Of a stretch of DNA of 64,000 bases, positions 1-64,000 are shown in pieces. The notes beneath the pieces are model-generated. The model was not told where the DNA came from. It worked only from the letters and a program-made list of their open reading frames with translations, and did no database searches. This DNA is from Aureococcus anophagefferens (lineage: Eukaryota > Sar > Pelagophyceae > Pelagomonadales > Pelagomonadaceae). The stretch is from positions 1,917,841 to 1,981,840 of the forward strand of contig NW_008705563.1 in the NCBI RefSeq assembly GCF_000186865.1, read 5' to 3'. The position numbers and the translations under genes were made by a program. The first letter of the stretch is position 1. Every line of letters starts with the position of its first letter.

Positions 1-225
1 CCCCGACGCGAACTAAGTTGCTCGCCTTCGACCGATGGTCTTTCCCGAGCGACTCGCACCCGGGCCCAAGGCGCGACATGGTCCACAGACCGAGCGCCGC
101 GCCAAGTCCTGGAACCGCTGCATCGCGCGTCCGAGCCCGGAGCGAGGCAAAGCCGTGACGTCAAAACTGCACGGCTTCGCTGCTCTTTGAACCGGTTAAC
201 TTTAGCTTAGCCGGCAGTGAAGCTC

Positions 226-1663
226 TTAAAGGTCGCCGGATTTGGCGACGATGGCCTCGCGGAAGTGGGCGTCGATGGTGGCGCGGATGATGTCGATGGT
301 CGCGTCGCGCCATCGCAGGTGGAGCGCCTTGGCGACCATGGGCCGGCACGCGTCGAGGTCCGCGACGTGCTTGAGCAGGGCGACGGCGTGCTTCGACGCG
401 GTCTCGGAGACCTCCTCCATGCCCAGGAGCGTGTCGACGGCGCCGCAGGCGACCATGCGGGACCGCGCGTCGTCGTTCTCGTAGGACAGGTTCCGCAGCG
501 CGCCCGCGGCGCCCTCGCGGCACGGCGTCGTGCCGCCGCTGCCGCAGAGGTCGCAGAGCGCCTCGACGGCGCCCGCGGCGACGATGGCCGCCTGGTTCGC
601 CGCGTTGTCGAAGGCGAGGTTCCAGAGGCAGCGCGCGGCGCACTCGGCGCCCGCGGCGACGGACGTCGCGGTCCGCGGCGTCGCGCAGCGGAGCGAGCCG
701 CCGTCGCGGAGGAGCTCGACGAGCGGCGGGATCGCGCCCGCGGCGACGACGGCGACCTGGTTCGCCTTGTCGACGGCGAGGTTCCGCAGCGCGCCGGCCG
801 CGGCCTCCTTGGCGCCGACCGTCGCGCCGTCGCGCGCGAGCGCGACGAGCGCGGCGACGCCGCCGTGCTGCGCGATCCTCAACTTGTTCCGGTCCGAGAT
901 CGCCAGGTTCCAGAGGCAGCGCGCGGCGGCCTCCGTGACCGGCGGCGACGCGCGGCCGCAGGTCGCCGGGTCCGCGAGGCGCACGAGGTGCCTGCGCCGA
1001 ATTCAACCACTGGTTTGGGTGGTCCCGACCAAACTTGAGAATTCTCGAGCTCGGTCACATCGAAGTCGATTCGGCCGATTTTTGGACGAATCGATCGCTC
1101 TCGTCGAGTTCTCGAAGCACAGCCGAAGATGTTGCGTCGAAGCCGTCGCGTACGCGCACATTGAAGTCGAGTTGAAGATTTGAATTCGGCACGGCGAGGC
1201 GCGGCACCGCGCCCGCGTCGACGACGGCCGCCTTCGCGTCTTTGTCCATCGCGAGCACCCGCAGCTGGCTCGCGGCCTTAAGGAGCTTCGTCGACGTCGC
1301 CTGGGCGTTGGCGAGGACGCCGACGAGCGCCTCGACCTTTCTTCGCGCCTTGTCGCCGTCGTCGCTCGACGTCCGCGTCACGCGCGCGCGCGTCGCGCGG
1401 TACGCTCCGCTCAGCGTCCGCGACAGCGTGCGCTGCCGGTTGCCGATCTCCTTGGCGTCCTTGACCTCCGACGGCCGCGACGGCGACGACGGCTCGTCGT
1501 CGTCATCCTTGCCCTCGCTGAGCAGGATGTCGTCGAGGGACGCCGGGTCGCCCTCGGCGGGCGACAGGCGCAGGTCCGAGGGCCGGCCGTCGTCCTTGGA
1601 GGCCTTCGGGCGCGTCGGCCAGAACCCGTCGCCGTCGTCGTCGGAGGCGTCCTTGGCCTCCAT
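226..1663 (-). CDS. Armadillo-repeat protein, split by an introner
   Basis: Exons 1203-1663 and 226-991 give about 408 residues. The first ~100 residues are acidic and Ser-rich. The rest is tandem armadillo repeats of the form DAGAVPxLV and GALRNLA/CLWNLA (at least five), the usual all-helical protein-binding superhelix. The ~211-nt intron 992-1202 is a divergent introner. Taking the GC at 1202-1201 as donor joins AGAVP to HLVRLAD, exactly restoring a repeat; no GT donor gives the right frame. An alternative start at 1801 adds 46 residues. The gene is divergent from the oxygenase at 1825 with only ~160 nt between start codons, so they probably share a promoter region. The fold is clear; partner and pathway are unknown. 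Confidence 0.82.
992..1202 (-). mobile_element. Divergent introner (intron of armadillo gene)
   Basis: 211-nt insertion flanked by 8-bp target copies differing at one position (GCGCCTCG upstream, GCACCTCG downstream in gene sense). Its ends are inverted repeats around GCCGAATTCAA. The core shares GATTTTTGGACGA, CTCGAAGC and TTGAAGT blocks with the 200-nt family, but the rest has drifted, so this looks like an old member or a separate subfamily. Donor is GC (first bases of the target copy), acceptor is the element's own CAG. Confidence 0.8.
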
Positions 1664-1824
1664 GGGTCGGCGGCGGGGCTGCTCCTTCAGGGGCTGCTTC
1701 TCTTCGGGCTCTCCATGCTTCACTGCTTCATCACCGTCGCGCGGGGTCGATGCTGCACCGCCGTGATTGTCCCACCATCGATCGGCTTTGGGCGGGCGCA
1801 TTATGCTGGCTGTGCACGCGTGCC

Positions 1825-2628
1825 ATGGCGCCAACAGCCGTGGATTCAGTCGCGTCGGCGGCGTATCACCCAACGAAGACGGCCGTCTCGACGCAGCCGT
1901 TGCACCGACGCAACGCGACCCCAACAACCGCCTCGAAGACGGCCGTCGCGGCCCACCGAGGCTTGCTGAGCGCCGCGGAGGTCGCGGAGATCCGCGCCTT
2001 CGCGGCGACGCAGACGCGGCCGGAGCAGATCCAGAGCCGGTCCCACGACGACACGCGCATCGTGACGTATTTGAGCTACGAGCGCGCGTTCCGCCGCCGC
2101 CTGCCGGAAACCTACGCAAAGCTCCGCGGCGTCGCGCTCGCGAAGCACGTCGCCGAGGGCGGCGACGCGTCCCAGCGCTTCGAGCTGCGCGTCGCCGAGC
2201 ACCACGTCGTGACGCCCGGCGGGGGGCTCTTCGACCCGCAGCACGTCGACGCGGGGAGCCTCGTGACCGTCGACGTTATGCTCGACGCGGCCTTCGAGGG
2301 CGGCGCGTTCCGCACGTTGGAGGACGGCGCCGCGGTGTCGCACGCGGACGTGTTTCGGGACCCGGGCGACGCCGTCGTCTTCCTGTCGCTCAAGCGGCAC
2401 CACGTCGACCGGGTGACGGCCGGCGCGCGGCGCGTGCTCGTGCTCGAGTTCTGGGACGGGCCGGAGCGCGGCTGCCCGCACCGCTGCGAGCGGCCGCGCG
2501 GCGCGTGCGACGTCGCGGTCCACGACGCGGTCCTCGCGGGCGCCGGCGACTTCGGCGCCGCGTTCTTCGGCGCGCTCGACCCCGCGCTCGTCCGGGACGC
2601 CATGGCCGCGCTGGAGCGCGACGACTAA
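1825..2628 (+). CDS. 2-oxoglutarate/Fe(II) oxygenase, prolyl 4-hydroxylase-like
   Basis: 267 residues. The C-terminal two thirds has the P4H double-stranded beta-helix signature. The iron ligands appear as HVD (in DPQHVDAGS) and a distal His in LKRHHVDRVTAG, followed by ARRVLVLEFW, where an Arg is placed to bind 2-oxoglutarate. A Cys/His-rich stretch (GCPHRCERPRGACD) follows the core. The start at 1825 is the first Met after the short divergent intergenic region; the first ~50 residues are low-complexity and could be a targeting region. The substrate (prolyl residue of a protein, or something else) cannot be told. Convergent with the cation exchanger at 2712. Confidence 0.75.
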   Translation: MAPTAVDSVASAAYHPTKTAVSTQPLHRRNATPTTASKTAVAAHRGLLSAAEVAEIRAFAATQTRPEQIQSRSHDDTRIVTYLSYERAFRRRLPETYAKLRGVALAKHVAEGGDASQRFELRVAEHHVVTPGGGLFDPQHVDAGSLVTVDVMLDAAFEGGAFRTLEDGAAVSHADVFRDPGDAVVFLSLKRHHVDRVTAGARRVLVLEFWDGPERGCPHRCERPRGACDVAVHDAVLAGAGDFGAAFFGALDPALVRDAMAALERDD

Positions 2629-2711
2629 GGCGACACCCGCTTACATTTCAACAACGGGGGGGGCGAGGGGGGGGGGACCGCCGCGGCGGCGAGGCGCGCG
2701 CGGCGCGCCGC

Positions 2712-4683
2712 TCAGTCCAGGCCCATGGCTTCGAGCCCGGCGACGAGGAGCATGGAGGCGGGGTAGAAGGAGAGCACGATGGCCGCGTCGCGCATCGTGA
2801 GCGTCTTCTTCGTGAGCACGGCGCCGACGGCGAGCTGGACGAAGACGATGGCGATGGTCTCCGCGGAGTACTGCCACGCGATGCCCTTGAAGTAGATGAG
2901 CCCCATGAAGATGGAGAGGCAGAACGTGTTGTTCATGGACGCGGCGCCCTCGAGGGCCGTGAAGGAGATCGTGATGGAGTTCCGCGTCTTCTTCTGCGCG
3001 TAGTAGAACGACGCGAGCAGCTCCGACGCGTTCGACGCGAGGGGCGCGAGCACGAAGGACACGTAGAAGGGCGAGATGCCCGTGCGGGCGCCGATCTCCG
3101 ACATGACGTCGACCATGGGGTCGCTGAAGATCAACACGACGGCCGTGCCGACGGCCAGCGTCGTGAACGCGCGGCGCTTGATGACCGTCTGCTGCTGCGC
3201 CGGCGTGAGGTCCGCGATGTCGTCGGGGATCTCCTCCTCCTCGTCCTCCTCCTCGTCGTCGTCGTCGTCGTTGACCGACGAGATCGCCGACGCGAGCGCG
3301 TGCGTGTGCTCCGTCTCGGACGTCCTGCTGATGACGTGGTTGCAGATGCCGTGCACGAACCTGCCGGCCGCCGCTCGAACGGAGCGCGAGCAAAAGAAAG
3401 ACGCCGCGCGACGCGCTCCTCGAAGTCGATCTCGCCGCTCTTGTCCGCGTCGAGCTCGTTGAAGAGGATCTGCATCTTGTCCTACCAAGCATGACGGTGA
3501 CGATTTTTCATCGTTTTCCCACCCCAAATCTCTCGAGAATCGTCACGGCCACAGGACGCTGATGTTCGCCGGCGTCGGATGCTCCCCGAGGTCGCGGAAG
3601 ACGTTCTCGACCTCCTGGATGTCGAGCTTGCCGTTCTTGTCGCGGTCGAAGCGGTTGAAGAAGGGCCGCACGATGTCGCCGATCTTCGCCTTGGCCGCGT
3701 CCGCGACGCCGACCGTGCCGTACGCGCCGGGCGCGGCGCTGTCGTCGACGTCCTTGACGAGGTCCGCCATCGCGCCCGCCTGCGGTCCGCGCGGGTCGCG
3801 CCGCGCGGAAGCGTCGAAATAAAGACGCCGGCGGTCGCGAGCGACACCTCGCCCTTCATCATCATGGACTTGATCACGGACTCCTGCTTCATCTGCTTCG
3901 AGGCCTCGACGTCCGTGGACCGGACCTGGTAGACGAGGTAGCTCACGAACCCGCCGAGCGTGACGACGAGCCCCGCGAGGGCCCACTGGCGCTCGCCCGC
4001 GGCGACGTCCGCCGCCGACTCGCCGGCGAGGAAGAAGGCCGGGCCCTGGATGATGCCTGGCGCGCGGGAAACGCGTCGTGTTTTTTTCCTTGTGAAACGC
4101 GGCGGACGCCGGAATCGATGCCGTAGGACACGCAGGTGAGGCACATGACGACGGCGCCGGAGCGCACCTGGGCCCCCGGCTGGACGCCCGCGCCCGTCCA
4201 GCTCCGCAGCTTCGTGAGCTTGGGCTTCTTGCCGTAGTTCGCGTCGCCGTCGTCCTTTAGATCGACGCGGCCGGCGTAGAGCGCGAGGGCGAAGGGCACC
4301 TGGGGGACAAGAGCGACGCGTCATCTCGACGTTCTCGGGCGCGTTGGGAGACGCCGGCCGCGCGCCGTGAGGAGCATGATCGTGCTGCCCGCCAGCGCAC
4401 CCACGCCCACGGCGAGGTTTTCCTGAGCCTCCTCGACGCTGCCCAAACCGCTGAAGAGCATGATCGCGCCGTCGGGCACGGCGCCGAGCACGGGCAGCAC
4501 GCAGCTCCCGACGATGCCCGCGAGCGACGGCACGAGCAGGAGCAGGTCCGAGCCCTCCGAGATCTGATTCGACGCCCAAAAGAGCGCGTAGCCATAGGAG
4601 ACGAAGAGCCAGAGCAGGCCCGTGTTCCCGATCTCGCTCGCCTCGATGTCCGGGAACCCCATGCCGGCGGCCTCGCAGGTGCG
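2712..4683 (-). CDS. EF-hand sodium/calcium exchanger family protein (5' end unresolved)
   Basis: Six inferred exons: 4366-4683, 4122-4299, 3827-4056, 3558-3779, 3417-3481 and 2712-3360, all in compatible phase, giving ~553 residues. The N-terminal half has the first exchanger repeat (GSCVLPVLGAVPDGA, then VGVGALAGSTIMLL). The middle has two EF-hands (DRDKNGKLDIQE and DADKSGEIDFEE). An acidic stretch (DDDDDEEEDEEEE) precedes the second exchanger repeat (LAPLASNASELLAS). Order and lengths fit plant/protist EF-CAX proteins, which exchange Ca2+ for Na+ or H+ across endomembranes or the plasma membrane. Three introns (3361-3416, 4057-4121, 4300-4365) need GC donors; 3482-3557 and 3780-3826 use GT. 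An acceptor at 4684-4685 shows a further 5' exon, not identified. The join DFEE-FVHGI across 3361-3416 is strong support for that GC intron. Confidence 0.85.
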
Positions 4684-4864
4684 CTACGACCACGAGACAG
4701 CAGCCCGCGCGGCCAACAGAATTGAGCTTTGTCGAGATGCTTTATCGGCAATTGTAGACCTTCAACGAGAGGTGTTAATCATCAATGTTGAAGATCAACA
4801 TAAACCTTAGATGAGCCACTCGGCCTCGGGCGCGTGATGCGCACTGGCCTGACCCGAGAGTAGA

Positions 4865-5797
4865 ATGGCGCGCGCCGCGCTCTTCGCGCTCGTTTGCTCG
4901 CGCGCCGCGTGCTTGCAGCGGCCTTCGTCCTTGACTGCGGCGCCCGGGCCCACAATAGCTGCCAGCGCTGGGGCTTCCGACGACGAGTCGCTGACGCTGC
5001 TCTACGACTCCAAGTGCTGGGCGTGCCAATGGGAGGTGGACCACCTGACGTCGAACGGCGCGGACATGGATTTCGTGGACATCGAAGCCGACGACTACGG
5101 CGGCGTCGTGAGCTACGCCGACGGCATGCGATCCATCCGCGCCGTGCGCGGCGGCGGCGAGGTGCTCACGGGCCCGGACGCGTTCCGCGCCGCCTACGCG
5201 CGCGCTCGGCCGACGGCGCTCGGCGCGTTCTGGGCCCTCGGCGAGACGCCGCCGCTGCGGCCGCTCGTCGACGGCGGCTACGCGGCCTTCGCCGCGCTGC
5301 GGCCGTGGCTGACGCGGGGCGCGAGCGTCGAGGCGCTCGCGGCGGCGGCGGCGACGGACCGCGCGAGGCGAGTCGTCGCCGCCTGCGCGCGCGACCGCGA
5401 CGTCTCCGGCGGGGCCGTCGCCGACGCGCTCGACGCGCTCCGCGCCGCGCGGCCGTGCCCGCCGACGCGCGCGTCCTTCGCGGGGCGGTGGGAGCTCGTC
5501 TGGACGTCGTCGCTCGCGCGCGTCCCCTTCCTCGGCGGCTACATGCCGAACCGGGAACTGCTCACGTGGGACCTGGAGCGCGGGCGCCTGGACCTCGAGG
5601 TCGAGATCCTCCCCGTCCTCCCAAAGCTCGCCGTCGTTGGCGAGCGGCTCGAGTTCGCCGACTCGACGCTGACCTACGTCGTCGGCGAGGGCAAGCCGCC
5701 GTCGTCCTGGGCCGTGTTCCACGCGGACGGCGACATCGTCTGCGCGGACTCGTCGGTCACGGGCACGAACGTCATCCGCCGCGTCGGGCCGGACTAA
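4865..5797 (+). CDS. DCC (DUF393) thioredoxin-like + fibrillin-like protein
   Basis: 310 residues. The N-terminus looks like a signal or plastid targeting sequence (hydrophobic first 20 residues, then an Ala/Ser/Pro stretch). Residues ~43-120 match the DCC family: LLYDSKCWACQWEV gives a CxxC dithiol site, followed by the typical VDIEADDYGGV and AFRAAY segments. Residues ~200-305 resemble a PAP/fibrillin lipid-binding barrel (FAGRWELVWTSS start, VFHADGDIVC late strand). The DCC family is linked to thiol-disulfide exchange and fibrillins to plastid lipids, so a plastid thylakoid or plastoglobule role is a reasonable inference. Convergent with 5834-6643, 36 nt apart. Confidence 0.68.
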   Translation: MARAALFALVCSRAACLQRPSSLTAAPGPTIAASAGASDDESLTLLYDSKCWACQWEVDHLTSNGADMDFVDIEADDYGGVVSYADGMRSIRAVRGGGEVLTGPDAFRAAYARARPTALGAFWALGETPPLRPLVDGGYAAFAALRPWLTRGASVEALAAAAATDRARRVVAACARDRDVSGGAVADALDALRAARPCPPTRASFAGRWELVWTSSLARVPFLGGYMPNRELLTWDLERGRLDLEVEILPVLPKLAVVGERLEFADSTLTYVVGEGKPPSSWAVFHADGDIVCADSSVTGTNVIRRVGPD

Positions 5798-5833
5798 GGT
5801 TCGCGGAACTCTACACATACAAAAGCGCGCGCC

Positions 5834-6643
5834 TCACTGCGGCGTCTCGCGAAGGCGGAGCCGCGGCCGGGCCTTCGGGCTCGGCTTGGGCACGCGGTCG
5901 TAGGGCTTGCAGTCGGAATCGCGGCGGTCCGGCGGCGGCGGCCCCGGGTCGTAGCAGCTCTGGGCCGCGTCGAGGCAGGACCCCTCGAAGCCGACGCAGG
6001 ACACGAGGCCGAGGCGCTCCCACCACCAGCGGCCCTCGGCCTTGGGCTTGGCCTCCTTTGGCAGGCGCCGCTCCACGTCGTCGTAGAACTCCATGCCGTC
6101 GTCGTAGTCCGCGGCGTCGTCGTCGACCTCGGTGGAAGCGGCGAGCGACACGGGCACGGTCCAGCGCGTCGTGCCCCACGCTCGCTGCCGGTTCGCGTCC
6201 TCCCAGGGGATGGGCTCCGGCAAGTTCGAGAGCCGGTCCGGAGAGTCGTCGATGCTCATCGTCGGCGCCCGCTGCTCGAAGCTGATGCGCCGCGCGGCGG
6301 ACATGCGGCTCGACTCTAGGGAGGCGGGCGCGGCCCTCGCGGCCGGGAGAACGGGCGACGCCGCGGGCGACGGCGCGGGGGACCGCTCCTCTTGGGTCGG
6401 CGGACTCCGGGGCGCCGGCGCCCAGCCGGACGTCGACTCGGCCGTGAAGCTCGCGCGCTTCGCCTTGACGGAACTGTGCTTGAGGTCGCGCTCGACGTCG
6501 AGCATGCGCGAGAGGCGCACGTTCTCGTCGCGCCGCTGGCTTACTTCACGCTGGAGTTTCATCGAGTGCGAGAAGAGCAATGAGATGTTCTCAATATCTG
6601 CCCCCCAGATCTTCGGCGCGCCGTCGCGCTCGGCGCGCGCCAT
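5834..6643 (-). CDS. Uncharacterised coiled-coil protein
   Basis: 269 residues, single exon, not recognised. Residues ~18-60 have a heptad-like charged helix (SMKLQREVSQRRDENVRLSR) consistent with a short coiled coil. A Pro/Ser/Ala-rich linker follows, then an acidic patch with DDDAADYDDG and a C-terminal Trp/Cys-containing segment (GRWWWERLG, then four Cys). It ends in a basic, Pro-rich tail. No signal peptide or membrane span is seen. It could be a small adaptor or cytoskeletal protein; nothing more can be said. Confidence 0.55.
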   Translation of the reverse strand: MARAERDGAPKIWGADIENISLLFSHSMKLQREVSQRRDENVRLSRMLDVERDLKHSSVKAKRASFTAESTSGWAPAPRSPPTQEERSPAPSPAASPVLPAARAAPASLESSRMSAARRISFEQRAPTMSIDDSPDRLSNLPEPIPWEDANRQRAWGTTRWTVPVSLAASTEVDDDAADYDDGMEFYDDVERRLPKEAKPKAEGRWWWERLGLVSCVGFEGSCLDAAQSCYDPGPPPPDRRDSDCKPYDRVPKPSPKARPRLRLRETPQ

Positions 6644-6816
6644 GGCCGCGAAGAGCCCCTCCCTCCCACCGGGGCGGCTCCCAGGGATTCCGCAGCCCCT
6701 GTCCCACCTTCGGCGCCCACCACCTTTCGGTGTCTTTTCGGCTGCCCCTGTCTACAGACGTTAAGATACGTCTACGGTTGAACTTCAACTTGAAGATACT
6801 CCGGGCCCGAATGTTA

Positions 6817-7911
6817 CTACGCGAGGATGTCCGGCTCCTCGTAGTCCGGGAGGTCGTCGTCCATGGCCGCGGACGCGCCGGTTTCCGGGTCGTCGCCCTC
6901 GGCGTCGGCGACGGCGGACGCGGCCTTGGCGAAGACGGCCGCGGCCGCGTCGGGCAGCTGCTCGGGCATGGACGCGCGCGCGTCCGCCGCAGCCGCGGCC
7001 GCGGCCGTGCGGTCGGCCTTGGCCTCGATGCGCCGCAGCTTCTCCTCCTTCTGCAGCGCCATGTTCTTCTCGTCGAGGAACTTGCGGATGATGCGCGACA
7101 AAGACGACGCCTTGTTGCGCACCCTGCGGAGGTCGATGGAGAGGAACTGCTCCGTCACCGCCATCGCCTCGGGCTCGGCCATGGACGCGAGGCGGTTGAG
7201 CATCAAGGGATCGCATAATTCTGTGGGCGTGATGATGCCCAGGTCGATCTGCGTCCGGAGCCGCGCGACGACGGACGCGTGGACGCGGTCGAAGTCGCGG
7301 GGCAGCTTCACGTGGCGGCCGACCTTCTCGAGATGGGCGGTGGGGTCGATCGGTTTCGCGCGCTCGCGCAGGCGCAGCATCTTCGCGTAGCCCACGTAGG
7401 AGTCGTCGCTGTCGGACTCGTGATCGCCGTGGCTGGGCTTGCGGGCGAGGGACCGGTGCTCGAACTCGGAGCTCTCGGACGTGTCCGTGCCCAGGATGGG
7501 CCGCCGCGGCAGGCGGCTCCGGTCCTCGCCGCCGCCGCGGTCGGGCCGCCGCGACGACGGGCGCCGCCGCCGCCGCCGGGGCGATTCCGACGACGACGAC
7601 CGCGACCGGCTCCGCCGCCGCCGCCGCGACCGCCGCGACGACCGGCGCTTCCGCGACGGCTTGCGCCGCCGTCGCGACGCGTCCGAGGAGTCCGAGTCAT
7701 CGCGCCTGCGCTTCTTCTTCCGGTCCGAGCCGCCGCTTCGCTTCTTCTTTTTCGATTTGCGTTCCTTGGACGACTTGGCGGACATTTGGGCGTCGTCGCC
7801 TTCGTCGTCCGCGTCGTCGTTTTTCGCGTCCTTCATGTGCTTGTCGGACGACGAGCGCTCGTCATCGCCGCCGTCGCTCTCGTCATCGTCTTTGCGGCGT
7901 CTCGTCGCCAT
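6817..7911 (-). CDS. SR-rich nuclear protein with hnRNP Q-type acidic domain
   Basis: 364 residues. The first ~130 residues are Lys/Arg/Ser/Asp rich with many RS and RR repeats and KKKKR-type nuclear signals, typical of splicing-related proteins. Residues ~195-285 resemble the acidic helical domain at the N-terminus of hnRNP Q/SYNCRIP: a DLGIITPTELCD segment, a helix, then SIDLRRVRNKASSLSRIIRKF, the conserved RNK core. No RRM follows, unlike hnRNP Q itself. Role in pre-mRNA binding is inferred. The first ATG is at 7911; an in-frame GTG lies 6 nt upstream. Divergent from the sulfotransferase at 8025. Confidence 0.7.
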   Translation of the reverse strand: MATRRRKDDDESDGGDDERSSSDKHMKDAKNDDADDEGDDAQMSAKSSKERKSKKKKRSGGSDRKKKRRRDDSDSSDASRRRRKPSRKRRSSRRSRRRRRSRSRSSSSESPRRRRRRPSSRRPDRGGGEDRSRLPRRPILGTDTSESSEFEHRSLARKPSHGDHESDSDDSYVGYAKMLRLRERAKPIDPTAHLEKVGRHVKLPRDFDRVHASVVARLRTQIDLGIITPTELCDPLMLNRLASMAEPEAMAVTEQFLSIDLRRVRNKASSLSRIIRKFLDEKNMALQKEEKLRRIEAKADRTAAAAAAADARASMPEQLPDAAAAVFAKAASAVADAEGDDPETGASAAMDDDLPDYEEPDILA

Positions 7912-8024
7912 GCCCACGGCGCGGGGCTGCCAATGATGACGCTGGCTTGAAGCCCAAGTTGAAACAGTGCAGAGATGGTGGCTGTCATAAATTATGTATG
8001 TGATTCCAGCTCGCCGCGTGAGAC

Positions 8025-9194
8025 ATGCAGTGGCTGTGGCTCCTCGTCGCGGCGCGCGTCGCCGACGCCCGCTTCGCGAATCGCACGGTCGTCGTCGACC
8101 GCGGCGCCTTTCCGCACCTCGCCATCGTCGGCTCGGACAAGGGCGGCACGTCCGACGCCTTTGTCGCCATCGTCAAACACGGCGACTGGGCGGCCAAGTA
8201 CACCGTCGACTGCGACACCATCCGGGTCAAGAAGTTGGGCGACCGCGCCCGCGACAAGTGCCGGCAGAAGAGCAAGGAGTTGGGATGCTTGTACCGCGGT
8301 GGAACGCTCGAGAGCTGGAGGCGCTGCTACAGCGGCTACGTGCCCGACAACATGAAGAAGGGCATCACGGACAAGCTCTGGATGGACGCGACGCCGAACT
8401 ATTTGTGGGGGTGGTGCAGGGGCACCGACGCGGCCTCGCGGCTCTTCGAGCTGTCGCCGCGGACCGTCGTCGTCGCGCTCCTCCGCGAGCCGATGGACCG
8501 CCTGCGGAGCTTGTTTAACTACTGGAGCACGGAGCCCATCGGCCTCGAGATCGCGACGACGCTGGAGCCGCACGTGCTCCTCGACCTCGCGTACCTCGAG
8601 AAGCCCTGGGCGACGCCGGTGACGCGGACGACGGCGAGCGAGACGCTGAGCGCGGAGCGGCTCTTCGAAGAGGGCGGCAGGGACGTGTACGAGCTGTACC
8701 AAAAGAACTACGTGATCTGGGCCGGCGGGCAGCCGCGGGAGGTCTGCGCGGGCGTGCTGGGACCAAAGCAGCGGCGCGGGCCCTGGGGGCGCGGTGAGAT
8801 GAGGGAGAGGTGCCCGGTGTTCACGAATCTCATCTTGACGGGTTTGTATTACACGTTCCTGCGGCATTGGATCCGCCTTTTCCCGGAGCAGGTGATCGTC
8901 GTCCAGTCCGAATACTACTTTCAGGACCGACGCGTACTCTTGAGCCTGCTCGGCCGCGGCGCGCCGGCGCCGGCCATCGACGGGCCGCCGGCGTCGTCCC
9001 ACGCCAAAAAGGTCGCGAACCGGGGCCACTACGTCTACGGCAACGCGACGCTCACGAACGAGACGCACGCGCGGCTTGAGGCGTTCTACGCGCGGCCGAA
9101 CGCGCTCCTGCGGACGCTCCTCGCCGACGAGGCCAGAGCCGGCCGGATTCTCGTGTCGCCGGACCCGGCGGTGCCCGGCTCCTGGTGGACCTAA
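8025..9194 (+). CDS. Golgi/secretory sulfotransferase-like protein
   Basis: 389 residues with an N-terminal hydrophobic signal or anchor (MQWLWLLVAARVADA). The PAPS-binding elements of heparan-type sulfotransferases are visible: 5' loop IVGSDKGGTSDAF and 3' element LLREPMDRLRSLFNYW. Between them several Cys (CDTIRV, CRQKS, LGCLYRG) suggest disulfides in the secretory lumen, and N-glycosylation sequons occur near both ends (NRTV, NATLTNETH). Expected reaction: transfer of sulfate from PAPS to a carbohydrate or other acceptor; the acceptor is unknown. Two further sulfotransferase-like genes lie at 25605 and 61738. Confidence 0.8.
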   Translation: MQWLWLLVAARVADARFANRTVVVDRGAFPHLAIVGSDKGGTSDAFVAIVKHGDWAAKYTVDCDTIRVKKLGDRARDKCRQKSKELGCLYRGGTLESWRRCYSGYVPDNMKKGITDKLWMDATPNYLWGWCRGTDAASRLFELSPRTVVVALLREPMDRLRSLFNYWSTEPIGLEIATTLEPHVLLDLAYLEKPWATPVTRTTASETLSAERLFEEGGRDVYELYQKNYVIWAGGQPREVCAGVLGPKQRRGPWGRGEMRERCPVFTNLILTGLYYTFLRHWIRLFPEQVIVVQSEYYFQDRRVLLSLLGRGAPAPAIDGPPASSHAKKVANRGHYVYGNATLTNETHARLEAFYARPNALLRTLLADEARAGRILVSPDPAVPGSWWT

Positions 9195-10398
9195 TTTTAA
9201 AAACCGAGCCACTCCAGCTGGTTGACCGAAATGATAACCACAGCTAAAGCTTCGCGCACGTAACCACTGTCAGTCTCGTTTGATCCTCGTCGCTGAAAAG
9301 TGTTATAAACACACAACAAAAGCGAGCAAATGAAATTTGCGGTCACTCGATTGAAGTAAATGTATCTCCGACCATCAACCAACAACAAACCTCCTTCAAG
9401 AACACCCCTGCTGCGGGATTTTCAACGGCCTCCAAGACGCCTTCCAAGGCTAACCCTCCGGCTTCGCACCGTGTCGCACGGCATGAGCTGCGACGATCTT
9501 TTTGGCTCGCGAGCACCTTTATGCGTCGGCTCATGGCCCGCGCATGTGGCGCCCGAGAGCGTGTGGTGCCGTTGGAGCCCGTGGCGCGACGCCGTGCCCG
9601 GCCCGCTGGCCGCGACAGTCGCTCCGGTCGGCCGCGCCGAGGACGTCTCGGCGAAGCGCTCGCGCGCCGCGCGCTGCGCGCGCGGGGTCGCGGGGCGCCC
9701 CGGGGCGCCGCGGCACGTCGGTACGGCGGCGCCCACGAACGATCAATTCGTTTGCGGTCGTGCCGGCGCGCGCGCGCGCGCGCTCGGGATCGGCCGAAAA
9801 AAACGGTTGGTCGTTGCTCGAGACGCGCGCGCGAAAAGTGTGCGACAGAGAGTCGGGGATTGTTTGTGCGCGCGCGCGCATCCAATGCCGCCGTACTGGC
9901 GCGTCGTGATGCTCTGCGGCGCCCCGGACACCGCGCGCGCGGCGCGCCGGCTCCGCTCGTTTCACCGAGACGATCTCGGCCGCGATCACACGCGACTCAC
10001 GTCGCCCCACGACCCAGGCCCGCCGCGCCCGGGTCCGCATGGGTTTCGTACACCCTACGAACCAATTTCCTGGCAGAGACGCGCGCGCTGACGCCCGCAC
10101 ACCCGGTTTCGATGCGTATCGGACCCCCCCACGGAGACGGCCGCCCGCGCCGCGCGCGACCGAGAACGAGCTAGCGCGCGTGGAATTTTTCCTACCTGGG
10201 GAGTAACCCGAGGGAGGCGTAGGAGTCGACCGCGTCGATTTTGGTGCCGATGGCGAAGCCCTATGCCTTTCCCTAAACTCCCGGAGGACGCAGAACACAC
10301 CACCGTGCTATTAGTGGAAACTTCTGCTCCGCTACGCTTCCCAAATTCTTACTCTACGAGTTGCGAATTACAGGGAAGGCGCAGCGTGCGCTATAAAA
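9195..10398. other. Intergenic, no gene recognised
   Basis: About 1.2 kb between the sulfotransferase stop and the importin stop. Open frames here (for example 9360-10091) are Arg-rich composition artefacts without domain signals. The stretch includes a (CG)n run near 9766-9783 and a second near 9865-9880. AT-richer segments at 9195-9370 and 10280-10398 are probably 3' flanks of the two genes. Confidence 0.6.
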
Positions 10399-13300
10399 CT
10401 ACTTAAACCCGAGTTGCCCGAGAATCGCCGCGTCGACGGCGTCGAGCGCCTCGCGGAACGCCGCGGGCCCGACGCGCGCGGACGCGTCCGCGAGGGCCTG
10501 GCGCGCGACGGCCGCGAGGTCGACCTGGGCCCAGTCGTGGCCCACCCGCCACGCAGAGAGCGTGTCCAGCGGGAAGACGAGGGCCGCGTCGTCGTCGTCG
10601 TCCGTGCCGACCTCGGCGACGCCGTCGAGGCCGTCCGCGCGGTCGCCGCGGCCCGAGACGCGCGGAGCGCGCGCAAGGTGCACGGGCGCGGCCGTTGGGT
10701 TTTCTGTCGACGCCGCCGCGAGCCGGAGCGCCTCGTTGACGAGCGTGAGCGTCGCGTCGAGCTGCGATAGGAACAGCCCGTCGCCGAGCGCGGCCAGGCG
10801 CAAAGCGGCGAGCGCGCCCATCTTCGCGCGGTGGACGCGGACGCCGTCGCCCGGCGCCGCCCGCGCGACGTCGTCGACGCTCAGCGCGTCGCCGCGCACG
10901 TGCGCCCGGTCCAAAAAAGCGCGCAGAATGTCCAGCGCCAGGCCCTCGCCCAGCGCGGCGGCGACGGCCGCGGCGTCGCGACAGAGGCAGCGGGCGAGCA
11001 CCGCGAGGTGCTGCGCCCTGACGGCGTCGGGCACGCGCGCCTCGAGGGCGTCCCGCGCGAGGAGCTTGATGGCCTTGAAGTCGTCGCGGCCCAGCGCGGC
11101 CAGCGCGACGGCCGGGCACCAGGCCAGCGACGCCTCGAGGCACTTGTCGACGTCCCGGTTCGCGCGCCAGTTGACCTCGCCCGCCAGCGCCGCCAGCGGC
11201 CCCGCGAGGGCGTCCAAACTCTCCCGCGGGAGCCGCTCGGGCCCGAGGACGCAGTAGGCCTCGACGACCTGGCAGACGTCGACGGCGAGCGCGAGGTCGC
11301 GCGGCGGCGCGACGAGCGCCGGCGCGAGCCGCGCGAGCGCGCTCAGCGACGCGGGCACCGGCGCCTGGCCGTCGAAGCTGCGCACGAGCTCCAGCCAGAG
11401 GCGCAGGCCCGGCCCCGCGCAGCAGAGCTCCGGGTCGCGCGCCGCGTCGCAGAGCGCCGACACGAGCGCCGCCGCGCGGTCGACGACGGCGCCGACGGCG
11501 CCGCCCGCGCGCGCCGCGACGACGCCGACGCGCGCGGCGTCGGCCAGCGCGCCCAGGAGCGACGGCGGCGCGGGCACGTCCGCCGTCGCCTCGGCGTAGA
11601 GCGCCTCGACGTGGCCGAGGAACGCCTCCGCGACGGCGACCGCGACGGCCGGCGTCGCCGACGCGGCGCCCAGCGCGCGCCGCCCGCAGGCCTCGGCGCA
11701 GTGCAGGGCCACCTCGACGTGGTCCGGCAAGGCGAACGTCCGCGCGCGGCCCACGGCGGCGGCGAGCGCCGGCAGCGCCGCGCTCTCCGCGGAGAACGCG
11801 GCGAAGCCGCAGAAGCACCGGACGGTCTCCAGAGCCCCGAGCGCGACGGCCGCGTCGCCCTCCGCCGCGTCGGCGCTCGCCTCGCCGCAGACGAGTGCGA
11901 TGAGCTCCGGCGCGTCGTAGAGCGAAAAGGCCCAGCAGCGCGCGAACCAGTAGAGCCGCCGCCGGACGGCCGCGAGGACGACGCGCGTCGAGAAGTTGAC
12001 GTGGAGCGCCACGGGCGGCGCCAGCGCCGCGTTCCGCAGGCCCCGCAGCAGGCGGGGCAGGGCGCCGCCGATCCACCGGCGCACGCGCTGCGGCGCGTCG
12101 TCGGGCAGCGCGTCCGCGAGCGCGCCCGCGGCGACGCCGCCGGCCCGGAGCCCCGCCTCCGCCCGGGCGAAGAAGCCGCGGAAGTGGGCCAGCTCCTCCT
12201 TGCCCAGGCGCCGCAACGCGTCCGGCGACGACGACACGCGGTCCACGGCGCCGAGGAGCGCCTCCGCGGCCTGCGCGCCCACCGCGCCGTCCAGGACCGC
12301 GGCTTCGAGGCCGGACGGCTGCGGGCTCCGCCGCGACGCGTCCAGCAGGCCCAGCAGCAGCCGCTCCGCCGCGGCGCGCACGCTCCGCGCGCCGTCGCCC
12401 GTGCCCCCGGGCTCGTCGCCGCCGTCGTCGACGTCGCCGCGGTCGAAGCCGCCGTCGTCGTCGCCGTCGAGCCCCCGCGGCCGCGCGTCGTCCGCGTCGT
12501 CCGCGCGGAGCGCGTGCTCCTCGGCGTCGTCCTCCCACTCCGCGAGCTCGTGCACGGACAGCGCCAGCGCGCCGCTCTCGAGGCACCAGCGCGCGAGCCG
12601 CGGGCCGCCCGCGGCGACGAAGCGGCCGCACGCGTCGACGTCGGCGGCCGCGTCCACGGCCGTCCCGCAGAGATCGAGCCGCGCGACGGCGCCCGCCGCC
12701 GTCAGCCGGTCGTGGAGGGGCGTGCGCTCCAGCGCGTCGACGGCGCGCTCGAGGAACGGCGCCGCGAAGCGCGCGAACGCCGCCGCGTCGCGCGCGAACG
12801 CGCGCGCGGGAACGACGACGCACTGGAGCTTCCGCCGCCACCGCGGGTCCGCGGTGCCGTTGCCCTCGCAGGCGAGGACGTCGAGCCGCAGGAAGGCGCC
12901 GTAGCAGGCCTCGGCGCCGCCGTGCTCCGTCGACAGGTCCGCCGCGAGCGCGAGCCGGCTCGCGGTCTTGCACAGCACCGCCGTCGCCTCGAGCGCCTCG
13001 TCGTCGTTCTCGCGGCCGCCGGCGGCGGCCTGGAGCAGCGACGACGCCGCGGTCTCGAGCAAGGCGGCGAGCGGCGGCAGGAGCTCCCGCGACGCCCCGG
13101 CGAAGGCCCGCCGGTCGCCGGGCAGCACCTTGCGCGCGAGCTCTTTCACGACGGCGCCGAGCATCATGAGGCTCTCGCGCGCGAGGCGCCCGCCGGCGGC
13201 GTAGGCCTCCAGGAAGCCCCGCGGCGCCTCGGGCCAGGCCCGGGGCCAGTCCGCCTTGACGACCTTGCGGAGGCAGAGCCGGAGCTGCGCGGCGACGCGG

Positions 13301-13680
13301 CGGTCCTGCTCCTCGAGCGCGCCGCCCCGCTCGCCGGAGCAGAGCCAGGCGCGGCACCGCGCCTTCTCGTCCTCGTCCAGGGGCTCGCCGCGGCCCCGCT
13401 GCGGCCGCCAGCGCTTCGCGGCCACGTTCTTCAGGCAGATGGACGCGAGCAGCCGCGCGGCCGTCGCCGCGCGCGGGCCGTGCGGGCCCGCGGCGTCGTC
13501 GCCGCGCGCGGAGACGATGGACACGAGGGCGTCGACGTAGCCGGGCGACGGGCCGGCCTCGAGGCTCGCGATCTCCCGGTCCGCCTTCTCCCGCGCGGAC
13601 CCGTAGCCCTCGGCGATGAGCACCAGCGAGCCGTGCAGCGCGGAGGCAGCGACGCGCCGCGGCCGCGGCGACGTGGCCAT
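10399..13680 (-). CDS. Importin-beta family receptor, importin-11-like
   Basis: 1093 residues in a single exon, close to the size of importin-11/7-type karyopherins. The N-terminal region has the Ran-binding importin features RLLASICLKNVAAKRW and LDEDEKARCRAWL. Around residue 380 comes LSVHELAEWEDDAEEHALR, which matches the conserved elements of IPO11/IPO7 that precede an acidic loop (here Asp/Gly rich, ~395-430). The remainder is Leu/Ala-rich HEAT-like helices up to the stop. The expected role is Ran-GTP-dependent transport of cargo through the nuclear pore. Assignment to IPO11 rather than IPO7/8 is tentative. No intron was needed. Confidence 0.8.
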   Translation of the reverse strand: MATSPRPRRVAASALHGSLVLIAEGYGSAREKADREIASLEAGPSPGYVDALVSIVSARGDDAAGPHGPRAATAARLLASICLKNVAAKRWRPQRGRGEPLDEDEKARCRAWLCSGERGGALEEQDRRVAAQLRLCLRKVVKADWPRAWPEAPRGFLEAYAAGGRLARESLMMLGAVVKELARKVLPGDRRAFAGASRELLPPLAALLETAASSLLQAAAGGRENDDEALEATAVLCKTASRLALAADLSTEHGGAEACYGAFLRLDVLACEGNGTADPRWRRKLQCVVVPARAFARDAAAFARFAAPFLERAVDALERTPLHDRLTAAGAVARLDLCGTAVDAAADVDACGRFVAAGGPRLARWCLESGALALSVHELAEWEDDAEEHALRADDADDARPRGLDGDDDGGFDRGDVDDGGDEPGGTGDGARSVRAAAERLLLGLLDASRRSPQPSGLEAAVLDGAVGAQAAEALLGAVDRVSSSPDALRRLGKEELAHFRGFFARAEAGLRAGGVAAGALADALPDDAPQRVRRWIGGALPRLLRGLRNAALAPPVALHVNFSTRVVLAAVRRRLYWFARCWAFSLYDAPELIALVCGEASADAAEGDAAVALGALETVRCFCGFAAFSAESAALPALAAAVGRARTFALPDHVEVALHCAEACGRRALGAASATPAVAVAVAEAFLGHVEALYAEATADVPAPPSLLGALADAARVGVVAARAGGAVGAVVDRAAALVSALCDAARDPELCCAGPGLRLWLELVRSFDGQAPVPASLSALARLAPALVAPPRDLALAVDVCQVVEAYCVLGPERLPRESLDALAGPLAALAGEVNWRANRDVDKCLEASLAWCPAVALAALGRDDFKAIKLLARDALEARVPDAVRAQHLAVLARCLCRDAAAVAAALGEGLALDILRAFLDRAHVRGDALSVDDVARAAPGDGVRVHRAKMGALAALRLAALGDGLFLSQLDATLTLVNEALRLAAASTENPTAAPVHLARAPRVSGRGDRADGLDGVAEVGTDDDDDAALVFPLDTLSAWRVGHDWAQVDLAAVARQALADASARVGPAAFREALDAVDAAILGQLGFK

Positions 13681-15428
13681 GCTTTTGCTCGTGTGTGTTT
13701 TTTGAAGCCTTTGGCAGCACGTAAGGATCGGTTTTTGAAGCCTTGAAGCACGTAAGGATCTCAAATCGCTGCGCCCATGCTATTGCCACAGTCCATCGCG
13801 AGCGAGTAGGTGGAGCAGCGTCGGTGCAGAGCACCTTTACCCCTCGCGAAGCCACTGCGATTTTACCCCCGGCCAATGTCCTCGGCTTGTCCCGAGAGCC
13901 GTCGAAGCGCCTCGGAGGCGTGTTTTGCGCCGTGCGCGGCGCCATGTTCCCCGATTCCGTCGCGGAAAAAAACGTAGGAGCGCCGAGCCATGCATCCGAC
14001 GGGCCTCTCCGCGCGGTGGCGCGGCTGGACGACGCGAGCGGAGCGCGAGCGGTCGTGCTCGAGCAGCGACCTTCGGCGGGTGGCGCCGATCGGGTGCGCA
14101 GCTGCGCCATGTCACTCTCCGGCGACAGCTACGCATCGAGGGGTCGGGTATGGTACCACCACGTCCGCGCGGACCGCTGGTCGTCGTCCGCGCGCCCCCG
14201 TTCTCGCGCGTCGGCGCGTCCGCGCCGATGCGCGTAATCGAGCCGAGCGGGTCCGATTCGGAGTCGACACGGGCGTGCCCGTTCNNNNNNNNNNNNNNNN
14301 NNNNNNNNNNNNNNNNNNNNNNNNNNNNNNNNNNNNNNNNNNNNNNNNNNNNNNNNNNNNNNNNNNNNNNNNNNNNNNNNNNNNNNNNNNNNNNNNNNNN
14401 NNNNNNNNNNNNNNNNNNNNNNNNNNNNNNNNNNNNNNNNNNNNNNNNNNNNNNNNNNNNNNNNNNNNNNNNNNNNNNNNNNNNNNNNNNNNNNNNNNNN
14501 NNNNNNNNNNNNNNNNNNNNNNNNNNNNNNNNNNNNNNNNNNNNNNNNNNNNNNNNNNNNNNNNNNNNNNNNNNNNNNNNNNNNNNNNNNNNNNNNNNNN
14601 NNNNNNNNNNNNNNNNNNNNNNNNNNNNNNNNNNNNNTTCGCCGCTTCTCGGCCGAGACGCTTTCGGCAAGTGTCGGGGACCTTGTGGGCGTCGGAGACG
14701 GTGTAGATCGCCGTGCAGGAGCTCTATGATGTCGAACCGCCCGGCGGAACACAGCGACGGTGATCGGTCAACGCGAAACGCTGCGTTTGGCGCCGAAATC
14801 ATTCGTTTTCGGGCTATTTGAGGCCACTTTTGACCAGAACAACCTCTCGCACGCCGATTTCGCAACCCGGGGCGACTCCGACGCCTTCGCCCGCTCGTAA
14901 CGTATGGTCCACGCCTTCGACGACATCCAGACCGCCGCCAGCGGCCACAGGCGCACCGCGGCTCGCGTTTTCGGTCGAAGCGCTTCGGCGCCCGGCGGAC
15001 ATTCGCGAGGCGCCCAAAAATCGGCGCGCGACCAAAGATGCGTCGCACCATCGACTCGCACCATGATGGCGAGCATCCGGTCGCAAGAGCGCCCGAGAAC
15101 TCATCGATTCACCGCCGCATGGCTGGACCGCTGGATTACGGCGTTTTGGGGCCCACGCTGTAGACGCACGCGCGCGTCTTTTCTGGAGCCAAAAAGCTGG
15201 TTACGGACGGCCCATAGGTCACAGACAACAGCGTAACCCGCGCGGGGGCTCACGGGGGCGCACGCGCGGTGCGCGGGCGCCGGCAATCTCTTGCCACAGC
15301 CATGAGGACAAGGGATCCGGGCCGCTTCGCGAGGGGTAACAGGTCTTGCCGTCCCCTCGCGATGTGCCAGCGGTAGGACCCTCTGCAGCGGCTCGCCGAC
15401 GTCGTTGATCGAGCCCCGTCGCGCCGCC
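13681..15428. other. Intergenic region with assembly gap
   Basis: About 1.75 kb between divergent genes (importin start 13680, TFIIH p52 start 15429), including 353 unknown bases. Frames in the flanks (13743-14237, 14768-15104) are Arg/Ser-rich and show no domain. It should hold the promoters of both genes. A GAAGCCTTTGGCAGCACGTAAGGAT / GAAGCCTTGAAGCACGTAAGGAT near-repeat lies at about 13703-13760. Confidence 0.55.
14285..14637. other. Assembly gap (353 N)
   Basis: Run of unknown bases; its non-round length suggests an estimated gap size. Confidence 0.99.
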
Positions 15429-16871
15429 ATGTCGTCCCTGTCGTTGTCCGTGGTGCGCGCCCTCGACGAGCACTCGCTCCTGCTGCTCTACGGCGGCGGC
15501 GAGGGCTCGGGCACGGCGAGCGTCTACTGCGGCAACGAGTGGACCGTGCGCGCCGTCTTCGGCATGCTGCCGCCCGTGGAGCAGCAGATCGTGTTGCGGC
15601 TGGCGACCTGCGGCGCCGGCGGCTGCGCCCTGGGCCTCGCGCGGCGCTGGGTCGCGGCCGACCGCGGCGACGTCTTCGCCGAGGCCGTCGCGACGCTCGA
15701 GGCGCTGCGCTGCGTCGAGCTCGGCGGCGCCGCGGGCGCCGGGGCCGAGCGGCGCCTGTGCCTCGCGCCGGCCTTCCTCCGGAACCTGCGGCGCGCGCTC
15801 GGCGGCGCGACGGCCGAGCCCTGGCGCGCGCGCGAGCCGCTCAAGGCCGACAAGCGGAAGCCGACGGGTGAGCAGCTCGCGCAGTGGACGGTCTGGCGCT
15901 GGACGAACGTGCTGCTCTTCCTCATCGGCACGGATCTCGACGAGTCGGCCGTGCCGCCGCCCTGCGTGCCGCGGTTTTTAGAATCCGCGGGATTGATGGC
16001 GGCCGTCGGCGACGGAGGCGACGTCGAGGTCACGGGCCGCGGCGTCGACTTCCTGCTCAAGGAGCGCCACGAGCAGGTCTGGGCCCTCGTCGACGAGTAC
16101 ATCCGCGCCGCGGGCGACGCCAAGGGCGAGGTCGTCGCGCTCGTGCTCACGCTCGCCTACGCGACGCCCGGCGAGGGCTACGCGATCCACGAGCTCTCGG
16201 AGGCGCAGAAGGCCGCGCTCGACGTCCTCTTCGCGCTCGGCCTCGTCTACCGGCGCAACGCGAGCTCGTCGCGCTTCTACCCGACGACGCTGGGCGTCGA
16301 CGTCGCCTTCGGCGCGCGGCGGTCCGCGGGCGGCGCGCGGGCCGGCGGGGACTTCCGGCGGCCCGTCGACGTCATCGTCCAGACGAACTTCCAGGTCCTC
16401 GCCTACACGGACGCGGGCGTCAACACGTCGACGCTCGTCCTCGCGACGCTGAACCTCTTCGCGGAGCTCACGACGCGGCTCCCGAATTTGGTCGTCGGCA
16501 CGATCTCGCGCGACGCGATCAAGCGCTGCGTCGACCGCGGCATCCGCGTGCCCCAGATCGTCAAGTTCCTCCGGGCCCACGCGCACCCGGCCATGAAGGC
16601 GTCGGGCGTCCCGCAGAACGTCACGGACCAGATGGCGCTCTGGGCCGGCGAGGGCAACCGCGTCGCGTTCACGGACGGCGTCCTCGTCGCGCTCGACTCC
16701 GACGCGCTCTACGACGCGGCCCTCGACGCCGCCCGCGACCTCGACGCCCGCGTCCACTGGAAGAGCGCGCGGAAGCGCTGCCTCTTCGTCGACGCGGACG
16801 CGGAGCCGGACCTCCGGCGGCGCCTCGCGGCCGCGGCCGCGCCGAGGAAGCGCAAGGCGCCCGATAATTGA
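15429..16871 (+). CDS. GTF2H4: TFIIH subunit 4 (p52/Tfb2)
   Basis: 480 residues, matching the family's usual ~460. Landmark segments include LRLATCGAGGCAL, the LLFLIGTDLDESAV stretch, a Gly/Ala-rich loop, then DVIVQTNFQVLAYT, which is the strongly conserved Tfb2 block, and IVKFLRAHAHPAM with a C-terminal wHTH-like segment and KKRK-type tail (PRKRKAPDN). p52 anchors and stimulates the XPB ATPase in TFIIH for transcription initiation and nucleotide excision repair in the nucleus. The start at 15429 gives a natural N-terminus. No introns. Followed by a degenerate tandem repeat rather than another gene. Confidence 0.9.
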   Translation: MSSLSLSVVRALDEHSLLLLYGGGEGSGTASVYCGNEWTVRAVFGMLPPVEQQIVLRLATCGAGGCALGLARRWVAADRGDVFAEAVATLEALRCVELGGAAGAGAERRLCLAPAFLRNLRRALGGATAEPWRAREPLKADKRKPTGEQLAQWTVWRWTNVLLFLIGTDLDESAVPPPCVPRFLESAGLMAAVGDGGDVEVTGRGVDFLLKERHEQVWALVDEYIRAAGDAKGEVVALVLTLAYATPGEGYAIHELSEAQKAALDVLFALGLVYRRNASSSRFYPTTLGVDVAFGARRSAGGARAGGDFRRPVDVIVQTNFQVLAYTDAGVNTSTLVLATLNLFAELTTRLPNLVVGTISRDAIKRCVDRGIRVPQIVKFLRAHAHPAMKASGVPQNVTDQMALWAGEGNRVAFTDGVLVALDSDALYDAALDAARDLDARVHWKSARKRCLFVDADAEPDLRRRLAAAAAPRKRKAPDN

Positions 16872-16904
16872 CCGGTCTTGGGAGAGCTCGGGTTTACAAG
16901 GGGG

Positions 16905-17118
16905 GGGGGGTTCAAGCACCACAGCCCGCGGGTTCCACAGCCCGCGGGTCTTCAGCACAGCCCGGCGGGTTCGTTCACAGCCCGCGGGGGTCGGTTCACA
17001 AGCAGCAGTCATCACAGCCCGGGGGGGGGTCACAAGTGCACAGACTTTTGGGGGGTTCACAGGGGTCGGTTCACAAGCAGCAGTCAGCACAGCCCGGCGG
17101 GTCGCCCGCGCGGGTCGT
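16905..17118. repeat. Degenerate G/C-rich tandem repeat
   Basis: Between two convergent genes. Units centre on CACAGCCCGCGGGTT and GGTCGGTTCACAAGCAGCAG; the latter block recurs at ~16989 and ~17064 followed by TCA(T/G)CACAGCCC. Runs of eight to nine G occur at ~16901 and ~17021. Spacing is irregular and units are imperfect, so this is a decayed minisatellite, not a CRISPR array. Confidence 0.75.
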
Positions 17119-17164
17119 CACAAGCGCGGCCGCCTCCGGCGGCCGCGCGGGGGAAGCCGCGCGT

Positions 17165-19477
17165 TCAGCGCTTCGTCGCCTTGCGGACGCGGCCGCGCTT
17201 CGAGACCGTGACGACGGCCTCGACGGGCTCGGGCTCGGGCTCGGGCGCGGCGCGCTTCTTCGGGGCGGCGCGCTTCTTCGGCGCCGCCTTGGCCTTCGGC
17301 GCCGCCTTGGCCTTGGGCTTGGCCGCGGGCTTCTTCGCGGATGCCTTGGCCTTGGACACCGTCTTCTTCGACGACTTCGCCGGCGCCTTCGCCTTCTTGC
17401 GCGCGGCGGCGCGCTTCGGCGGCGCGACGTCGTCGTCGGCCTCGTCGTCGTCGAGCGGGACCTCCTCCTCGACGTACGTGGGCGCGGGCTTCTTCTTCGG
17501 CGGCGCCTTCTTCACCTTCGGCGGCGCAGGCAGCGCGTCGACGGCCGCGGCGCAGGGCGCGCAGGCCTGCGTGCCCGGCGCGAAGCCCACGGCCGCGCCG
17601 TTGGCCGCGCCGCAGTAGCCCTTGGACGCGTCGAGCCACTGGTAGCGCGCGAGGTCCGCGGAGGCCCAGCTGCCGGAGCAGCGGACGTAGCGCATCTGCA
17701 TCTCGTCGTAGTAGCCGCCGCACTGCCAGCGGCCCGGGCCCGCGGCCTTGGGCTTGCCCTTGCCGCAGACGTCGCAGGGCGCCGGCGCGCCGAACGCCGC
17801 GGCGTCGACGACCTTGGCCACGAGCTCGTCCTTCTTGCCCGTCTTGAACTGCTTGTTCGCGCCGAGCACGTCGCCCAGGGCCTTGCCGTTGCACTTGGCG
17901 TACTTGCCGTAGGCGACGACCTCCGCCGGGTCGCAGCCGACGGCGTCCGCGATGGCCTCCTCGTCCTCGTTCCAGGCGCCGTGGGCGACGACGGACGCCG
18001 CGCCGCGGCCGACGTAGCCGCGGAGCGCCGTCATCTCCTTGAGGCTCTGCGCAAGGTGCACGTCGGGCTTGAGCTCCGCCGCCGTCAGCGGCAGCACGGG
18101 CTGCGCGACGGGCGCGCCCGTGCCCGCGGCGGCGGCGAGGTCCGCGTCCGACGCGAGCAGGGCGAGGCCGTTGCCGCCGAAGCCCGCGGAGAAGGAGCTG
18201 ATCTCCACGGGCTTGACGGCCGCGGCGACGTCGCCGCCCTCGATGCCGAGCTTGAGGTCGTGGAGCGTCATGAGCGTGACGTTCGCCGCGCGCGCCTTGC
18301 TCACCTTGGACATGCCCGGCTCCTTGCCGACGATGAGGATGTCCGTCCGGCCGGAGATGGAGCTCGTGACGCGGCCCCCGAAGGACTCGACCATCGCGCG
18401 GACGCGGTCCTTGCCGAGGTTGAGGCCCGCGCCGCCGCCGACCTCGGGGAAGACGCCCGTCAGGACGCAGGTCTTGCCTACGAGGAACGACAGGGTTGCT
18501 ACGAAATGAAAAGCGGTCGTCGGACGCGGGGTCGCGTGCCGGCCAGGCAGTTGGACGCGACGGAGTCTGCGGGCCGCGGCACGACGAAGTGCTGGCGCCC
18601 CGCGACGACGACGGCGCCCGCCGCGGCCGCGGCCGGCGCCGGCGGCGCGTTCTCCGCGGCGAAGGCCGCCGCGGCGGCGGCGGCGCCCGCGGGCGCCGCG
18701 GGCGGCGGCGCGCGCCGCTTCGTGAGCTTCGCCCAGTGGCCCTTGTCCATGCAGTGGGCCACGAAGGCCGCGCGGTCCTCATCGCTCAGCTCGCCGACGC
18801 CGCAGAGGAGCACCTCGTTGAGCCGCAGGAGCGCCGCCTCGACGAGCGCGGGCGTCGTCAGCGGCGACGCCGGGTCGGGCAGGCCCTCCCAGACGCGGCT
18901 CGGCACGCGCCAGGCCGCGAGGATGTTCCAGCGGCCGTAGGCCCCGGCCTCCATGTTCATGGAGCCGACGCGGACCGCGCCCTTGGGGATGGGCTCGTGC
19001 GTCTTGACGCACGTGGACCGGTCGGACCGGGCCGGTTCGACGCGGTAGAGCGGCACCTCGGCCGCCGCGGCCTCGTAGTAGAAGTCCCAGCTCTTGAAGC
19101 CGCCCTCGGCGGCCTCGGCGGCCTCGAAGGCCGTCGCCTCGCGGTCGAAGTCCGCGCGCGTCTCCTTCTTCGCCGCCGTCGCGAAGGAGCCGACCTTCTT
19201 CTTGTCGTAGTAGCCGCGCAGCACCTCGAACGCGACGTTGACCTCGCGGAACGCCGCGGCCTAAAGACGGAAGATGACGCGCACAGGAAAAAGGGAGGAA
19301 ACGCCGCGCCACACGTCGCCGCCCTTTGTCCGGGTGCGCGACGAGGATCTTCTTGTAGTAGGCCTTCTTGACGAGTTTCCATTCTTCGTCGATGTTGCCG
19401 CAGGCAACGAATGCGCTGCTGCTGTCGACGTCCATGGACTCGAGGCACTTCGCGATGGTCGCGCCGCGCGGCGCCAT
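17165..19477 (-). CDS. DnaJ - PARP-finger-like - BRCT - PADR1 protein
   Basis: Exons 19313-19477, 18540-19260 and 17165-18477 give ~732 residues. The order is: J domain (LVAHPDKG, HPD motif); a region resembling a PARP-type zinc finger (YRVEPARSDRSTCVK, IPKGAVRVGSM, YGRWNILAAW) that lacks most zinc ligands; a BRCT domain (GKTCVLTGVFPEVGG, ESFGGRVTSSISGRTDILI, GMSKVSKA) of the RFC1/PARP type; then a PADR1-like zinc ribbon (CDVCGKGK, WQCGGYYDE, RYVRCSGSW) and a Lys/Ala/Pro-rich basic tail. A nuclear role at DNA breaks is inferred. Intron 18478-18539 needs a GC donor (GCC-G/GC rejoining at AGKTC); intron 19261-19312 uses GT. Near the latter, a run AAAGGG where the paralog has AAGGG changes KGGD to KGRR. 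Confidence 0.8.
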
Positions 19478-19795
19478 GCTGGAGAGCGGCGGTGCGCGCG
19501 CGCTCGAGCGGTGTCCTGCGCGCGCTCGTGCGCGCTGTGCTGGCCGGAGGGGTCGGCGGGTGTCACGACGCGAAGGGCGCGCGCGCAGAGCCAGATGGAC
19601 CGATCTCGATCGACCCGCTCGCGACCCGCCTGTGGACCCCCGGGCGGCCAAGCGCCGCCGGACTCGGAGCGGCTGCGCGCTAGCGCTCGGCCCGGGGCCC
19701 AACCGAGGGCCTTGGACTCTTACTTGCCAGGGGCGAACGGGGGCACAGACACGCGGCGGCGCGAGGGCCGGCCGCGGGGGACACAGCGGCTTCGC
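19478..19795. other. Intergenic between tandem paralogs
   Basis: 318 nt holding the 5' flank of the upstream-transcribed paralog and the 3' flank of the next. No conserved coding or repeat signal seen beyond high GC. Confidence 0.5.
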
Positions 19796-21244
19796 TCAGC
19801 GCTTCGTCGCCTTGCGGACGCGGCCGCGCTTCGAGACCGTGGCGACGGCCTCGGCAGGCTCGGGCTCGGGCGCGGCGCGCTTCGGGGCGCGCTTCGGCGC
19901 TTTGGCCGCGGGCTTCTTGGCCGCGGGCGGCTTCGCCTTCGCCTTCGCCTTCGTGACCGTCTTCTTCTTTGCCGGCGCGGCCTTGGCCTTCGCGGGCGCC
20001 TTGGCCCTGGCGGGCGCGGCCGGGAGCGCCGCCGGCGCCGTGCCCGCGGCCGCGGCGTAGTCCTGGTCGGACGCGAGCGCGGCGAGGCCGTTGCCGCGGA
20101 AGCCCGCGGAGAAGGAGCTGATCTCCATGGGCTTGGCCGCCGCGTCGACGTCGCCGCCCTCGATGCCGAGCCGGAGGTCGTGGATCGACATGAGCGTGAC
20201 GTTCGCCGCGCGCGCCTTGCTCACCTTGGACATGCCCGGCTCCTTGCCGACGATGAGGATGTCCGTCTTGCCGGACACGGAGCCCGTGACGCGGCCCCCG
20301 AAGGACTCGACCATGGCCTTGACGCGGTCCTTGCCGAGGTTGAGGCCCGCGCCGCCGCCGACCTCGGGGAAGACGCCCGTCATGACGCAGGTCTTGCCCG
20401 CGAGGCAGTTGGGCGCGACGGAGTCCGCGGGCCGCGGCACGACGAAGTGCTGGCGGCCCGCGACGACGACGGCGCCCGCCGCGGCGGCGGCCGGCGGCGG
20501 CGGCGGCGCGGCCGCGGCCGCGGCGGCGGCCGCGCCCGCCGGCGGCGGCGCGCGGCGCTTCGTGAGCTTCGCCCAGGTCGACTTGTCCATGCAGTGCGCC
20601 ACGAACGCCGCGCGGTCCGCGTCGTTGAGCTCCGACACGCCGCAGATCGTGACCTCGTTCATGCGCGCGAGCGCGGCCTCGAAGGCCGCGGCGTCGCCGT
20701 CGGCGGGCAGGCCCTCCCAGACGCGGCTCGGCACGCGCCAGGCCGCGAGGATGTTCCAGCGGCCGTAGGAGCCGCTCTCTTCGTTCATGGAGCCGACGCG
20801 GACCGCGCCCTTGGGGATGGGCTCGTGCGTCTTGACGCACTTGGACCGGTCGGACCGCGCGGGCTCGACGCGGTAGGTCGGCACGTCCCAGTTCGATGCC
20901 TCGTAGTAGAAGTCCCAGCTCTTGAAGCCGCCCTCGGCGGCCTCGGCGGCCTCGAAGGCCGTCGCCTCGCGGTCGAAGTCCGCGCGCGTGTCCTTCTCGA
21001 CGGCGAAGGAGTCGACCTTCTTCTTGTCGAAGTAGCCGCGCAGCACCTCGAAGGACGCGTTGACCTCGCGGAAAGTTGCCGCGTCGCCGCCCTTGTCGGG
21101 GTGCGCCACGAGGATCTTGCGGTGGTAGGCCTTCTTGATGACTTTGAATTCGTCCTCGATGTTGCCGCAGGCCGCGAAGGCGCTGGCGCTGTCGACGTCG
21201 AAGGACGCGAGGCACTTGGCGATGGTCGCGCCGCGGGCGGGCAT
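19796..21244 (-). CDS. DnaJ - PARP-finger-like - BRCT protein (tandem paralog)
   Basis: 482 residues, intronless. It is collinear with the neighbouring 732-residue protein: J domain (ILVAHPDKGG, HPD intact), PARP-finger-like block (YRVEPARSDRSKCVK, KGAVRVGSM), and BRCT (GKTCVMTGVFPEVGG, SFGGRVTGSVSGKTDI, SKVSKARAANVTL). The PADR1 ribbon is absent and the BRCT runs straight into an Ala/Lys/Pro-rich basic tail ending in the same RGRVRKATKR. The DNA stays near identical over long stretches, so the duplication is recent. Both introns of the neighbour are missing here. Role as for the neighbour: nuclear DNA maintenance, inferred. Confidence 0.8.
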   Translation of the reverse strand: MPARGATIAKCLASFDVDSASAFAACGNIEDEFKVIKKAYHRKILVAHPDKGGDAATFREVNASFEVLRGYFDKKKVDSFAVEKDTRADFDREATAFEAAEAAEGGFKSWDFYYEASNWDVPTYRVEPARSDRSKCVKTHEPIPKGAVRVGSMNEESGSYGRWNILAAWRVPSRVWEGLPADGDAAAFEAALARMNEVTICGVSELNDADRAAFVAHCMDKSTWAKLTKRRAPPPAGAAAAAAAAAPPPPPAAAAAGAVVVAGRQHFVVPRPADSVAPNCLAGKTCVMTGVFPEVGGGAGLNLGKDRVKAMVESFGGRVTGSVSGKTDILIVGKEPGMSKVSKARAANVTLMSIHDLRLGIEGGDVDAAAKPMEISSFSAGFRGNGLAALASDQDYAAAAGTAPAALPAAPARAKAPAKAKAAPAKKKTVTKAKAKAKPPAAKKPAAKAPKRAPKRAAPEPEPAEAVATVSKRGRVRKATKR

Positions 21245-21554
21245 GGTGGTGCGTTCGGCTGCTCGACCGCGCGGCTGGCGCGAGCTATCTTAAATCTGCG
21301 ATTGTTTTTGCCACCGGCAAGATGTGCACTTTTCAACATAGCAAGTTGCACTCTCGCGCCGGTCCCAAGGGGAACTCTATTAAGCCTGGGGATGCAACTT
21401 AACGATGGACGGCCGCGCGAGCTCTGTCCAAGGGGGACTCTCTTAATCCCCTTGCCGGTCCGCTCAGGCTGCAGGCCTCGCCGCCGCCCGCGTGAGCAGG
21501 GATGGCAGCACCCCCACCGTAGCAGCACACACGCGCCAAGAAACAACCACACTT
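21245..21554. other. Intergenic with paired direct repeat
   Basis: Upstream of the DnaJ/BRCT gene and downstream of the next gene. Two related 22-nt blocks, CCAAGGGGAACTCTATTAAG at ~21365 and CCAAGGGGGACTCTCTTAAT at ~21428, may be promoter elements or a short duplication. No gene seen. Confidence 0.5.
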
Positions 21555-22687
21555 TTACTGCGTACTCCTCGAGTTGTCCTCCGTGGTCGTCTCGTTTCGC
21601 TCCTCGTAGTACTGGACCAGCGAGCCGTGGATGCTCTCGACGTCGTCGCCCGTGTGGAACCAGGTGTAGTCGCAGCTCGCCTCCTGCTTGTAGTAGTAGA
21701 CGTCTCCGTCCTTGAGCACGCCGGCGGCGACCATGGCCTTCTTGACGAGCTTCTCGAACTTCTTGTCGTACTCGTAGGACTCCTTGAGGATCCACGGGAT
21801 GCCCTTGCGCGTGATCGTCACCGCGGGGCCGCAGAAGTAGAAGCCGAACCACTTCTCGCCCTTGTAGGTCCCGACGGCGAAGACGGAGCTCCAGAAGCGC
21901 GAGTACATGTCCGTGTTCGTGCCGTCCCCATCCTCGTTCTTCCACACGCCCTTGTAGTCGTCGAGCTGGTAGTTGCCCGTGTAGTTCCACCAGTAGTTCG
22001 TGCCCTCGGACGTGTACATCATCTCCTGGTTCATGACGTGGGCGCCCTTGTCCGGGAGCTCGAACTTCATCTGCGGGCACGAGCCTGGGCAGGAAAAGAG
22101 TGCGAAATTCCCAACTTCAAAGGCTCCTATCTCGGTCATGTTCCACTCGTTCCGGTTGATTCTTGGACGAGCGATCATCTCTCGGAGCGCTCTCGAAGCG
22201 TGGATCCTTTCTCTCGAACAATCGCGCGGAACCCTCACATTGAAGTGACGTTGAATCACTCTTTTCCTGCTCTGGCACGAGAACCGACGGCGTTGTCGGA
22301 CCGCGGCACGTTGCCCGCGATGACGTACCAGTCGCCGGCGATGGAGCCCCAGTCGCCCTTCTTGTACTCCTTGGGCACCGTGGGCTCGCCGTTCTTGCAC
22401 TCGTAGAGCTTCTCGCCCCAGGCGCCGCCGGGCAGGCCCGTATCGAAGTCGTCGTCGACGCCGACGAGCCGGAACTCGAAGTCGTCGCCGCCCTGGCGCG
22501 ACCAGCCCACGGCGGCGACGCCGAAGACGACGGCGACGGCGACGAGGCTCGCCTTCCAGACGCCGCGGCGCCGCGGGGCCGCGGCGGCCTCCGGCGCGAC
22601 GCCGCGGCGCCGCGGGGGCGCGGCGGCCTCCGGCGCGATGGGCCCCTTCTTCTCCGGCCTCACGACCAGCGGCGTCTCGGCATCCAT
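21555..22687 (-). CDS. Membrane-anchored lipocalin-like protein, split by an introner
   Basis: Exons 22285-22687 and 21555-22084 give ~310 residues. A Pro/Arg-rich cytosolic N-terminus with two PPRRRGV-type repeats precedes one membrane span (SLVAVAVVFGVAAVGW), so type II topology or a signal anchor. The lumenal part contains IAGDWYVIAGN, matching the lipocalin GxW start, then alternating beta-strand-like segments rich in aromatic residues (NYWWNYTGNYQL, GEKWFGFYFCG) and a helical C-terminal stretch (YDKKFEKLVKKAMVAAG). It is reminiscent of violaxanthin de-epoxidase-type lipocalins, but I cannot confirm that. Joining V-G across the intron to SCPQMKF restores the presumed pre-insertion reading. 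Confidence 0.6.
22085..22284 (-). mobile_element. Introner (200 nt) in lipocalin-like gene
   Basis: Downstream target copy is GCTCGTGC (22077-22084). The upstream copy reads G-TT-CTCGTGC, the same target with a 2-nt TT insertion after the first base, which turns a GC donor into GT. Ends in gene sense are CAGAGCAGGAAAAGAG and CTCTTTTCCTGCCCAG. Internal sequence reads GTGATTCAACGTC first in gene sense. Confidence 0.88.
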
Positions 22688-22830
22688 GCTGCCCAGGCTG
22701 ACACCACCAAAAAACTGCTTGTTCAACCCATATCTGTGATGTTGAAGCTCCGTCCCGCGTGGAAGCGTCAATAACGCCCCGGCCCCGGCCCGCGACGGCG
22801 AGCCGGCCGGAAAACTCGCGCCTCCGTGCC

Positions 22831-23439
22831 TTAGGCGGGCGTCGACGCCTTCGCGGCCTCCGCGGCCTTTGCGGCCTCCTGCTCCTTGAGCTGCTCCTTG
22901 AGGTAGGGCAGGGACTCGGGGATGTCGTCGGGGAAGTTGAGGAGGCTCGCGGCGGCCGTGCCGAGCTTGGACCAGATCGCGCGGTCGTAGGCGCGCGCGG
23001 CGTCCTCGGGCGCGGCGAAGGAGCCGAGGTGGATCGGCTGGCCCGCGATGGAGATCTGGGAGTACCAGGCGTTGATGGAGCCCTGGTAGACGCCGCGGTA
23101 CTTCTTGAGCGTCGGCGCGTGCTTGGGCCGCTGCTCGCGGTCGCGCTCGAGGAAGCCCGCGCACTCGGCGACGAAGTCCTTGTCGAAGTCGAGCGACTTG
23201 AGCGCGACGACGACGTCCTGGGGCGAGATGGTCTGGCGCTTGTTGTCCTTGCAGATCTGCACCGCCGCCGCCGTCAGGTAGAGGCTGAAGAGGCCGCCGG
23301 CGCGCGCGATGGCCGCGTGGACGCGGTCGTCCTTGCCCACGCCGTCGAACCACTTGGCCACGGCCTTGGCGATGGCGCCGCGGGGGAGCTCGAACTCGAG
23401 GCACGTGTCGTGAGCGAGGGCCTCGGCCGTCGCGTCCAT
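22831..23439 (-). CDS. POLE3/Dpb4-type histone fold fused to an AP2 domain
   Basis: 202 residues. Residues ~18-95 are a histone fold of the POLE3/Dpb4/NF-YB class (LPRGAIAKAVAKWF, AAIARAGGLFSLYLTAAA, RQTISPQDVVVALKSLDF). Residues ~115-175 are an AP2/ERF-like DNA-binding domain: KKYRGVYQGSINAWYSQI, LGSFAAPEDAARAYDRA, LLNFPDD. An Ala/Glu/Lys tail follows. Histone-fold partners of this class heterodimerise (POLE4/CHRAC15-like) in DNA polymerase epsilon or chromatin remodellers; AP2 domains bind DNA in plants and algae. The fusion suggests a sequence-directed chromatin or replication factor. Single exon; divergent from 23648. Confidence 0.85.
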   Translation of the reverse strand: MDATAEALAHDTCLEFELPRGAIAKAVAKWFDGVGKDDRVHAAIARAGGLFSLYLTAAAVQICKDNKRQTISPQDVVVALKSLDFDKDFVAECAGFLERDREQRPKHAPTLKKYRGVYQGSINAWYSQISIAGQPIHLGSFAAPEDAARAYDRAIWSKLGTAAASLLNFPDDIPESLPYLKEQLKEQEAAKAAEAAKASTPA

Positions 23440-23647
23440 GGCGGTGGGGTGTGCGGCGCGGAGCCGGGGGCGCGCGTCGAATTCCTTACGCGATCAGCAC
23501 GCGACTCCCATAAGCTCGCGACGCAAAGAGCAGGGTCAATGTTCACCTGCACCAATCTTCATGTTGACCCCTGTCAAAGCGCGCGGTAACGAGCTGTAGA
23601 GCGCCCGCAGCGGCGCCTGCGAGTGGTCGTCGCCCCTCGCCACCACC

Positions 23648-24448
23648 ATGGCGGAGGCGGCGCCGGCCAAGGCGGCGCCGGCCAAGGCCGGCGAGAAGGA
23701 CGGTGCGAAGGCGGACGAGAAGGCGCCGACGAGCGACCTCAAGAAGATGCTGGGCATGTCGGCCTACGAGGTCATCCAGGAGATGCAGAAGGCGAAGCCG
23801 CGGGCGTCCGTGAGCCGCATCGTCTACGCCGCGTCCCTCGCCGAGGGCACGAGCCAGGAGGCCTGCGTGAGAGCGCACGGCCAGATCTGGGCCGCGCTGA
23901 AAGAAGAAGAAAAAACGTCGGTCTACGAGGGCCACCCGGACATGGAGGCCACGGGCCTGCTCCTCGTCCACGCGACGGCCGTCGTCCACGTCTTCGAGAC
24001 CAAGTGCCCCAACGCGCTCGAGTTCCTCAAGCGGGCAAAGGAGCTGCCCTTCCTCGACGCGGCGACGACGCGCGTGATCTTCCAGTCCGAGGACTGCCCC
24101 GAGCGCTACTTCAAGGACTGGAAGGCCTGCAAGGTCGCGTCGAAGCGCGAGGACTTCGAGGTCGAGGCCGACGCCGACGCCTGCGACCTCGCGTGGGACG
24201 TCTACACCGCGCTCCTCAAGATCAACGAGACGATGCTCAAGCGCAACGAGAAGGACGCGATGAAGTCCTGCGCGGACTACGTGCCGAGCCACGAGAAGCT
24301 CACGGCCTTCTCCAAGAGCGACAAGTGGTTCTCCCTCGCGGAGTACATCGAGTTCTTCTGCGACCCCGTCTACGTCGAGCTCGAGTCCGAGAAGGCGTGG
24401 CCCGTCCAGAAGTTCGAGAAGATCACGGGCTACCTCAACGAGGAGTAA
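23648..24448 (+). CDS. BLUF-like fold protein (TEX47-like)
   Basis: 266 residues. A Lys/Ala-rich leader of ~35 residues is followed by segments that align in order with a BLUF/ferredoxin-like fold: SRIVYAASL (first strand with the Tyr), EATGLLLVHATAVVHVFE (strands 2-3), and a closing RVIFQSEDCPERYFKDW. The flavin-contacting Gln of true BLUF photoreceptors (FxQVLEG) is replaced by VVHVFET, so photoactivity is doubtful; TEX47-type relatives share this. The last ~100 residues are helical and uncharacterised. Fold assignment is by pattern only. It is convergent with the gene at 24456, with 7 nt between stop codons. Confidence 0.5.
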   Translation: MAEAAPAKAAPAKAGEKDGAKADEKAPTSDLKKMLGMSAYEVIQEMQKAKPRASVSRIVYAASLAEGTSQEACVRAHGQIWAALKEEEKTSVYEGHPDMEATGLLLVHATAVVHVFETKCPNALEFLKRAKELPFLDAATTRVIFQSEDCPERYFKDWKACKVASKREDFEVEADADACDLAWDVYTALLKINETMLKRNEKDAMKSCADYVPSHEKLTAFSKSDKWFSLAEYIEFFCDPVYVELESEKAWPVQKFEKITGYLNEE

Positions 24449-24455
24449 ACTGGTC

Positions 24456-25351
24456 TTACAGCTCGATGTGGTCGCTGAGCACGGCGCCGTTGGGCACGCC
24501 CGTGAACCGGTCCCAGCCGAGCCGCGGCCGGAAGTGGACGAAGATGTTGTCGTAGGACGCGCCGTTGAGCGGGACGAGGCGGCCGTGGATGCTCTTGCTG
24601 GACTCGTAGAGCACCATCTCGCCGGGCTTCATGACCACCGCGTGCACGTCGCCGCCGTGGTCCCGGATCTGGAGCGGCCAGTCCTCGTCGACGTCCTGGT
24701 CCACGTTGAGGATCGCGCTGACCGCGTGCGTCGCGACGACGTCGACGTGCGCCTGGAGCGTCGACCCGTTCGTGTAGCGCCGGATGCCGTAGACGGACGT
24801 CGGCACGAGGCCGCCCCACTTGGGGCCGATCCACGCCTCGAGGATGGCCCGGCACGCGTCGTTCACCTGGGTCCGGACCTTGGGCGGCACGGGCAGCGAG
24901 TACGTGGGGTGCGCGCCGCAGTTGTTGATGTAGCCGCGGACGCAGCCTTCGCGCGCAGGTCGCCGCGCGCGACCTTGTCGTCGCGCGCGGCGAGGAGCGC
25001 CGCGTGGACGTCCCGCGGGATGGGCCGGACGGCGAACCCGACGTCGGTGAACGCGGGCACCGTCGGCGGCTGGTCCCGGTTGATGCGCGCGTTGTTCGCG
25101 AAGGTGTCGCGGTCGTGGCCGTTCATCTCCTCGGCCCAGAGGTCCACCGTGAAGCCCAGAGCGTCGACGCGCGACCCGCAGGTGCCGCAGGCCGGCGCGC
25201 AGGACTCGTGCATGTAGTTCGGATTCGCGTCGCACTCGCCGAGGCGCGCCCAGTTGGCGCACTCCGCGTGCTCGTCGCGGCAGACGGGCCGCGCGAGCGC
25301 GGACGCGGCGATGGCGAACGCGAGGGCCATTCTCTGGTGGCCGCCCGTCAT
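24456..25351 (-). CDS. ShKT-domain prolyl 4-hydroxylase (frame break near 24945)
   Basis: Signal peptide, then a six-Cys ShKT domain (CRDEHAECANWARLGEC, then MHESCAPACGTC), then a P4H catalytic domain: HVD iron ligands in LQAHVDVVATHAV, distal His in SSKSIHGR, and DNIFVHFRPR at the end. Such proteins hydroxylate prolines in secretory-pathway proteins, with Fe(II), ascorbate and 2-oxoglutarate. The two halves are in different frames: the first reads through ARGDLR and the second opens at EGCVRGYINNC. Either one base is missing or extra in the GCGCGCG run near 24945, or a 38-nt GC-AG intron (about 24939-24976) lies there. Catalytic residues are intact, so I favour sequence error or tiny intron over a dead gene. 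Confidence 0.72.
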
Positions 25352-25604
25352 GGCTCGACGTCTACGCGAGCGCGCTCGACGCGTCGTCGATCCAGGTCCT
25401 CTACGCGGCCTCGATGGCGCAGCGCGTCGTCGATCCAGGTCCTCTACGGCGGGGCCGAGCGCAGCTACGCATCGGCTGCGACAGGAATTTGCCGCAACAG
25501 GTTCTTGATCATCAAGTTGATGCATATGTTAGCTGAAAATAAAACCGCGGGCAGGAAGCGCTGTGCCATCGATCTCCGCGAGCGGCTGCCCCGCGGTGCG
25601 GTGC

Positions 25605-26927
25605 ATGCACATGAGGGTCCAGCCGACGACGACGCCGACGCTGCTGCGCATGGAGCAGCAGTTCGGCGGGAACTGGGCGCCGCCGCCCGAGGAGCCCAAG
25701 AAGCGGCGGAAGCCGCCGCGCTGCTCCTGGCTCCGCGACCTGCCCTGGCCCGTCCGGGCCGTCGGCGCCGTCATGTTCGTCCTGTTCCTCGTCGACGCGC
25801 TCCTGAGCGGCGACGCCGAGTTCGCCGGCGAGCCCATGTCCGTCATGGTCCTCGCGGCGCTGGGCTCCGGCACGTTCTCGCTCGCGCGGAGCCTCCGGCT
25901 GAAGGGCCTCGACGTGTCGCACGAGGCGACGGACGGCGTCGACGGCGTCGTGTCCTGGGCCCACGCGCTCCTCTACGTCCGCGGCCGCCACCCGGGCGTC
26001 GGCCCCAACGGCACGGACCCGCTCTGCGCGGAGTTCTTCCCCTGGCCCACGTGGCACGTGCAAAGCGTCGCGCCCGTCGAGCGCCTCGTCTGCGGCGACG
26101 CCGAGTGGGCGCCCTACCTCGACGCCGAGGACCGCAAGGCGCAGGCCAAGTGCTGGAAGAAGACTTGTGATGATGTCTTAGGGCCCATGCGGGGCTGCGC
26201 GGCGCGGGCGCCGGGCCGGCGCGACGACGGCGCGGACGACGACCGGTGCCCGCTGCCCGTCGCGCCGCGGCCCGTGGTCGTCGCGCGGCACCCCCTGCGC
26301 ACCATCGAGTCGCTCGTCGCGGGCTTCTGCCCCGTGTCCGAGACGACGGGCCGCGCGGCCGCGGCCGCCGGGCCCCACTTCGTGCCCGGGCCCGCGAGGG
26401 CCGCGGCCGCGCTCCTCGGGCCCGACGCGCCGCGGCCGCTGGACCTCGACCACCTCGCGACCGTCTCCTGCGCGGAGGCGCTCGCGCGCTACTGGCGGGC
26501 CTACTACGCGGCCCTGCTGCCCCTCGTCGACGCCGGCGACGCGTCCCTCGTCGCCCGCGAGGACGCGGACGCGACCTGCGCCGTCGTCGACGCAGCGGCG
26601 CAGCCGGACCGGCCGTGGCCCGAGAACCCGCGGCTCGCCGCCGCGAAGCGCGCCTGCGCGGGGAAACGCTTCGCGTCGCTCCGCGTGCTCCTGCCCTTCC
26701 TCCGCCAGGAGCTCAAGGACTTTTTGCGCGACGGCTGGAACAACGACTACGACAACCACCTCAACGGGCCGAAGAAGGCGACGGGCCTCCGGGGCCTCGG
26801 GCGGACCCGCCACGACGCGCCGCCCCACGTCGACCTGTCCTGGGCCGACCTCCGGGCCTGGGACCCGGCGCTCGCCGCCGACATCGCGGCCATCGCGCGC
26901 CGCTTCGGCTACGACGACGCGCCGTAA
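25605..26927 (+). CDS. Type II membrane sulfotransferase-like protein
   Basis: 440 residues. A cytosolic basic stretch (EPKKRRKPPRCSW) precedes a membrane span (VRAVGAVMFVLFLVDALL), a Golgi type II layout. The following VLAALGSGTFSLARSL has the position and form of a PAPS 5'-phosphosulfate loop, and VVVARHPLRTIESLVAGF fits the 3'-phosphate element (R-x-P-x-x-x-x-x-S). Cys pairs (CWKKTCDD, CAAR) may form lumenal disulfides. Acceptor unknown. The family call rests on these two motifs and topology. The start at 25605 was taken as the first ATG; 25650 is an alternative that keeps the span. Confidence 0.62.
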   Translation: MHMRVQPTTTPTLLRMEQQFGGNWAPPPEEPKKRRKPPRCSWLRDLPWPVRAVGAVMFVLFLVDALLSGDAEFAGEPMSVMVLAALGSGTFSLARSLRLKGLDVSHEATDGVDGVVSWAHALLYVRGRHPGVGPNGTDPLCAEFFPWPTWHVQSVAPVERLVCGDAEWAPYLDAEDRKAQAKCWKKTCDDVLGPMRGCAARAPGRRDDGADDDRCPLPVAPRPVVVARHPLRTIESLVAGFCPVSETTGRAAAAAGPHFVPGPARAAAALLGPDAPRPLDLDHLATVSCAEALARYWRAYYAALLPLVDAGDASLVAREDADATCAVVDAAAQPDRPWPENPRLAAAKRACAGKRFASLRVLLPFLRQELKDFLRDGWNNDYDNHLNGPKKATGLRGLGRTRHDAPPHVDLSWADLRAWDPALAADIAAIARRFGYDDAP

Positions 26928-27089
26928 CAGGCGTTTGGTTGAAGTGCTCGTTGCAGTGCTCTCTCAACCCAGCGGGAGAGCGCATGGCCATCGCCTCGAC
27001 GCCGGCGACCGGTGCTCGCTGAGGCTGGGGTCGTCGACCGCGACGAAAGCTGCTGGGGTCGTCGCTCGCACAGCACGAGAAAAAAGACC

Positions 27090-27950
27090 ATGGCATCCTG
27101 GACGACGCGGGACGCCGAGGCGTCGCGGCAGAAGGTCGCGGCGGGGACCGCGTTGACGGCGGACCCCGACGCGGACCGCTGGGCCATGATCCGGGCCTTC
27201 GCCGTGACGCTGGCGGACTTTTGGGCGGCGCACAAGTACGACTTCAGCAAGTTCTGGATCGAGCTCGACGCCGACGCGCGCCGCAACCTGCTGCTCACGG
27301 TGTCGCCCGCGATGCCCAAGTCCGTCGACGACCCGCGCTCGACCGCGGGCGAGGCCGTGCCCATCGCGCCCCTCGTGCCCGAGCTGAACCTCGCGGACCT
27401 CACGGTGTCCGCGAGGGCCATGCTCGCGCTCTTCGGCCAGCGCGCGCTCGGAGTCGACGCGCTCTGGGACCTGCAGACCGCGGACATCGTGTACGCGCAA
27501 AAGGTCATGGACCTCCCCGCGGCGACGCAGTTCCTCGCGCGCGACGCGCGGCGCCGCGCCGAGGGCGAGTGGCTGCCCGTGGACTCCGGCGCGGGGCCGC
27601 CGGACCCGAACCTCCAGCTCTTCGACGCGCACTTCGTCCGGGGCATGCTCGAGCGCGAGATGTTCCTCTGCTCGACGCTCGCGTCCGTCGCCGACGAGTA
27701 CCGCACGGAGGTCCTCAAGGACACGGACGTCTGCGTCGCGTCCGCGCCGGCCTGGGCGCCGCCGAAGCTCCGCACGGCCGAGGCCGCGGACCTCGCCGAC
27801 GCCTGGGACGCGTACCAGCGCGCCGCGGGGCTCAAGGGCGCGGACGCCGTCGAAAGCCCGGACGCGCCCGTCGACTCGCCGCCGCCGTCGCCGACGAAGG
27901 CCAAGCGGAAGAAGAAGAAGAAGAAGAAGGGGGCGAAGGCGAGTAGTTAG
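27090..27950 (+). CDS. Uncharacterised soluble protein
   Basis: 286 residues, not recognised. The body is helical with aromatic clusters (LADFWAAHKYDFSKFWIEL) and no signal peptide or membrane span. The end is an acidic/Pro stretch followed by a pure basic tail (KRKKKKKKKGAK), a possible nuclear or nucleolar signal. It converges with the helicase gene with only 5 nt between stop codons (27950 and 27956). Confidence 0.6.
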   Translation: MASWTTRDAEASRQKVAAGTALTADPDADRWAMIRAFAVTLADFWAAHKYDFSKFWIELDADARRNLLLTVSPAMPKSVDDPRSTAGEAVPIAPLVPELNLADLTVSARAMLALFGQRALGVDALWDLQTADIVYAQKVMDLPAATQFLARDARRRAEGEWLPVDSGAGPPDPNLQLFDAHFVRGMLEREMFLCSTLASVADEYRTEVLKDTDVCVASAPAWAPPKLRTAEAADLADAWDAYQRAAGLKGADAVESPDAPVDSPPPSPTKAKRKKKKKKKGAKASS

Positions 27951-27955
27951 CTTCC

Positions 27956-30900
27956 TTAGTCGCCATCCCACTCGCCGTCGCTGTCGTCGTCGGAGGCGCG
28001 GCGCTTCTTCGCGGCCTTTTTCGGCTTCGCGGCGGCGGCCTTCGGCGCCGACTTGGGCTTCTTCGCCTTGGGGCCCTGCGTCGCCGCGGGCTTCGCGGGC
28101 TTGCGCTTCGGCGGCGCCGCGCGCGGGGGCGGCGGCGCGTCGAGGATCACGACGTCGTCGTCGTCGTCGTCCATCGGCGCGGGCGCGGGCGGCGCGGCCG
28201 GCGGCGGCGGCGGCGGCGCGGCGCGCGCGGGCGCCGCGGCGCCGCGCGGCCGCACGCCCGCGTCAATGCAGGCGAGCGCGAGCTTGCGCTCGCAGGCCTC
28301 GCGGTCCAGCACCCAGGTCGCCGTCCAGAGGCGCACGAAGACCCAGTTGCTCCGCTCGAGCACGCGCTGCTCCTTGACGGCCGCGAGGTGGTCGTCGAGC
28401 GACCCCGCGCCGTCGACGCAGACGCAGATGCGCCGGTCCTCGCCGAGGGCGTCCTCGAGGACGGCCGTCGACGCCGCGATGCTGCAGTGGTCGTCGCAGC
28501 GGTAGCCCGACGCCTCGAGGAAGCGGAGGACGGCGCCGGGCGCGTCGTCGCGCGCCGCGTCCGACGGCGACCGCCGCGGCGCGGCGCGCGGCGGCCGCGC
28601 CGCCGCCGCCCGCTGGAAGAAGGCGAGCGTGCGGTGCTTGAGGTCGTCGGCGTTGGGCACGTCCTTGAGCTCGAGGCTCCGGAAGAGGACGACGCGGTCG
28701 CGCGCGCGGCTCAGCGCGACGTTGAACCGCTGCTCGTAGAGCCTTCCCACCTGCGCCGGCGCCTCCTTCGGCGAGGCGACGAGGCTCAGGAGCACGACGT
28801 CGCGCTCGTCGCCCTGGAGCGACGCCGGGTCGCCGACGACGACGTCGTGGCGCGCGAGCTGCGCGGCCGTGAGCGCCTCGAGCGCGCGCCTCCGGATGGA
28901 CCGCGCCTGCTCGACGCCGAGCAGCGAGATGACGCAGACCGACGCGCCGCGCGTCGCGAGCTCGCCGCCGGGCGCCAGCTGGGCCGCGAGGTAGGCGACG
29001 ACGGCCGCCGCCTCGGCCTCGTTCGTCTTGCCCTTCTTTTTCCCGCCCGGCACTTTGACGTCGACGAGCGCGGGCGTGAGCCGCTGGGACCGCGGCGGGA
29101 GGCGCCGCGGCAGGAGCCGGTCGTGGTAGAACTGGGCGTTGGAGAAGGCGATGCACTGGGGCACGCAGCGAAAGTGGTGCGACAGCGCGCAGCGCGCGTC
29201 GGCGAAACACGTCTGCGCCAAATCGAAGACGGACCGCCCCGGGAGCACCTGCTCGACGAAGGGGTGGCCCGACGCCAGCAGGCTCCGCTTCAGGTCGCGC
29301 ACGGCGGCCTCCGACACGAAGGCCGACGTCGGCGACACCTGCTTCTGGTCGCCGACGACGAGCACGCGCGCGCCGCGGAGCAGCGCGGGCAGCGCGGCGA
29401 CGTCGGACTGGGACGCCTCGTCCAACACCACGAGGTCGAAGGACGCCAACGTCGCCGGCAGGCACGACGAGACGCGGTACGTGGGCATGATCCAGCAGGG
29501 CACCGCGTCCGAGCAGTCGGCCATCGCGCTCGCGAGATCCTCGCGGTGCCGCGCGGCGCGCACGCTCTCCTTGGACCCGCCGGCCGTCGCGCCCGCGGCG
29601 GCCACGGCGGACACGAGGCGCACGAGGGCCGCGCAGGTCTCCGGCGCCATCGCGCCCCGGAGCGCGTGCCGCGCGACCGCGGCGACGAGCGACCGGACCG
29701 CGTCGTCGCGCCGCGCGAGGAGGCGCCGCCCGGCGCCCGCGCGGCCCGCGTCGAGGACGCCGTCGCGCTCCAGGGCGCGACCGAGGGCCTTGCGCACGGC
29801 CGCGGCGGCCCAGGAAACGCGCGCGTCGCGCGGCGCGACGGCGTCGACGTCCGGCCCGAGGCGGTGGTCCACGACGCGCTTCGCCCAGGCCGGCGCGATG
29901 CGCGCGAGCTTCGCCCTGGCCAAGGCGCGCAGCTTGTCGACGTCGCCGAGCGCCGCGCGCGCCTCCCGGAGCGCCGCGCGCGCGCGCCGCCACTCCCGGA
30001 CGCCGTCGTCGACGGACGTCTCCAAACCGCCGAGCGCCGCCGTCGCGTTTCGCAGGGCGTCGACGGGCGACGGGTCGTCGTCGCCGGCCCGCGGCGCCTC
30101 GCCGAGCTCCGCCAGAAGCGCCGCCTGGAGCTCCGCGGCGTCGCGCGCGTCCGCGGACGTCGCGGGCTTGAGCGCGCGCCGCAGGAGCCGCAGCTCGCCG
30201 TCGAGCGCCGCGGCGCCCCGCGCCGCCGCGTCGGCCAGGTCCGCCCCGAAGGGCGACGCGCAGGCGCGCCGCGCGCCGCTCGACAGGCCGCCGACGGCGC
30301 CGAAGGCCCGCGCGAGCTCGCGGAGCGGTTTCGCGAGGTCGTCGCGCGCGCGCGCGGCCAGCAGCGCGTCGTCGCCCCCGTCGGCCGGCGCCGGCACGGC
30401 CGCGCCGGGCGTCGGCGGCGCGCCCTCGCCCCGCCGCGCGTAGCCGTCGAGCCGCGCGAGCGCCTCGCGGAACCGCTCCGCGCAGCCCCGGAGCACGAGC
30501 CGCGCGAGCACGAGCTCCCACTCGTTGGGCGTCTTGGGCCGCCGCCCAAAGACGGTGATCTCGTCGAGCTCCGCGGCGAGCGTCGCCGTCGGCCGCGCGC
30601 GGACCAGACCCGCGAGGAACGGCCGCCGGTCGGGCCTCAGCGCGCGCCACCGGACCTCCTCGAAGAAGTCGTTGGCGCCGACGACGGCCGCCGCGACGGC
30701 CGCGTCGTCGTCGTCGTCCGCCGGCGCGGCGAGCGGCGCGTCGAGCTTCGCCGCCGAGACCATGCGCAGCAGCACCGGCGGCACCTCGGTCTCCGCCGCG
30801 GCCGCGCGGCCCGCGCGCGCCGCGAGCTGGCCCGCGAGCCAGGCCGCCGCGCAGACGTCCGCCGCCGCGCGGTCGTCGTCGGCGCGGCGCAGGAGCCGGA

Positions 30901-32950
30901 GCAGCCACCGCCGGCCGTCGAGGGCCTCGAGCGCCTCGACTTGCTTCCGCGCCGCCGCGAGCGCGTCGGCCAACGCCGCGGCTTCCGCCGCGTCGACGAC
31001 GCGCGGCAGGTCGCCGCGGCGCACGAGGGCCGCGACGTCGTTGCGCTCCCGGAGCCGCTGCGCCGCGTCGCGGGCGGCGCCGACGTCGAGGCGCTCCGCG
31101 AGGGGCGCGCGCGCGGAGCGGGCGACGAGCTGCGGCTCCCAGCGGAGCGCCGCGGCCGCGGCCGCCCGCAGCTCCCGGAGCTCGTCGAGGAGCCGCTGGT
31201 CCGGCGGCGGCCGCCGCGGGTCGACGTCGACGTCCGCGAGGAAGGGCGCCTCGCCGACGCGCGCGACGGCCTCGGCCGCGTGGCGCGCGGACGAGCCATC
31301 GCTGAGGCCGAGGAGCCGGAGGTGGTCCGCGTGGCAGCCGAGGTCCGCCGCCAGGTCGGAGCGGCCGAAGTACTTGCGCGCGCGCGCGGCGTCCTCGGCG
31401 TCGAAGGCGTCGAGCTCCGCCCGGGCCGCGTCGTGGCGCTGCCGCGCGCGGTCCGCGGCCGCTCGGAGCTCGCGCTCGGGCGCCTGGGCAGGAAACAAAA
31501 ATATTCAACACGACTTCAATGTGCATCTTTTCGAGAAATTTCGACATAGTTTTTTCACTCATTGAAGAGAACTCACCGAGAGAAAACAATCCGTCCAAAA
31601 ATCAGCCGAAACGACTTCGATTTGACCGAGATAGAGAGGTTTGAAGCTTTTTCTGGACGGGGCGTTCCACTGGTTGTTTCCGGCGCAGTCGGGCGCCGCG
31701 GCGACGGTGTCCGCGAGGTACTCGACGGCGGCCTCGAGGCGCCGGAAGGACCCGCCGTCGCCGGAGCCCAGGGACACGCAGAGCTCGCGGATGCCGTCGG
31801 GCAGCTTCTTGCGCAGCACCTCCGTCGCCGGCTCGCCCTTGGACGTGACGAGCACGCGCCGGCCGAGCGCGAGGTAGTGGCAGATGACGTTGGCGATGGT
31901 CTGGGACTTGCCCGTGCCCGGCGGCCCGACGAGGACGGCGCAGCCCTTGGCCTCGAGCGTCGCGACGACGGACGCCTGCGCGTCGTTGCTCGGCAGGCCG
32001 AAGTAGACGGGCGCGGCGGCCGCCGCCGCGGGCCCGCGCCACCATTTCGCGGCGGCCCGCCAGAGGCCCGCGACGCCCGCCGGCGCCGGCGCCGGCGGGG
32101 CCGAGAAGTCGCCCGCGAGGCGCCGGAGCGCGGCGGGCAGCGGCGCTGTCCGCCGCCGGAGCGCCGCGGAGAGCGCCTCCGCGTCGCGCGCGCCCGCGCG
32201 GTCCGCGCCCGACTCGCGGCAGAAGAGCACGGCGCAGTTGTGCACCGTCGGCCGGTCCGGCGCCGGCGCTGCGGCGGGCTTCGAGGGCACGGGCGCCGCG
32301 TGCGGCCCGTCGACCAGGACGCCGTCGGGGCCCAACAGGTGCGCGGCGCGGTGCAGCAGCGGCCGCCACGCGTCCCGGTCGAAGGGCGACGGCGCCTCGC
32401 GCCGCCGGCCCAGCAGCCCGTAGTCGCGCCCGCAGGTCTCGAGCTCCGGGACGATCTGGCCGGCGCCCGCGACGCCCGGCATGGGCCAGAGCGCCGCGCC
32501 GACGCCCGCGAAGCGCCGCACGAGGAAGCTCCCGTCGGCCGCGAGCTCGAGGGACGCCGGCACGAGCACGAGCGGGTGCTCGACGCCCGCCGCCGGCCAG
32601 CGCAGCAGGCCCACGCCCAGCGTGAGCGCCGCGCCGCGGCCCTCGCGGAGCGCCTCCTGCCGAGCGCCGAAGAGCTCCGCGTACAGCGACCGCGCCGCGG
32701 CCCCGCGCTTGCCGGCGGCGGACTGCCTCGACGCGCCCGTCGCCTCCGGCCGCCGCACGCGCAGCCACGCGCCGCACGGGCCCTCGAACTCGACGGCCCC
32801 GGCGCCGGCGACGTCGCGGAGCAGGGCCTCGTGGACGACGATCGGCGCCGACGCGAGGTCCTTGCAGGGCTCGCTCTCGGACGGGGCGCTCATGTCCTTG
32901 ACGTAGCCCAGTAGGCCGAGCAGGCGCTCCTTGGCCTCGGCGTCGGCCAT
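27956..32950 (-). CDS. SF1 helicase with C-terminal nuclease-like domain
   Basis: Exons 31697-32950 and 27956-31483 give ~1593 residues. SF1 (UPF1/Dna2-like) motifs appear in order: Walker A GPPGTGKSQTIAN (~350), a ~350-residue helical insert, motif II LVVLDEASQSDVA, III GDQKQVSPTSAF, IV HHFRCVPQC, V SLQGDERDVVLL and VI NVALSRARDRV. Then comes a restriction-endonuclease-like segment (ICVCVDGAGSLDDH, NWVFVRLWTATW) of the kind found at the C-end of bacterial DUF4011-type helicases. A basic Lys/Pro tail with KKRR looks like a nuclear signal. It may act on DNA or RNA ends; substrate unknown. The divergent introner 31484-31696 splits it just after the Walker region, in phase only with a GC donor. 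Confidence 0.83.
31484..31696 (-). mobile_element. Divergent introner in helicase gene
   Basis: 213 nt, exact 8-bp target copies GCGCCCGA (gene sense; + strand 31476-31483 and 31689-31696). Ends are CTGCGCCGGAAACAA and TTTGTTTCCTGCCCAG. The core shares ATTCAACACGACTTCAA-like, CCAAAAATCAGCCGAAACGA and CCGAGAT blocks with the main family, but one arm carries ~35 nt of unrelated sequence. No GT is available in phase; the GC at the start of the target copy gives VAA/APERE in frame. Confidence 0.88.
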
Positions 32951-32995
32951 GGTTCGCTGCCCTCTCGCTCTACGCGCGCGGCATGCTCCCCGATG

Positions 32996-33045
32996 NNNNN
33001 NNNNNNNNNNNNNNNNNNNNNNNNNNNNNNNNNNNNNNNNNNNNN
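32996..33045. other. Assembly gap (50 N)
   Basis: Fixed-size gap in the short divergent intergenic region between the helicase and the PDZ-like gene. Confidence 0.99.
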
Positions 33046-33220
33046 CGCTCGCACCGCGCAGTGCAGCATCTCTGCAAGATCTCTGCACGACTGACTCGCG
33101 AGCGAGAAGCTTCTCGCTCTGGTGTTGCTCGGGAGAGCGCCGGTGTCGAGCTGTGCCAATCGATCCGAGATTCGTGATCACGAGTCGAGCGAGAACGCTC
33201 GGCCGTTTCGGGAGAGCGCC

Positions 33221-34492
33221 ATGCGTGGTAGTGCCATCGACGCGCGCCGCCGCAGCAGCGCGTGCGTCTCGACGCTGCGCGTCGCGTTTACGCGGAAACC
33301 GCTGGGCCTGAAGCTCGATCACAATGGCTGTGTCGCCGGCGTCATGCTCGACGCCGCGGAGAGCCCGACGAAAGCCCTGCGGTGCGGCGACCAGCTCGTC
33401 GGCATCAACGACACGGTGTTTGTCGAGGACGACGAGGAGTGCGTCCAGCCCGACGAGGTCGTGGACCTGCTCTCCGAATACTTGGGCGCGGACGCGTTCC
33501 CGCTGTCGCTGACCTTCCGGCGCGACGGCCTCGCGTGCCGCCCCAAGGACCTCTTCGAACGCCAGACGCTGGTCCCCGCCCGCCGCGCGTCCGAGGGCCG
33601 ACGCCGCAGCCGCGCCTCCGTCGACCTCGTCTGCCAGCCGAAGCGCAAGAAGCGGCGGACGACGCTCGCCGGCGTGGAGACGGCGCGGGACGACGAGAAC
33701 GCTCCGCCGCGGCCGGACGACGACGGCGACGCCGCGGCGCCGCCGCCGCGGCCGGACGACGACGGCGAGCCGCGGGCGAGCGCGACGTCGGTCACGGGCA
33801 TCACGGGCTCGAGCGCGCAGGCCGTCCCCGCGATCGAGGGCCTCGCGGACGCCGCGGAGACGACGGCGCCGGGCCGCGACTGCGTCAAAGTCCTCAAGCG
33901 CATCTTCGACGCGCGCGCGCCCGAGGGCTCCGAGGTGATTCTCCGCAAGTACGCGCCGGCCGCGCAGCGCCTCAAGGAGGGCCCGCGCAAGGCGTTCCTC
34001 GACGACTGCCCGGAGACGCTCTCGCGCGCCGAGCTCGACGCGATCTGGGCGCGGCACAAGAAGCTCTCGGCGCTGCTGCCGCTCTCCAAGTTCGCCTGCG
34101 CCTCCAAGTTCCAGTGCTTCCTCGTCGACACGCCGGAGGCGCGCGAGGACTACGCCCGCGTCAAGGCGGCGCTCGAAGCCGGGCCGCCGGAGGCGCCGCG
34201 GGAGGAGGAGCCGCCGCGGTCGCCGCCGGAGGAGCGGGCGCTGCCGCCGCCGCTGGAGGAGCCGCCGCTCGAAGAGGAGTCGCCGCTCGAAGAGGAGTCG
34301 CCGCTCGAAGCGCCGCCGGACTCGGCGGACCCGGAGACGGAGCCGATGGACTGCAGCGGCTTCCTGGCGCCGCGCGACGAGGAGCCGGCGTCTCCGCCGC
34401 GTGAGCCGTCCCCGCCGCCCCTGGCCTTGTCGCCGGTCGAGGAGCGGGTCTCGGCGACGTCGACGGTCTCCCTCGAGGAGGCGGGGCTCTAA
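33221..34492 (+). CDS. PDZ-like domain protein
   Basis: 423 residues. Residues ~18-100 look like a PDZ domain: LGLKLDHNGCVAGVML with the carboxylate-loop-like Leu-Gly-Leu, then ALRCGDQLVGINDT and a VVDLLSEYL helix. A basic linker (KRKKRRT) and acidic low-complexity repeats (RPDDDGD) follow. Residues ~215-315 form a helical domain (CVKVLKRIFDARA, LSRAELDAIWARHKKLSALL). The C-terminal third is Pro/Glu-rich with PLEEESPLEEES repeats. Likely a scaffold; partners unknown. The stop codon overlaps the first copy of an 81-bp direct repeat. Confidence 0.62.
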   Translation: MRGSAIDARRRSSACVSTLRVAFTRKPLGLKLDHNGCVAGVMLDAAESPTKALRCGDQLVGINDTVFVEDDEECVQPDEVVDLLSEYLGADAFPLSLTFRRDGLACRPKDLFERQTLVPARRASEGRRRSRASVDLVCQPKRKKRRTTLAGVETARDDENAPPRPDDDGDAAAPPPRPDDDGEPRASATSVTGITGSSAQAVPAIEGLADAAETTAPGRDCVKVLKRIFDARAPEGSEVILRKYAPAAQRLKEGPRKAFLDDCPETLSRAELDAIWARHKKLSALLPLSKFACASKFQCFLVDTPEAREDYARVKAALEAGPPEAPREEEPPRSPPEERALPPPLEEPPLEEESPLEEESPLEAPPDSADPETEPMDCSGFLAPRDEEPASPPREPSPPPLALSPVEERVSATSTVSLEEAGL

Positions 34493-34571
34493 TACTTGCT
34501 CTAATGTAGGTTCCTTCAACGCCTTCAACGAAGTATAGTATCTAGATGTTTGTGTTTTCACAAACGCAGTC
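34491..34571 (+). repeat. 81-bp direct repeat, copy 1
   Basis: Identical to 34601-34681. It begins at the stop codon of the PDZ-like gene (AATACTTGCTCTAATG...) and contains the perfect stem-loop GTTTGTG-TTTT-CACAAAC at 34548-34565. A TAATAATAATAAT tract lies between the copies. Confidence 0.95.
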
Positions 34572-34600
34572 TCCGACGCTAAATCACCAATAATAATAAT

Positions 34601-34681
34601 AATACTTGCTCTAATGTAGGTTCCTTCAACGCCTTCAACGAAGTATAGTATCTAGATGTTTGTGTTTTCACAAACGCAGTC
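34601..34681 (+). repeat. 81-bp direct repeat, copy 2
   Basis: Second copy, 29 bp after the first, ending just before the phosphatase coding region. Its stem-loop is at 34658-34675. An in-frame ATG at 34656 inside this copy could extend the phosphatase by 24 residues. Confidence 0.95.
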
Positions 34682-34727
34682 GGCTGCCCCGACGTGCCCC
34701 GACCTTCAGCCTTCCACGCAAGTCGCG

Positions 34728-36350
34728 ATGTGGCGGGTCGGGGACTACACGCGGGTCCCCGAGGACGCCCCCTCGCCCGACAGGAGGCGGCGCTGGGCGC
34801 TCCTCGGGCTCGTCGCGGCGACCTGCGGCGTCGCCGTCGGCCGGACCCTGGCGTCGACGCCCTCGCCCGCCGCCTTCGTCGAGGCCACGGCGACGGACGA
34901 CATCGCGGCGGGGACCGCCGGCGACGACGACTGGCCCTACGAGGAGATGTACACGCCGAACCTCGACGGCGTGCCCGTGAACGTCATCCTGTCGGCCCCC
35001 ACGCCGACGTCCATCATCGCGAGCTGCTGGTGCTCGACGGGCAGCAACGTCACCGTCACCTACTGGGAGGCGGGGAAGCCGGCCACGGCCAAGGCTCTGG
35101 GCGAGCCCTGCGGCGACCAGGCGGCCATGCGCCTCACGCTCTACCACCTGACGCCGGGGACCAAGTACGCGTACGTCGCGTCGATCCGCGGCGGCGCCGA
35201 CGTCGCGACGACGGCGGAGCACGGCTTCTCGACGCCCGGCGCGCCGACGACGCGCTTCACGGTGAGCGCCGACGCCCACCTCTACAGCAGCGAGGCCCAC
35301 CGCGCCGTCACGGAGGCCATGGCGTCGAGCGTGTCCGCGCGCGCGCCCGACTTCCACGTGCAGGTCGGCTGCGCGTGGATGCTCGACCAGTTCGTGGAAT
35401 ACGAGGCCAACTACAGCGACGTCTTCGACTTCATCCGGGGCACGCGCTACTGGTTCGGCGGCATCGGGTCCGACGCGGCGCTCTACCACGTGCAGGGCCC
35501 CCACGCGGGCGAGAACTTCATGGACTACCACACGTGCCGCGTGGGCCGCAACCTCAGCGCGCCCGCGCTGGCCATGCGGAGCCAGTGGTCCGCCATCGCG
35601 CGGCGCTCCGCCTACCCCGCGCCCGAGGCCAACGCGTTCTACTCGGGCAGCGACGTCGAGGACTCGTACCTGCCCTGCGTCTTCGACGGCGAGTCCATGG
35701 CGCTGAGCTACCCGGCCGTCGAGGTCGGCAACCGCCGGTCCTACTACGCCTTCGAGACCGGCGGCGTGCTCGTCATCGCGCTCGACACGTGGTGGTACTA
35801 CGACGTGAACCAGCTCAACGGCACGAACTGGATGTTCACCCTCGGCCGGAAGCAGTACGAGTGGCTCCAGGAAACCCTATCGACGAAGAACGCGTCGCGC
35901 ACCGTGGTCATGACGCACAACCTCGTCGGCGGCTACGCGAAGACCTTCGACTACTCGACGCAGCGCGGCGGCGCGCGCGCCGCGCCCATGTTCGAGTGGG
36001 GCGGCCGGGGCCACGGCGGCACGCTCGAGTTCGACCGGTACCGCCCGGGCTGGACCGCGCCCATCCACGACCTCCTCGTCGCCCACGGCGTCGACGCGGT
36101 CGTCCACGGCCACGACCACGTCACGGCCGTCGAGTTCGTCGACGGCGTCATGTACCTCGAGCTGCCCTGGATGCTCGGCGGCGGCGCGACGGACATCGAG
36201 ATCGAGGCCTACCTCGGCACGGACAAGGCCTACTGGGACCGGGAGCGCCCGAGCTACGCGTCCTTCGAGTCGAGCGAGGACGGCGGGCTGCGCCTCTCCA
36301 TCGTCGACATCTTCACGGACGAGGAGGCCTACGGCCACACGTTTCAATGA
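34728..36350 (+). CDS. Membrane-anchored purple acid phosphatase-like metallophosphoesterase
   Basis: 540 residues. An Arg-rich N-terminus and one span (WALLGLVAATCGVAVG) indicate a type II or signal-anchor protein. A fibronectin-like strand region (~75-160) precedes the calcineurin-like phosphoesterase fold: RFTVSADAHLYSS (first Asp, usually DxH), ALDTWWYYD, VVMTHNLVGG (His ligand) and VVHGHDHVTAVE (HGHxH). Several NxS/T sequons (NVTV, NYSD, NLSA, NGTN, NASR) fit a lumenal or extracellular location. The canonical GNHD/E block is not obvious, so catalytic competence is not certain. Expected activity: hydrolysis of phosphomonoesters. Start at 34728 preferred over 34656, which lies in the repeat. 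Confidence 0.75.
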   Translation: MWRVGDYTRVPEDAPSPDRRRRWALLGLVAATCGVAVGRTLASTPSPAAFVEATATDDIAAGTAGDDDWPYEEMYTPNLDGVPVNVILSAPTPTSIIASCWCSTGSNVTVTYWEAGKPATAKALGEPCGDQAAMRLTLYHLTPGTKYAYVASIRGGADVATTAEHGFSTPGAPTTRFTVSADAHLYSSEAHRAVTEAMASSVSARAPDFHVQVGCAWMLDQFVEYEANYSDVFDFIRGTRYWFGGIGSDAALYHVQGPHAGENFMDYHTCRVGRNLSAPALAMRSQWSAIARRSAYPAPEANAFYSGSDVEDSYLPCVFDGESMALSYPAVEVGNRRSYYAFETGGVLVIALDTWWYYDVNQLNGTNWMFTLGRKQYEWLQETLSTKNASRTVVMTHNLVGGYAKTFDYSTQRGGARAAPMFEWGGRGHGGTLEFDRYRPGWTAPIHDLLVAHGVDAVVHGHDHVTAVEFVDGVMYLELPWMLGGGATDIEIEAYLGTDKAYWDRERPSYASFESSEDGGLRLSIVDIFTDEEAYGHTFQ

Positions 36351-36498
36351 GCCGCCCGCCTGCGGACCCGTGGCCAAGCGCCGCGCGCTCGTCTTGAACC
36401 GCTCTCCGAGCGGGGCGAGATCGGCCCGCAGGCGGCTTGCCACGGTGTTTAACTTAACTTTTTGTGTTTTTTTTCGATGCTTACCTTCGCGCGCGCGC

Positions 36499-38201
36499 CT
36501 ACATGAAGTCCATCGACGCGACGTTCGCGTCGTCGGCGTCGCGGATGGCGCCCGGCGCGTCGCCGAGGTCGTTGGCGGACTTGAGGATGAAGGTCGGGTT
36601 GAGGGAGATCTTCTCGGCCATCTTGTCGACGATGGCGCCGAGCCTGAGGGCCGCGGCCATCTCGCCGTGGAGCGTCGCGGCGATCGCCTGGGCAGGACAA
36701 GAGAGATTCAACGTCGCTTCACGTGAGTGTTCCGCGCGCGCGCGTTCCGGAAAAAGCATCCACGCTTCGAGACCGTTCCAAGAGATGATCGCTCGTCCAA
36801 AAATCAGCCAAAACGAGTGGAAAACGGCCGAGATATGAGGCTTTGAAGTTGGGAATTTTCGCTCTCTTGTCCTGCCCTGGCGATCGCCTCCTCGGACGCG
36901 GCGCCCGGCCCCTCCTCCTCGGAGAAGTGCGCGACGCGCGCGGCGTCGTCGATGGTCACGCGGAGCTCCTGGCGCTTCGCCATGTTGAGCAGCAGCGCCT
37001 CGGCCGCGTCCGCGTCCGGGAGCCCCGCGCGCGCGGCGACGTCCGCTAAGGGGAGGTTGAGGTACGTGTGCGTGAGCTCCACGGCCTTGGCGCGGCGGAG
37101 CGCGTCCGGGAGCCGCGCGGCGAGCTCGGCGTTGCCGTCGCGGGCCAGGGCCTCGGCGTGCTTGGCGAGGGCCGCGTCCAGCGCGCCGAGGTCGCCGCCG
37201 GCGACGGCCTCGGCCAAATCGTGGTACGGCGCCGCGAGGGTTTTCGACGCGCGCGACACGACGCTCGAGCAGTACTTGGGCAGGTTCCCCGCGTCCCCGG
37301 GGTCGCCCCGGCGCGCCAGCAGGCGGCACAGCACGAGCTTTTTGAGGCAGGCGACGGCGACGGCGCTCAGCGACACCGCGGGCGCCGTCGCGCCGACGGC
37401 GAAGAGCTCCGCGGCGTCGCGCCAGCGGCCCAGGCCGCAGCACACGACGCCCCCGTAGTAGGCGTACTTGAGGAGATCCACGGCCTGGACGCCCGCGGCG
37501 GCGAGGCCCGACGCCGGCGACCCGCGCGCCGCGCGCGGGCCCGGCGCGGCGTCCGCGAGCGCGTCGGCCGGGAAGCCGCCGCCGCCGCCGGCGTCGGGCC
37601 CGTCGCCCGGCGGCGGCGTCGGCGGCGGCGCCGCGGCGCCGCTCTTCCGCGGGAAGGCCGCGACGCGGAACACGGGCGCGTCCTCGAGGAACCGCGCGCC
37701 GCGGCCGTAGCGCCGCGCGGCGACGCAGCACTGGAGGCAATCGCCGTGCGCGGCCGTGAGGCACGCGGGCTCCGGCGCGAGCTTCGCCGCCAGCGACGCG
37801 AGGGCCTCGGCGGCGACGGCGGCGGCCGCGCCGCCCTCGCGGCACGCGAGCGCCGCGAGGCGGTGGCCCGCCGACGCGGCCAACTTCGGCGCGACCTCGA
37901 GCTGCGCGCGCGCCGCGCGCGACGCCCAGGCCTCGGCGCGCCGCGCGAGGGGCAGCACGCGGGACACCGCCGCCGCGTCGTCGCCCGACGCCTCGAGGCA
38001 CCGGAGCCGCGCCGCGAGCACGTGGAGCAGGCCGAGCGCGTGGCGCTCCGCGTCGAGCGCGTCGAACGCCTCGCCGACGGCGCCGGGCGCCGCGACGAGG
38101 GCCCGCAGGTTCTCCTCGCGGCTCCGCAGCTGGTCGTGGAGCGCGCGGAGCTCGGCGTCGGACGTGCCCGCGCCGACGATGAGCTGGACGACCTGGTCCA
38201 T
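36499..38201 (-). CDS. CSN3: COP9 signalosome subunit 3
   Basis: Exons 36888-38201 and 36499-36687 give ~500 residues, near the usual ~420-450 of CSN3 plus a low-complexity insert (PPPTPPPGDGPDAGGGGG). Diagnostic segments: LTAAHGDCLQCCVAARRYGRG; YAYYGGVVCCGLGRWRDA; AVACLKKLVLCRLL; LPKYCSSVVSRA; then the PCI winged helix (LADVAARAGL, EALLLNMAKRQ). The C-terminal helix ends in DFM. CSN removes NEDD8 from cullins and so controls ubiquitin ligases. The introner 36688-36887 interrupts the C-terminal tail; a GC donor rejoins EE-AIAATLHG. The start is the ATG at 38201. Confidence 0.88.
36688..36887 (-). mobile_element. Introner (200 nt) in CSN3
   Basis: Exact 8-bp target copies GCGATCGC (36680-36687 and 36880-36887); this target is a palindrome. 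Gene-sense ends are CAGGGCAGGACAAGAG and CTCTTGTCCTGCCCAG. The target has no GT, so the donor must be GC if the frame is to be kept. Confidence 0.93.
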
Positions 38202-38587
38202 CGGTGGCAAGGGTCTGTTGGTGACGGGCGCGCGCGTCGCTGTGTTTGCTGTGGCGCAGCCGTCGGCCGTCGGCGACGCGAGGCGAGGTGTGGTCGGCGA
38301 AGCGGCGACCCGAGGCGAGCGGCGCTCGGCGCGTCGGCGTCGGCGAGCAAGGCGGCGTCGAGCCTCGACCTCGAGTCGTCGAAGGCGAGGTCGCAGGCCG
38401 GGGTCTGGCCTCGCCGGGCCCGGCAGCGCCCGCCCGCGGCGTCGTACGCGTCGCAGGCCTCGTCGCCTCCCGCCGCTTCACGCGCCGCTCCCCACCCTCC
38501 TCAGCGACCTCGGCGGCGACGCGAAAGGTAAGCGGGGGGGCGGGGCTCTTTTGCGAATCGTGGCGTGGACCGCGCCGGCGGCGAAAA
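38202..38587. other. Intergenic between CSN3 and PFK2/FBPase2
   Basis: 386 nt: 5' flank of CSN3 and 3' flank of the next gene. It has CGG/GGCGA-rich low complexity; no gene seen. Confidence 0.5.
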
Positions 38588-40312
38588 TCAGACGTCCTTC
38601 TGCCCGTCCTTCTGGAGGTCCGGGACTTTGCCGTCGTCGTAGGGGATGCGGACCTCCTCGAAGTTGCGCCAGCCGTCCCAGGTGATCTTGATGACGTTGT
38701 GGAGCGGGATCTCGATCTTGGGCGCGTCGGCGCGGGGGATGCCGACGAGGTAGGAGTAGAGGATGCGGAGCGTCGCCTGGTGCGAGACGACGAGCAAGGG
38801 CTCCGTGTAGGACTCGAGCTCGTGCATCAGCGGGTCGAGGCGCGCGATCAAATCGAGGTAGGATTCGCCCCGCGGGTAGCGGTACCCGAGCTTGTCGCGC
38901 TTGCGCAGGAGGCTCTCCTCGTTGAAGGTCTCCTCGATCTCCTTGTACGTCATGCCCTCGCAGTCGCCCGCGAAGATCTCGTCGAGATTCCGGTAGACGC
39001 GCGGCGACATCTGGTGCCAGACGCCGCCCTGGCGGAGCTCGAGCACGGGGTGGGGGATGTGGCGCGCCGTGTCGATCGTGCGCTTGAGCGTCGACGTCCA
39101 CAGCCGCGCGGGCACGATGGGCCGGAGCGAGCTCTCGCCCGTGGACGGGTCGACGCAGGGGAAGAGGCGGCCGAACAGGGGCCGCGCGCAGGTGTCCGGC
39201 GGCGGGCCGTCGGCCTCGTCGGCGTCGTCGTCCGTGGGCGCCGCGGAGTGGGGCCGCGCGTCGCTCCCCTTGCCGTCCTTGCGCGTCCAGACCTCGCCCG
39301 GCACGAACTCGCCGAGCCACTTCGCGTAGCGCTCGCCGGCGTCCGTGAGGCCCGGGTTGCCCCCGATCTTCTGGCAGGCGTTGTAGAGCGACTGGCCGTG
39401 GCGGCTCAGGTAGACCGTGCGGGGCTTGGGGTGCACGTGGCTCAGGTACTTGACGATCTGCATCAGCAGGAAGCCGCGGATGCGGTTCGTGACGACCTTG
39501 TCGCCGTAGTCGATGAGCTTGACGTAGCTTAGCTCGTCCTCGGAGCCGTCGTCCTGGATCGTCACGAAGCTCCGCCCGTACTCGTTCAGCGCGCGGTCCG
39601 TCGCGCGGAGCCTCCCCGCCAGCTGCTGCGGCCCCAGGCGCTCGCCGTCGGGCCCGACGGCCAGTCGCTGCGTGAGGAACTTGCGCACGACGCCCTTGTC
39701 GCAGACGATGACCTCGATGAAGAGGAGCTTGACGCGCACGCGCATGGACGCGAGGTGCTTCTGCATCGCGTAGCGGCTGTCTTTCGTCGCGCCGGACCAC
39801 GCGCGCGACAGCGTCGAGAAGCCGTCGGACGTGTCGAGGATGGCGATCTTGCCCGAGTCGACGTTCTTCTTGAGGCGATCTAAGGAATCGTCGTCGATGC
39901 CCTCCATGGAGCGGATGAGCTGCGTCGTCGCCGTCGCGTCCTCCTCCTCGAGGTACGCGGAGAGCGCGTCGCCGAGCTCGACGTCGCTGCCGTACTCGGG
40001 CTTGGCCAGGTCGAAGATCTCGCACTGGGCGCCGTGGAAGAACTTGAGGTAGCGGCAGAGCCGCTCGGCCATGAACTGCTTGCCGCGCGCGGGCAGGCCG
40101 ATGAAGCAGATGACGTGGCGGTCGCCGAGCGCGCCCGCGAGGCCCGCGACGGGCGGCGGCATCATCGTCGGCTCCGGGTTCCGCGTCGACGCCGACAGCA
40201 GGTGCTCCTGGGACTTGACGTAGTTCTTCGGGTAGTCCGCCGCCTTGGGCGAGCTCCCGTTCTTGCGGCTGGCCTCCGCGGTCTTGGGCGACGCCATGTC
40301 GAGGGAGGCCAT
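38588..40312 (-). CDS. 6-phosphofructo-2-kinase/fructose-2,6-bisphosphatase family protein
   Basis: 574 residues, bifunctional layout. The kinase half has a P-loop GLPARGKQF (canonical GLPARGKT), then AILDTSDGF where FDATN is usual, and LLFIEVIVCD. The phosphatase half has the histidine acid motif YLSRHGQSLYN, EIFAGDCEGMTY, GYRYPRGESYLDL and VVSHQATLRILYSYL. The RHG and SHQA histidines of the bisphosphatase site are present. The enzyme sets fructose-2,6-bisphosphate, the regulator of glycolysis. The Thr-to-Gln change in the P-loop and the altered FDATN motif suggest a weak or lost kinase. The start at 40312 is the first ATG before clear family sequence. Confidence 0.85.
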   Translation of the reverse strand: MASLDMASPKTAEASRKNGSSPKAADYPKNYVKSQEHLLSASTRNPEPTMMPPPVAGLAGALGDRHVICFIGLPARGKQFMAERLCRYLKFFHGAQCEIFDLAKPEYGSDVELGDALSAYLEEEDATATTQLIRSMEGIDDDSLDRLKKNVDSGKIAILDTSDGFSTLSRAWSGATKDSRYAMQKHLASMRVRVKLLFIEVIVCDKGVVRKFLTQRLAVGPDGERLGPQQLAGRLRATDRALNEYGRSFVTIQDDGSEDELSYVKLIDYGDKVVTNRIRGFLLMQIVKYLSHVHPKPRTVYLSRHGQSLYNACQKIGGNPGLTDAGERYAKWLGEFVPGEVWTRKDGKGSDARPHSAAPTDDDADEADGPPPDTCARPLFGRLFPCVDPSTGESSLRPIVPARLWTSTLKRTIDTARHIPHPVLELRQGGVWHQMSPRVYRNLDEIFAGDCEGMTYKEIEETFNEESLLRKRDKLGYRYPRGESYLDLIARLDPLMHELESYTEPLLVVSHQATLRILYSYLVGIPRADAPKIEIPLHNVIKITWDGWRNFEEVRIPYDDGKVPDLQKDGQKDV

Positions 40313-40595
40313 GGGCGCGGCGAGCGGCGGTGGTTGCTGCGTGCGATCTCTCGGAGCGGCGCGGAGCGCGGGCGCGCAGAGGGCCTCGGCACGTGCGCGG
40401 CGGCGAGCGCCAGAACCCGATTGGCAGCGGCGGTCTGACGGCACAGGCGAGAGGCAAGATCGGAGGTGGGGACGATCATGATGAAGGGGGGTGCCGCGAT
40501 GTTGAGGCTGGCCAATGGGCCGCCTGAAACGAGCGATATATGCGAAATAATGCGTCGCAGCCTTGCTAACGACTGCTAGCGCCACCGCCGCACGT

Positions 40596-42827
40596 ATGGC
40601 CACGCAGCCGAAGCGCGCGCGCGTCGCCGCCTACGTCGAGCTCGTCGGCGGCGCGGACCACTGCGAGACCTGCCTCCTCGTCGTCGTCGCGCGCCTGTCG
40701 TCCGACGTCGAGCGGACGCGCGAGGCCTGCTACGCGTTCCGCTGCGGCGAGGGGAGCGGCCGCCTGCTGGGCGCCTGCGGCGTGTCGACCGCGGGCCTGC
40801 GCGCGGTCTGCTGCCTCGACGCGGCCGACGCGTTGGGCGCTCCGGAACTGGCGTTGAACCACCGGTCGGCCGGCGGCGCGGCGCTCGCGGTGGTCTGCGG
40901 GTGCGACGACGCGCGGCGCGTCGCCGCGGCGGCGGTGGCGGCGACGAGCCCGGGCTGCGGCGCGGACATCGTCGGGGTCTACGCGGACGACCACGTAACG
41001 ATCGCCGCGGAGCCCGACGGCCGCGGCGCGGCGCGGTTCCGCGTCGTCGTCCGCGGCGGCGGCGGCGACGGCGACGCCGTGGTGCTCGTCTGCCCCGGCG
41101 CCTACGACGGCGCCGCGGCCCGGGTCGCGCTCCACCGGGGCGGCGCGGGAGCGCCGGGAGAAGCGCCGGGCGCCGCGGCCGTCGTCGACTACGGCCGCGA
41201 CGGGTCGAAGCGGGGCCTGCGGCGCGCGAACGAGCACGCGGCGCGGCGCGCGGCCTTTTTTCCCGCGGGCGCCGTCGCCGCCGCGCTCGACGCCGAGGCG
41301 ACGGCCGAGGGCGTCCTCCGGGTCTACGCGCAGCCCGCCGTCGTGGTCGAGCGCGGCGCGGGCGACTACGACGCCGAGTCGCCGGCCCGGCTCTTCGCGC
41401 GCTGCCGCGCCGAGGCCGCGGCGGCGGCGGCGGTGGACGATGCAGCGGACGACGACGCGCCGCCGGAACGAGCGCGGGGATCTTCGAGTATCCCCTCGGA
41501 AGCGGCGTCGGAGCCGGGCGACGGACCCGCGACGAAGCTGCTGTTCCTCGGCACGGGGTCGTCGAAGCCGTCGAGCAAGCGCGGCGAGTCGGCGATCCTC
41601 GTCGAGTTCCGCGGGCTCCGCGCGCTCTTCGACTGCGGCGCCGGCACGCTCCGCCAGCTGCGGCGGCTCCTCGGCGCGTCCGGCGCCGCGGCCGCGCTCG
41701 GCGGCCTCGACGCGATCTGGATCTCGCACGCGCACCTCGACCACTGCGGCGGCCTGCCCGCCGTCGTCGCCGCGGCGCTGGAGGCGCGGCGACGGCGGAG
41801 CGACGCCGCGAACGCCGCGGCCGCCGCCGCGCTCCGCGGCGGCGGCGCGGCGGCGGCCGCGCCCGCGTTCCCGGCCGCGAAGCTCCTCGTCGCCGCGCCG
41901 CCGCGGGCCCTCGACGCGCTGCGCGCCTGCGGCGGCTACGAGGGCGACTGCGCGCTCCGCGAGCTCGCGGGCCCCGCGGCGTCGCTGCGCTGGGGCCCGG
42001 CCGAATTCCGGAGCGTCCGCGTGAACCACTGCCGCGACGCCTACGCCGTCGTGCTGGCCGTGGGCGGCGCCCGCGTCGCCTACAGCGGCGACTGCCGCCC
42101 GTCCGACGCGTTCGCGGCGGCGGCGGCGCGCGGCTTCCCGGCGTCGGCGTGCGAGGTTTTGATCCACGAGGCGACGTTCGACGACGGCGAAGTGGCGCAC
42201 GCGGTCGCGAAGCGCCACTCGACGGTGAGCGAGGCGCTGGACGTGGCGAAGCGGGCCAAGGCGACGACCTGCGTGCTGACCCACTTCTCCCAGCGCTACG
42301 GCGCCATGTCCGCGCCCGCGGCCTTCGACGGCCTGACGTTCCGCCCGGAGCACGCGGCCGCGTTCGCGGCGCGGTCGCGGCGCTGCGAGGCCTACCTGGC
42401 GGCGCGCGCCGCGGCGCGGAAGCGGCCGCTCGACGGCGACGACGACCCGCGGCCGCGGCCCGGCGCGGCCCTCGCGCGGTTCCGCGAGTCGGCGGCCGTC
42501 GCGCCCGTCGACGGCGGCGACCCGCTCGCCGCGGCGCTGCTGGCCTTCTACGGCGCCCGCGCGCCGGACCGGGTCGCGGACGTCGCCCGCGTGCTGCCGC
42601 TCTTCCGCCGCAACCCGGCGGTCATGAACGGCAAGCTCCTCCGCAAGTACGGCGCGGCGCTCCCCGAGGACGCGTTCCGCGCCGCGGACGCGGCTCCCGC
42701 CGACTCGGACTCCGACGACTCCGACGACGGCCTCGCCGCCGCCCTGCGCGCGCCCGGCGGCTTCGCGGCGCTCGCGGCCGCGGGCGACGACTGCCTTCCG
42801 CCGCGGCCCGCGGGTAAAATTCGTTGA
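40596..42827 (+). CDS. tRNase Z, long form (ELAC2-like)
   Basis: 743 residues, the length of long-form tRNase Z. The N-terminal half is a degenerate beta-lactamase-like domain. The C-terminal half is catalytic: LLFLGTGSSKPSSKRGES start, ALFDCGAGTLRQLRR, metal motif ISHAHLDHCGG, YSGDCRPSDAF, HEATFDD, RHSTVSEALDVAK and VLTHFSQRYG. The enzyme cuts the 3' trailer of pre-tRNAs in the nucleus and/or organelles. All metal-binding residues visible. A Pro/Asp-rich C-terminal extension (~150 residues) has an acidic DSDSDDSDDG patch. Divergent from the PFK2 gene. Confidence 0.92.
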   Translation: MATQPKRARVAAYVELVGGADHCETCLLVVVARLSSDVERTREACYAFRCGEGSGRLLGACGVSTAGLRAVCCLDAADALGAPELALNHRSAGGAALAVVCGCDDARRVAAAAVAATSPGCGADIVGVYADDHVTIAAEPDGRGAARFRVVVRGGGGDGDAVVLVCPGAYDGAAARVALHRGGAGAPGEAPGAAAVVDYGRDGSKRGLRRANEHAARRAAFFPAGAVAAALDAEATAEGVLRVYAQPAVVVERGAGDYDAESPARLFARCRAEAAAAAAVDDAADDDAPPERARGSSSIPSEAASEPGDGPATKLLFLGTGSSKPSSKRGESAILVEFRGLRALFDCGAGTLRQLRRLLGASGAAAALGGLDAIWISHAHLDHCGGLPAVVAAALEARRRRSDAANAAAAAALRGGGAAAAAPAFPAAKLLVAAPPRALDALRACGGYEGDCALRELAGPAASLRWGPAEFRSVRVNHCRDAYAVVLAVGGARVAYSGDCRPSDAFAAAAARGFPASACEVLIHEATFDDGEVAHAVAKRHSTVSEALDVAKRAKATTCVLTHFSQRYGAMSAPAAFDGLTFRPEHAAAFAARSRRCEAYLAARAAARKRPLDGDDDPRPRPGAALARFRESAAVAPVDGGDPLAAALLAFYGARAPDRVADVARVLPLFRRNPAVMNGKLLRKYGAALPEDAFRAADAAPADSDSDDSDDGLAAALRAPGGFAALAAAGDDCLPPRPAGKIR

Positions 42828-42903
42828 GGTAGGTCGTGCCTTGGATTCGAAAGATTGGATTCGCCGATAGAAGGGGAATTTCGGCTTCGTTCTGCCCATC
42901 ACG

Positions 42904-45900
42904 ATGCGTTCCTGTGCGCTGCTGACCGTCGTCGCCGCCGCGTCGGCCCAGGAATTCACGCGCATCCCAAAGGACCTGAGCGGGCTGCCCCACGGCTTGG
43001 TCGTGCCCGAGACGCTGCGGGCGCCGGCGCACGCCGAGGCGCACGCCGCCGTCGCGCGCCACGCGGGCCGGCGGGACCTCGGCGCCGCCGGGCGCCGCGC
43101 CTGCGCGGCGCGCGCGGAGCTCCTGCGGTCGCTCGTCGCCGCGGGCGACCTCGAGGCCGCCGTGGATCTGTCCCTCGCGGCGGACGCGGCAACGCGCGCG
43201 GCGCTGCCCGCGGGCTGCGTGCTCGAGGACCGGCCCCACGCGGGCTTCGCGGACGTCGTCACCAAGGTCCAGCGCAAGGGCATGGACGGCGAGCGCATCT
43301 CCCACGTCCGGCTCGCCGCGGGCGAGAAATTCGCCAGGGTCGAGCCCGTCGGCTCGCGCGCGTTCTCGGGCTCCATGAAGCAGGTCCCCGTCGTCGGCTT
43401 CGAGCTCAACGGCACCTTCTACCTCGCCGAGTCGGCGATCCACTGCGACAAGGCCGCCCTCTGCGTCGGCGGCGACGGCGCCCCCGCGCAGCTCGCGAGC
43501 CTCGACGAGGCCGCGCGCGTCTCCGAGTCGTTCGCGCGCCGCGCGTCGGAGCGCCGCCTCGGCAAGATCAAGAAGGACCCCTTCGCGTCGGGCGCCATGG
43601 GAAGCATGAAGCCCCTCGAGGCGAACGTTCGCCTGCCCTGGGTCGCCGTCGCGGAGGACGAGGTCACGGACTACGTCACGGGCGCCAAGTCGCTGCTCAT
43701 CGTGCCCGTGTGCTACAACGACGAGTCCTGCGACGAGTCCTGGGACTCCCTGGGCCTCATCGCGTCGGCCCACGACGGCGACCCCTACGCCTACTTCGAG
43801 GAGGTGGTCTCCGTGCTCAACGCCTACGCGGACCAGTCGTCGTTCGGCCGCGTGAGCTTCGAGGCCACGTACGCGGACATGGTGACGCTCGACACGGTGA
43901 GCGTGGGCCAGTGCGGCTCCATCGACTCCATCAACTACTGGTCCGGCGGCGACAACGCCTACGACACGCTCTCCTACCCGGTCCTCAACGACGCGGGCAC
44001 CTACGGCTCCGTGCCCGAGGACTGGGACTACGTCGTCATCATGCTCCCGGGCTGCGACTCCCTGTCCTGGAGCGGCATCGGCTGGGTCTCCTACCCGGGC
44101 ACGGCCCAGTCCGTCTACGCCTACGACTACGACGCGTCCGTCGCCCACGAGCTCGGCCACAACTTCGGCGCGAACCACGCGTCCTACATGACCGGCGGCG
44201 AGCGCGGCGCGGTCGCGTACGCGGACGACGAGGGCTCCTGGGTCGAGTACGGCAGCCCCTACTCGACCATGGGCCAGGGCGACATCGAGGACGACCTCGG
44301 CGCGTCGGCCCAGTTTTTAGCGTCGACGAAGATGGTCTTCGACTGGATCGACGACGACCAGGTCGAGTGGCTCGAGCCCTACGACTTCGCGGACGGTTCC
44401 GCCCAGTGCAACCCCTGCGGCCCCTACACGCTCAACCGCATCGACGACGGCACGCTCCCCGCCGAGGGCGACGGCACCGTCGCCGTCGTCGCGCTGTCGT
44501 GCGAGGCCGCGGACACGTACTTCTTCCTCGAGCACCGCGTCACGGACACGTCGGGCACGGGCGTGCTCCTCCACTGGGCGTCCATCGACGACACCTACGG
44601 CGGCACGGGCTACGTGTCCAACACCGTCACCGTCGACGCGCACGCGGACACGTCGTCGTGGGCCGACGCGGCTCTCTACCCCGGCGAGTCGCTCACCATC
44701 GACCTCACGTCGTCGTCCGGCGCGTCCTACCCCGTCATCGTCGAGGCCGTCGAGACGGACGCGGGCGCCCTCGAGGTGACGATCACGGCGTCGGACACGG
44801 CGCCGCCGACGGTCACGCCCGCGCCGTCCACGGCCGCGCCGATCCGGTCGCCGACGACGGAGTCCGAGTCCTGCGGCAGCGTCTGCTGCGACACGCTCAG
44901 CGGCCTCTCGAACACCTACTCCTGGAGCGACGCGACGCGCATCGCGCGCACCGACGACGAGGACGGCTACTGCTGCTCCGAGCACTGCTCCTTCGCGATC
45001 GTCGAGGGGTCGACGACGTACTACCTCCAGTACGTCTGGAGCAAGTACTACATCACGGCGACGGACCCCTGCCACTCGTCGGGGAGCCTGTCCTACTACG
45101 ACACCTTCCAGGTGGAGGACGTGGAGGCGGCCTGCGTCGCCGAGCCCACGGCCATGCCGACCGACGAGCCCGACGCCGTGCCCGTCCCGACCGCCCCCCA
45201 GCCGACGCCCTACGCGCCGACGAAGACGCCGACGGCCGAGCCGTCGCCCAAGCCCACGAGCAACCCGTCCTACGGCGCGACGGCCATGCCCACGGTGTTC
45301 GTCGGCGACCCCACGCGCACGCCCGTGTCGGCGCCGACGCCCGCGCCGTCCGCGGTGCCGTCCTACGCCTGCGGCGAGGGCCAGCACCTCTACTGGCTGC
45401 AGAAGGGCCCCTCGGAGTCCGCGGACGAGTGGGAGGCCGCGACGATCAAGGCCTTCGTCGGCGACGGCATCGGCCTCGGCGACCAGGCGAACACGCTCTA
45501 CGACCTCACGCCCGGCGAGCACTCCGCGGGCGGCAAGCGCCAGTACCTCTGCTTCCCCAACGCCTGCATCACGCTCTCCATCGACTTTGGCATGGAGGAG
45601 GACATGCCCGACGAGGACGCCTACATCCGCTTCGGCTCCGAGACGGGCGAGACGACGACGTTCTACTTCTCCGAGGACGCGGCCGTCGACACGCTCTTCA
45701 CCTTCGTCATCTGCTTCGCCGACGGCGCCTTTGGGAACGTGCCCACGGGCTTCCCCTCGGTCATGCCCGCGCCCCTGCCGACGCCCGAGCACACGCTCGC
45801 GCCGACGCCGCACCCGACGCCCCGGCCGACGCCCAGACCCACGCTCTACCCGACGCTCCAGCCTTCGGACCGCCGCATCATCGAGGAGCCCGCGCCGACG

Positions 45901-46837
45901 CCCGTGCCCACGACGACCCCCGCGCCCTCGTCCTTCGTCTGCGAGGACAGCGCGACGCCGGTGCCTCGCCGTCGCCCCGCCCCCGCGCGCCGACGCGCGA
46001 CTCGCTCGCAGGCACGTCCTGGTACACGAAGAAGAGCAAGAACACGTGCGAAAAGTACGTCGCGAAGAAGGCGAAGAACTGCAAGAAGACGGACGACTTC
46101 GACGTCAAGGGCCAGGTCCGCGCGCGGCGTCCGCCGACGCGCGCGCGCGCGCGCGAAACGCCCCGCCGCAGGTCGCGTGCGCCCTCACGTGCGGCGAGTG
46201 CATGCCGCCGCCGTCGCCCTACCCGTCGTCGGCGCCCACGGTCACGCTGATGCCGACGACGCCGGCCGACGACTGCGCGGACTCGACGTCGTGGTACTGC
46301 GCGTCGCCGGCGCCCCGTTTCCTTGCCGGATACGCGCGCCGCCCTGTTTCCCTCCCGCGAAGTAACACCACACCCCCCCGCGACGCAGACAAGAAGAGCA
46401 AGGACACGTGCGAGGACTACGTCGCGAAGAAGAGCAAGAACTGCAAGAAGTACGGCTTCGACGGCACCCAGGCCAAGTACGCGTGCCCCGCGCTGTGCGG
46501 CGAGTGCGAGGTCGAGGTCGACGACGCCGCGTGCGCCGACTCGACGTCCTGGTACTGCGAGAGCCGGCGTCCCGCACGTGCGACGTCGGCGGGGCGCGAC
46601 GTGACGCGGGACGCACCGCGCGATTGCGCCGGGGGACGCGTCGGCCGGTGCGCCGGCGGCGGCGCGCATTTCGCCCGCCCTCCCCCCGCCCACGCGATCG
46701 CGCTTCCCCTCGCAGACAAGAAGAGCAAGGACACGTGCGCCGACTACGTGACGAAGAAGAGCAAGAACTGCAAGAAGGACGGCTTCGACGGCACGCCGGC
46801 CGAGTCGGCCTGCCCCGTGACCTGCGGCGCGTGCTAG
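42904..46837 (+). CDS. Secreted gametolysin-like metzincin with C-terminal Cys repeats
   Basis: Exons 42904-45949, 46012-46115, 46172-46298, 46389-46556 and 46716-46837 give ~1188 residues. Signal peptide (SCALLTVVAAASA), propeptide, then a metzincin domain with the zinc motif VAHELGHNFGANHAS (HExxHxxGxxH) and Met-turn PYSTMGQG, as in algal gametolysins (M11), which digest cell-wall glycoproteins. Two Cys-containing beta domains are linked by Pro/Thr-rich hinges (PTPHPTPRPTPRPT). The end has three ShKT-like repeats of the form DSTSWY-x-KKSK-TC-x3-V-x-KK-KNCK-FDG-ACP-CG-C. Introns at 45950-46011, 46299-46388 and 46557-46715 need GC donors and fall at or within two codons of the SWY motif in each repeat; 46116-46171 uses GT. 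Confidence 0.83.
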
Positions 46838-47022
46838 GCGCGCGACCCCGCGCGCCGCCGCCCCTCCGCCGACGCCGCCACCGATCGACCCCCCGATCCG
46901 ACAAGGCCCCGACCCCGGGCGGCGTGGTAACCCATCATACCGGCGAGAAGCGTGGGAAGGCTCGGGCCGCGCGGCGGACGGCCGCGGCCGTCGACGCAAG
47001 CTTATAGGCTTAAGAGATGAGC

Positions 47023-48167
47023 TTACAGCCCGAAGGCCTCGATGAGCCCTTTCCTCATGGTTGCGCTGTCGGCCATCAAACAACTCGAGAGCTTGGCCTT
47101 CTTGCAAGCGGCGCGGAGCTTCTTGAAGGTCATCTTCTCGATGGCCGCCAAATCGAGGCCCGCGGGCGCCGCCTTCACCACGGCCTCGGGCGCGAAGTCG
47201 AGCGCCAGGTCGCGCGCGATGGAGTGCGCCTTCGCGGCCCCCGCCGTGCGCGCCCGCGCGTCGCCGCGGACGCCGTCGAGGTCGCCCGCGGTGGCCTCGG
47301 ACGCCGCGCTCAGGCCGTCCATCGCCGCGGCGTAGGCCGCGAGGTGGGGCGTGAGCTTCTCGTAGACGCCCGGGCCCTTGCAGAATCCGCCGGCGACGGC
47401 CTCCTGCACGACCATGGGCGGCAGGTCCAACGCGCCGTCGGCCTTCTTAGGCAGTTTCGAGCAGTGGCGCTGCCAGAGGTCGTCCGGCATTGCGTCCGGG
47501 TCCAAAGCCGCGGCGCGGACGAAATGAGTAAGCATAGTCGACAATAATAACCACTCGCGCACCTCCTGCGACGCGCAGAGGCCGAGGACGAGGTAGACCA
47601 TGTCGTCGTCGGCCTGCGGGAATAACACGACGAGCGCCGCGGAGTGCGCGAACAATAAGGGTTCCTTGAACGTGCTGTCGACGCGGGACACGGCGCGCCA
47701 CGTGTTTGACAACGAGATTGTCACTGGAATCATTCGCCCTTTATACTTCACTCCTGCCGAGTGCTTTAACTCCGAGGCCGACGCCGCCGACGCGTTGAGG
47801 CATCTCAAGTTCACGAACGTTCTGACACCCACCGCGTGAGACACCCGCTTCTCGCTGCGCGCGTCCGCAGATACTTTGAACAGCGCCGTCGGTTGCGTCG
47901 ACCGCAGGTCCATTGTCCGAGAGGCCGCATTGGCGGCCGTCACGACACCTCGGACCGCGCTCGCGACATCGAAGGTCCCCCCCGAGAGGCCCTCGAGCTT
48001 TACGATCGTGCCTCGCGGGACGAGCGGGCACTCCAGGAGCGCATCCAGCAGCGCCGTGTTAATGCAGGTGATCTTTTTGGCCGAACCTCCGGCGTTTGGA
48101 GACGCATTCCAATTGAAATATTGTTTTCCTCTCGCTGTGTAATTCTTCTTGTACCAGATCTCGTAGA
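47023..48167 (-). CDS. Unknown protein, 5' end lost in gap
   Basis: At least 381 residues; the frame is open into the gap at 48168. Not recognised. An ATG at 47913 would give 296 residues, but the upstream frame is clearly protein-like (WYKKNY, FNWNASPN, ITCINTALLDALL), so the N-terminus probably lies in or beyond the gap. The C-terminal ~40 residues (IEKMTFKKLRAACKKAKL, MRKGLIEAF) look like a SAP/HeH-type helix-turn-helix. Codon use is less GC-biased than in neighbours, especially near the 5' end. No domain identified with confidence. Confidence 0.55.
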
Positions 48168-48217
48168 NNNNNNNNNNNNNNNNNNNNNNNNNNNNNNNNN
48201 NNNNNNNNNNNNNNNNN
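48168..48217. other. Assembly gap (50 N)
   Basis: Truncates the gene to its left; the sequence to its right starts 20 nt before the next start codon. Confidence 0.99.
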
Positions 48218-48236
48218 GGCAGCGCGTTCCACTAAC

Positions 48237-48990
48237 ATGGTAGCGCGTTCCACGTCTCGTAAGAGTGGCAAGTCAGGCGCGCCGACGAGCGCGAGCGACG
48301 ACGCGACCGCCGCGGCTGCCGCGGCAAAAGTCGCGCACGCCAGGGCGCTCGCCACGGCGCGCAAACGCCGCTTCGACGAGCGCCAGAAGGAGCTGCTTCT
48401 CGTCAAGGGCGACGACGTGGGCGACGATGTCTTCAAGGCGCGCGAGCGCGCTGCGCTGCGTCGCGCGCGGGACGTCTTGATCTACCACCACAAGAAGCAG
48501 GTGCGCGAGGAGCAGCGCGTCGAGTTCGAGGAGCTGCTCGTGCAGCAGCGCGTCGACATCGAGGAGCAGCGCGAGGACGCGGCCAAGGAGCGCGCCGCGG
48601 CGAAGCAGGCCAAGGCCGTCGCCGCGACGGCGCGGGCCGCGGCGAAGCAGGCCAAGGCCGTCGCCGCGACGGCGCGGGCCGAGGCGGAGAAGGCCAGGGC
48701 CGCCGAGCTCGAGGAGCGCGAGGCGCGGGAAGAGGAGACGGCGCGCCGCGTTGCCGCCGAGGAGAAGCTCGCGGCGCTCGACGACGGCAGCGACGACGAC
48801 GATGGTAGCGACGGCGACGGCGGCGACGACGACATGAGCGACTACGACAGCGAGGACGACGACAAGGCGACGGCCACGGCGGCGCTGAGAGCGATCAATA
48901 AATCGTTAAAATACGCGCGACGCGGCGTCCTCACGAGCGCCGACGTGCGCGCCATCGGCGGTCCCCCCGCCCTCTCTCTCGGCGCGGCGT
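48237..48990 (+). CDS. Ala/Glu/Lys-rich coiled-coil protein (3' end uncertain)
   Basis: About 251 residues supported. A long charged helix (HHKKQVREEQRVEFEELL, then EQREDAAKERAA) contains a perfect 15-residue duplication (AAAKQAKAVAATAR twice; DNA ~48596-48682) and ends in an acidic DDDDGSDGDGGDDDMSD stretch. The frame stays open to 49259, but beyond 49013 it runs antisense to the myotubularin gene. A canonical GTAAGT donor at 48991 suggests the exon ends there; the next exon was not identified. Not assigned to a family. The near-repeat AGCGCGTTCCAC on both sides of the ATG is odd. Confidence 0.5.
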
Positions 48991-49012
48991 GTAAGTGTCG
49001 CGTTCAACTAAG

Positions 49013-51567
49013 CTACGCGTCCGGGTCGACGAGCATGTTGAAGAGCCGGGACCGGTCCGCCCTTTGGCCGGAGACGTCGGCGCGTTTTTTCCAGAAGCGG
49101 GCCTCCTCCTCGGCGGCGGCGAGGGCGTCCTGCCAGGGCGCGCGCGTCGGCGGCGGCGGCGCGCAGTCCGGGTGGGCCGCGGGCTCGCCGTCGTCGCCGC
49201 CGCCGCCGTCGCGGCGCGCGCGCGCGACGCCCGCGTCGACGCTCGGCGCGGGCGAGTAGCGCAGGAAGTAGTCGCGCCAGAGGCCGACGCCCCGGAGGAC
49301 GACGGTGAGCGGCGGCAGGAGCGCGTGCTCCGACGTCGGCGCGCGCGCCGCGAGGTCCGGCGCCGGCGGCCGGTACGCCGCGCTCGCGAAGTGGGCCCTG
49401 TTGTGGTCCAGGTAGGCCCAGAGGCTCGGCGCGTGGGGCGCGTGGGCCTCGCGGTCGCCCTCCGTGTCGAAGAGGAACGTGCCGAAGCGGCAGCCGTGGG
49501 CCGCGTCCGCGACGGCGACGAGGTACGCGGACCCGAACTCGAAGTGCTCGGGGAAGAGCGCCGTGAGCTGGAAGGCCGCGTCGAGGAACTGCACCAAAAT
49601 CGGCGCCGCCTGGTCGTCGGCGCCCCGGTCGCCGCCCCGCTCGCGGCCGTGCGCGAGCCGCGTCGCGAACGGGTGGCCGAAGGCCACAAAGTCCTTCTCC
49701 ACCAGCCGCGCGAAGCCCCGCATGGTCCGGCACTCGGCGTCCAGCAGGAGCTGGGCCAGGGCGGCGACCTGGGACGTGCGGTCCCAGCCGTGGGAGCAGT
49801 GGACGAGCACGCGGCAGCGCCGCCGGTGCGCGCGGTCCGCGACGTGCCACGCGGCGCGGAGGAGCCGCCGCACGGCCGCCTGGGCAGCACAAGAGATATT
49901 CAACGTCGCTTCAACGTGAGTGTTCCGCGCGCACGCGTTCCGGAGAAAGCATCCACGCTTCGAGACCGTTCCGAGAGATGATCGCTCGTCCAAAAATCAG
50001 CCGAAACGAGTGGAAAACGGCCGAGATAATATTATGAGCCTTTGAAGTTGGGAATTTCGCTCTCTTTTGCTGCCCTGACGGCCGCGAGCCAGCCGCTCTC
50101 CTCGACGAGCCCGAGCCAGCCGAGCTCGCGCGACGCGTCGAAGCCCTCGTCGTCGAAGACGGAGTGCGACGCGTCGTCGCCGGGCCGCTTCTCCCGGTCC
50201 CTCTCCTTGTCCGGCGCCTTGGCGACGGCGGCCCAGACGCGGCCCGAGAGCGAGCTCGACCCGGGCTCCGGCGCGGGCGCCTCGGCGTCCTCGCCGCCGC
50301 CGCCGCGGCTGCCCCGCGCGTCGAGGGCCAGGGCCTCCAGCGCCTTGTGGGCCGCGCGGACGGCGTGGATGTTGCCGACCTGGGCAGGAAAAGAGTGCGA
50401 AATTCCCAACTTCAAGCTCCTCTCTCGGCCGTGTTCCACTCGTTTTGGCTGATTCTTAGACGAGCGATCATCTCTCGGAACGGTCTCGAAGCGTGGATGC
50501 TGTTTCCAGAACGCGCGCGCGCGGAACACTCACGTTGAAGCGAACTTGAATCACTCTTTTCCTGCCCTGTCGCCGACGCCCGCGAACGAGAGCCGGCACT
50601 CTTTGTAGCGGTCGCGGTCCTCCGTGCCGTAGCCCCCGAGCTTGTTCGCCGACGCCGAGCTCCGCGGGCGGCAGTCGATGATCTCGCAGAGGGGCCGCGA
50701 CCGCGCGCGCCGCTCGCCGCCGTCGGCCGACGCGATGGCCCGCACGAGCGCCTCGTCGGACGCGGACGTCGCGCCGGCGACGCCGACCTTGGGCTGCGAC
50801 GCGCGCCAGACGCTCGCGCCGTCGCGCGCGTCGCCCCAGGTCAGCGCGGGCACGCGGCCCTCGGCGCGGAACTTGCCCGCCGCCGCGACCTGGCCGTCGC
50901 CGACGGCCGCGGGCACGACGAGGAGCTCCGGGTACGACGCGCAGACGGCGCGGCCCGCGTTCGCGCCGCTCAGCCGCCAGGGCACGGGCGCCTCGAAGAG
51001 CACGTTGTCCCGCGACCGGCGGAAGCCGAGCCAGGCCGCGAAGGACGCCTCGGCGTCGTAGCGCCACCACCGCGTCTCCGTCGCGCCGGGCGCGGGCACG
51101 ACGCTCGGGTGCGCGAGCGCGAAGAACGCCGCGCCGGGCGCGCCCGGGTCCTCGCGGAAGGCCACGGCCCGCAGCAGCTTCGCCGCCTCGGCGCCGGCCT
51201 CGGGCAGCACGAAGGCCACCTCGCGCACGTCCTTGCACCGCAGCGTCAGCTTCCACCCGCCGTCGCCGAGCGCCAACGTCCGCAGCCGCCGGACGCAGCC
51301 CAGCGCGATCTCGAAGTAGGTCGCCGGCATGTGCGCCAGGCTCCCGGGGGGTCCTTCCCGCAGGAACCGCAGGCGGTACGTCGTCATCTCCAGCGCGCCC
51401 ACGACGGCGATGCCGTCCGCGGCCACGCAGAGGCACCGCGGCAGCAGCATCATCACCGACTCGCCGCTCAGGTAGGACCGCCGCGGCCCGGACGACTGCG
51501 GTGGAGCCGGCGGCGCCGGCGCCGGCGCCGCGACCGTCTCCTCGTCGGAGTCGAAGAGCCGCGCCAT
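49013..51567 (-). CDS. Myotubularin-family phosphoinositide phosphatase
   Basis: Exons 50578-51567, 50086-50379 and 49013-49879 give ~716 residues. The N-terminus has a GRAM/PH-like segment (ALEMTTYRLRFLREG). The myotubularin core includes WWRYDAEASFAAW, ECRLSFAG-VGNIHAVR (the NIHxVR landmark, split by an introner), VLVHCSHGWDRTSQ (CX5R active site) and VEKDFVAFGHPFATR. The usual CSDGWDRT has His in place of the first Asp. Active members remove the 3-phosphate from PI3P and PI(3,5)P2 on endosomes; Cys and Arg are intact, so activity is possible. Two introners (50380-50577, 49880-50085) lie in opposite orientations, and both splice in frame. Confidence 0.88.
49880..50085 (-). mobile_element. 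Introner (206 nt) in myotubularin gene
   Basis: Exact 8-bp target copies GCGGCCGT (gene sense; + 49872-49879, 50078-50085). Ends CAGGGCAGCAAAAGAG and CTCTTGTGCTGCCCAG. A GC donor at the target start restores the original frame exactly; the GT at the end of the target copy would also stay in frame but add two residues. Confidence 0.92.
50380..50577 (-). mobile_element. Introner (198 nt) in myotubularin gene
   Basis: Target copies GTCGGCGA / GTCGGCAA (one mismatch). GT donor at the first base of the target. Internal orientation is opposite to the other introner in this gene. Confidence 0.92.
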
Positions 51568-51688
51568 GCTTCTAGCCGACCATGCTGGAGGAATTCCCCC
51601 TTCAATGTTGGCTTGGGGCAGCGTCTCGGGCATGGGTGCCGCTGGGCCAGCCTCCAGGTTGTAGCTCTGGTGGAATCAGTGGCCGACG

Positions 51689-52816
51689 ATGGGCGCCGCC
51701 AAGGAGGCGGCGGCCGCGGACTGCGACCAGAAGCGCGCCGCGCTCAAGGCGAAGACATCGCTCTCGCCCGTCGAGGCCGCTTCGGTCGAGCTCGCCGTCG
51801 ACGTCGACATTTTGCTCGCCGTCGCGCAGGCCATGGCCATGAGGGGAGCGCAGACTGAGGCCGCCGCGGGCGCCGACAGCGTCGCGGGGGAGATATTGCG
51901 CGAAATCCAAGAGAACCCGGCCTGCGAGCGCGTGCGCGCGGCCGTGCAGCGCCTCGGCCTCGTCGACGAGGCGAGGGCGAAGATCGCCGAGAAATCCGAG
52001 CGCGACGCCGAGGACGCGAACGTCGACGACGGCGCCGAGGCATTCGTGCGCCGCGCGATGGAGGGCGCGGGCGTGGCACCGTGGCTGGTCAACGAGAAGC
52101 TTCCCGAGGCTACGCGCGTATTTCACGACCATCTGGCAGAGTGTCATGGTGTGTGGCCAAGGGCGGAGGTGATGTTTGAACAGTACTTTGACAAAGCGCT
52201 GGAGGTCAGGAAGAAGGAGTATGAGAGACATTTCCGCGAGAACATCTACAACATCCGCGTGAACGCCGAAAAGATCGTGTGGAAGGTTTTGTCGGACGCG
52301 GGCTGTCCACCGGAGATCATCGAAGAGCGGATGCCCATGCACATGAATTACTTTTGCTCGCATATGGCTCTGGGTCGTAGTGCTTCATCAGCGGAAAGGG
52401 AATTCAAGGAACTTATTGAAGAAGGGCTAGCTCAACACGAAAAAGAATTGTCGGAGCCCGCAGAGCCGGTTTCGCAGAAAGAGTCGCGAAGTTCGGAGGA
52501 GGAGCAGGAGGGGAAAAAGATTTTCCTAACGTTTCTAAGCCATCGTCAGAATCCCGACCTCAGCGGCGCGCTGTATGTGCTGAGTCTCCTCGATAAGCTC
52601 GACGCGAAAGAGGCGCGAGCATGTGCAGCCCAGTCGGAGCAGCAAAATGCCTCCGAAACAAAGACATCCGGATGGCGACACGCGAGCAAGGAAGATTACG
52701 GACGGGCGATGCGAGGGGCTCTCGAGGAGCTCGCGGAGAGCGACCGCCGTGAGGTCCAGCGTATCCACCAGGCGTACGAGAAGCAAATCCGCGACTATAA
52801 TTCAAGAGGCTCGTAG
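51689..52816 (+). CDS. Uncharacterised helical protein with composition shift
   Basis: 375 residues, not recognised. The first ~130 residues are Ala/Glu-rich and strongly GC-biased like neighbours. From ~52100 the codon use becomes markedly less GC-rich (frequent A/T third bases) and the protein less repetitive, with helical Glu/Lys segments (KKEYERHFRENIYNIR, AYEKQIRDYNSRGS) and possible coiled coil. No signal peptide or membrane span. It is divergent from the myotubularin gene and convergent with 52826, 9 nt apart. The 3' part may be younger or of different origin. Confidence 0.55.
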   Translation: MGAAKEAAAADCDQKRAALKAKTSLSPVEAASVELAVDVDILLAVAQAMAMRGAQTEAAAGADSVAGEILREIQENPACERVRAAVQRLGLVDEARAKIAEKSERDAEDANVDDGAEAFVRRAMEGAGVAPWLVNEKLPEATRVFHDHLAECHGVWPRAEVMFEQYFDKALEVRKKEYERHFRENIYNIRVNAEKIVWKVLSDAGCPPEIIEERMPMHMNYFCSHMALGRSASSAEREFKELIEEGLAQHEKELSEPAEPVSQKESRSSEEEQEGKKIFLTFLSHRQNPDLSGALYVLSLLDKLDAKEARACAAQSEQQNASETKTSGWRHASKEDYGRAMRGALEELAESDRREVQRIHQAYEKQIRDYNSRGS

Positions 52817-52825
52817 TCTATTCGC

Positions 52826-54088
52826 CTACGTGCAAGACATCGTCGGGGAGCACCCGTTCCACGTGAAGAGCTCGTCGGCGGCCCAGCGCGTGCCGTCGAG
52901 CGCGCCCCAGAACTCGACGCCCTGGACGCCGCCGGGTCCGGCCGAGTAGAGCATGTGGCCCGTCGGCCCCGGCGGCGGCGGCCCGGTCCCCGGGCACGGG
53001 TTCGACACGTTGAAGGCGTGGTAGGGCACGCCGCGCGCCTCGTGGAGCAGCGCGAAGGCGTCGAGCGAGACGTCGCGCCGCGTCGCCGTCGGGTCGTCGG
53101 CCGCCATGATCTTGACGTGGAAGTCCAAACCCCGGTCGAAGCCCGTGCCCTCGCCCACGTTGGCGGCGTGGAGCTTGTTCATCCAGGCCTGGTAGGCCGC
53201 CCAGCCCTCGACGGCCCCGTCGTTTTGCACGAACACGTACTCGAGGTCGTACCCAAAAAGAACGGGCCTGCCGTCGAAGGGCGCCGTCGACGTCACGAAG
53301 CGCAGCAGCTCGCAGTCGCCGTCGGCCTCGAAGTCCACCTGGAGGTCGGGCAGGAAGGCGTCGAGGAACGCCGCGGCGTCGTCGTCGAGGTCGGCGACGG
53401 CGACGCGGAGCTGCGCGACGATCGGCGCGGGCAGCCCGCCCGAGGTCGTGTTCCAGCCCGCCGCGGCCGCTTTCCGCAACCACGCGTCGTAGTAGCGCGC
53501 GTCCTTGGGCAGCGCGCGCGCCTGGACGCACTCGCTCGGCGCGAAGGGCGCAAACTCCGCGTCGTCGCAGCCGGCGCACGCGGGGCTCTGGAGCTCCAGG
53601 GCCTGGCCGCTCCCGGGCGTGCGGACGAGCGCGACGTAGCCGCCTCCCGGCGCGCGGCGGGTCGCCGTCGAGACGTTGTCGGCCTTGAACGCCCGGACGT
53701 GCGGCCCGAGGTCCGGGATCCAAAAACTCGTCGCGTAAAAGTCGAACGCCGACAGCGGCGGCGCCGCGAGTTTGCGCGCTTCCCAGTCGCGGAGCGACGC
53801 GCCGTCGACGGACTCGGGCGTCACGTAGGACTGCGGGAAATGGATGCCGAATTTGTCGGGCAGCGCCCAGCCGAGGTCGCGATCGAGGCAGCCCTTGTCG
53901 TGCGTGGCGCTGGGGTCGGGCCTTCCAAAATACCTTACGAAGAACGCGAGGTCCGCGGCGCCATCTGTAGTCGCGAAGGTCCGCTTCGTCGTCACGTATG
54001 CCGCCGAGGCCGCCGAGAGGCTCCACACCACTGCGGCTGCCCGCAGCATGCTCCTCCGATTGGCCAAGGAGGCCTCGTGATTGGCCAT
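52826..54088 (-). CDS. Secreted protein of unknown function
   Basis: 420 residues. The N-terminus has a signal-peptide-like stretch (MLRAAAVVWSLSAASA) beginning at 54049; 54088 is the upstream in-frame ATG. The mature part has recurrent acidic/aromatic segments (FFVRYFGRPDP, DFYATSFWIPD, GYDLEYVFVQNDG) and Cys near the C-terminus (NGCSPTMSCT). The overall look suggests a lumenal or extracellular globular domain, possibly enzymatic, but no family motif was recognised. Confidence 0.6.
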   Translation of the reverse strand: MANHEASLANRRSMLRAAAVVWSLSAASAAYVTTKRTFATTDGAADLAFFVRYFGRPDPSATHDKGCLDRDLGWALPDKFGIHFPQSYVTPESVDGASLRDWEARKLAAPPLSAFDFYATSFWIPDLGPHVRAFKADNVSTATRRAPGGGYVALVRTPGSGQALELQSPACAGCDDAEFAPFAPSECVQARALPKDARYYDAWLRKAAAAGWNTTSGGLPAPIVAQLRVAVADLDDDAAAFLDAFLPDLQVDFEADGDCELLRFVTSTAPFDGRPVLFGYDLEYVFVQNDGAVEGWAAYQAWMNKLHAANVGEGTGFDRGLDFHVKIMAADDPTATRRDVSLDAFALLHEARGVPYHAFNVSNPCPGTGPPPPGPTGHMLYSAGPGGVQGVEFWGALDGTRWAADELFTWNGCSPTMSCT

Positions 54089-54213
54089 CGACGAAGTTGA
54101 GCTTCGTGTTGAATGACATTGCCCTTCAAGCGGCTTATGGCCGCCCGCGAAAACGAGCTTCTGAAGCAGCCTGAGGAGTCCGTCGTGAGCTTCTGAAGTC
54201 CAAAAGGTCCGTG

Positions 54214-55290
54214 ATGATGCGCGCATTCCGCATACTCACCTTCGCTGTCGCGGCTGCCGCGTGGCTTGCGCCGCCAACCATTCGGCGCAGTCTCGCACCG
54301 CGGCGCGTCCTCGAGGAGCGAGTCGACGCGGCGCCGACCCATGTCCTCCCGGAGGGCGAATCGACCGTCGAGCGACTCGACGAGGCATCAACCACCGACG
54401 CGGCGCCGTCCCATGTCCTCGACGTCGAGGCGCTCGAGTGGAAACTGCTCAAGAGCCTGCGGTCCTGCGTCTTAGAGTACGGCATGATCGAGGACGGCGC
54501 CAAGGTCCTCGTGGCGTGCAGCGGCGGCAAGGACAGCAACGCGCTCCTCTACCTGCTCAAGCAAGCGCAGCAACGCCGGCTCTTCCGCGGCATCGATTTC
54601 GACGTCGTCGCCGTCCATCTCGATCAAAAGCAGCCCGGCCACGACGTCGAGCCGCTGCGCGCGTGGCTCGAGGACGACGTCGGCGTCGACTTCCAGGTCA
54701 TCGAGGAGGACACGTACAGCGTCGTCGTGGACAAGACGAAGGCGGGCAAGTCCTACTGCTCGCTGTGCTCGCGCCTGCGGCGGGGCATCCTCTACACGCA
54801 CGCGGAGCGGCGCGGCGCGGGCGTCTTGGCGCTCGGCCACCACCGGGACGACGCGCTCGAGACGCTCCTTCTCAACATGGTGCACAACGGCCAGCTCAAG
54901 TCCATGCCGGCGCGCTACGTCGCCTCAAGGGGGGTCGACGTCGTGCGGCCGCTCATGTACGCCGCCGAAGCCGACCTTCTCGCGTACGCGGACGCCATGG
55001 CATTCCCGATCCTGCCCTGCAACCTCTGCGGCAGCCAGCCGTCGGGGACGTCGCAGCGCGGCGAGGCGAAGCTGCTCCTCCACGCCCTGGACGCGTTCGC
55101 CGGCGCCGACGACGCGCGGCGGAACATGCTCCGCGCGCTCTCGGACGTGCGTCCGAGCCACCTGCACGACCGCGCGCTCCGCGAGGCCGCCGGCCTCGAC
55201 CCTCTGACGGGGAGCCCCGTCCACGCGCGCGCCCTCCCGATCCACAAGGACCCGACGGGCGCGTCGGACGCGCTCCTCAACGATAATTAG
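54214..55290 (+). CDS. ttcA: tRNA 2-thiocytidine synthetase TtcA-like, probably organellar
   Basis: 358 residues. After an ~80-residue presequence (hydrophobic then Arg-rich, consistent with organelle targeting) comes the PP-loop ATPase: VLVACSGGKDSNALLYLL, then VVAVHLDQKQPG, the CSLCSRLRRG Cys pair, LGHHRDDALETLLLNM, and a second Cys pair ILPCNLCG. These residues bind a 4Fe-4S cluster in bacterial TtcA, which thiolates cytidine 32 of some tRNAs. All key residues are present. The likely site is plastid or mitochondrion, inferred from the presequence. An in-frame GTG precedes the ATG. Convergent with 55310. Confidence 0.88.
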   Translation: MMRAFRILTFAVAAAAWLAPPTIRRSLAPRRVLEERVDAAPTHVLPEGESTVERLDEASTTDAAPSHVLDVEALEWKLLKSLRSCVLEYGMIEDGAKVLVACSGGKDSNALLYLLKQAQQRRLFRGIDFDVVAVHLDQKQPGHDVEPLRAWLEDDVGVDFQVIEEDTYSVVVDKTKAGKSYCSLCSRLRRGILYTHAERRGAGVLALGHHRDDALETLLLNMVHNGQLKSMPARYVASRGVDVVRPLMYAAEADLLAYADAMAFPILPCNLCGSQPSGTSQRGEAKLLLHALDAFAGADDARRNMLRALSDVRPSHLHDRALREAAGLDPLTGSPVHARALPIHKDPTGASDALLNDN

Positions 55291-55309
55291 CCCGAGTCCG
55301 GCGTGCGTC

Positions 55310-56824
55310 TCAGGGCGAGAAGCTCGTGATGGACTCCTCCATGAGCGCGTCGTCGTGCTTTTTTCGCACGGGCGTCTGGTTCGGCGTGTCCGCGAGCGGC
55401 GAGAGCGGGCCGACGTCGCAGGGCGTGCCGTCGGCCTTGTCGGCGGCGGGCGGCGCGGCGGCGTCGTCGCGCGCGGGCGTCTCGGCGTCCTTGGCCTCGT
55501 CGGCGCCGGGGCTCTGCGGCGTCGCGTCGTCGTCGTCGTCGTCGCTGTCGTCGGCCGCGGCCATGGACCCCCACTTCTTCGTGTTCGACGCCGAGTCGGG
55601 CGTCGCCGGCGAGAGCATGGACCGGCCCGGCGCCTCGCCCTCGGCCGTGCGCACGGACGCGTCGTCGTCGTCGTCCGCCGGCGGCGGCGCGGGCGCCTCG
55701 TCGGGCTTCGCGTCGTCCGCCGGCGGCGGCGCGTCCTCCTCCGCGTCGGGCTTCGCCTCGGGCTCGGGCGCCTTCTCCTTCTTCGACGACGAGAGCTTGG
55801 ACCAGAGGCTCCGCTTCGGGGGCTTCGTCTTCGGCGGCGTGAGCTCCTTCTCGCGCGCCTTCACGGGCGTCTCCGTCGCCGCGTCGACCTCGGACGGCGT
55901 GAAGCCCGCGGACTCGCGGCCGTCGTCGCCGGCGTCCTCGGGCGGCGGCGGCGCGGCGGCGGCGTCGCCGTCGCCGGCGGGCGCGGGCGGCGGGTCGTCC
56001 GCGGGCGTCGGCGCGGCCTTCTTCTTCGACGACGGCTTCTTCGACGACTTCGGCGTCTTGGCCTTCTTCGGCGTCTTCGCCGCGGCCTTCTCGTCGGCCT
56101 CCGCGGCGTCGAGGAGCCCGACGAGCTCGTCGAACTCGAGGAGGACCTTGCTCAGGGCGTCGAACTTGAGCTCGCCGCGCTTCGCCTTGGCGTGGATGCC
56201 CTTGAACTCGGAGAAGTCGACGAGGCCGTCGCCGGACGTGTCGATGTCCTGCATGATGGCCTCGACCTCGTCGTCCGTCGGCGTCGACCCCGTGACCTTG
56301 CGCAGCAGGAACTTGAGCTCGAACTTGTCGACCTTGCCGCTGCCGTCGGTGTCGATGCGGTCGAACTGCTCCCGGAGCTTCGCGCGCTCGAACTGCTCCG
56401 CGGCCGCGTGGTCCTTCTGCTCCTTCTTGCCCATCTTCTTCGGCGTCGCCGCCTTCTTCGCCTCCTTGGCCCTCGCCTTCTCCTCGGCCTTGGCGGCCTT
56501 CTCCTCGGCCTTGGCGGCCTTGGCCTCGGCCTTGGCGGCCTCCTCCGCGGGGTCCTTGGGCGCCTTCGCGAAGCACGCGAAGAGGCCGGGCTTCTTCGGC
56601 GCGTTCGGATCCGGCGGCGGCTTCTCCTTCTTCGCCTTCTTCGCCTTCTTCTCCTTCTTCGCCTTCTTCTCCTCCTTCTCCGCGGCCGCCGCGAGGCCGC
56701 GCTTGGCGGCGTCACTGATGGCCGGCGGCGCGTCCGCCGGCGCCTCGTCCGCCTTCTCCTCGGCCTTCGTCGCGAGCTTCGGCGCCAGGCTCTTCGCGCA
56801 GGGGTCGTCCTCGTCGTCCGCCAT
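55310..56824 (-). CDS. Low-complexity protein with paired EF-hands
   Basis: 504 residues. A Lys/Ala/Glu-rich N-terminal third (KKAKKEKKAKKAKKEK) is followed by two adjacent EF-hands at ~165-235: DTDGSGKVDKFE and DTSGDGLVDFSE, each with a good Ca2+ loop. The C-terminal half is a disordered Asp/Ala/Pro/Lys region ending EESITSFSP. Likely a Ca2+-responsive, charge-rich protein; no enzymatic domain. Its 5' end and upstream sequence exist as a degraded copy at ~58145-58258. Confidence 0.72.
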   Translation of the reverse strand: MADDEDDPCAKSLAPKLATKAEEKADEAPADAPPAISDAAKRGLAAAAEKEEKKAKKEKKAKKAKKEKPPPDPNAPKKPGLFACFAKAPKDPAEEAAKAEAKAAKAEEKAAKAEEKARAKEAKKAATPKKMGKKEQKDHAAAEQFERAKLREQFDRIDTDGSGKVDKFELKFLLRKVTGSTPTDDEVEAIMQDIDTSGDGLVDFSEFKGIHAKAKRGELKFDALSKVLLEFDELVGLLDAAEADEKAAAKTPKKAKTPKSSKKPSSKKKAAPTPADDPPPAPAGDGDAAAAPPPPEDAGDDGRESAGFTPSEVDAATETPVKAREKELTPPKTKPPKRSLWSKLSSSKKEKAPEPEAKPDAEEDAPPPADDAKPDEAPAPPPADDDDDASVRTAEGEAPGRSMLSPATPDSASNTKKWGSMAAADDSDDDDDDATPQSPGADEAKDAETPARDDAAAPPAADKADGTPCDVGPLSPLADTPNQTPVRKKHDDALMEESITSFSP

Positions 56825-56959
56825 GGGTGTGCGCCGCGGGTGCGCTCGTCGTCGCGCGCGCCGGAGCTGCCCCCACACCCTGGGGGCCTCGAACCGTCAA
56901 GTGCTTAAAATGTTCAATCTGTCGTTATTGAAGAACAGAGCTCGAGGGCAGCCAAGGCG

Positions 56960-58102
56960 ATGGCGGCACGACCCGCGCTACGCACCATTGCTCTTCTGGC
57001 GCTGCGCGGCTGCTTGGAGCTTTCGGCGTCGGCGGCTCCGCTCCCGGCGTTTGTGACGCCGCGCTTCAACGCGTCGCGTTCGCTGGCGTCGCTGCCCGGG
57101 ATCGACGTGCGCGATCCCACGACGGCGCTCTGGGACCCCGCGTCTCGCACCTGGCATCTGTACGCGACGCATCAGCCCTCGGGCGCCGAGGGGTACGCGG
57201 CGGGCCAAATTTCGCACTTCTCGCTCAACGCCTCGCGGTTCGACGACCCGACGGCGCGGTGGCGGCACGAGGGCGAGGTCGTCGCCGGGTCCGGGACCGC
57301 GGGCGCCTTCGACGCCCACGCCGTCTTCACGCCGGGCGCCGTGCGGGACTGCGCGGCGAACGGCGGCGGCTGCGCGTGGTTCCTCTTCTTCGGCGGCGTC
57401 GCGGACCCCGGCGGCGCGCACGCGGAGTCGATCGGCGTCGCCGAGTCGTCGTCGCCGTGGGGCCCCTTCGTCCGGCGCTCGCGCGAGCCCGTCGTCTCGC
57501 GCGAGGACGGCGCCAACGCCGCGTGGTGCGCGGCCCAGGGCATGGCGTGCGCGCGGGTGGACGAGATCAAGCCCCTGCGCGCGTCCGACGGCGCGAGGTA
57601 CCTCGCCGTCAAGTCGGTGTGCGCCAACGCGACGACGGGCGCCAACGTCGCGCTGCCCGCGCTCTACCGGCCCCGGAACGCGAGCGGCTGGGGGCCGCCC
57701 TACGAGCCGCTGCCCGCGCCGCTCTTCCCGCTCTTCCTGGGGACGCCGACGTGCGAGTCGCGCGGCTTCGAGGAGCCGACGTTCTTCGCCGCCGCGGACG
57801 GCTTCCTGCACTTCATCGCCCACGACCACGGCAGCTGCGCGTCGGGCCGCTACGCGCACTACGTGAGCGCGAGCCACGCGCTCGACGCCTGGGTCGAAGC
57901 GCCGGCGTTCGCCGGGCCGCAGGGCGGCCCCGCGAGATTCACGGAGCCCGTGCCGGTGCCGCTCGCCGGGGACGGCGTCTACGGCGGGCCCGTCTTCGGC
58001 GAGTGGATCGACTTCGGCACGTGGCTCAACGCCTCCAGCCGCAGCATGGAGCTGGTCTACAGCACCGTCAGCTGGGTATGGAGCAACGCCTCGGGCGCGT
58101 GA
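56960..58102 (+). CDS. Secreted beta-propeller glycosidase-like protein
   Basis: 380 residues. Signal peptide (TIALLALRGCLELSASA). The body reads like a five-bladed glycosidase propeller (GH32/43/62 superfamily): DVRDPTTALWDPASRTWHLY with an early Asp, FDAHAVFTPGA, CARVDEIKPLR, SRGFEEPTFFAAADGFLHF and the closing YGGPVFGEWIDF. Asp and Glu residues in suitable blades could be catalytic, but no subfamily can be named. Two NxS sites and four or more Cys fit secretion. Its substrate would be an extracellular polysaccharide. Divergent from the EF-hand gene, 135 nt between starts. Confidence 0.62.
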   Translation: MAARPALRTIALLALRGCLELSASAAPLPAFVTPRFNASRSLASLPGIDVRDPTTALWDPASRTWHLYATHQPSGAEGYAAGQISHFSLNASRFDDPTARWRHEGEVVAGSGTAGAFDAHAVFTPGAVRDCAANGGGCAWFLFFGGVADPGGAHAESIGVAESSSPWGPFVRRSREPVVSREDGANAAWCAAQGMACARVDEIKPLRASDGARYLAVKSVCANATTGANVALPALYRPRNASGWGPPYEPLPAPLFPLFLGTPTCESRGFEEPTFFAAADGFLHFIAHDHGSCASGRYAHYVSASHALDAWVEAPAFAGPQGGPARFTEPVPVPLAGDGVYGGPVFGEWIDFGTWLNASSRSMELVYSTVSWVWSNASGA

Positions 58103-58144
58103 GCCTCCCCTGTCGTCCAGGTCCGAGCGGCACCCTCGAGCGAC

Positions 58145-58258
58145 GTGCTAGGCGTCGGCACCGGGCTCTTCGCGCACGGGTCGTCCTCGTCGTCCGCCAA
58201 GGCGTGAGGACGCGGGTCGCGCGCGCGGTCGCGCGCGCGCCGAGGCTGCCCCCCAGCG
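58145..58258 (-). pseudogene. Degraded copy of the 5' end of the EF-hand gene
   Basis: Matches 56775-56885 in order: the upstream flank (GCGCGCGCC, GCTGCCCCC) and the first codons (ADDEDDPCAKS). The start ATG has become TTG and only ~20 codons remain. It lies between two + strand genes, so it may now serve as promoter sequence for the gene at 58327. Confidence 0.75.
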
Positions 58259-58326
58259 TCTCATGGAGCATTGTTGCCGCGGACGTGCAGCGCTCAACGT
58301 TTGCATTGAAGGGGGCAGCGTCGACG

Positions 58327-60090
58327 ATGGTACGCCCCGTCGCCGTCGCCTGGCTCGCGGCCGCGTCGCTCGTCGCGGGGCAGGACCGGTCGCAGAAGGA
58401 CCGGCTGAAGGCGCTCCGGCGGCAGCGGAGCTTCCCGTCGCCGTCGGCGGCCCTCGCCGCGCGGCAGCGCAACGCGACGCACCAGAGCAGCCGGACGCGC
58501 GCCTGGCCGCCGCCGCGGCTCCTGGAGCCGCTCCTGCCGGCGACGGTGACGCGCCACGTCTGGGCCGGGGGCTGCTGCGGCCTCGGCCACCGCACGTCGC
58601 GCCTCATGAAGCTCTACGTCTACGCGGTGAGCCGCGGGCGCCACGTGCTCGTCGACTGGGGCGCGTGCGTGGGCACGGGCGTCGCGAACCTCTACGCGGC
58701 GCTCTTCCAGGACCGCACCGAGCTCGCCGCCGTGCGGACGGGCAAGGTGCCCCAGGCCATCCGCGCGCCGGGCTGCCCCGGGGGCACGTGCGCGTCCAAG
58801 GGCTCGTGGCTCGATATAGGGAAGCGCGACGGCAGCTTCTTCCCCAACGAGCCCCCGGAGGAGTGGCTGCCCCCGGGCGCGCGCGTCGGCCACAAGAAGG
58901 GCGACGCGACCCACAAGAACATGTTCCAGAAGGAGTGGGGCATGTTCATGGTCCACGGCGCCGTGCTCCCCAGGGCAGCAAAAGAGAGAGAAATTCCCAA
59001 CTTCAAAGGCTCATATCTCGGCCGTTTTCCACTCGTTTTGGCTGATTTTTGGACGAGCGATCATCTCTCGGAACGGTCTCGAAGCGTGGATGTGTTTTCC
59101 GTAACGCGCGCGCGCGGAACACTCACGTTGAAGCGACGTTGAACCACCCTTGTGCTGCCCAGGTGCTCCCCTACGCGGAGCACTTTGCGGCGGGCATGGT
59201 CGCCGCGCTGCGCGACGAGTGGCGGGAGCTCCTCGACGACTTCATCCAGAAGGAGTTCCACCGGGGCGCGCCGCCGCGCGGCGCCGCGCGCCGGGGGCCC
59301 CACGACCGCGTCCACGTCGTCGGCGTCCACTTCCGCCTCGGCAACGGCGAAAAGTTCGCGCGCATGCCGACGAACCACACGCACGTCGTGCTCCGGGCCG
59401 CGGCGGGCGTGAAGAAGGTCGCGGCGCAGCTCGGCTACGACCGCTTCCGCGTGCTCGTGGCGACGGACGACCCCGTCGCGCTCGAGATCTTACGGAAGCA
59501 CACGGACCTCGACGTCTTCGCGCGCGAACAGTGGCGGCCAGGGCAGGAAAAGGGTGATTCAACGTCGCTTCAACGTGAGCGTTCCGCGCGCGCGCGTTTC
59601 GGAAACAGCACCCACGCTTCGAGAGCGCTCCGAGAGATGATCGCTCGTCCAAAAATCAGCCGAAACGAGCGGAAAACGACCGAGAGAGGAGCCTTTGAAG
59701 TTGGGAACGTCGCGCCCTTTTCCTGCCCAGGTGGCGGCCGCCCGCGGGCGCGGGCATCGTGTTTTCCAGCTGGCGCGTCAAGGAGGTCGACAAGGACAAG
59801 TCCGTCGCGGCGCAGAAGGAGATGACGGGCTCCGCGGACGCGTGCCTCCGGAACTCGGCCGACATGCTCATCGACTCGCTCCTCCTGGGCTACGCGGACG
59901 CGCTCGTGCTGCCCGTGCCGTCGACGTTCACGGTGCTGCCCAAGGTCATGGCCCACAGCCGCGGCGCGCCCTACTGCGCCTTCCTCGGCGAGACGTGGCA
60001 CGCGGCCGGGCTCCACGAGGAGCCCATCGCCATGACCTGCTTCCGGAAAGACGCGAAGACGGGCCACGCGTCGGACTGGACCGTGGCCTC
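58327..60090 (+). CDS. Fucosyltransferase-like secretory protein (truncated at gap)
   Basis: Exons 58327-58962, 59163-59530 and 59731-60090, ending in a gap. Signal peptide (VAVAWLAAASLVAGQ). The region RHVWAGGCCGLGHRTSRLMKL is an N-terminal Rossmann-type Gly-rich loop, and VHVVGVHFRLGNGEKFARMP resembles the HxRxGD donor-site motif of GT23/GT65/GT68 fucosyltransferases and NodZ. Later RFRVLVATDDPVALEIL (nucleotide-sugar site, DxxxxE) and SSWRVKEVDKDKS complete the fold. Expected role: transfer of fucose or a related sugar in the Golgi. Two introners (58963-59162, 59531-59730) use GT donors. The 3' part reappears without the second introner at 60141-60693, which supplies the missing C-terminus (VEPQGRASALGATFWH). 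Confidence 0.7.
58963..59162 (+). mobile_element. Introner (200 nt), first in fucosyltransferase-like gene
   Basis: Exact 8-bp target copies GTGCTCCC (58963-58970, 59163-59170). Ends CAGGGCAGCAAAAGAG and CCCTTGTGCTGCCCAG. GT donor is the target's first two bases; splicing gives A-VLPYAEHF. Confidence 0.94.
59531..59730 (+). mobile_element. Introner (200 nt), second in fucosyltransferase-like gene
   Basis: Exact 8-bp target copies GTGGCGGC (59531-59538, 59731-59738). Ends CAGGGCAGGAAAAGGG and CCCTTTTCCTGCCCAG. Internal orientation is opposite to the first introner in this gene. The uninterrupted allele-like copy has a single GTGGCGGC at 60285-60292, the expected pre-insertion state. Confidence 0.96.
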
Positions 60091-60140
60091 NNNNNNNNNN
60101 NNNNNNNNNNNNNNNNNNNNNNNNNNNNNNNNNNNNNNNN
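60091..60140. other. Assembly gap (50 N) between near-identical segments
   Basis: Sequence right of the gap repeats 59392-60088 minus the introner, which points to two haplotypes placed side by side, or a local duplication. Confidence 0.99.
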
Positions 60141-60693
60141 CGTGCTCCGGGCCGCGGCGGGCGTGAAGAAGGTCGCGGCGCAGCTCGGCTACGACCGCTT
60201 CCGCGTGCTCGTGGCGACGGACGACCCCGTCGCGCTCGAGATTCTACGGACGCACACGGACCTCGACGTCTTCGCGCGCGAACAGTGGCGGCCGCCCGCG
60301 GGCGCGGGCATCGTGTTTTCCAGCTGGCGCGTCAAGGAGGTCGACAAGGACAAGTCCGTCGCGGCGCAGAAGGAGATGACGGGCTCCGCGGACGCGTGCC
60401 TCCGGAACTCGGCCGACATGCTCATCGACTCGCTCCTCCTGGGCTACGCGGACGCGCTCGTGCTGCCCGTGCCGTCGACGTTCACGGTGCTGCCCAAGGT
60501 CATGGCCCACAGCCGCGGCGCGCCCTACTGCGCCTTCCTCGGCGAGACGTGGCACGCGGCCGGGCTCCACGAGGAGCCCATCGCCATGACCTGCTTCCGG
60601 AAAGACGCGAAGACGGGCCACGCGTCGGACTGGACCGTGGCCGTCGAGCCCCAGGGCCGCGCGTCGGCGCTCGGGGCCACGTTCTGGCACTAG
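60141..60693 (+). CDS. 3' part of fucosyltransferase-like gene, introner-free copy
   Basis: 183 residues, 5'-truncated by the gap, ending at TAG 60691-60693. It duplicates the last exons of the gene at 58327: about three base differences before the insertion point (for example GAGATTCTACGGACG against GAGATCTTACGGAAG) and none noticed after it. Here VFAREQWRPPAGAG is read through without an intron. It most likely is the other haplotype of the same locus; a recent tandem duplication is the alternative. Confidence 0.8.
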
Positions 60694-60704
60694 GGGCGCG
60701 TGCG

Positions 60705-61738
60705 CTAGGGGAGCTTGCAGTAGGCGTCCCACGCGCGCGCGTCGTCCGCGTAGAAGCGGCGGAGCGCCGCGTCCGTCGCCGCGGCCTCCGCGGGCGTCTC
60801 GGCGCAGGCCGCCGCCGGCGCGGCTTTCAGCGCCGTCGCCTTCGTGTTCGCCGTGAAGGACACGTTCGCCGCGGCGCCGACGTCGCAGCCGAAGACGGCC
60901 GCGAGCGCGTCCGTCGTCCGCCGGAGGAACCTGGGCAGCAAAAGGGTGCGAAATTCCCAACTTCAAAGGCTCCTATCTCGGTCGTTTTCCGCTCGTTTCG
61001 GCTGATTTTTGGACGAGCGATCATCTCTCGGAGCGCTCTCGAAGCGTGGGTGCTGTTTCCGAAACGCGCGCGCGCGGAACACTCACGTTGAAGCGACGTT
61101 GAATCACCCTTTTTCTGCCCTGGCAGGAACGCGGCGCCGTCGTAGCAGACGACGACGGCGGACCCGTTTCTCGGCCCCAGCAGCGGGTTGTACCAGTAGG
61201 CCTGGGGCCAGAGGGCGAAGGGCTTGTAGCTCCGCTTCTCCGCGAGGACCTTGGCGACGGCGTCGACGCGGCCCTTGACGCTCCGGGCGCCGCCGAAGGA
61301 CCCGAGGGCCCGGGCCAGGTCCGCGACGCAGGCGTAGCGCCGCCAGGCCGTCGCGTTCGGGTGCTTGGCCCGCAGGAAGGTCCACGCGCTCCGGAACCGC
61401 GCGACGGGCTCCCGCAGCGTGACGATCGCGTTCGACGCCGCGGCCGCGGCCGCGGCCGCGCGCTGGTCCGCCGCGATGCCCCGGAGCGCGTCCGCGTCGC
61501 CGTCGCCGCAGGCCTGGCGCGCGCAGCCGACCTCGTGCTTCTCGCTGACGCGGAGCCGGTCGCCGCAGGGCTTGAGAGGCATGACGCCGTAGACGAAGGC
61601 CGTCGTCGCCGTCTTGGGATTCCGCAGCCACGTGACGTCGGCGGCGTCGTTGCGCGTCGACGACAGCACGGCGTAGGACCGGCTACGGTCCGCGGCGGCG
61701 CGCGTGGCCATGGTGGCAAGAAGGATGGTGGCCTTCAT
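60705..61738 (-). CDS. Secretory sulfotransferase-like protein, split by an introner
   Basis: Exons 61131-61738 and 60705-60930 give ~277 residues. Signal peptide (MKATILLATMATRAAA). PAPS loop WLRNPKTATTAFVYG and 3' element IVTLREPVARFRSAW are clear. Cys and NxS/T sites (NATA, NGSA, NVSF) fit the secretory pathway. Shorter than the sulfotransferase at 8025 and not closely alike. Acceptor unknown. The introner 60931-61130 has a GT donor (codon GC/G) and rejoins DGAA-FLRRTT. Convergent with 60693, 11 nt apart. Confidence 0.75.
60931..61130 (-). mobile_element. Introner (200 nt) in sulfotransferase-like gene
   Basis: Target copies GTTCCTGC upstream and GTTCCTCC downstream in gene sense (one mismatch). 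Ends CAGGGCAGAAAAAGGG and CCCTTTTGCTGCCCAG. GT donor at target start. Confidence 0.93.
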
Positions 61739-61988
61739 GAAGCAAGGGCGCGTCCAAGGATTCAGGTGGTGCTCATGCTGCTTGGGCTGCACATAATTAT
61801 TTCGAGTGGGCTTGCAAGTTCGGGTTCAACACGAGTTCGAGCTGTGCATGTCGACGATGGTGCATCTCGGCTCGGCCATGCCGCCGCCGCGCTCCGCCAG
61901 CTGAGGCTTACCCGAGATCCTGGGAGCGAGTGCTCTCCGCCGAAATCCTACGAGCGGGTTTACGAAAGCCTGCAGCAATTTAATTCCG

Positions 61989-63413
61989 ATGGTCCATCCC
62001 TTCGAGGCTGCCCTCGGCGCCCTCCCCAGCGAGCGCGCGCCCGAGGCGTCGTTCATGGAAAGCCAGCCGATCGTCCTCGGCGCGCGCACGGAGGCGCTCC
62101 TCGACCGCGCGCCTCAAAAGGCCGCGCCGCAGTCCTTCGCCGCGTGCCTCGGCGCCGACGTCGCGCCCTGGGCCGACGACGCGCGCGCGGAGCCCGACGT
62201 CGCGCGCGCGCGCGGCGCCGCGGTGCAGGCGGCCCTCTATAAGACCGTCCGAAACCACGTCGAGGCGAGCGCGGCCGCCGGCTGCGCGCGGCGCCAGCCC
62301 GAGCGGCCGGCGCCGGCGTCGTGGGCGTGCCTCGGCGACGACGCCGCGGGCTCGCCCGACGACGCGCCGCTCGAGCTCGTCGCCTTCCTCGCGTCCCACG
62401 TCGGCTCCGAGGACCGCGTGGCGAAGCTCGCGCGGTGCCTCGCGTCCGTCGACGGCGCCGCGCTCGACGGCGTCTACCTGTCGTGGTCCGCGGACGCGGC
62501 CGTCGCGGCGGACGCGGCGGCCGTCGTCGACTTCTTCACGAGCCGCATCCCGGGCTTCGCGGCGTCGCGCGTCGAGGGCCGGGCGAGCCAGTTCGAGCAC
62601 TTTTCGCGCCTCGCGTTCGCGCTCGGCGGCGACGGCGACGGCGACGCGTGGGTCCTCTTCTCGGACGACGACGACGTCTGGCACCCGGACCGCGCGACGG
62701 CGTACCGCGCCGCGGCCAACGCGGCGCGCGCCGACGCGTCCTGCGTGGTCTGCTCGCGGCTCGCGCGGCCCGCGGGCGGCGCCGCGGCGCCCGCGGACGC
62801 GGCCGCGGTCGCGGCCGCGGTCGCCGCGGGCCGCGCGGCGACGACGGACGCCTACGACGAGTACTTCTCCTACTGCTGCCGCCGGCGCGTCCTCGACGCC
62901 TTCTTCGCCGTCGCCACGGAAGACCTGCGCCGGTGCCAGTACTGCGACGTCGCGTGGTACCGCTACCTCACGAGCCGCGAGGCGTCGCGCGCGTTCGCGC
63001 CGCGCGACGCGCGCAACTGGCTCTACTTCTACGACAAGACCGCGAGCGGCGCGTCCGCGCGCGTCGAGGTCCGGGAGCAGCACCGCGCCGTCGCCCGACG
63101 CGTCGCCGACGCGGACCCGGAGGGCGCGCCGCCCGCGGCCGTCGTCGCGCGGGTCCTCGCCGCGCGCGACAACGCCGCGGAGCTCTACTGCGCGTGCCAC
63201 GTCGGCGCGCCGACGGCCCTCGCGGGCGCGCCCTTCCTCGACGACGGCGAGGCCTTCGTCGGGGCCCAGCTCGCGTCCCTCGGCGTCCTGCCCCGCGCGC
63301 TCCTCGACTGGCTCCGGCCGACGCACCGCGACGCGCTCTTCTTCGCCGCGTCGAACTTCGGCGTCGCCTTCGAAGCCGAGGCGACGGCGCGCGGCGACGA
63401 CGCGCTCGAGTAG
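61989..63413 (+). CDS. GT-A fold glycosyltransferase-like protein
   Basis: 474 residues. The central part reads as a nucleotide-diphospho-sugar transferase: VAFLASHVGSEDRVAKLARCL (first strand and helix), VYLSWSADA, FEHFSRLAFAL, then DAWVLFSDDDDVWHPDR, an acidic DxD-type metal site with the following Trp-His seen in GT2-like enzymes that act on protein or lipid acceptors. A Cys-rich block (CCRRR, CQYCD) and a YFYDK-type segment follow. No signal peptide or span was seen, so a cytosolic location is possible. Donor and acceptor unknown. Divergent from the sulfotransferase at 61738. Confidence 0.65.
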   Translation: MVHPFEAALGALPSERAPEASFMESQPIVLGARTEALLDRAPQKAAPQSFAACLGADVAPWADDARAEPDVARARGAAVQAALYKTVRNHVEASAAAGCARRQPERPAPASWACLGDDAAGSPDDAPLELVAFLASHVGSEDRVAKLARCLASVDGAALDGVYLSWSADAAVAADAAAVVDFFTSRIPGFAASRVEGRASQFEHFSRLAFALGGDGDGDAWVLFSDDDDVWHPDRATAYRAAANAARADASCVVCSRLARPAGGAAAPADAAAVAAAVAAGRAATTDAYDEYFSYCCRRRVLDAFFAVATEDLRRCQYCDVAWYRYLTSREASRAFAPRDARNWLYFYDKTASGASARVEVREQHRAVARRVADADPEGAPPAAVVARVLAARDNAAELYCACHVGAPTALAGAPFLDDGEAFVGAQLASLGVLPRALLDWLRPTHRDALFFAASNFGVAFEAEATARGDDALE

Positions 63414-63424
63414 CCCGCCTTTCT

Positions 63425-63823
63425 TTAGGGCGCCGGGCCCCGCGGCGGCCGCGCCTTCGGCGGCGCGAGCGCGCGGCGCGCCTTGAACGCGCCGTAGGCG
63501 CCGCCGATGCTGCCGACGTTGTTCAGCGCGACGTAGCCCGCGGCCTTGGCGAGCTGCTCCGCCTCGACGAGCGCGACGACGTCGACGGCGAAGGTGCTGA
63601 ACGTCGTGAACGCGCCGCACGCGCCGACGCCGAGGAGCAGCTTGTGCCGGGGGTGCATGTCCTCGTCGGCGGCGATGGCGCCGAGCACCGCCGACCCGCC
63701 GATGTTGATGGCGGCGATGTGCCAGGGGCCGATGGCCGCGCCGGCCGCGTCGACGATGCCCTTGCGCGCGAGGCCGCCGATCGTCGCGCCCACGGCGACC
63801 ATGAGGCCGTCGACCCAGACCAT
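63425..63823 (-). CDS. crcB: CrcB/Fluc fluoride channel
   Basis: 132 residues, the usual size of a Fluc subunit. Family marks: VGATIGGLARKG (first helix), HIAAINIGGSAVLG (the Asn-x-x-Gly helix break), and GVGACGAFTTFSTFAVD (the TTFST Phe/Thr fluoride-path motif). Four hydrophobic helices are visible. Fluc dimers export fluoride to prevent toxicity. Convergent with the glycosyltransferase-like gene, 11 nt between stops. The short Pro/Arg-rich C-terminal tail is unusual. Confidence 0.88.
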   Translation of the reverse strand: MVWVDGLMVAVGATIGGLARKGIVDAAGAAIGPWHIAAINIGGSAVLGAIAADEDMHPRHKLLLGVGACGAFTTFSTFAVDVVALVEAEQLAKAAGYVALNNVGSIGGAYGAFKARRALAPPKARPPRGPAP

Positions 63824-64000
63824 TGCGTCGTTTGAACTGCGCGCGCAGCTGCTGCGTTCTGGTGCGCAAGCAGCTGCTGCAAACGGACTGCAAATGGGCG
63901 CGCGGGCGCGCTGGAGCCGGACGAGGCGCTCGACTCGAGGAAGCCGCTCTCGAAGTTCGAGACGATGATGTTGAACTTCAACCAGGCCTTCAACCAGGCT

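Follow-up and report, generated by a model that had tools for sequence, protein, structure and literature searches.

Introners of the DNA-transposon type were described in two species, and the brown-tide alga Aureococcus anophagefferens is one of them. Because the proteins encoded in the 64-kb stretch of DNA analysed here (the window) match A. anophagefferens, the phenomenon is already known, as are introners of this kind in this alga. By species and by description, the family in the window is likened to the introner elements of Huff, Zilberman and Roy (2016, Nature), which are from the species that the window proteins match. The passages of PMC9481584 that treat these introners give a length near 210 bp, next to 198-213 nt for the introns of the window. 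Passages of PMC7789003 state that they always have direct repeats, terminal inverted repeats and canonical splice motifs, and those of PMC10228655 describe elements that insert in either orientation and co-opt splice sites; all of these features are common to the window family. The position-2 asymmetry counts and the arm covariation given below are absent from these passages of the citing papers and may be in Huff et al. 2016.

Two further introner families, as characterised in sections of Gozashti et al. 2022 (PMC9860276), are close in description. Family 4 of an Aureococcus sp. TARA MAG belongs to the same genus and also has an 8-bp duplication, but both of its splice sites lie in the element and the mRNA gains 12 nt, whereas in the window family the duplication supplies the 5' site and the predicted mRNA gains nothing. 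The introners of Symbiodinium microadriaticum, another organism, resemble the window family by description in having the 3' site in the element, the 5' site from the target duplication and inverted-repeat ends, with a 4-bp duplication in place of 8 bp.

A profile search (nhmmer) found exactly nine copies of the family in the window, with scores of 125-204 bits and E <= 4.5e-37, the profile having been built from the nine copies so that these match by construction; the same search found no tenth copy in the 64 kb. This confirms the family of nine copies with a common core that an earlier note on this DNA had described, as well as its density of about one per 7 kb (9 per 64 kb, or one per 7.1 kb, distributed over seven genes). 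The inverted-repeat ends that the note had seen are present on all nine copies, though imperfect, and each copy is abutted by an 8-bp target duplication, five of them matching at 8/8 and four at 7/8, in line with its description of exact or one-mismatch repeats. The chance of a given 8-mer pair matching at 7/8 or better is ~0.001 at the window base composition, boundaries taken as fixed. The one copy said to have gained 2 nt is introner 2 (22085), where the duplication is GTTCTCGTGC upstream and GCTCGTGC downstream, the extra 2 nt being in the upstream copy; its frame is restored when the GT donor of this longer duplication is used. With that correction its intron measures 200 nt, and the noted length of about 198-213 nt holds for all nine as predicted intron lengths. 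The features are listed below, introns being predicted ones.

992..1194, minus strand: introner 1, an old, diverged copy with its core opposite to the gene; intron 992-1202, GC-AG; armadillo-repeat gene.
22085..22274, minus strand: introner 2; intron 22085-22284; GT donor from the 2 extra nt in the upstream duplication.
31484..31688, minus strand: introner 3, older subfamily, 205 nt, in which either end could give CAG; intron 31484-31696, GC-AG.
36688..36879, minus strand: introner 4; intron 36688-36887, GC-AG; COP9 signalosome subunit 3-like gene.
49880..50077, minus strand: introner 5; intron 49880-50085, GC-AG; myotubularin phosphatase gene.
50380..50569, minus strand: introner 6, core opposite to introner 5; intron 50380-50577, GT-AG; myotubularin gene.
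58971..59162, plus strand: introner 7; intron 58963-59162, GT-AG; GT23/NodZ-like fucosyltransferase gene.
59539..59730, plus strand: introner 8, in the gene of introner 7 with its core opposite to introner 7; intron 59531-59730, GT-AG.
60931..61122, minus strand: introner 9; intron 60931-61130, GT-AG; ORF without a Pfam match.
60285..60292, plus strand: unfilled counterpart of the introner 8 site, with GTGGCGGC once in a second copy of the locus.

The window carries one site in both states, since the introner 8 locus has an empty counterpart that is identical to it at 141/144 nt on the left and 358/358 nt on the right and holds the duplication 8-mer once. The empty-site locus adjoins a 50-N gap at 60091-60140.

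Cutting out the upstream duplication copy together with the element preserves one coding frame in 9/9 window copies, which bears out the single removal rule of the earlier note. Its placement of every copy inside a coding region also stands: a codon-usage score, taken on 240 nt of each flank, puts 9/9 in coding sequence, on the predicted strand and in one frame after removal, with seven of the nine in genes that trained the score and 22085 and 60931 outside the training genes. At the protein level, the Pfam Arm domain (141-184) runs across the introner 1 junction at aa 153, and the spliced translation of the myotubularin gene scores 318 bits against PF06602 with the domain unbroken through the junctions of introners 5 and 6. 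The junction of introner 4 lies on the C-terminal side of the matched Pfam domains of its gene, and the host of introner 3 is, going by its motifs, presumably a long helicase-like ORF. Pfam gave no match of its own for the GT23/NodZ-like gene of introners 7 and 8, the relatives of which carry PF05830, and none for the ORF hosting introner 9. NCBI A. anophagefferens proteins cover 59%, 73% and 97% of the myotubularin query at 99%, 89% and 81% identity, respectively, and 72% of the GT23 query at 85% identity. The link to Aureococcus drawn in the earlier note is therefore nearer than its author had known. An unnamed protein from jgi/ena sources (P0072) is uninterrupted across both GT23 introner sites at 99% identity.

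The target duplications, inverted-repeat ends, coding location and one frame-keeping removal rule, together with the protein domains that continue across junctions (myotubularin over two, armadillo repeat over one), support the reading that the nine copies are introners, that is, nonautonomous cut-and-paste DNA elements that probably became spliceosomal introns on insertion into genes; we put its probability at about 95%. As read from the DNA, MITEs of typically 192 nt would insert in genes by cut-and-paste and duplicate 8 bp of target. An upstream duplicate starting with GY would then become the 5' splice site, and the inverted-repeat end of the element (such as CTTTTCCTGCCCAG) would provide the pyrimidine tract and AG acceptor. 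With the GY donor supplied by the duplicated target and the CAG acceptor by the terminal repeat, splicing would return the pre-insertion sequence, and a mismatch between the ends at position 2 would set the spliceable direction.

A search of the whole assembly (49.05 Mb, 86 contigs) returned many copies: the core pattern with at most one mismatch gave 1,965 matches and the reversed-pattern control 0, so the family has well over a thousand copies in the genome. Ends of the form CAG…CAG occur in 1,136 copies (control 2), and the acceptor is followed by GY in 1,119 of these. Symmetric CAG…CTG ends, which leave no AG acceptor in either direction, were found 0 times genome-wide (control 3 on each strand). 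Changes on the acceptor side (CAG..C[C/G]G) number 6 against a control of 5, and those on the donor side (C[C/G]G..CAG) 244 against 14.

Flanks were taken from a non-random sample of 90 loci, namely 30 of the 40 best matches to each of three queries. Among 109 sampled full-length copies (boundaries free to move by as much as 6 nt, 29 partial copies left out), the 8-bp duplications were exact in 81, had one mismatch in 26 and two in 2, compared with 0.1% at 8/8 and 0.7% at 7/8 for random 8-mer pairs without shifts. The sampled copies do not show the mostly intergenic, duplication-free pattern that the earlier note had named as contrary evidence. A donor rule that was not built into the sample appears in the upstream duplication, which starts with GY in 66/67 sampled copies with ends CAG/CAG or CTG/CTG, the remaining one being GA. 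In a frame test on 94 copies whose orientation had first been set by the GY/AG rule, 88/94 had best-scoring frames that were sense on either flank and continuous from one to the other; at least one flank was not above a coding score of 5 in 15/94, and where both flanks scored >5 the figure was 79/79 (41/41 forward, 38/38 reverse). This test left out W-named copies, unlabelled copies and copies <300 nt from a locus end, and it includes some window copies by way of fetched loci (e.g., L001, L061). Five sampled copies were unlabelled after a one-base boundary shift, of which four fit GY/AG by eye when shifted and the fifth, window copy 22085, needs the 2-nt correction; three further copies fit both directions.

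Position 2 is where the two otherwise similar repeat arms differ, the donor-side end being mostly CAGGG and the acceptor-side end CTGGG on its own strand, which is CAG on the gene strand. The arms partly covary, yet position 2, the source of the acceptor AG, sets them apart. The forward/reverse label presupposes an AG acceptor and a G donor, and because it requires both, the 77/77 T at the acceptor and the 100% G at the donor are built in; the label-independent evidence consists of the CAG..CAG, CAG..CTG and arm-change counts, the GY after the acceptor and the GY count of the upstream duplication. Selection is probably the cause of the end asymmetry. The core runs forward relative to the gene in 51 sampled copies and reversed in 50, a balance partly set by the queries, and the 22 flank copies divide as 11 and 9. 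Two-way ends (CTG..CAG) occur at 14 places (control 6), about 7 of them real by reading of the letters. Because lineages carry the position-2 mismatch on either end, the same core is predicted to be spliced in both directions. We tentatively suggest, at slightly under even odds, that one base pair is under opposing demands: transposition would keep the arms alike, splicing would force position 2 apart, the T-bearing end would decide the direction of the intron, and lineages would have flipped this switch several times via rare two-way CTG..CAG copies.

An alternative is that forward- and reverse-spliced copies belong to separate, unrelated families whose ends converged, and not to a single family that switched direction. 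Direction is clustered on the core tree, with 10 changes compared to about 31 in shuffles, as two families would give, though near-copies also produce such clustering. We consider this unlikely, as introner 7 (58971) and introner 8 (59539) align as reverse complements over 194 nt at 88%, and the starred branches still force at least three direction changes on a tree that is poorly resolved (2/93 inner branches starred). RNA-based spread, proposed for fungal introners in a part of PMC9860276, would have spliced-out intron RNAs enter other transcripts by reverse-splicing and then be copied back to DNA. It would fit the similarity of copies from intron to intron and their location mostly in coding sequence in the sample, but not the 8-bp target duplications and inverted-repeat ends, the single duplication copy at the empty site, or the reversed core in about half of the sampled copies, an arrangement that does not arise when one transcript reverse-splices; the probability of RNA-based spread is very low.

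The same slight weight goes to the proposal that these are ordinary, inefficiently spliced MITEs in gene-dense DNA, the frame result reflecting recent insertion into open frames. NCBI myotubularin gene models disagree on introns in a way that would agree with this, P0001 reading into introner 6 and P0003 into introner 5 (P0001 and P0002 also omit exon sequence near introner 5). If left in, however, seven of the nine window introns interrupt the coding frame with a stop, and the remaining two (59531-59730 and 60931-61130, 200 nt each) shift it. Near all-or-none AG and GY rules genome-wide would also be unexpected without splicing.

MITEs of the hAT superfamily combine an 8-bp duplication with a CAGGG terminus, as on the donor side of the window family, while its acceptor-side terminus reads CTGGG. 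Judged by the hAT-type consensus, YARNG, the donor end fits and the acceptor end does not, so the family has the 8-bp duplication of a hAT MITE but not hAT-type termini on both ends, as the CAG..CAG and CAG..CTG counts on the gene strand indicate. Mobilisation may have been hAT-like. The hAT dimerisation family PF05699 gave no match in a search in which 14 controls were equally silent, and one strict pattern for family ends lacking the core gave 15 matches (control 1), no two of which faced each other within a few kb. Viral contigs had 0 matches to each of two core patterns, with no sign of viral carriage there. In the window, Rfam gave no match at gathering scores and ARAGORN no tRNA. That contig C8 might be a low-GC chromosome was not supported, flank GC being 0.733 for its 9 old copies against 0.726 for 21 other old and 0.731 for 60 young copies.

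Introners are well supported as a route by which introns are gained suddenly, and the window is a clean case, its 64 kb being enough to show the anatomy, the splice rule, the coding frames and a pair of filled and empty sites. With its long contigs, the assembly allows genome-wide counts, which suggest how strictly splicing limits the copies that survive. It also singles out one base position at which mutations could probe the way a transposon turns into an intron and the direction in which it does so.

A profile built from the nine copies and searched against the window (G000:C3:1917841-1981840 in the 49.05 Mb, 86-contig assembly; 58-77% GC in 2-kb steps) returned the same nine family members and no tenth, in line with the nine-copy family of the earlier note. 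These elements of 190-205 nt are hosted by seven genes, and all nine have imperfect inverted-repeat ends and an 8-bp direct duplication at their flanks (five exact, four with one mismatch), as had been claimed. In gene orientation, the predicted intron of every copy comprises the element preceded by the upstream copy of the duplication, and ends in AG.

Predicted introns of the nine window copies (named by start position; gene orientation)
992: GC-start intron
22085: GT-start intron
31484: GC-start intron
36688: GC-start intron
49880: GC-start intron
50380: GT-start intron
58971: GT-start intron
59539: GT-start intron
60931: GT-start intron

The copy said to have gained 2 nt is 22085, where the gain lies in the upstream duplication and yields the GT donor. 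Strand and frame after removal were concordant between the two flanks in 9/9 copies by a codon-usage score trained on genes that include the hosts of seven of them, which upholds the claim that each copy is in coding sequence and that one removal rule keeps the frame. Left in place, seven of the nine introns contain an in-frame stop, and the remaining two, 59539 and 60931, lack a stop and shift the frame. The sequence argues strongly that this family functions as introns, and we infer that the introners are spliced. Elsewhere in the window are 25 low-GC islands (<56% GC; for example 9161-9470, 34431-34740 and 52081-52630) without family overlap, which are probably intergenic DNA or other introns, and two neighbouring duplicated segments (18118-19506 and 20038-21273, 78-92% identity) that appear to form a tandem gene pair.

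The 59539 locus is present a second time at 60285, with a single GTGGCGGC and no element, and the empty and filled copies are identical at 141/144 nt on the left and 358/358 nt on the right, with the empty copy starting beside a 50-N gap (60091-60140). The empty site equals both the predicted pre-insertion sequence and the predicted spliced sequence. The exact duplication around this gap (59731-60030 and 60285-60584, one with the introner and one without) likely represents two alleles put in tandem by the assembly, or else a real tandem duplication.

The spliced myotubularin matches PF06602 over residues 188-593 (318 bits), a span containing the junctions at residues 352 and 450, and can be aligned with myotubularin-related proteins of known structure. 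Its Chrysophaeum taylorii relative P0004 (45% identity) is continuous by eye over both junctions. Of the three NCBI A. anophagefferens models of this gene, two (P0002 and P0003) make the predicted join at 50380 and P0001 runs into that introner; at 49880, P0003 runs into the introner up to its stop, and exon sequence is missing from P0001 and P0002. As these models read into introners or drop exon sequence, the public models partly mishandle such elements. P0072, a 470-aa relative of the GT23-like protein at 99% identity (jgi/ena sources), is unbroken through both introner sites; it may derive from a transcript that had been spliced or from an allele with empty sites.

Ninety loci were sampled (30 of the 40 best hits for each of three queries), and from these together with the window 109 distinct full-length copies were kept and 29 partial ones excluded. 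The duplications that the earlier note had described in the window recur at these flanks, being exact in 81 copies, with one mismatch in 26 and with two in 2. GC or GT (GY) opens the duplication in 34/35 CAG/CAG-ended copies (GA in one), and GY is found on the other strand in 32/32 CTG/CTG-ended copies. For the 101 copies directed by the splice rule, the core runs forward relative to the gene in 51 and in reverse in 50 in this query-biased sample; the 22 copies encountered by chance in flanking DNA comprised 11 forward, 9 reversed and 2 without a label. The donor dinucleotide in the 101 sampled introns is GC in 54% versus GT in 45%, a high GC share. The best frame was sense on both flanks and the same in 88 of 94 tested copies, and in 79/79 where both flanks scored >5, with cuts in phase 0 (40), phase 2 (28) and phase 1 (11). 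Of the 40 matches scoring best against 31484, a copy of the older subfamily, 14 fall on contig C8, which holds 4% of the genome (P about 2e-10) and whose flank GC is unremarkable; best matches to the two young copies were not clustered there (3 and 2 of 40).

Across the assembly, the core pattern (≤1 mismatch) gave 1,965 matches (control 0) and the ends CAGGGCAG..CTGCCCAG gave 1,136 elements (control 2), with GY directly following in 1,119 matches. The symmetric pair CAGGGCAG..CTGCCCTG, which offers no AG either way, had no match in the assembly, versus three per strand in the control. The pair CTGGGCAG..CTGCCCAG, with AG in both directions, occurred at 14 places (control 6), all with family letters; judged by reading these letters, about seven arise artefactually where a duplication happens to end in CTGGG, and about seven are real. 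Changing position 2 of the terminal repeat to C or G gave 244 matches at the donor end (control 14), some being CTGGG-duplication artefacts, and 6 versus 5 at the acceptor end, the noise level. This nearly all-or-none acceptor rule is compatible with loss of unspliceable copies.

Within single elements, the two arms of 77 young copies agreed at position 9 in 87% and at position 11 in 86%, compared with 49% and 57% between elements, so these two positions vary jointly; the effect was weaker at position 15 (64% versus 47%) and absent at position 17 (49% versus 46%). At position 2 the arms agreed in 0/77, with the donor arm carrying A in 66, G in 9, C in 2 and never T; the acceptor T in 77/77 is built in by labelling, and the genome-wide end counts are the unconditioned test. 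The core tree required 10 direction changes versus about 31 in shuffles, and its well-supported branches (2/93 inner branches starred) force at least three, which weakly suggests direction switching.

hAT elements have 8-bp duplications and a CAGGG-type end, both shared by this family, whereas its acceptor end does not fit. A hAT dimerisation search, in which controls were also silent, found no transposase, and the 15 matches to one strict pattern of family ends lacking the core (control 1) included no facing pair. Protein matches place the genome in A. anophagefferens or next to it. Introners of A. anophagefferens were reportedly described by Huff et al. in 2016; the position-2 asymmetry was not met in the portions of the introner literature reached by searches not worded for it, and may well be in that work. 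In the parts of these reports consulted, A. anophagefferens introners are near 210 bp long (PMC9481584), have direct and inverted repeats (PMC7789003), and insert in both orientations with co-opted splice sites (PMC10228655). The finding is thus known in kind, and the window family is very likely the known A. anophagefferens introner family.
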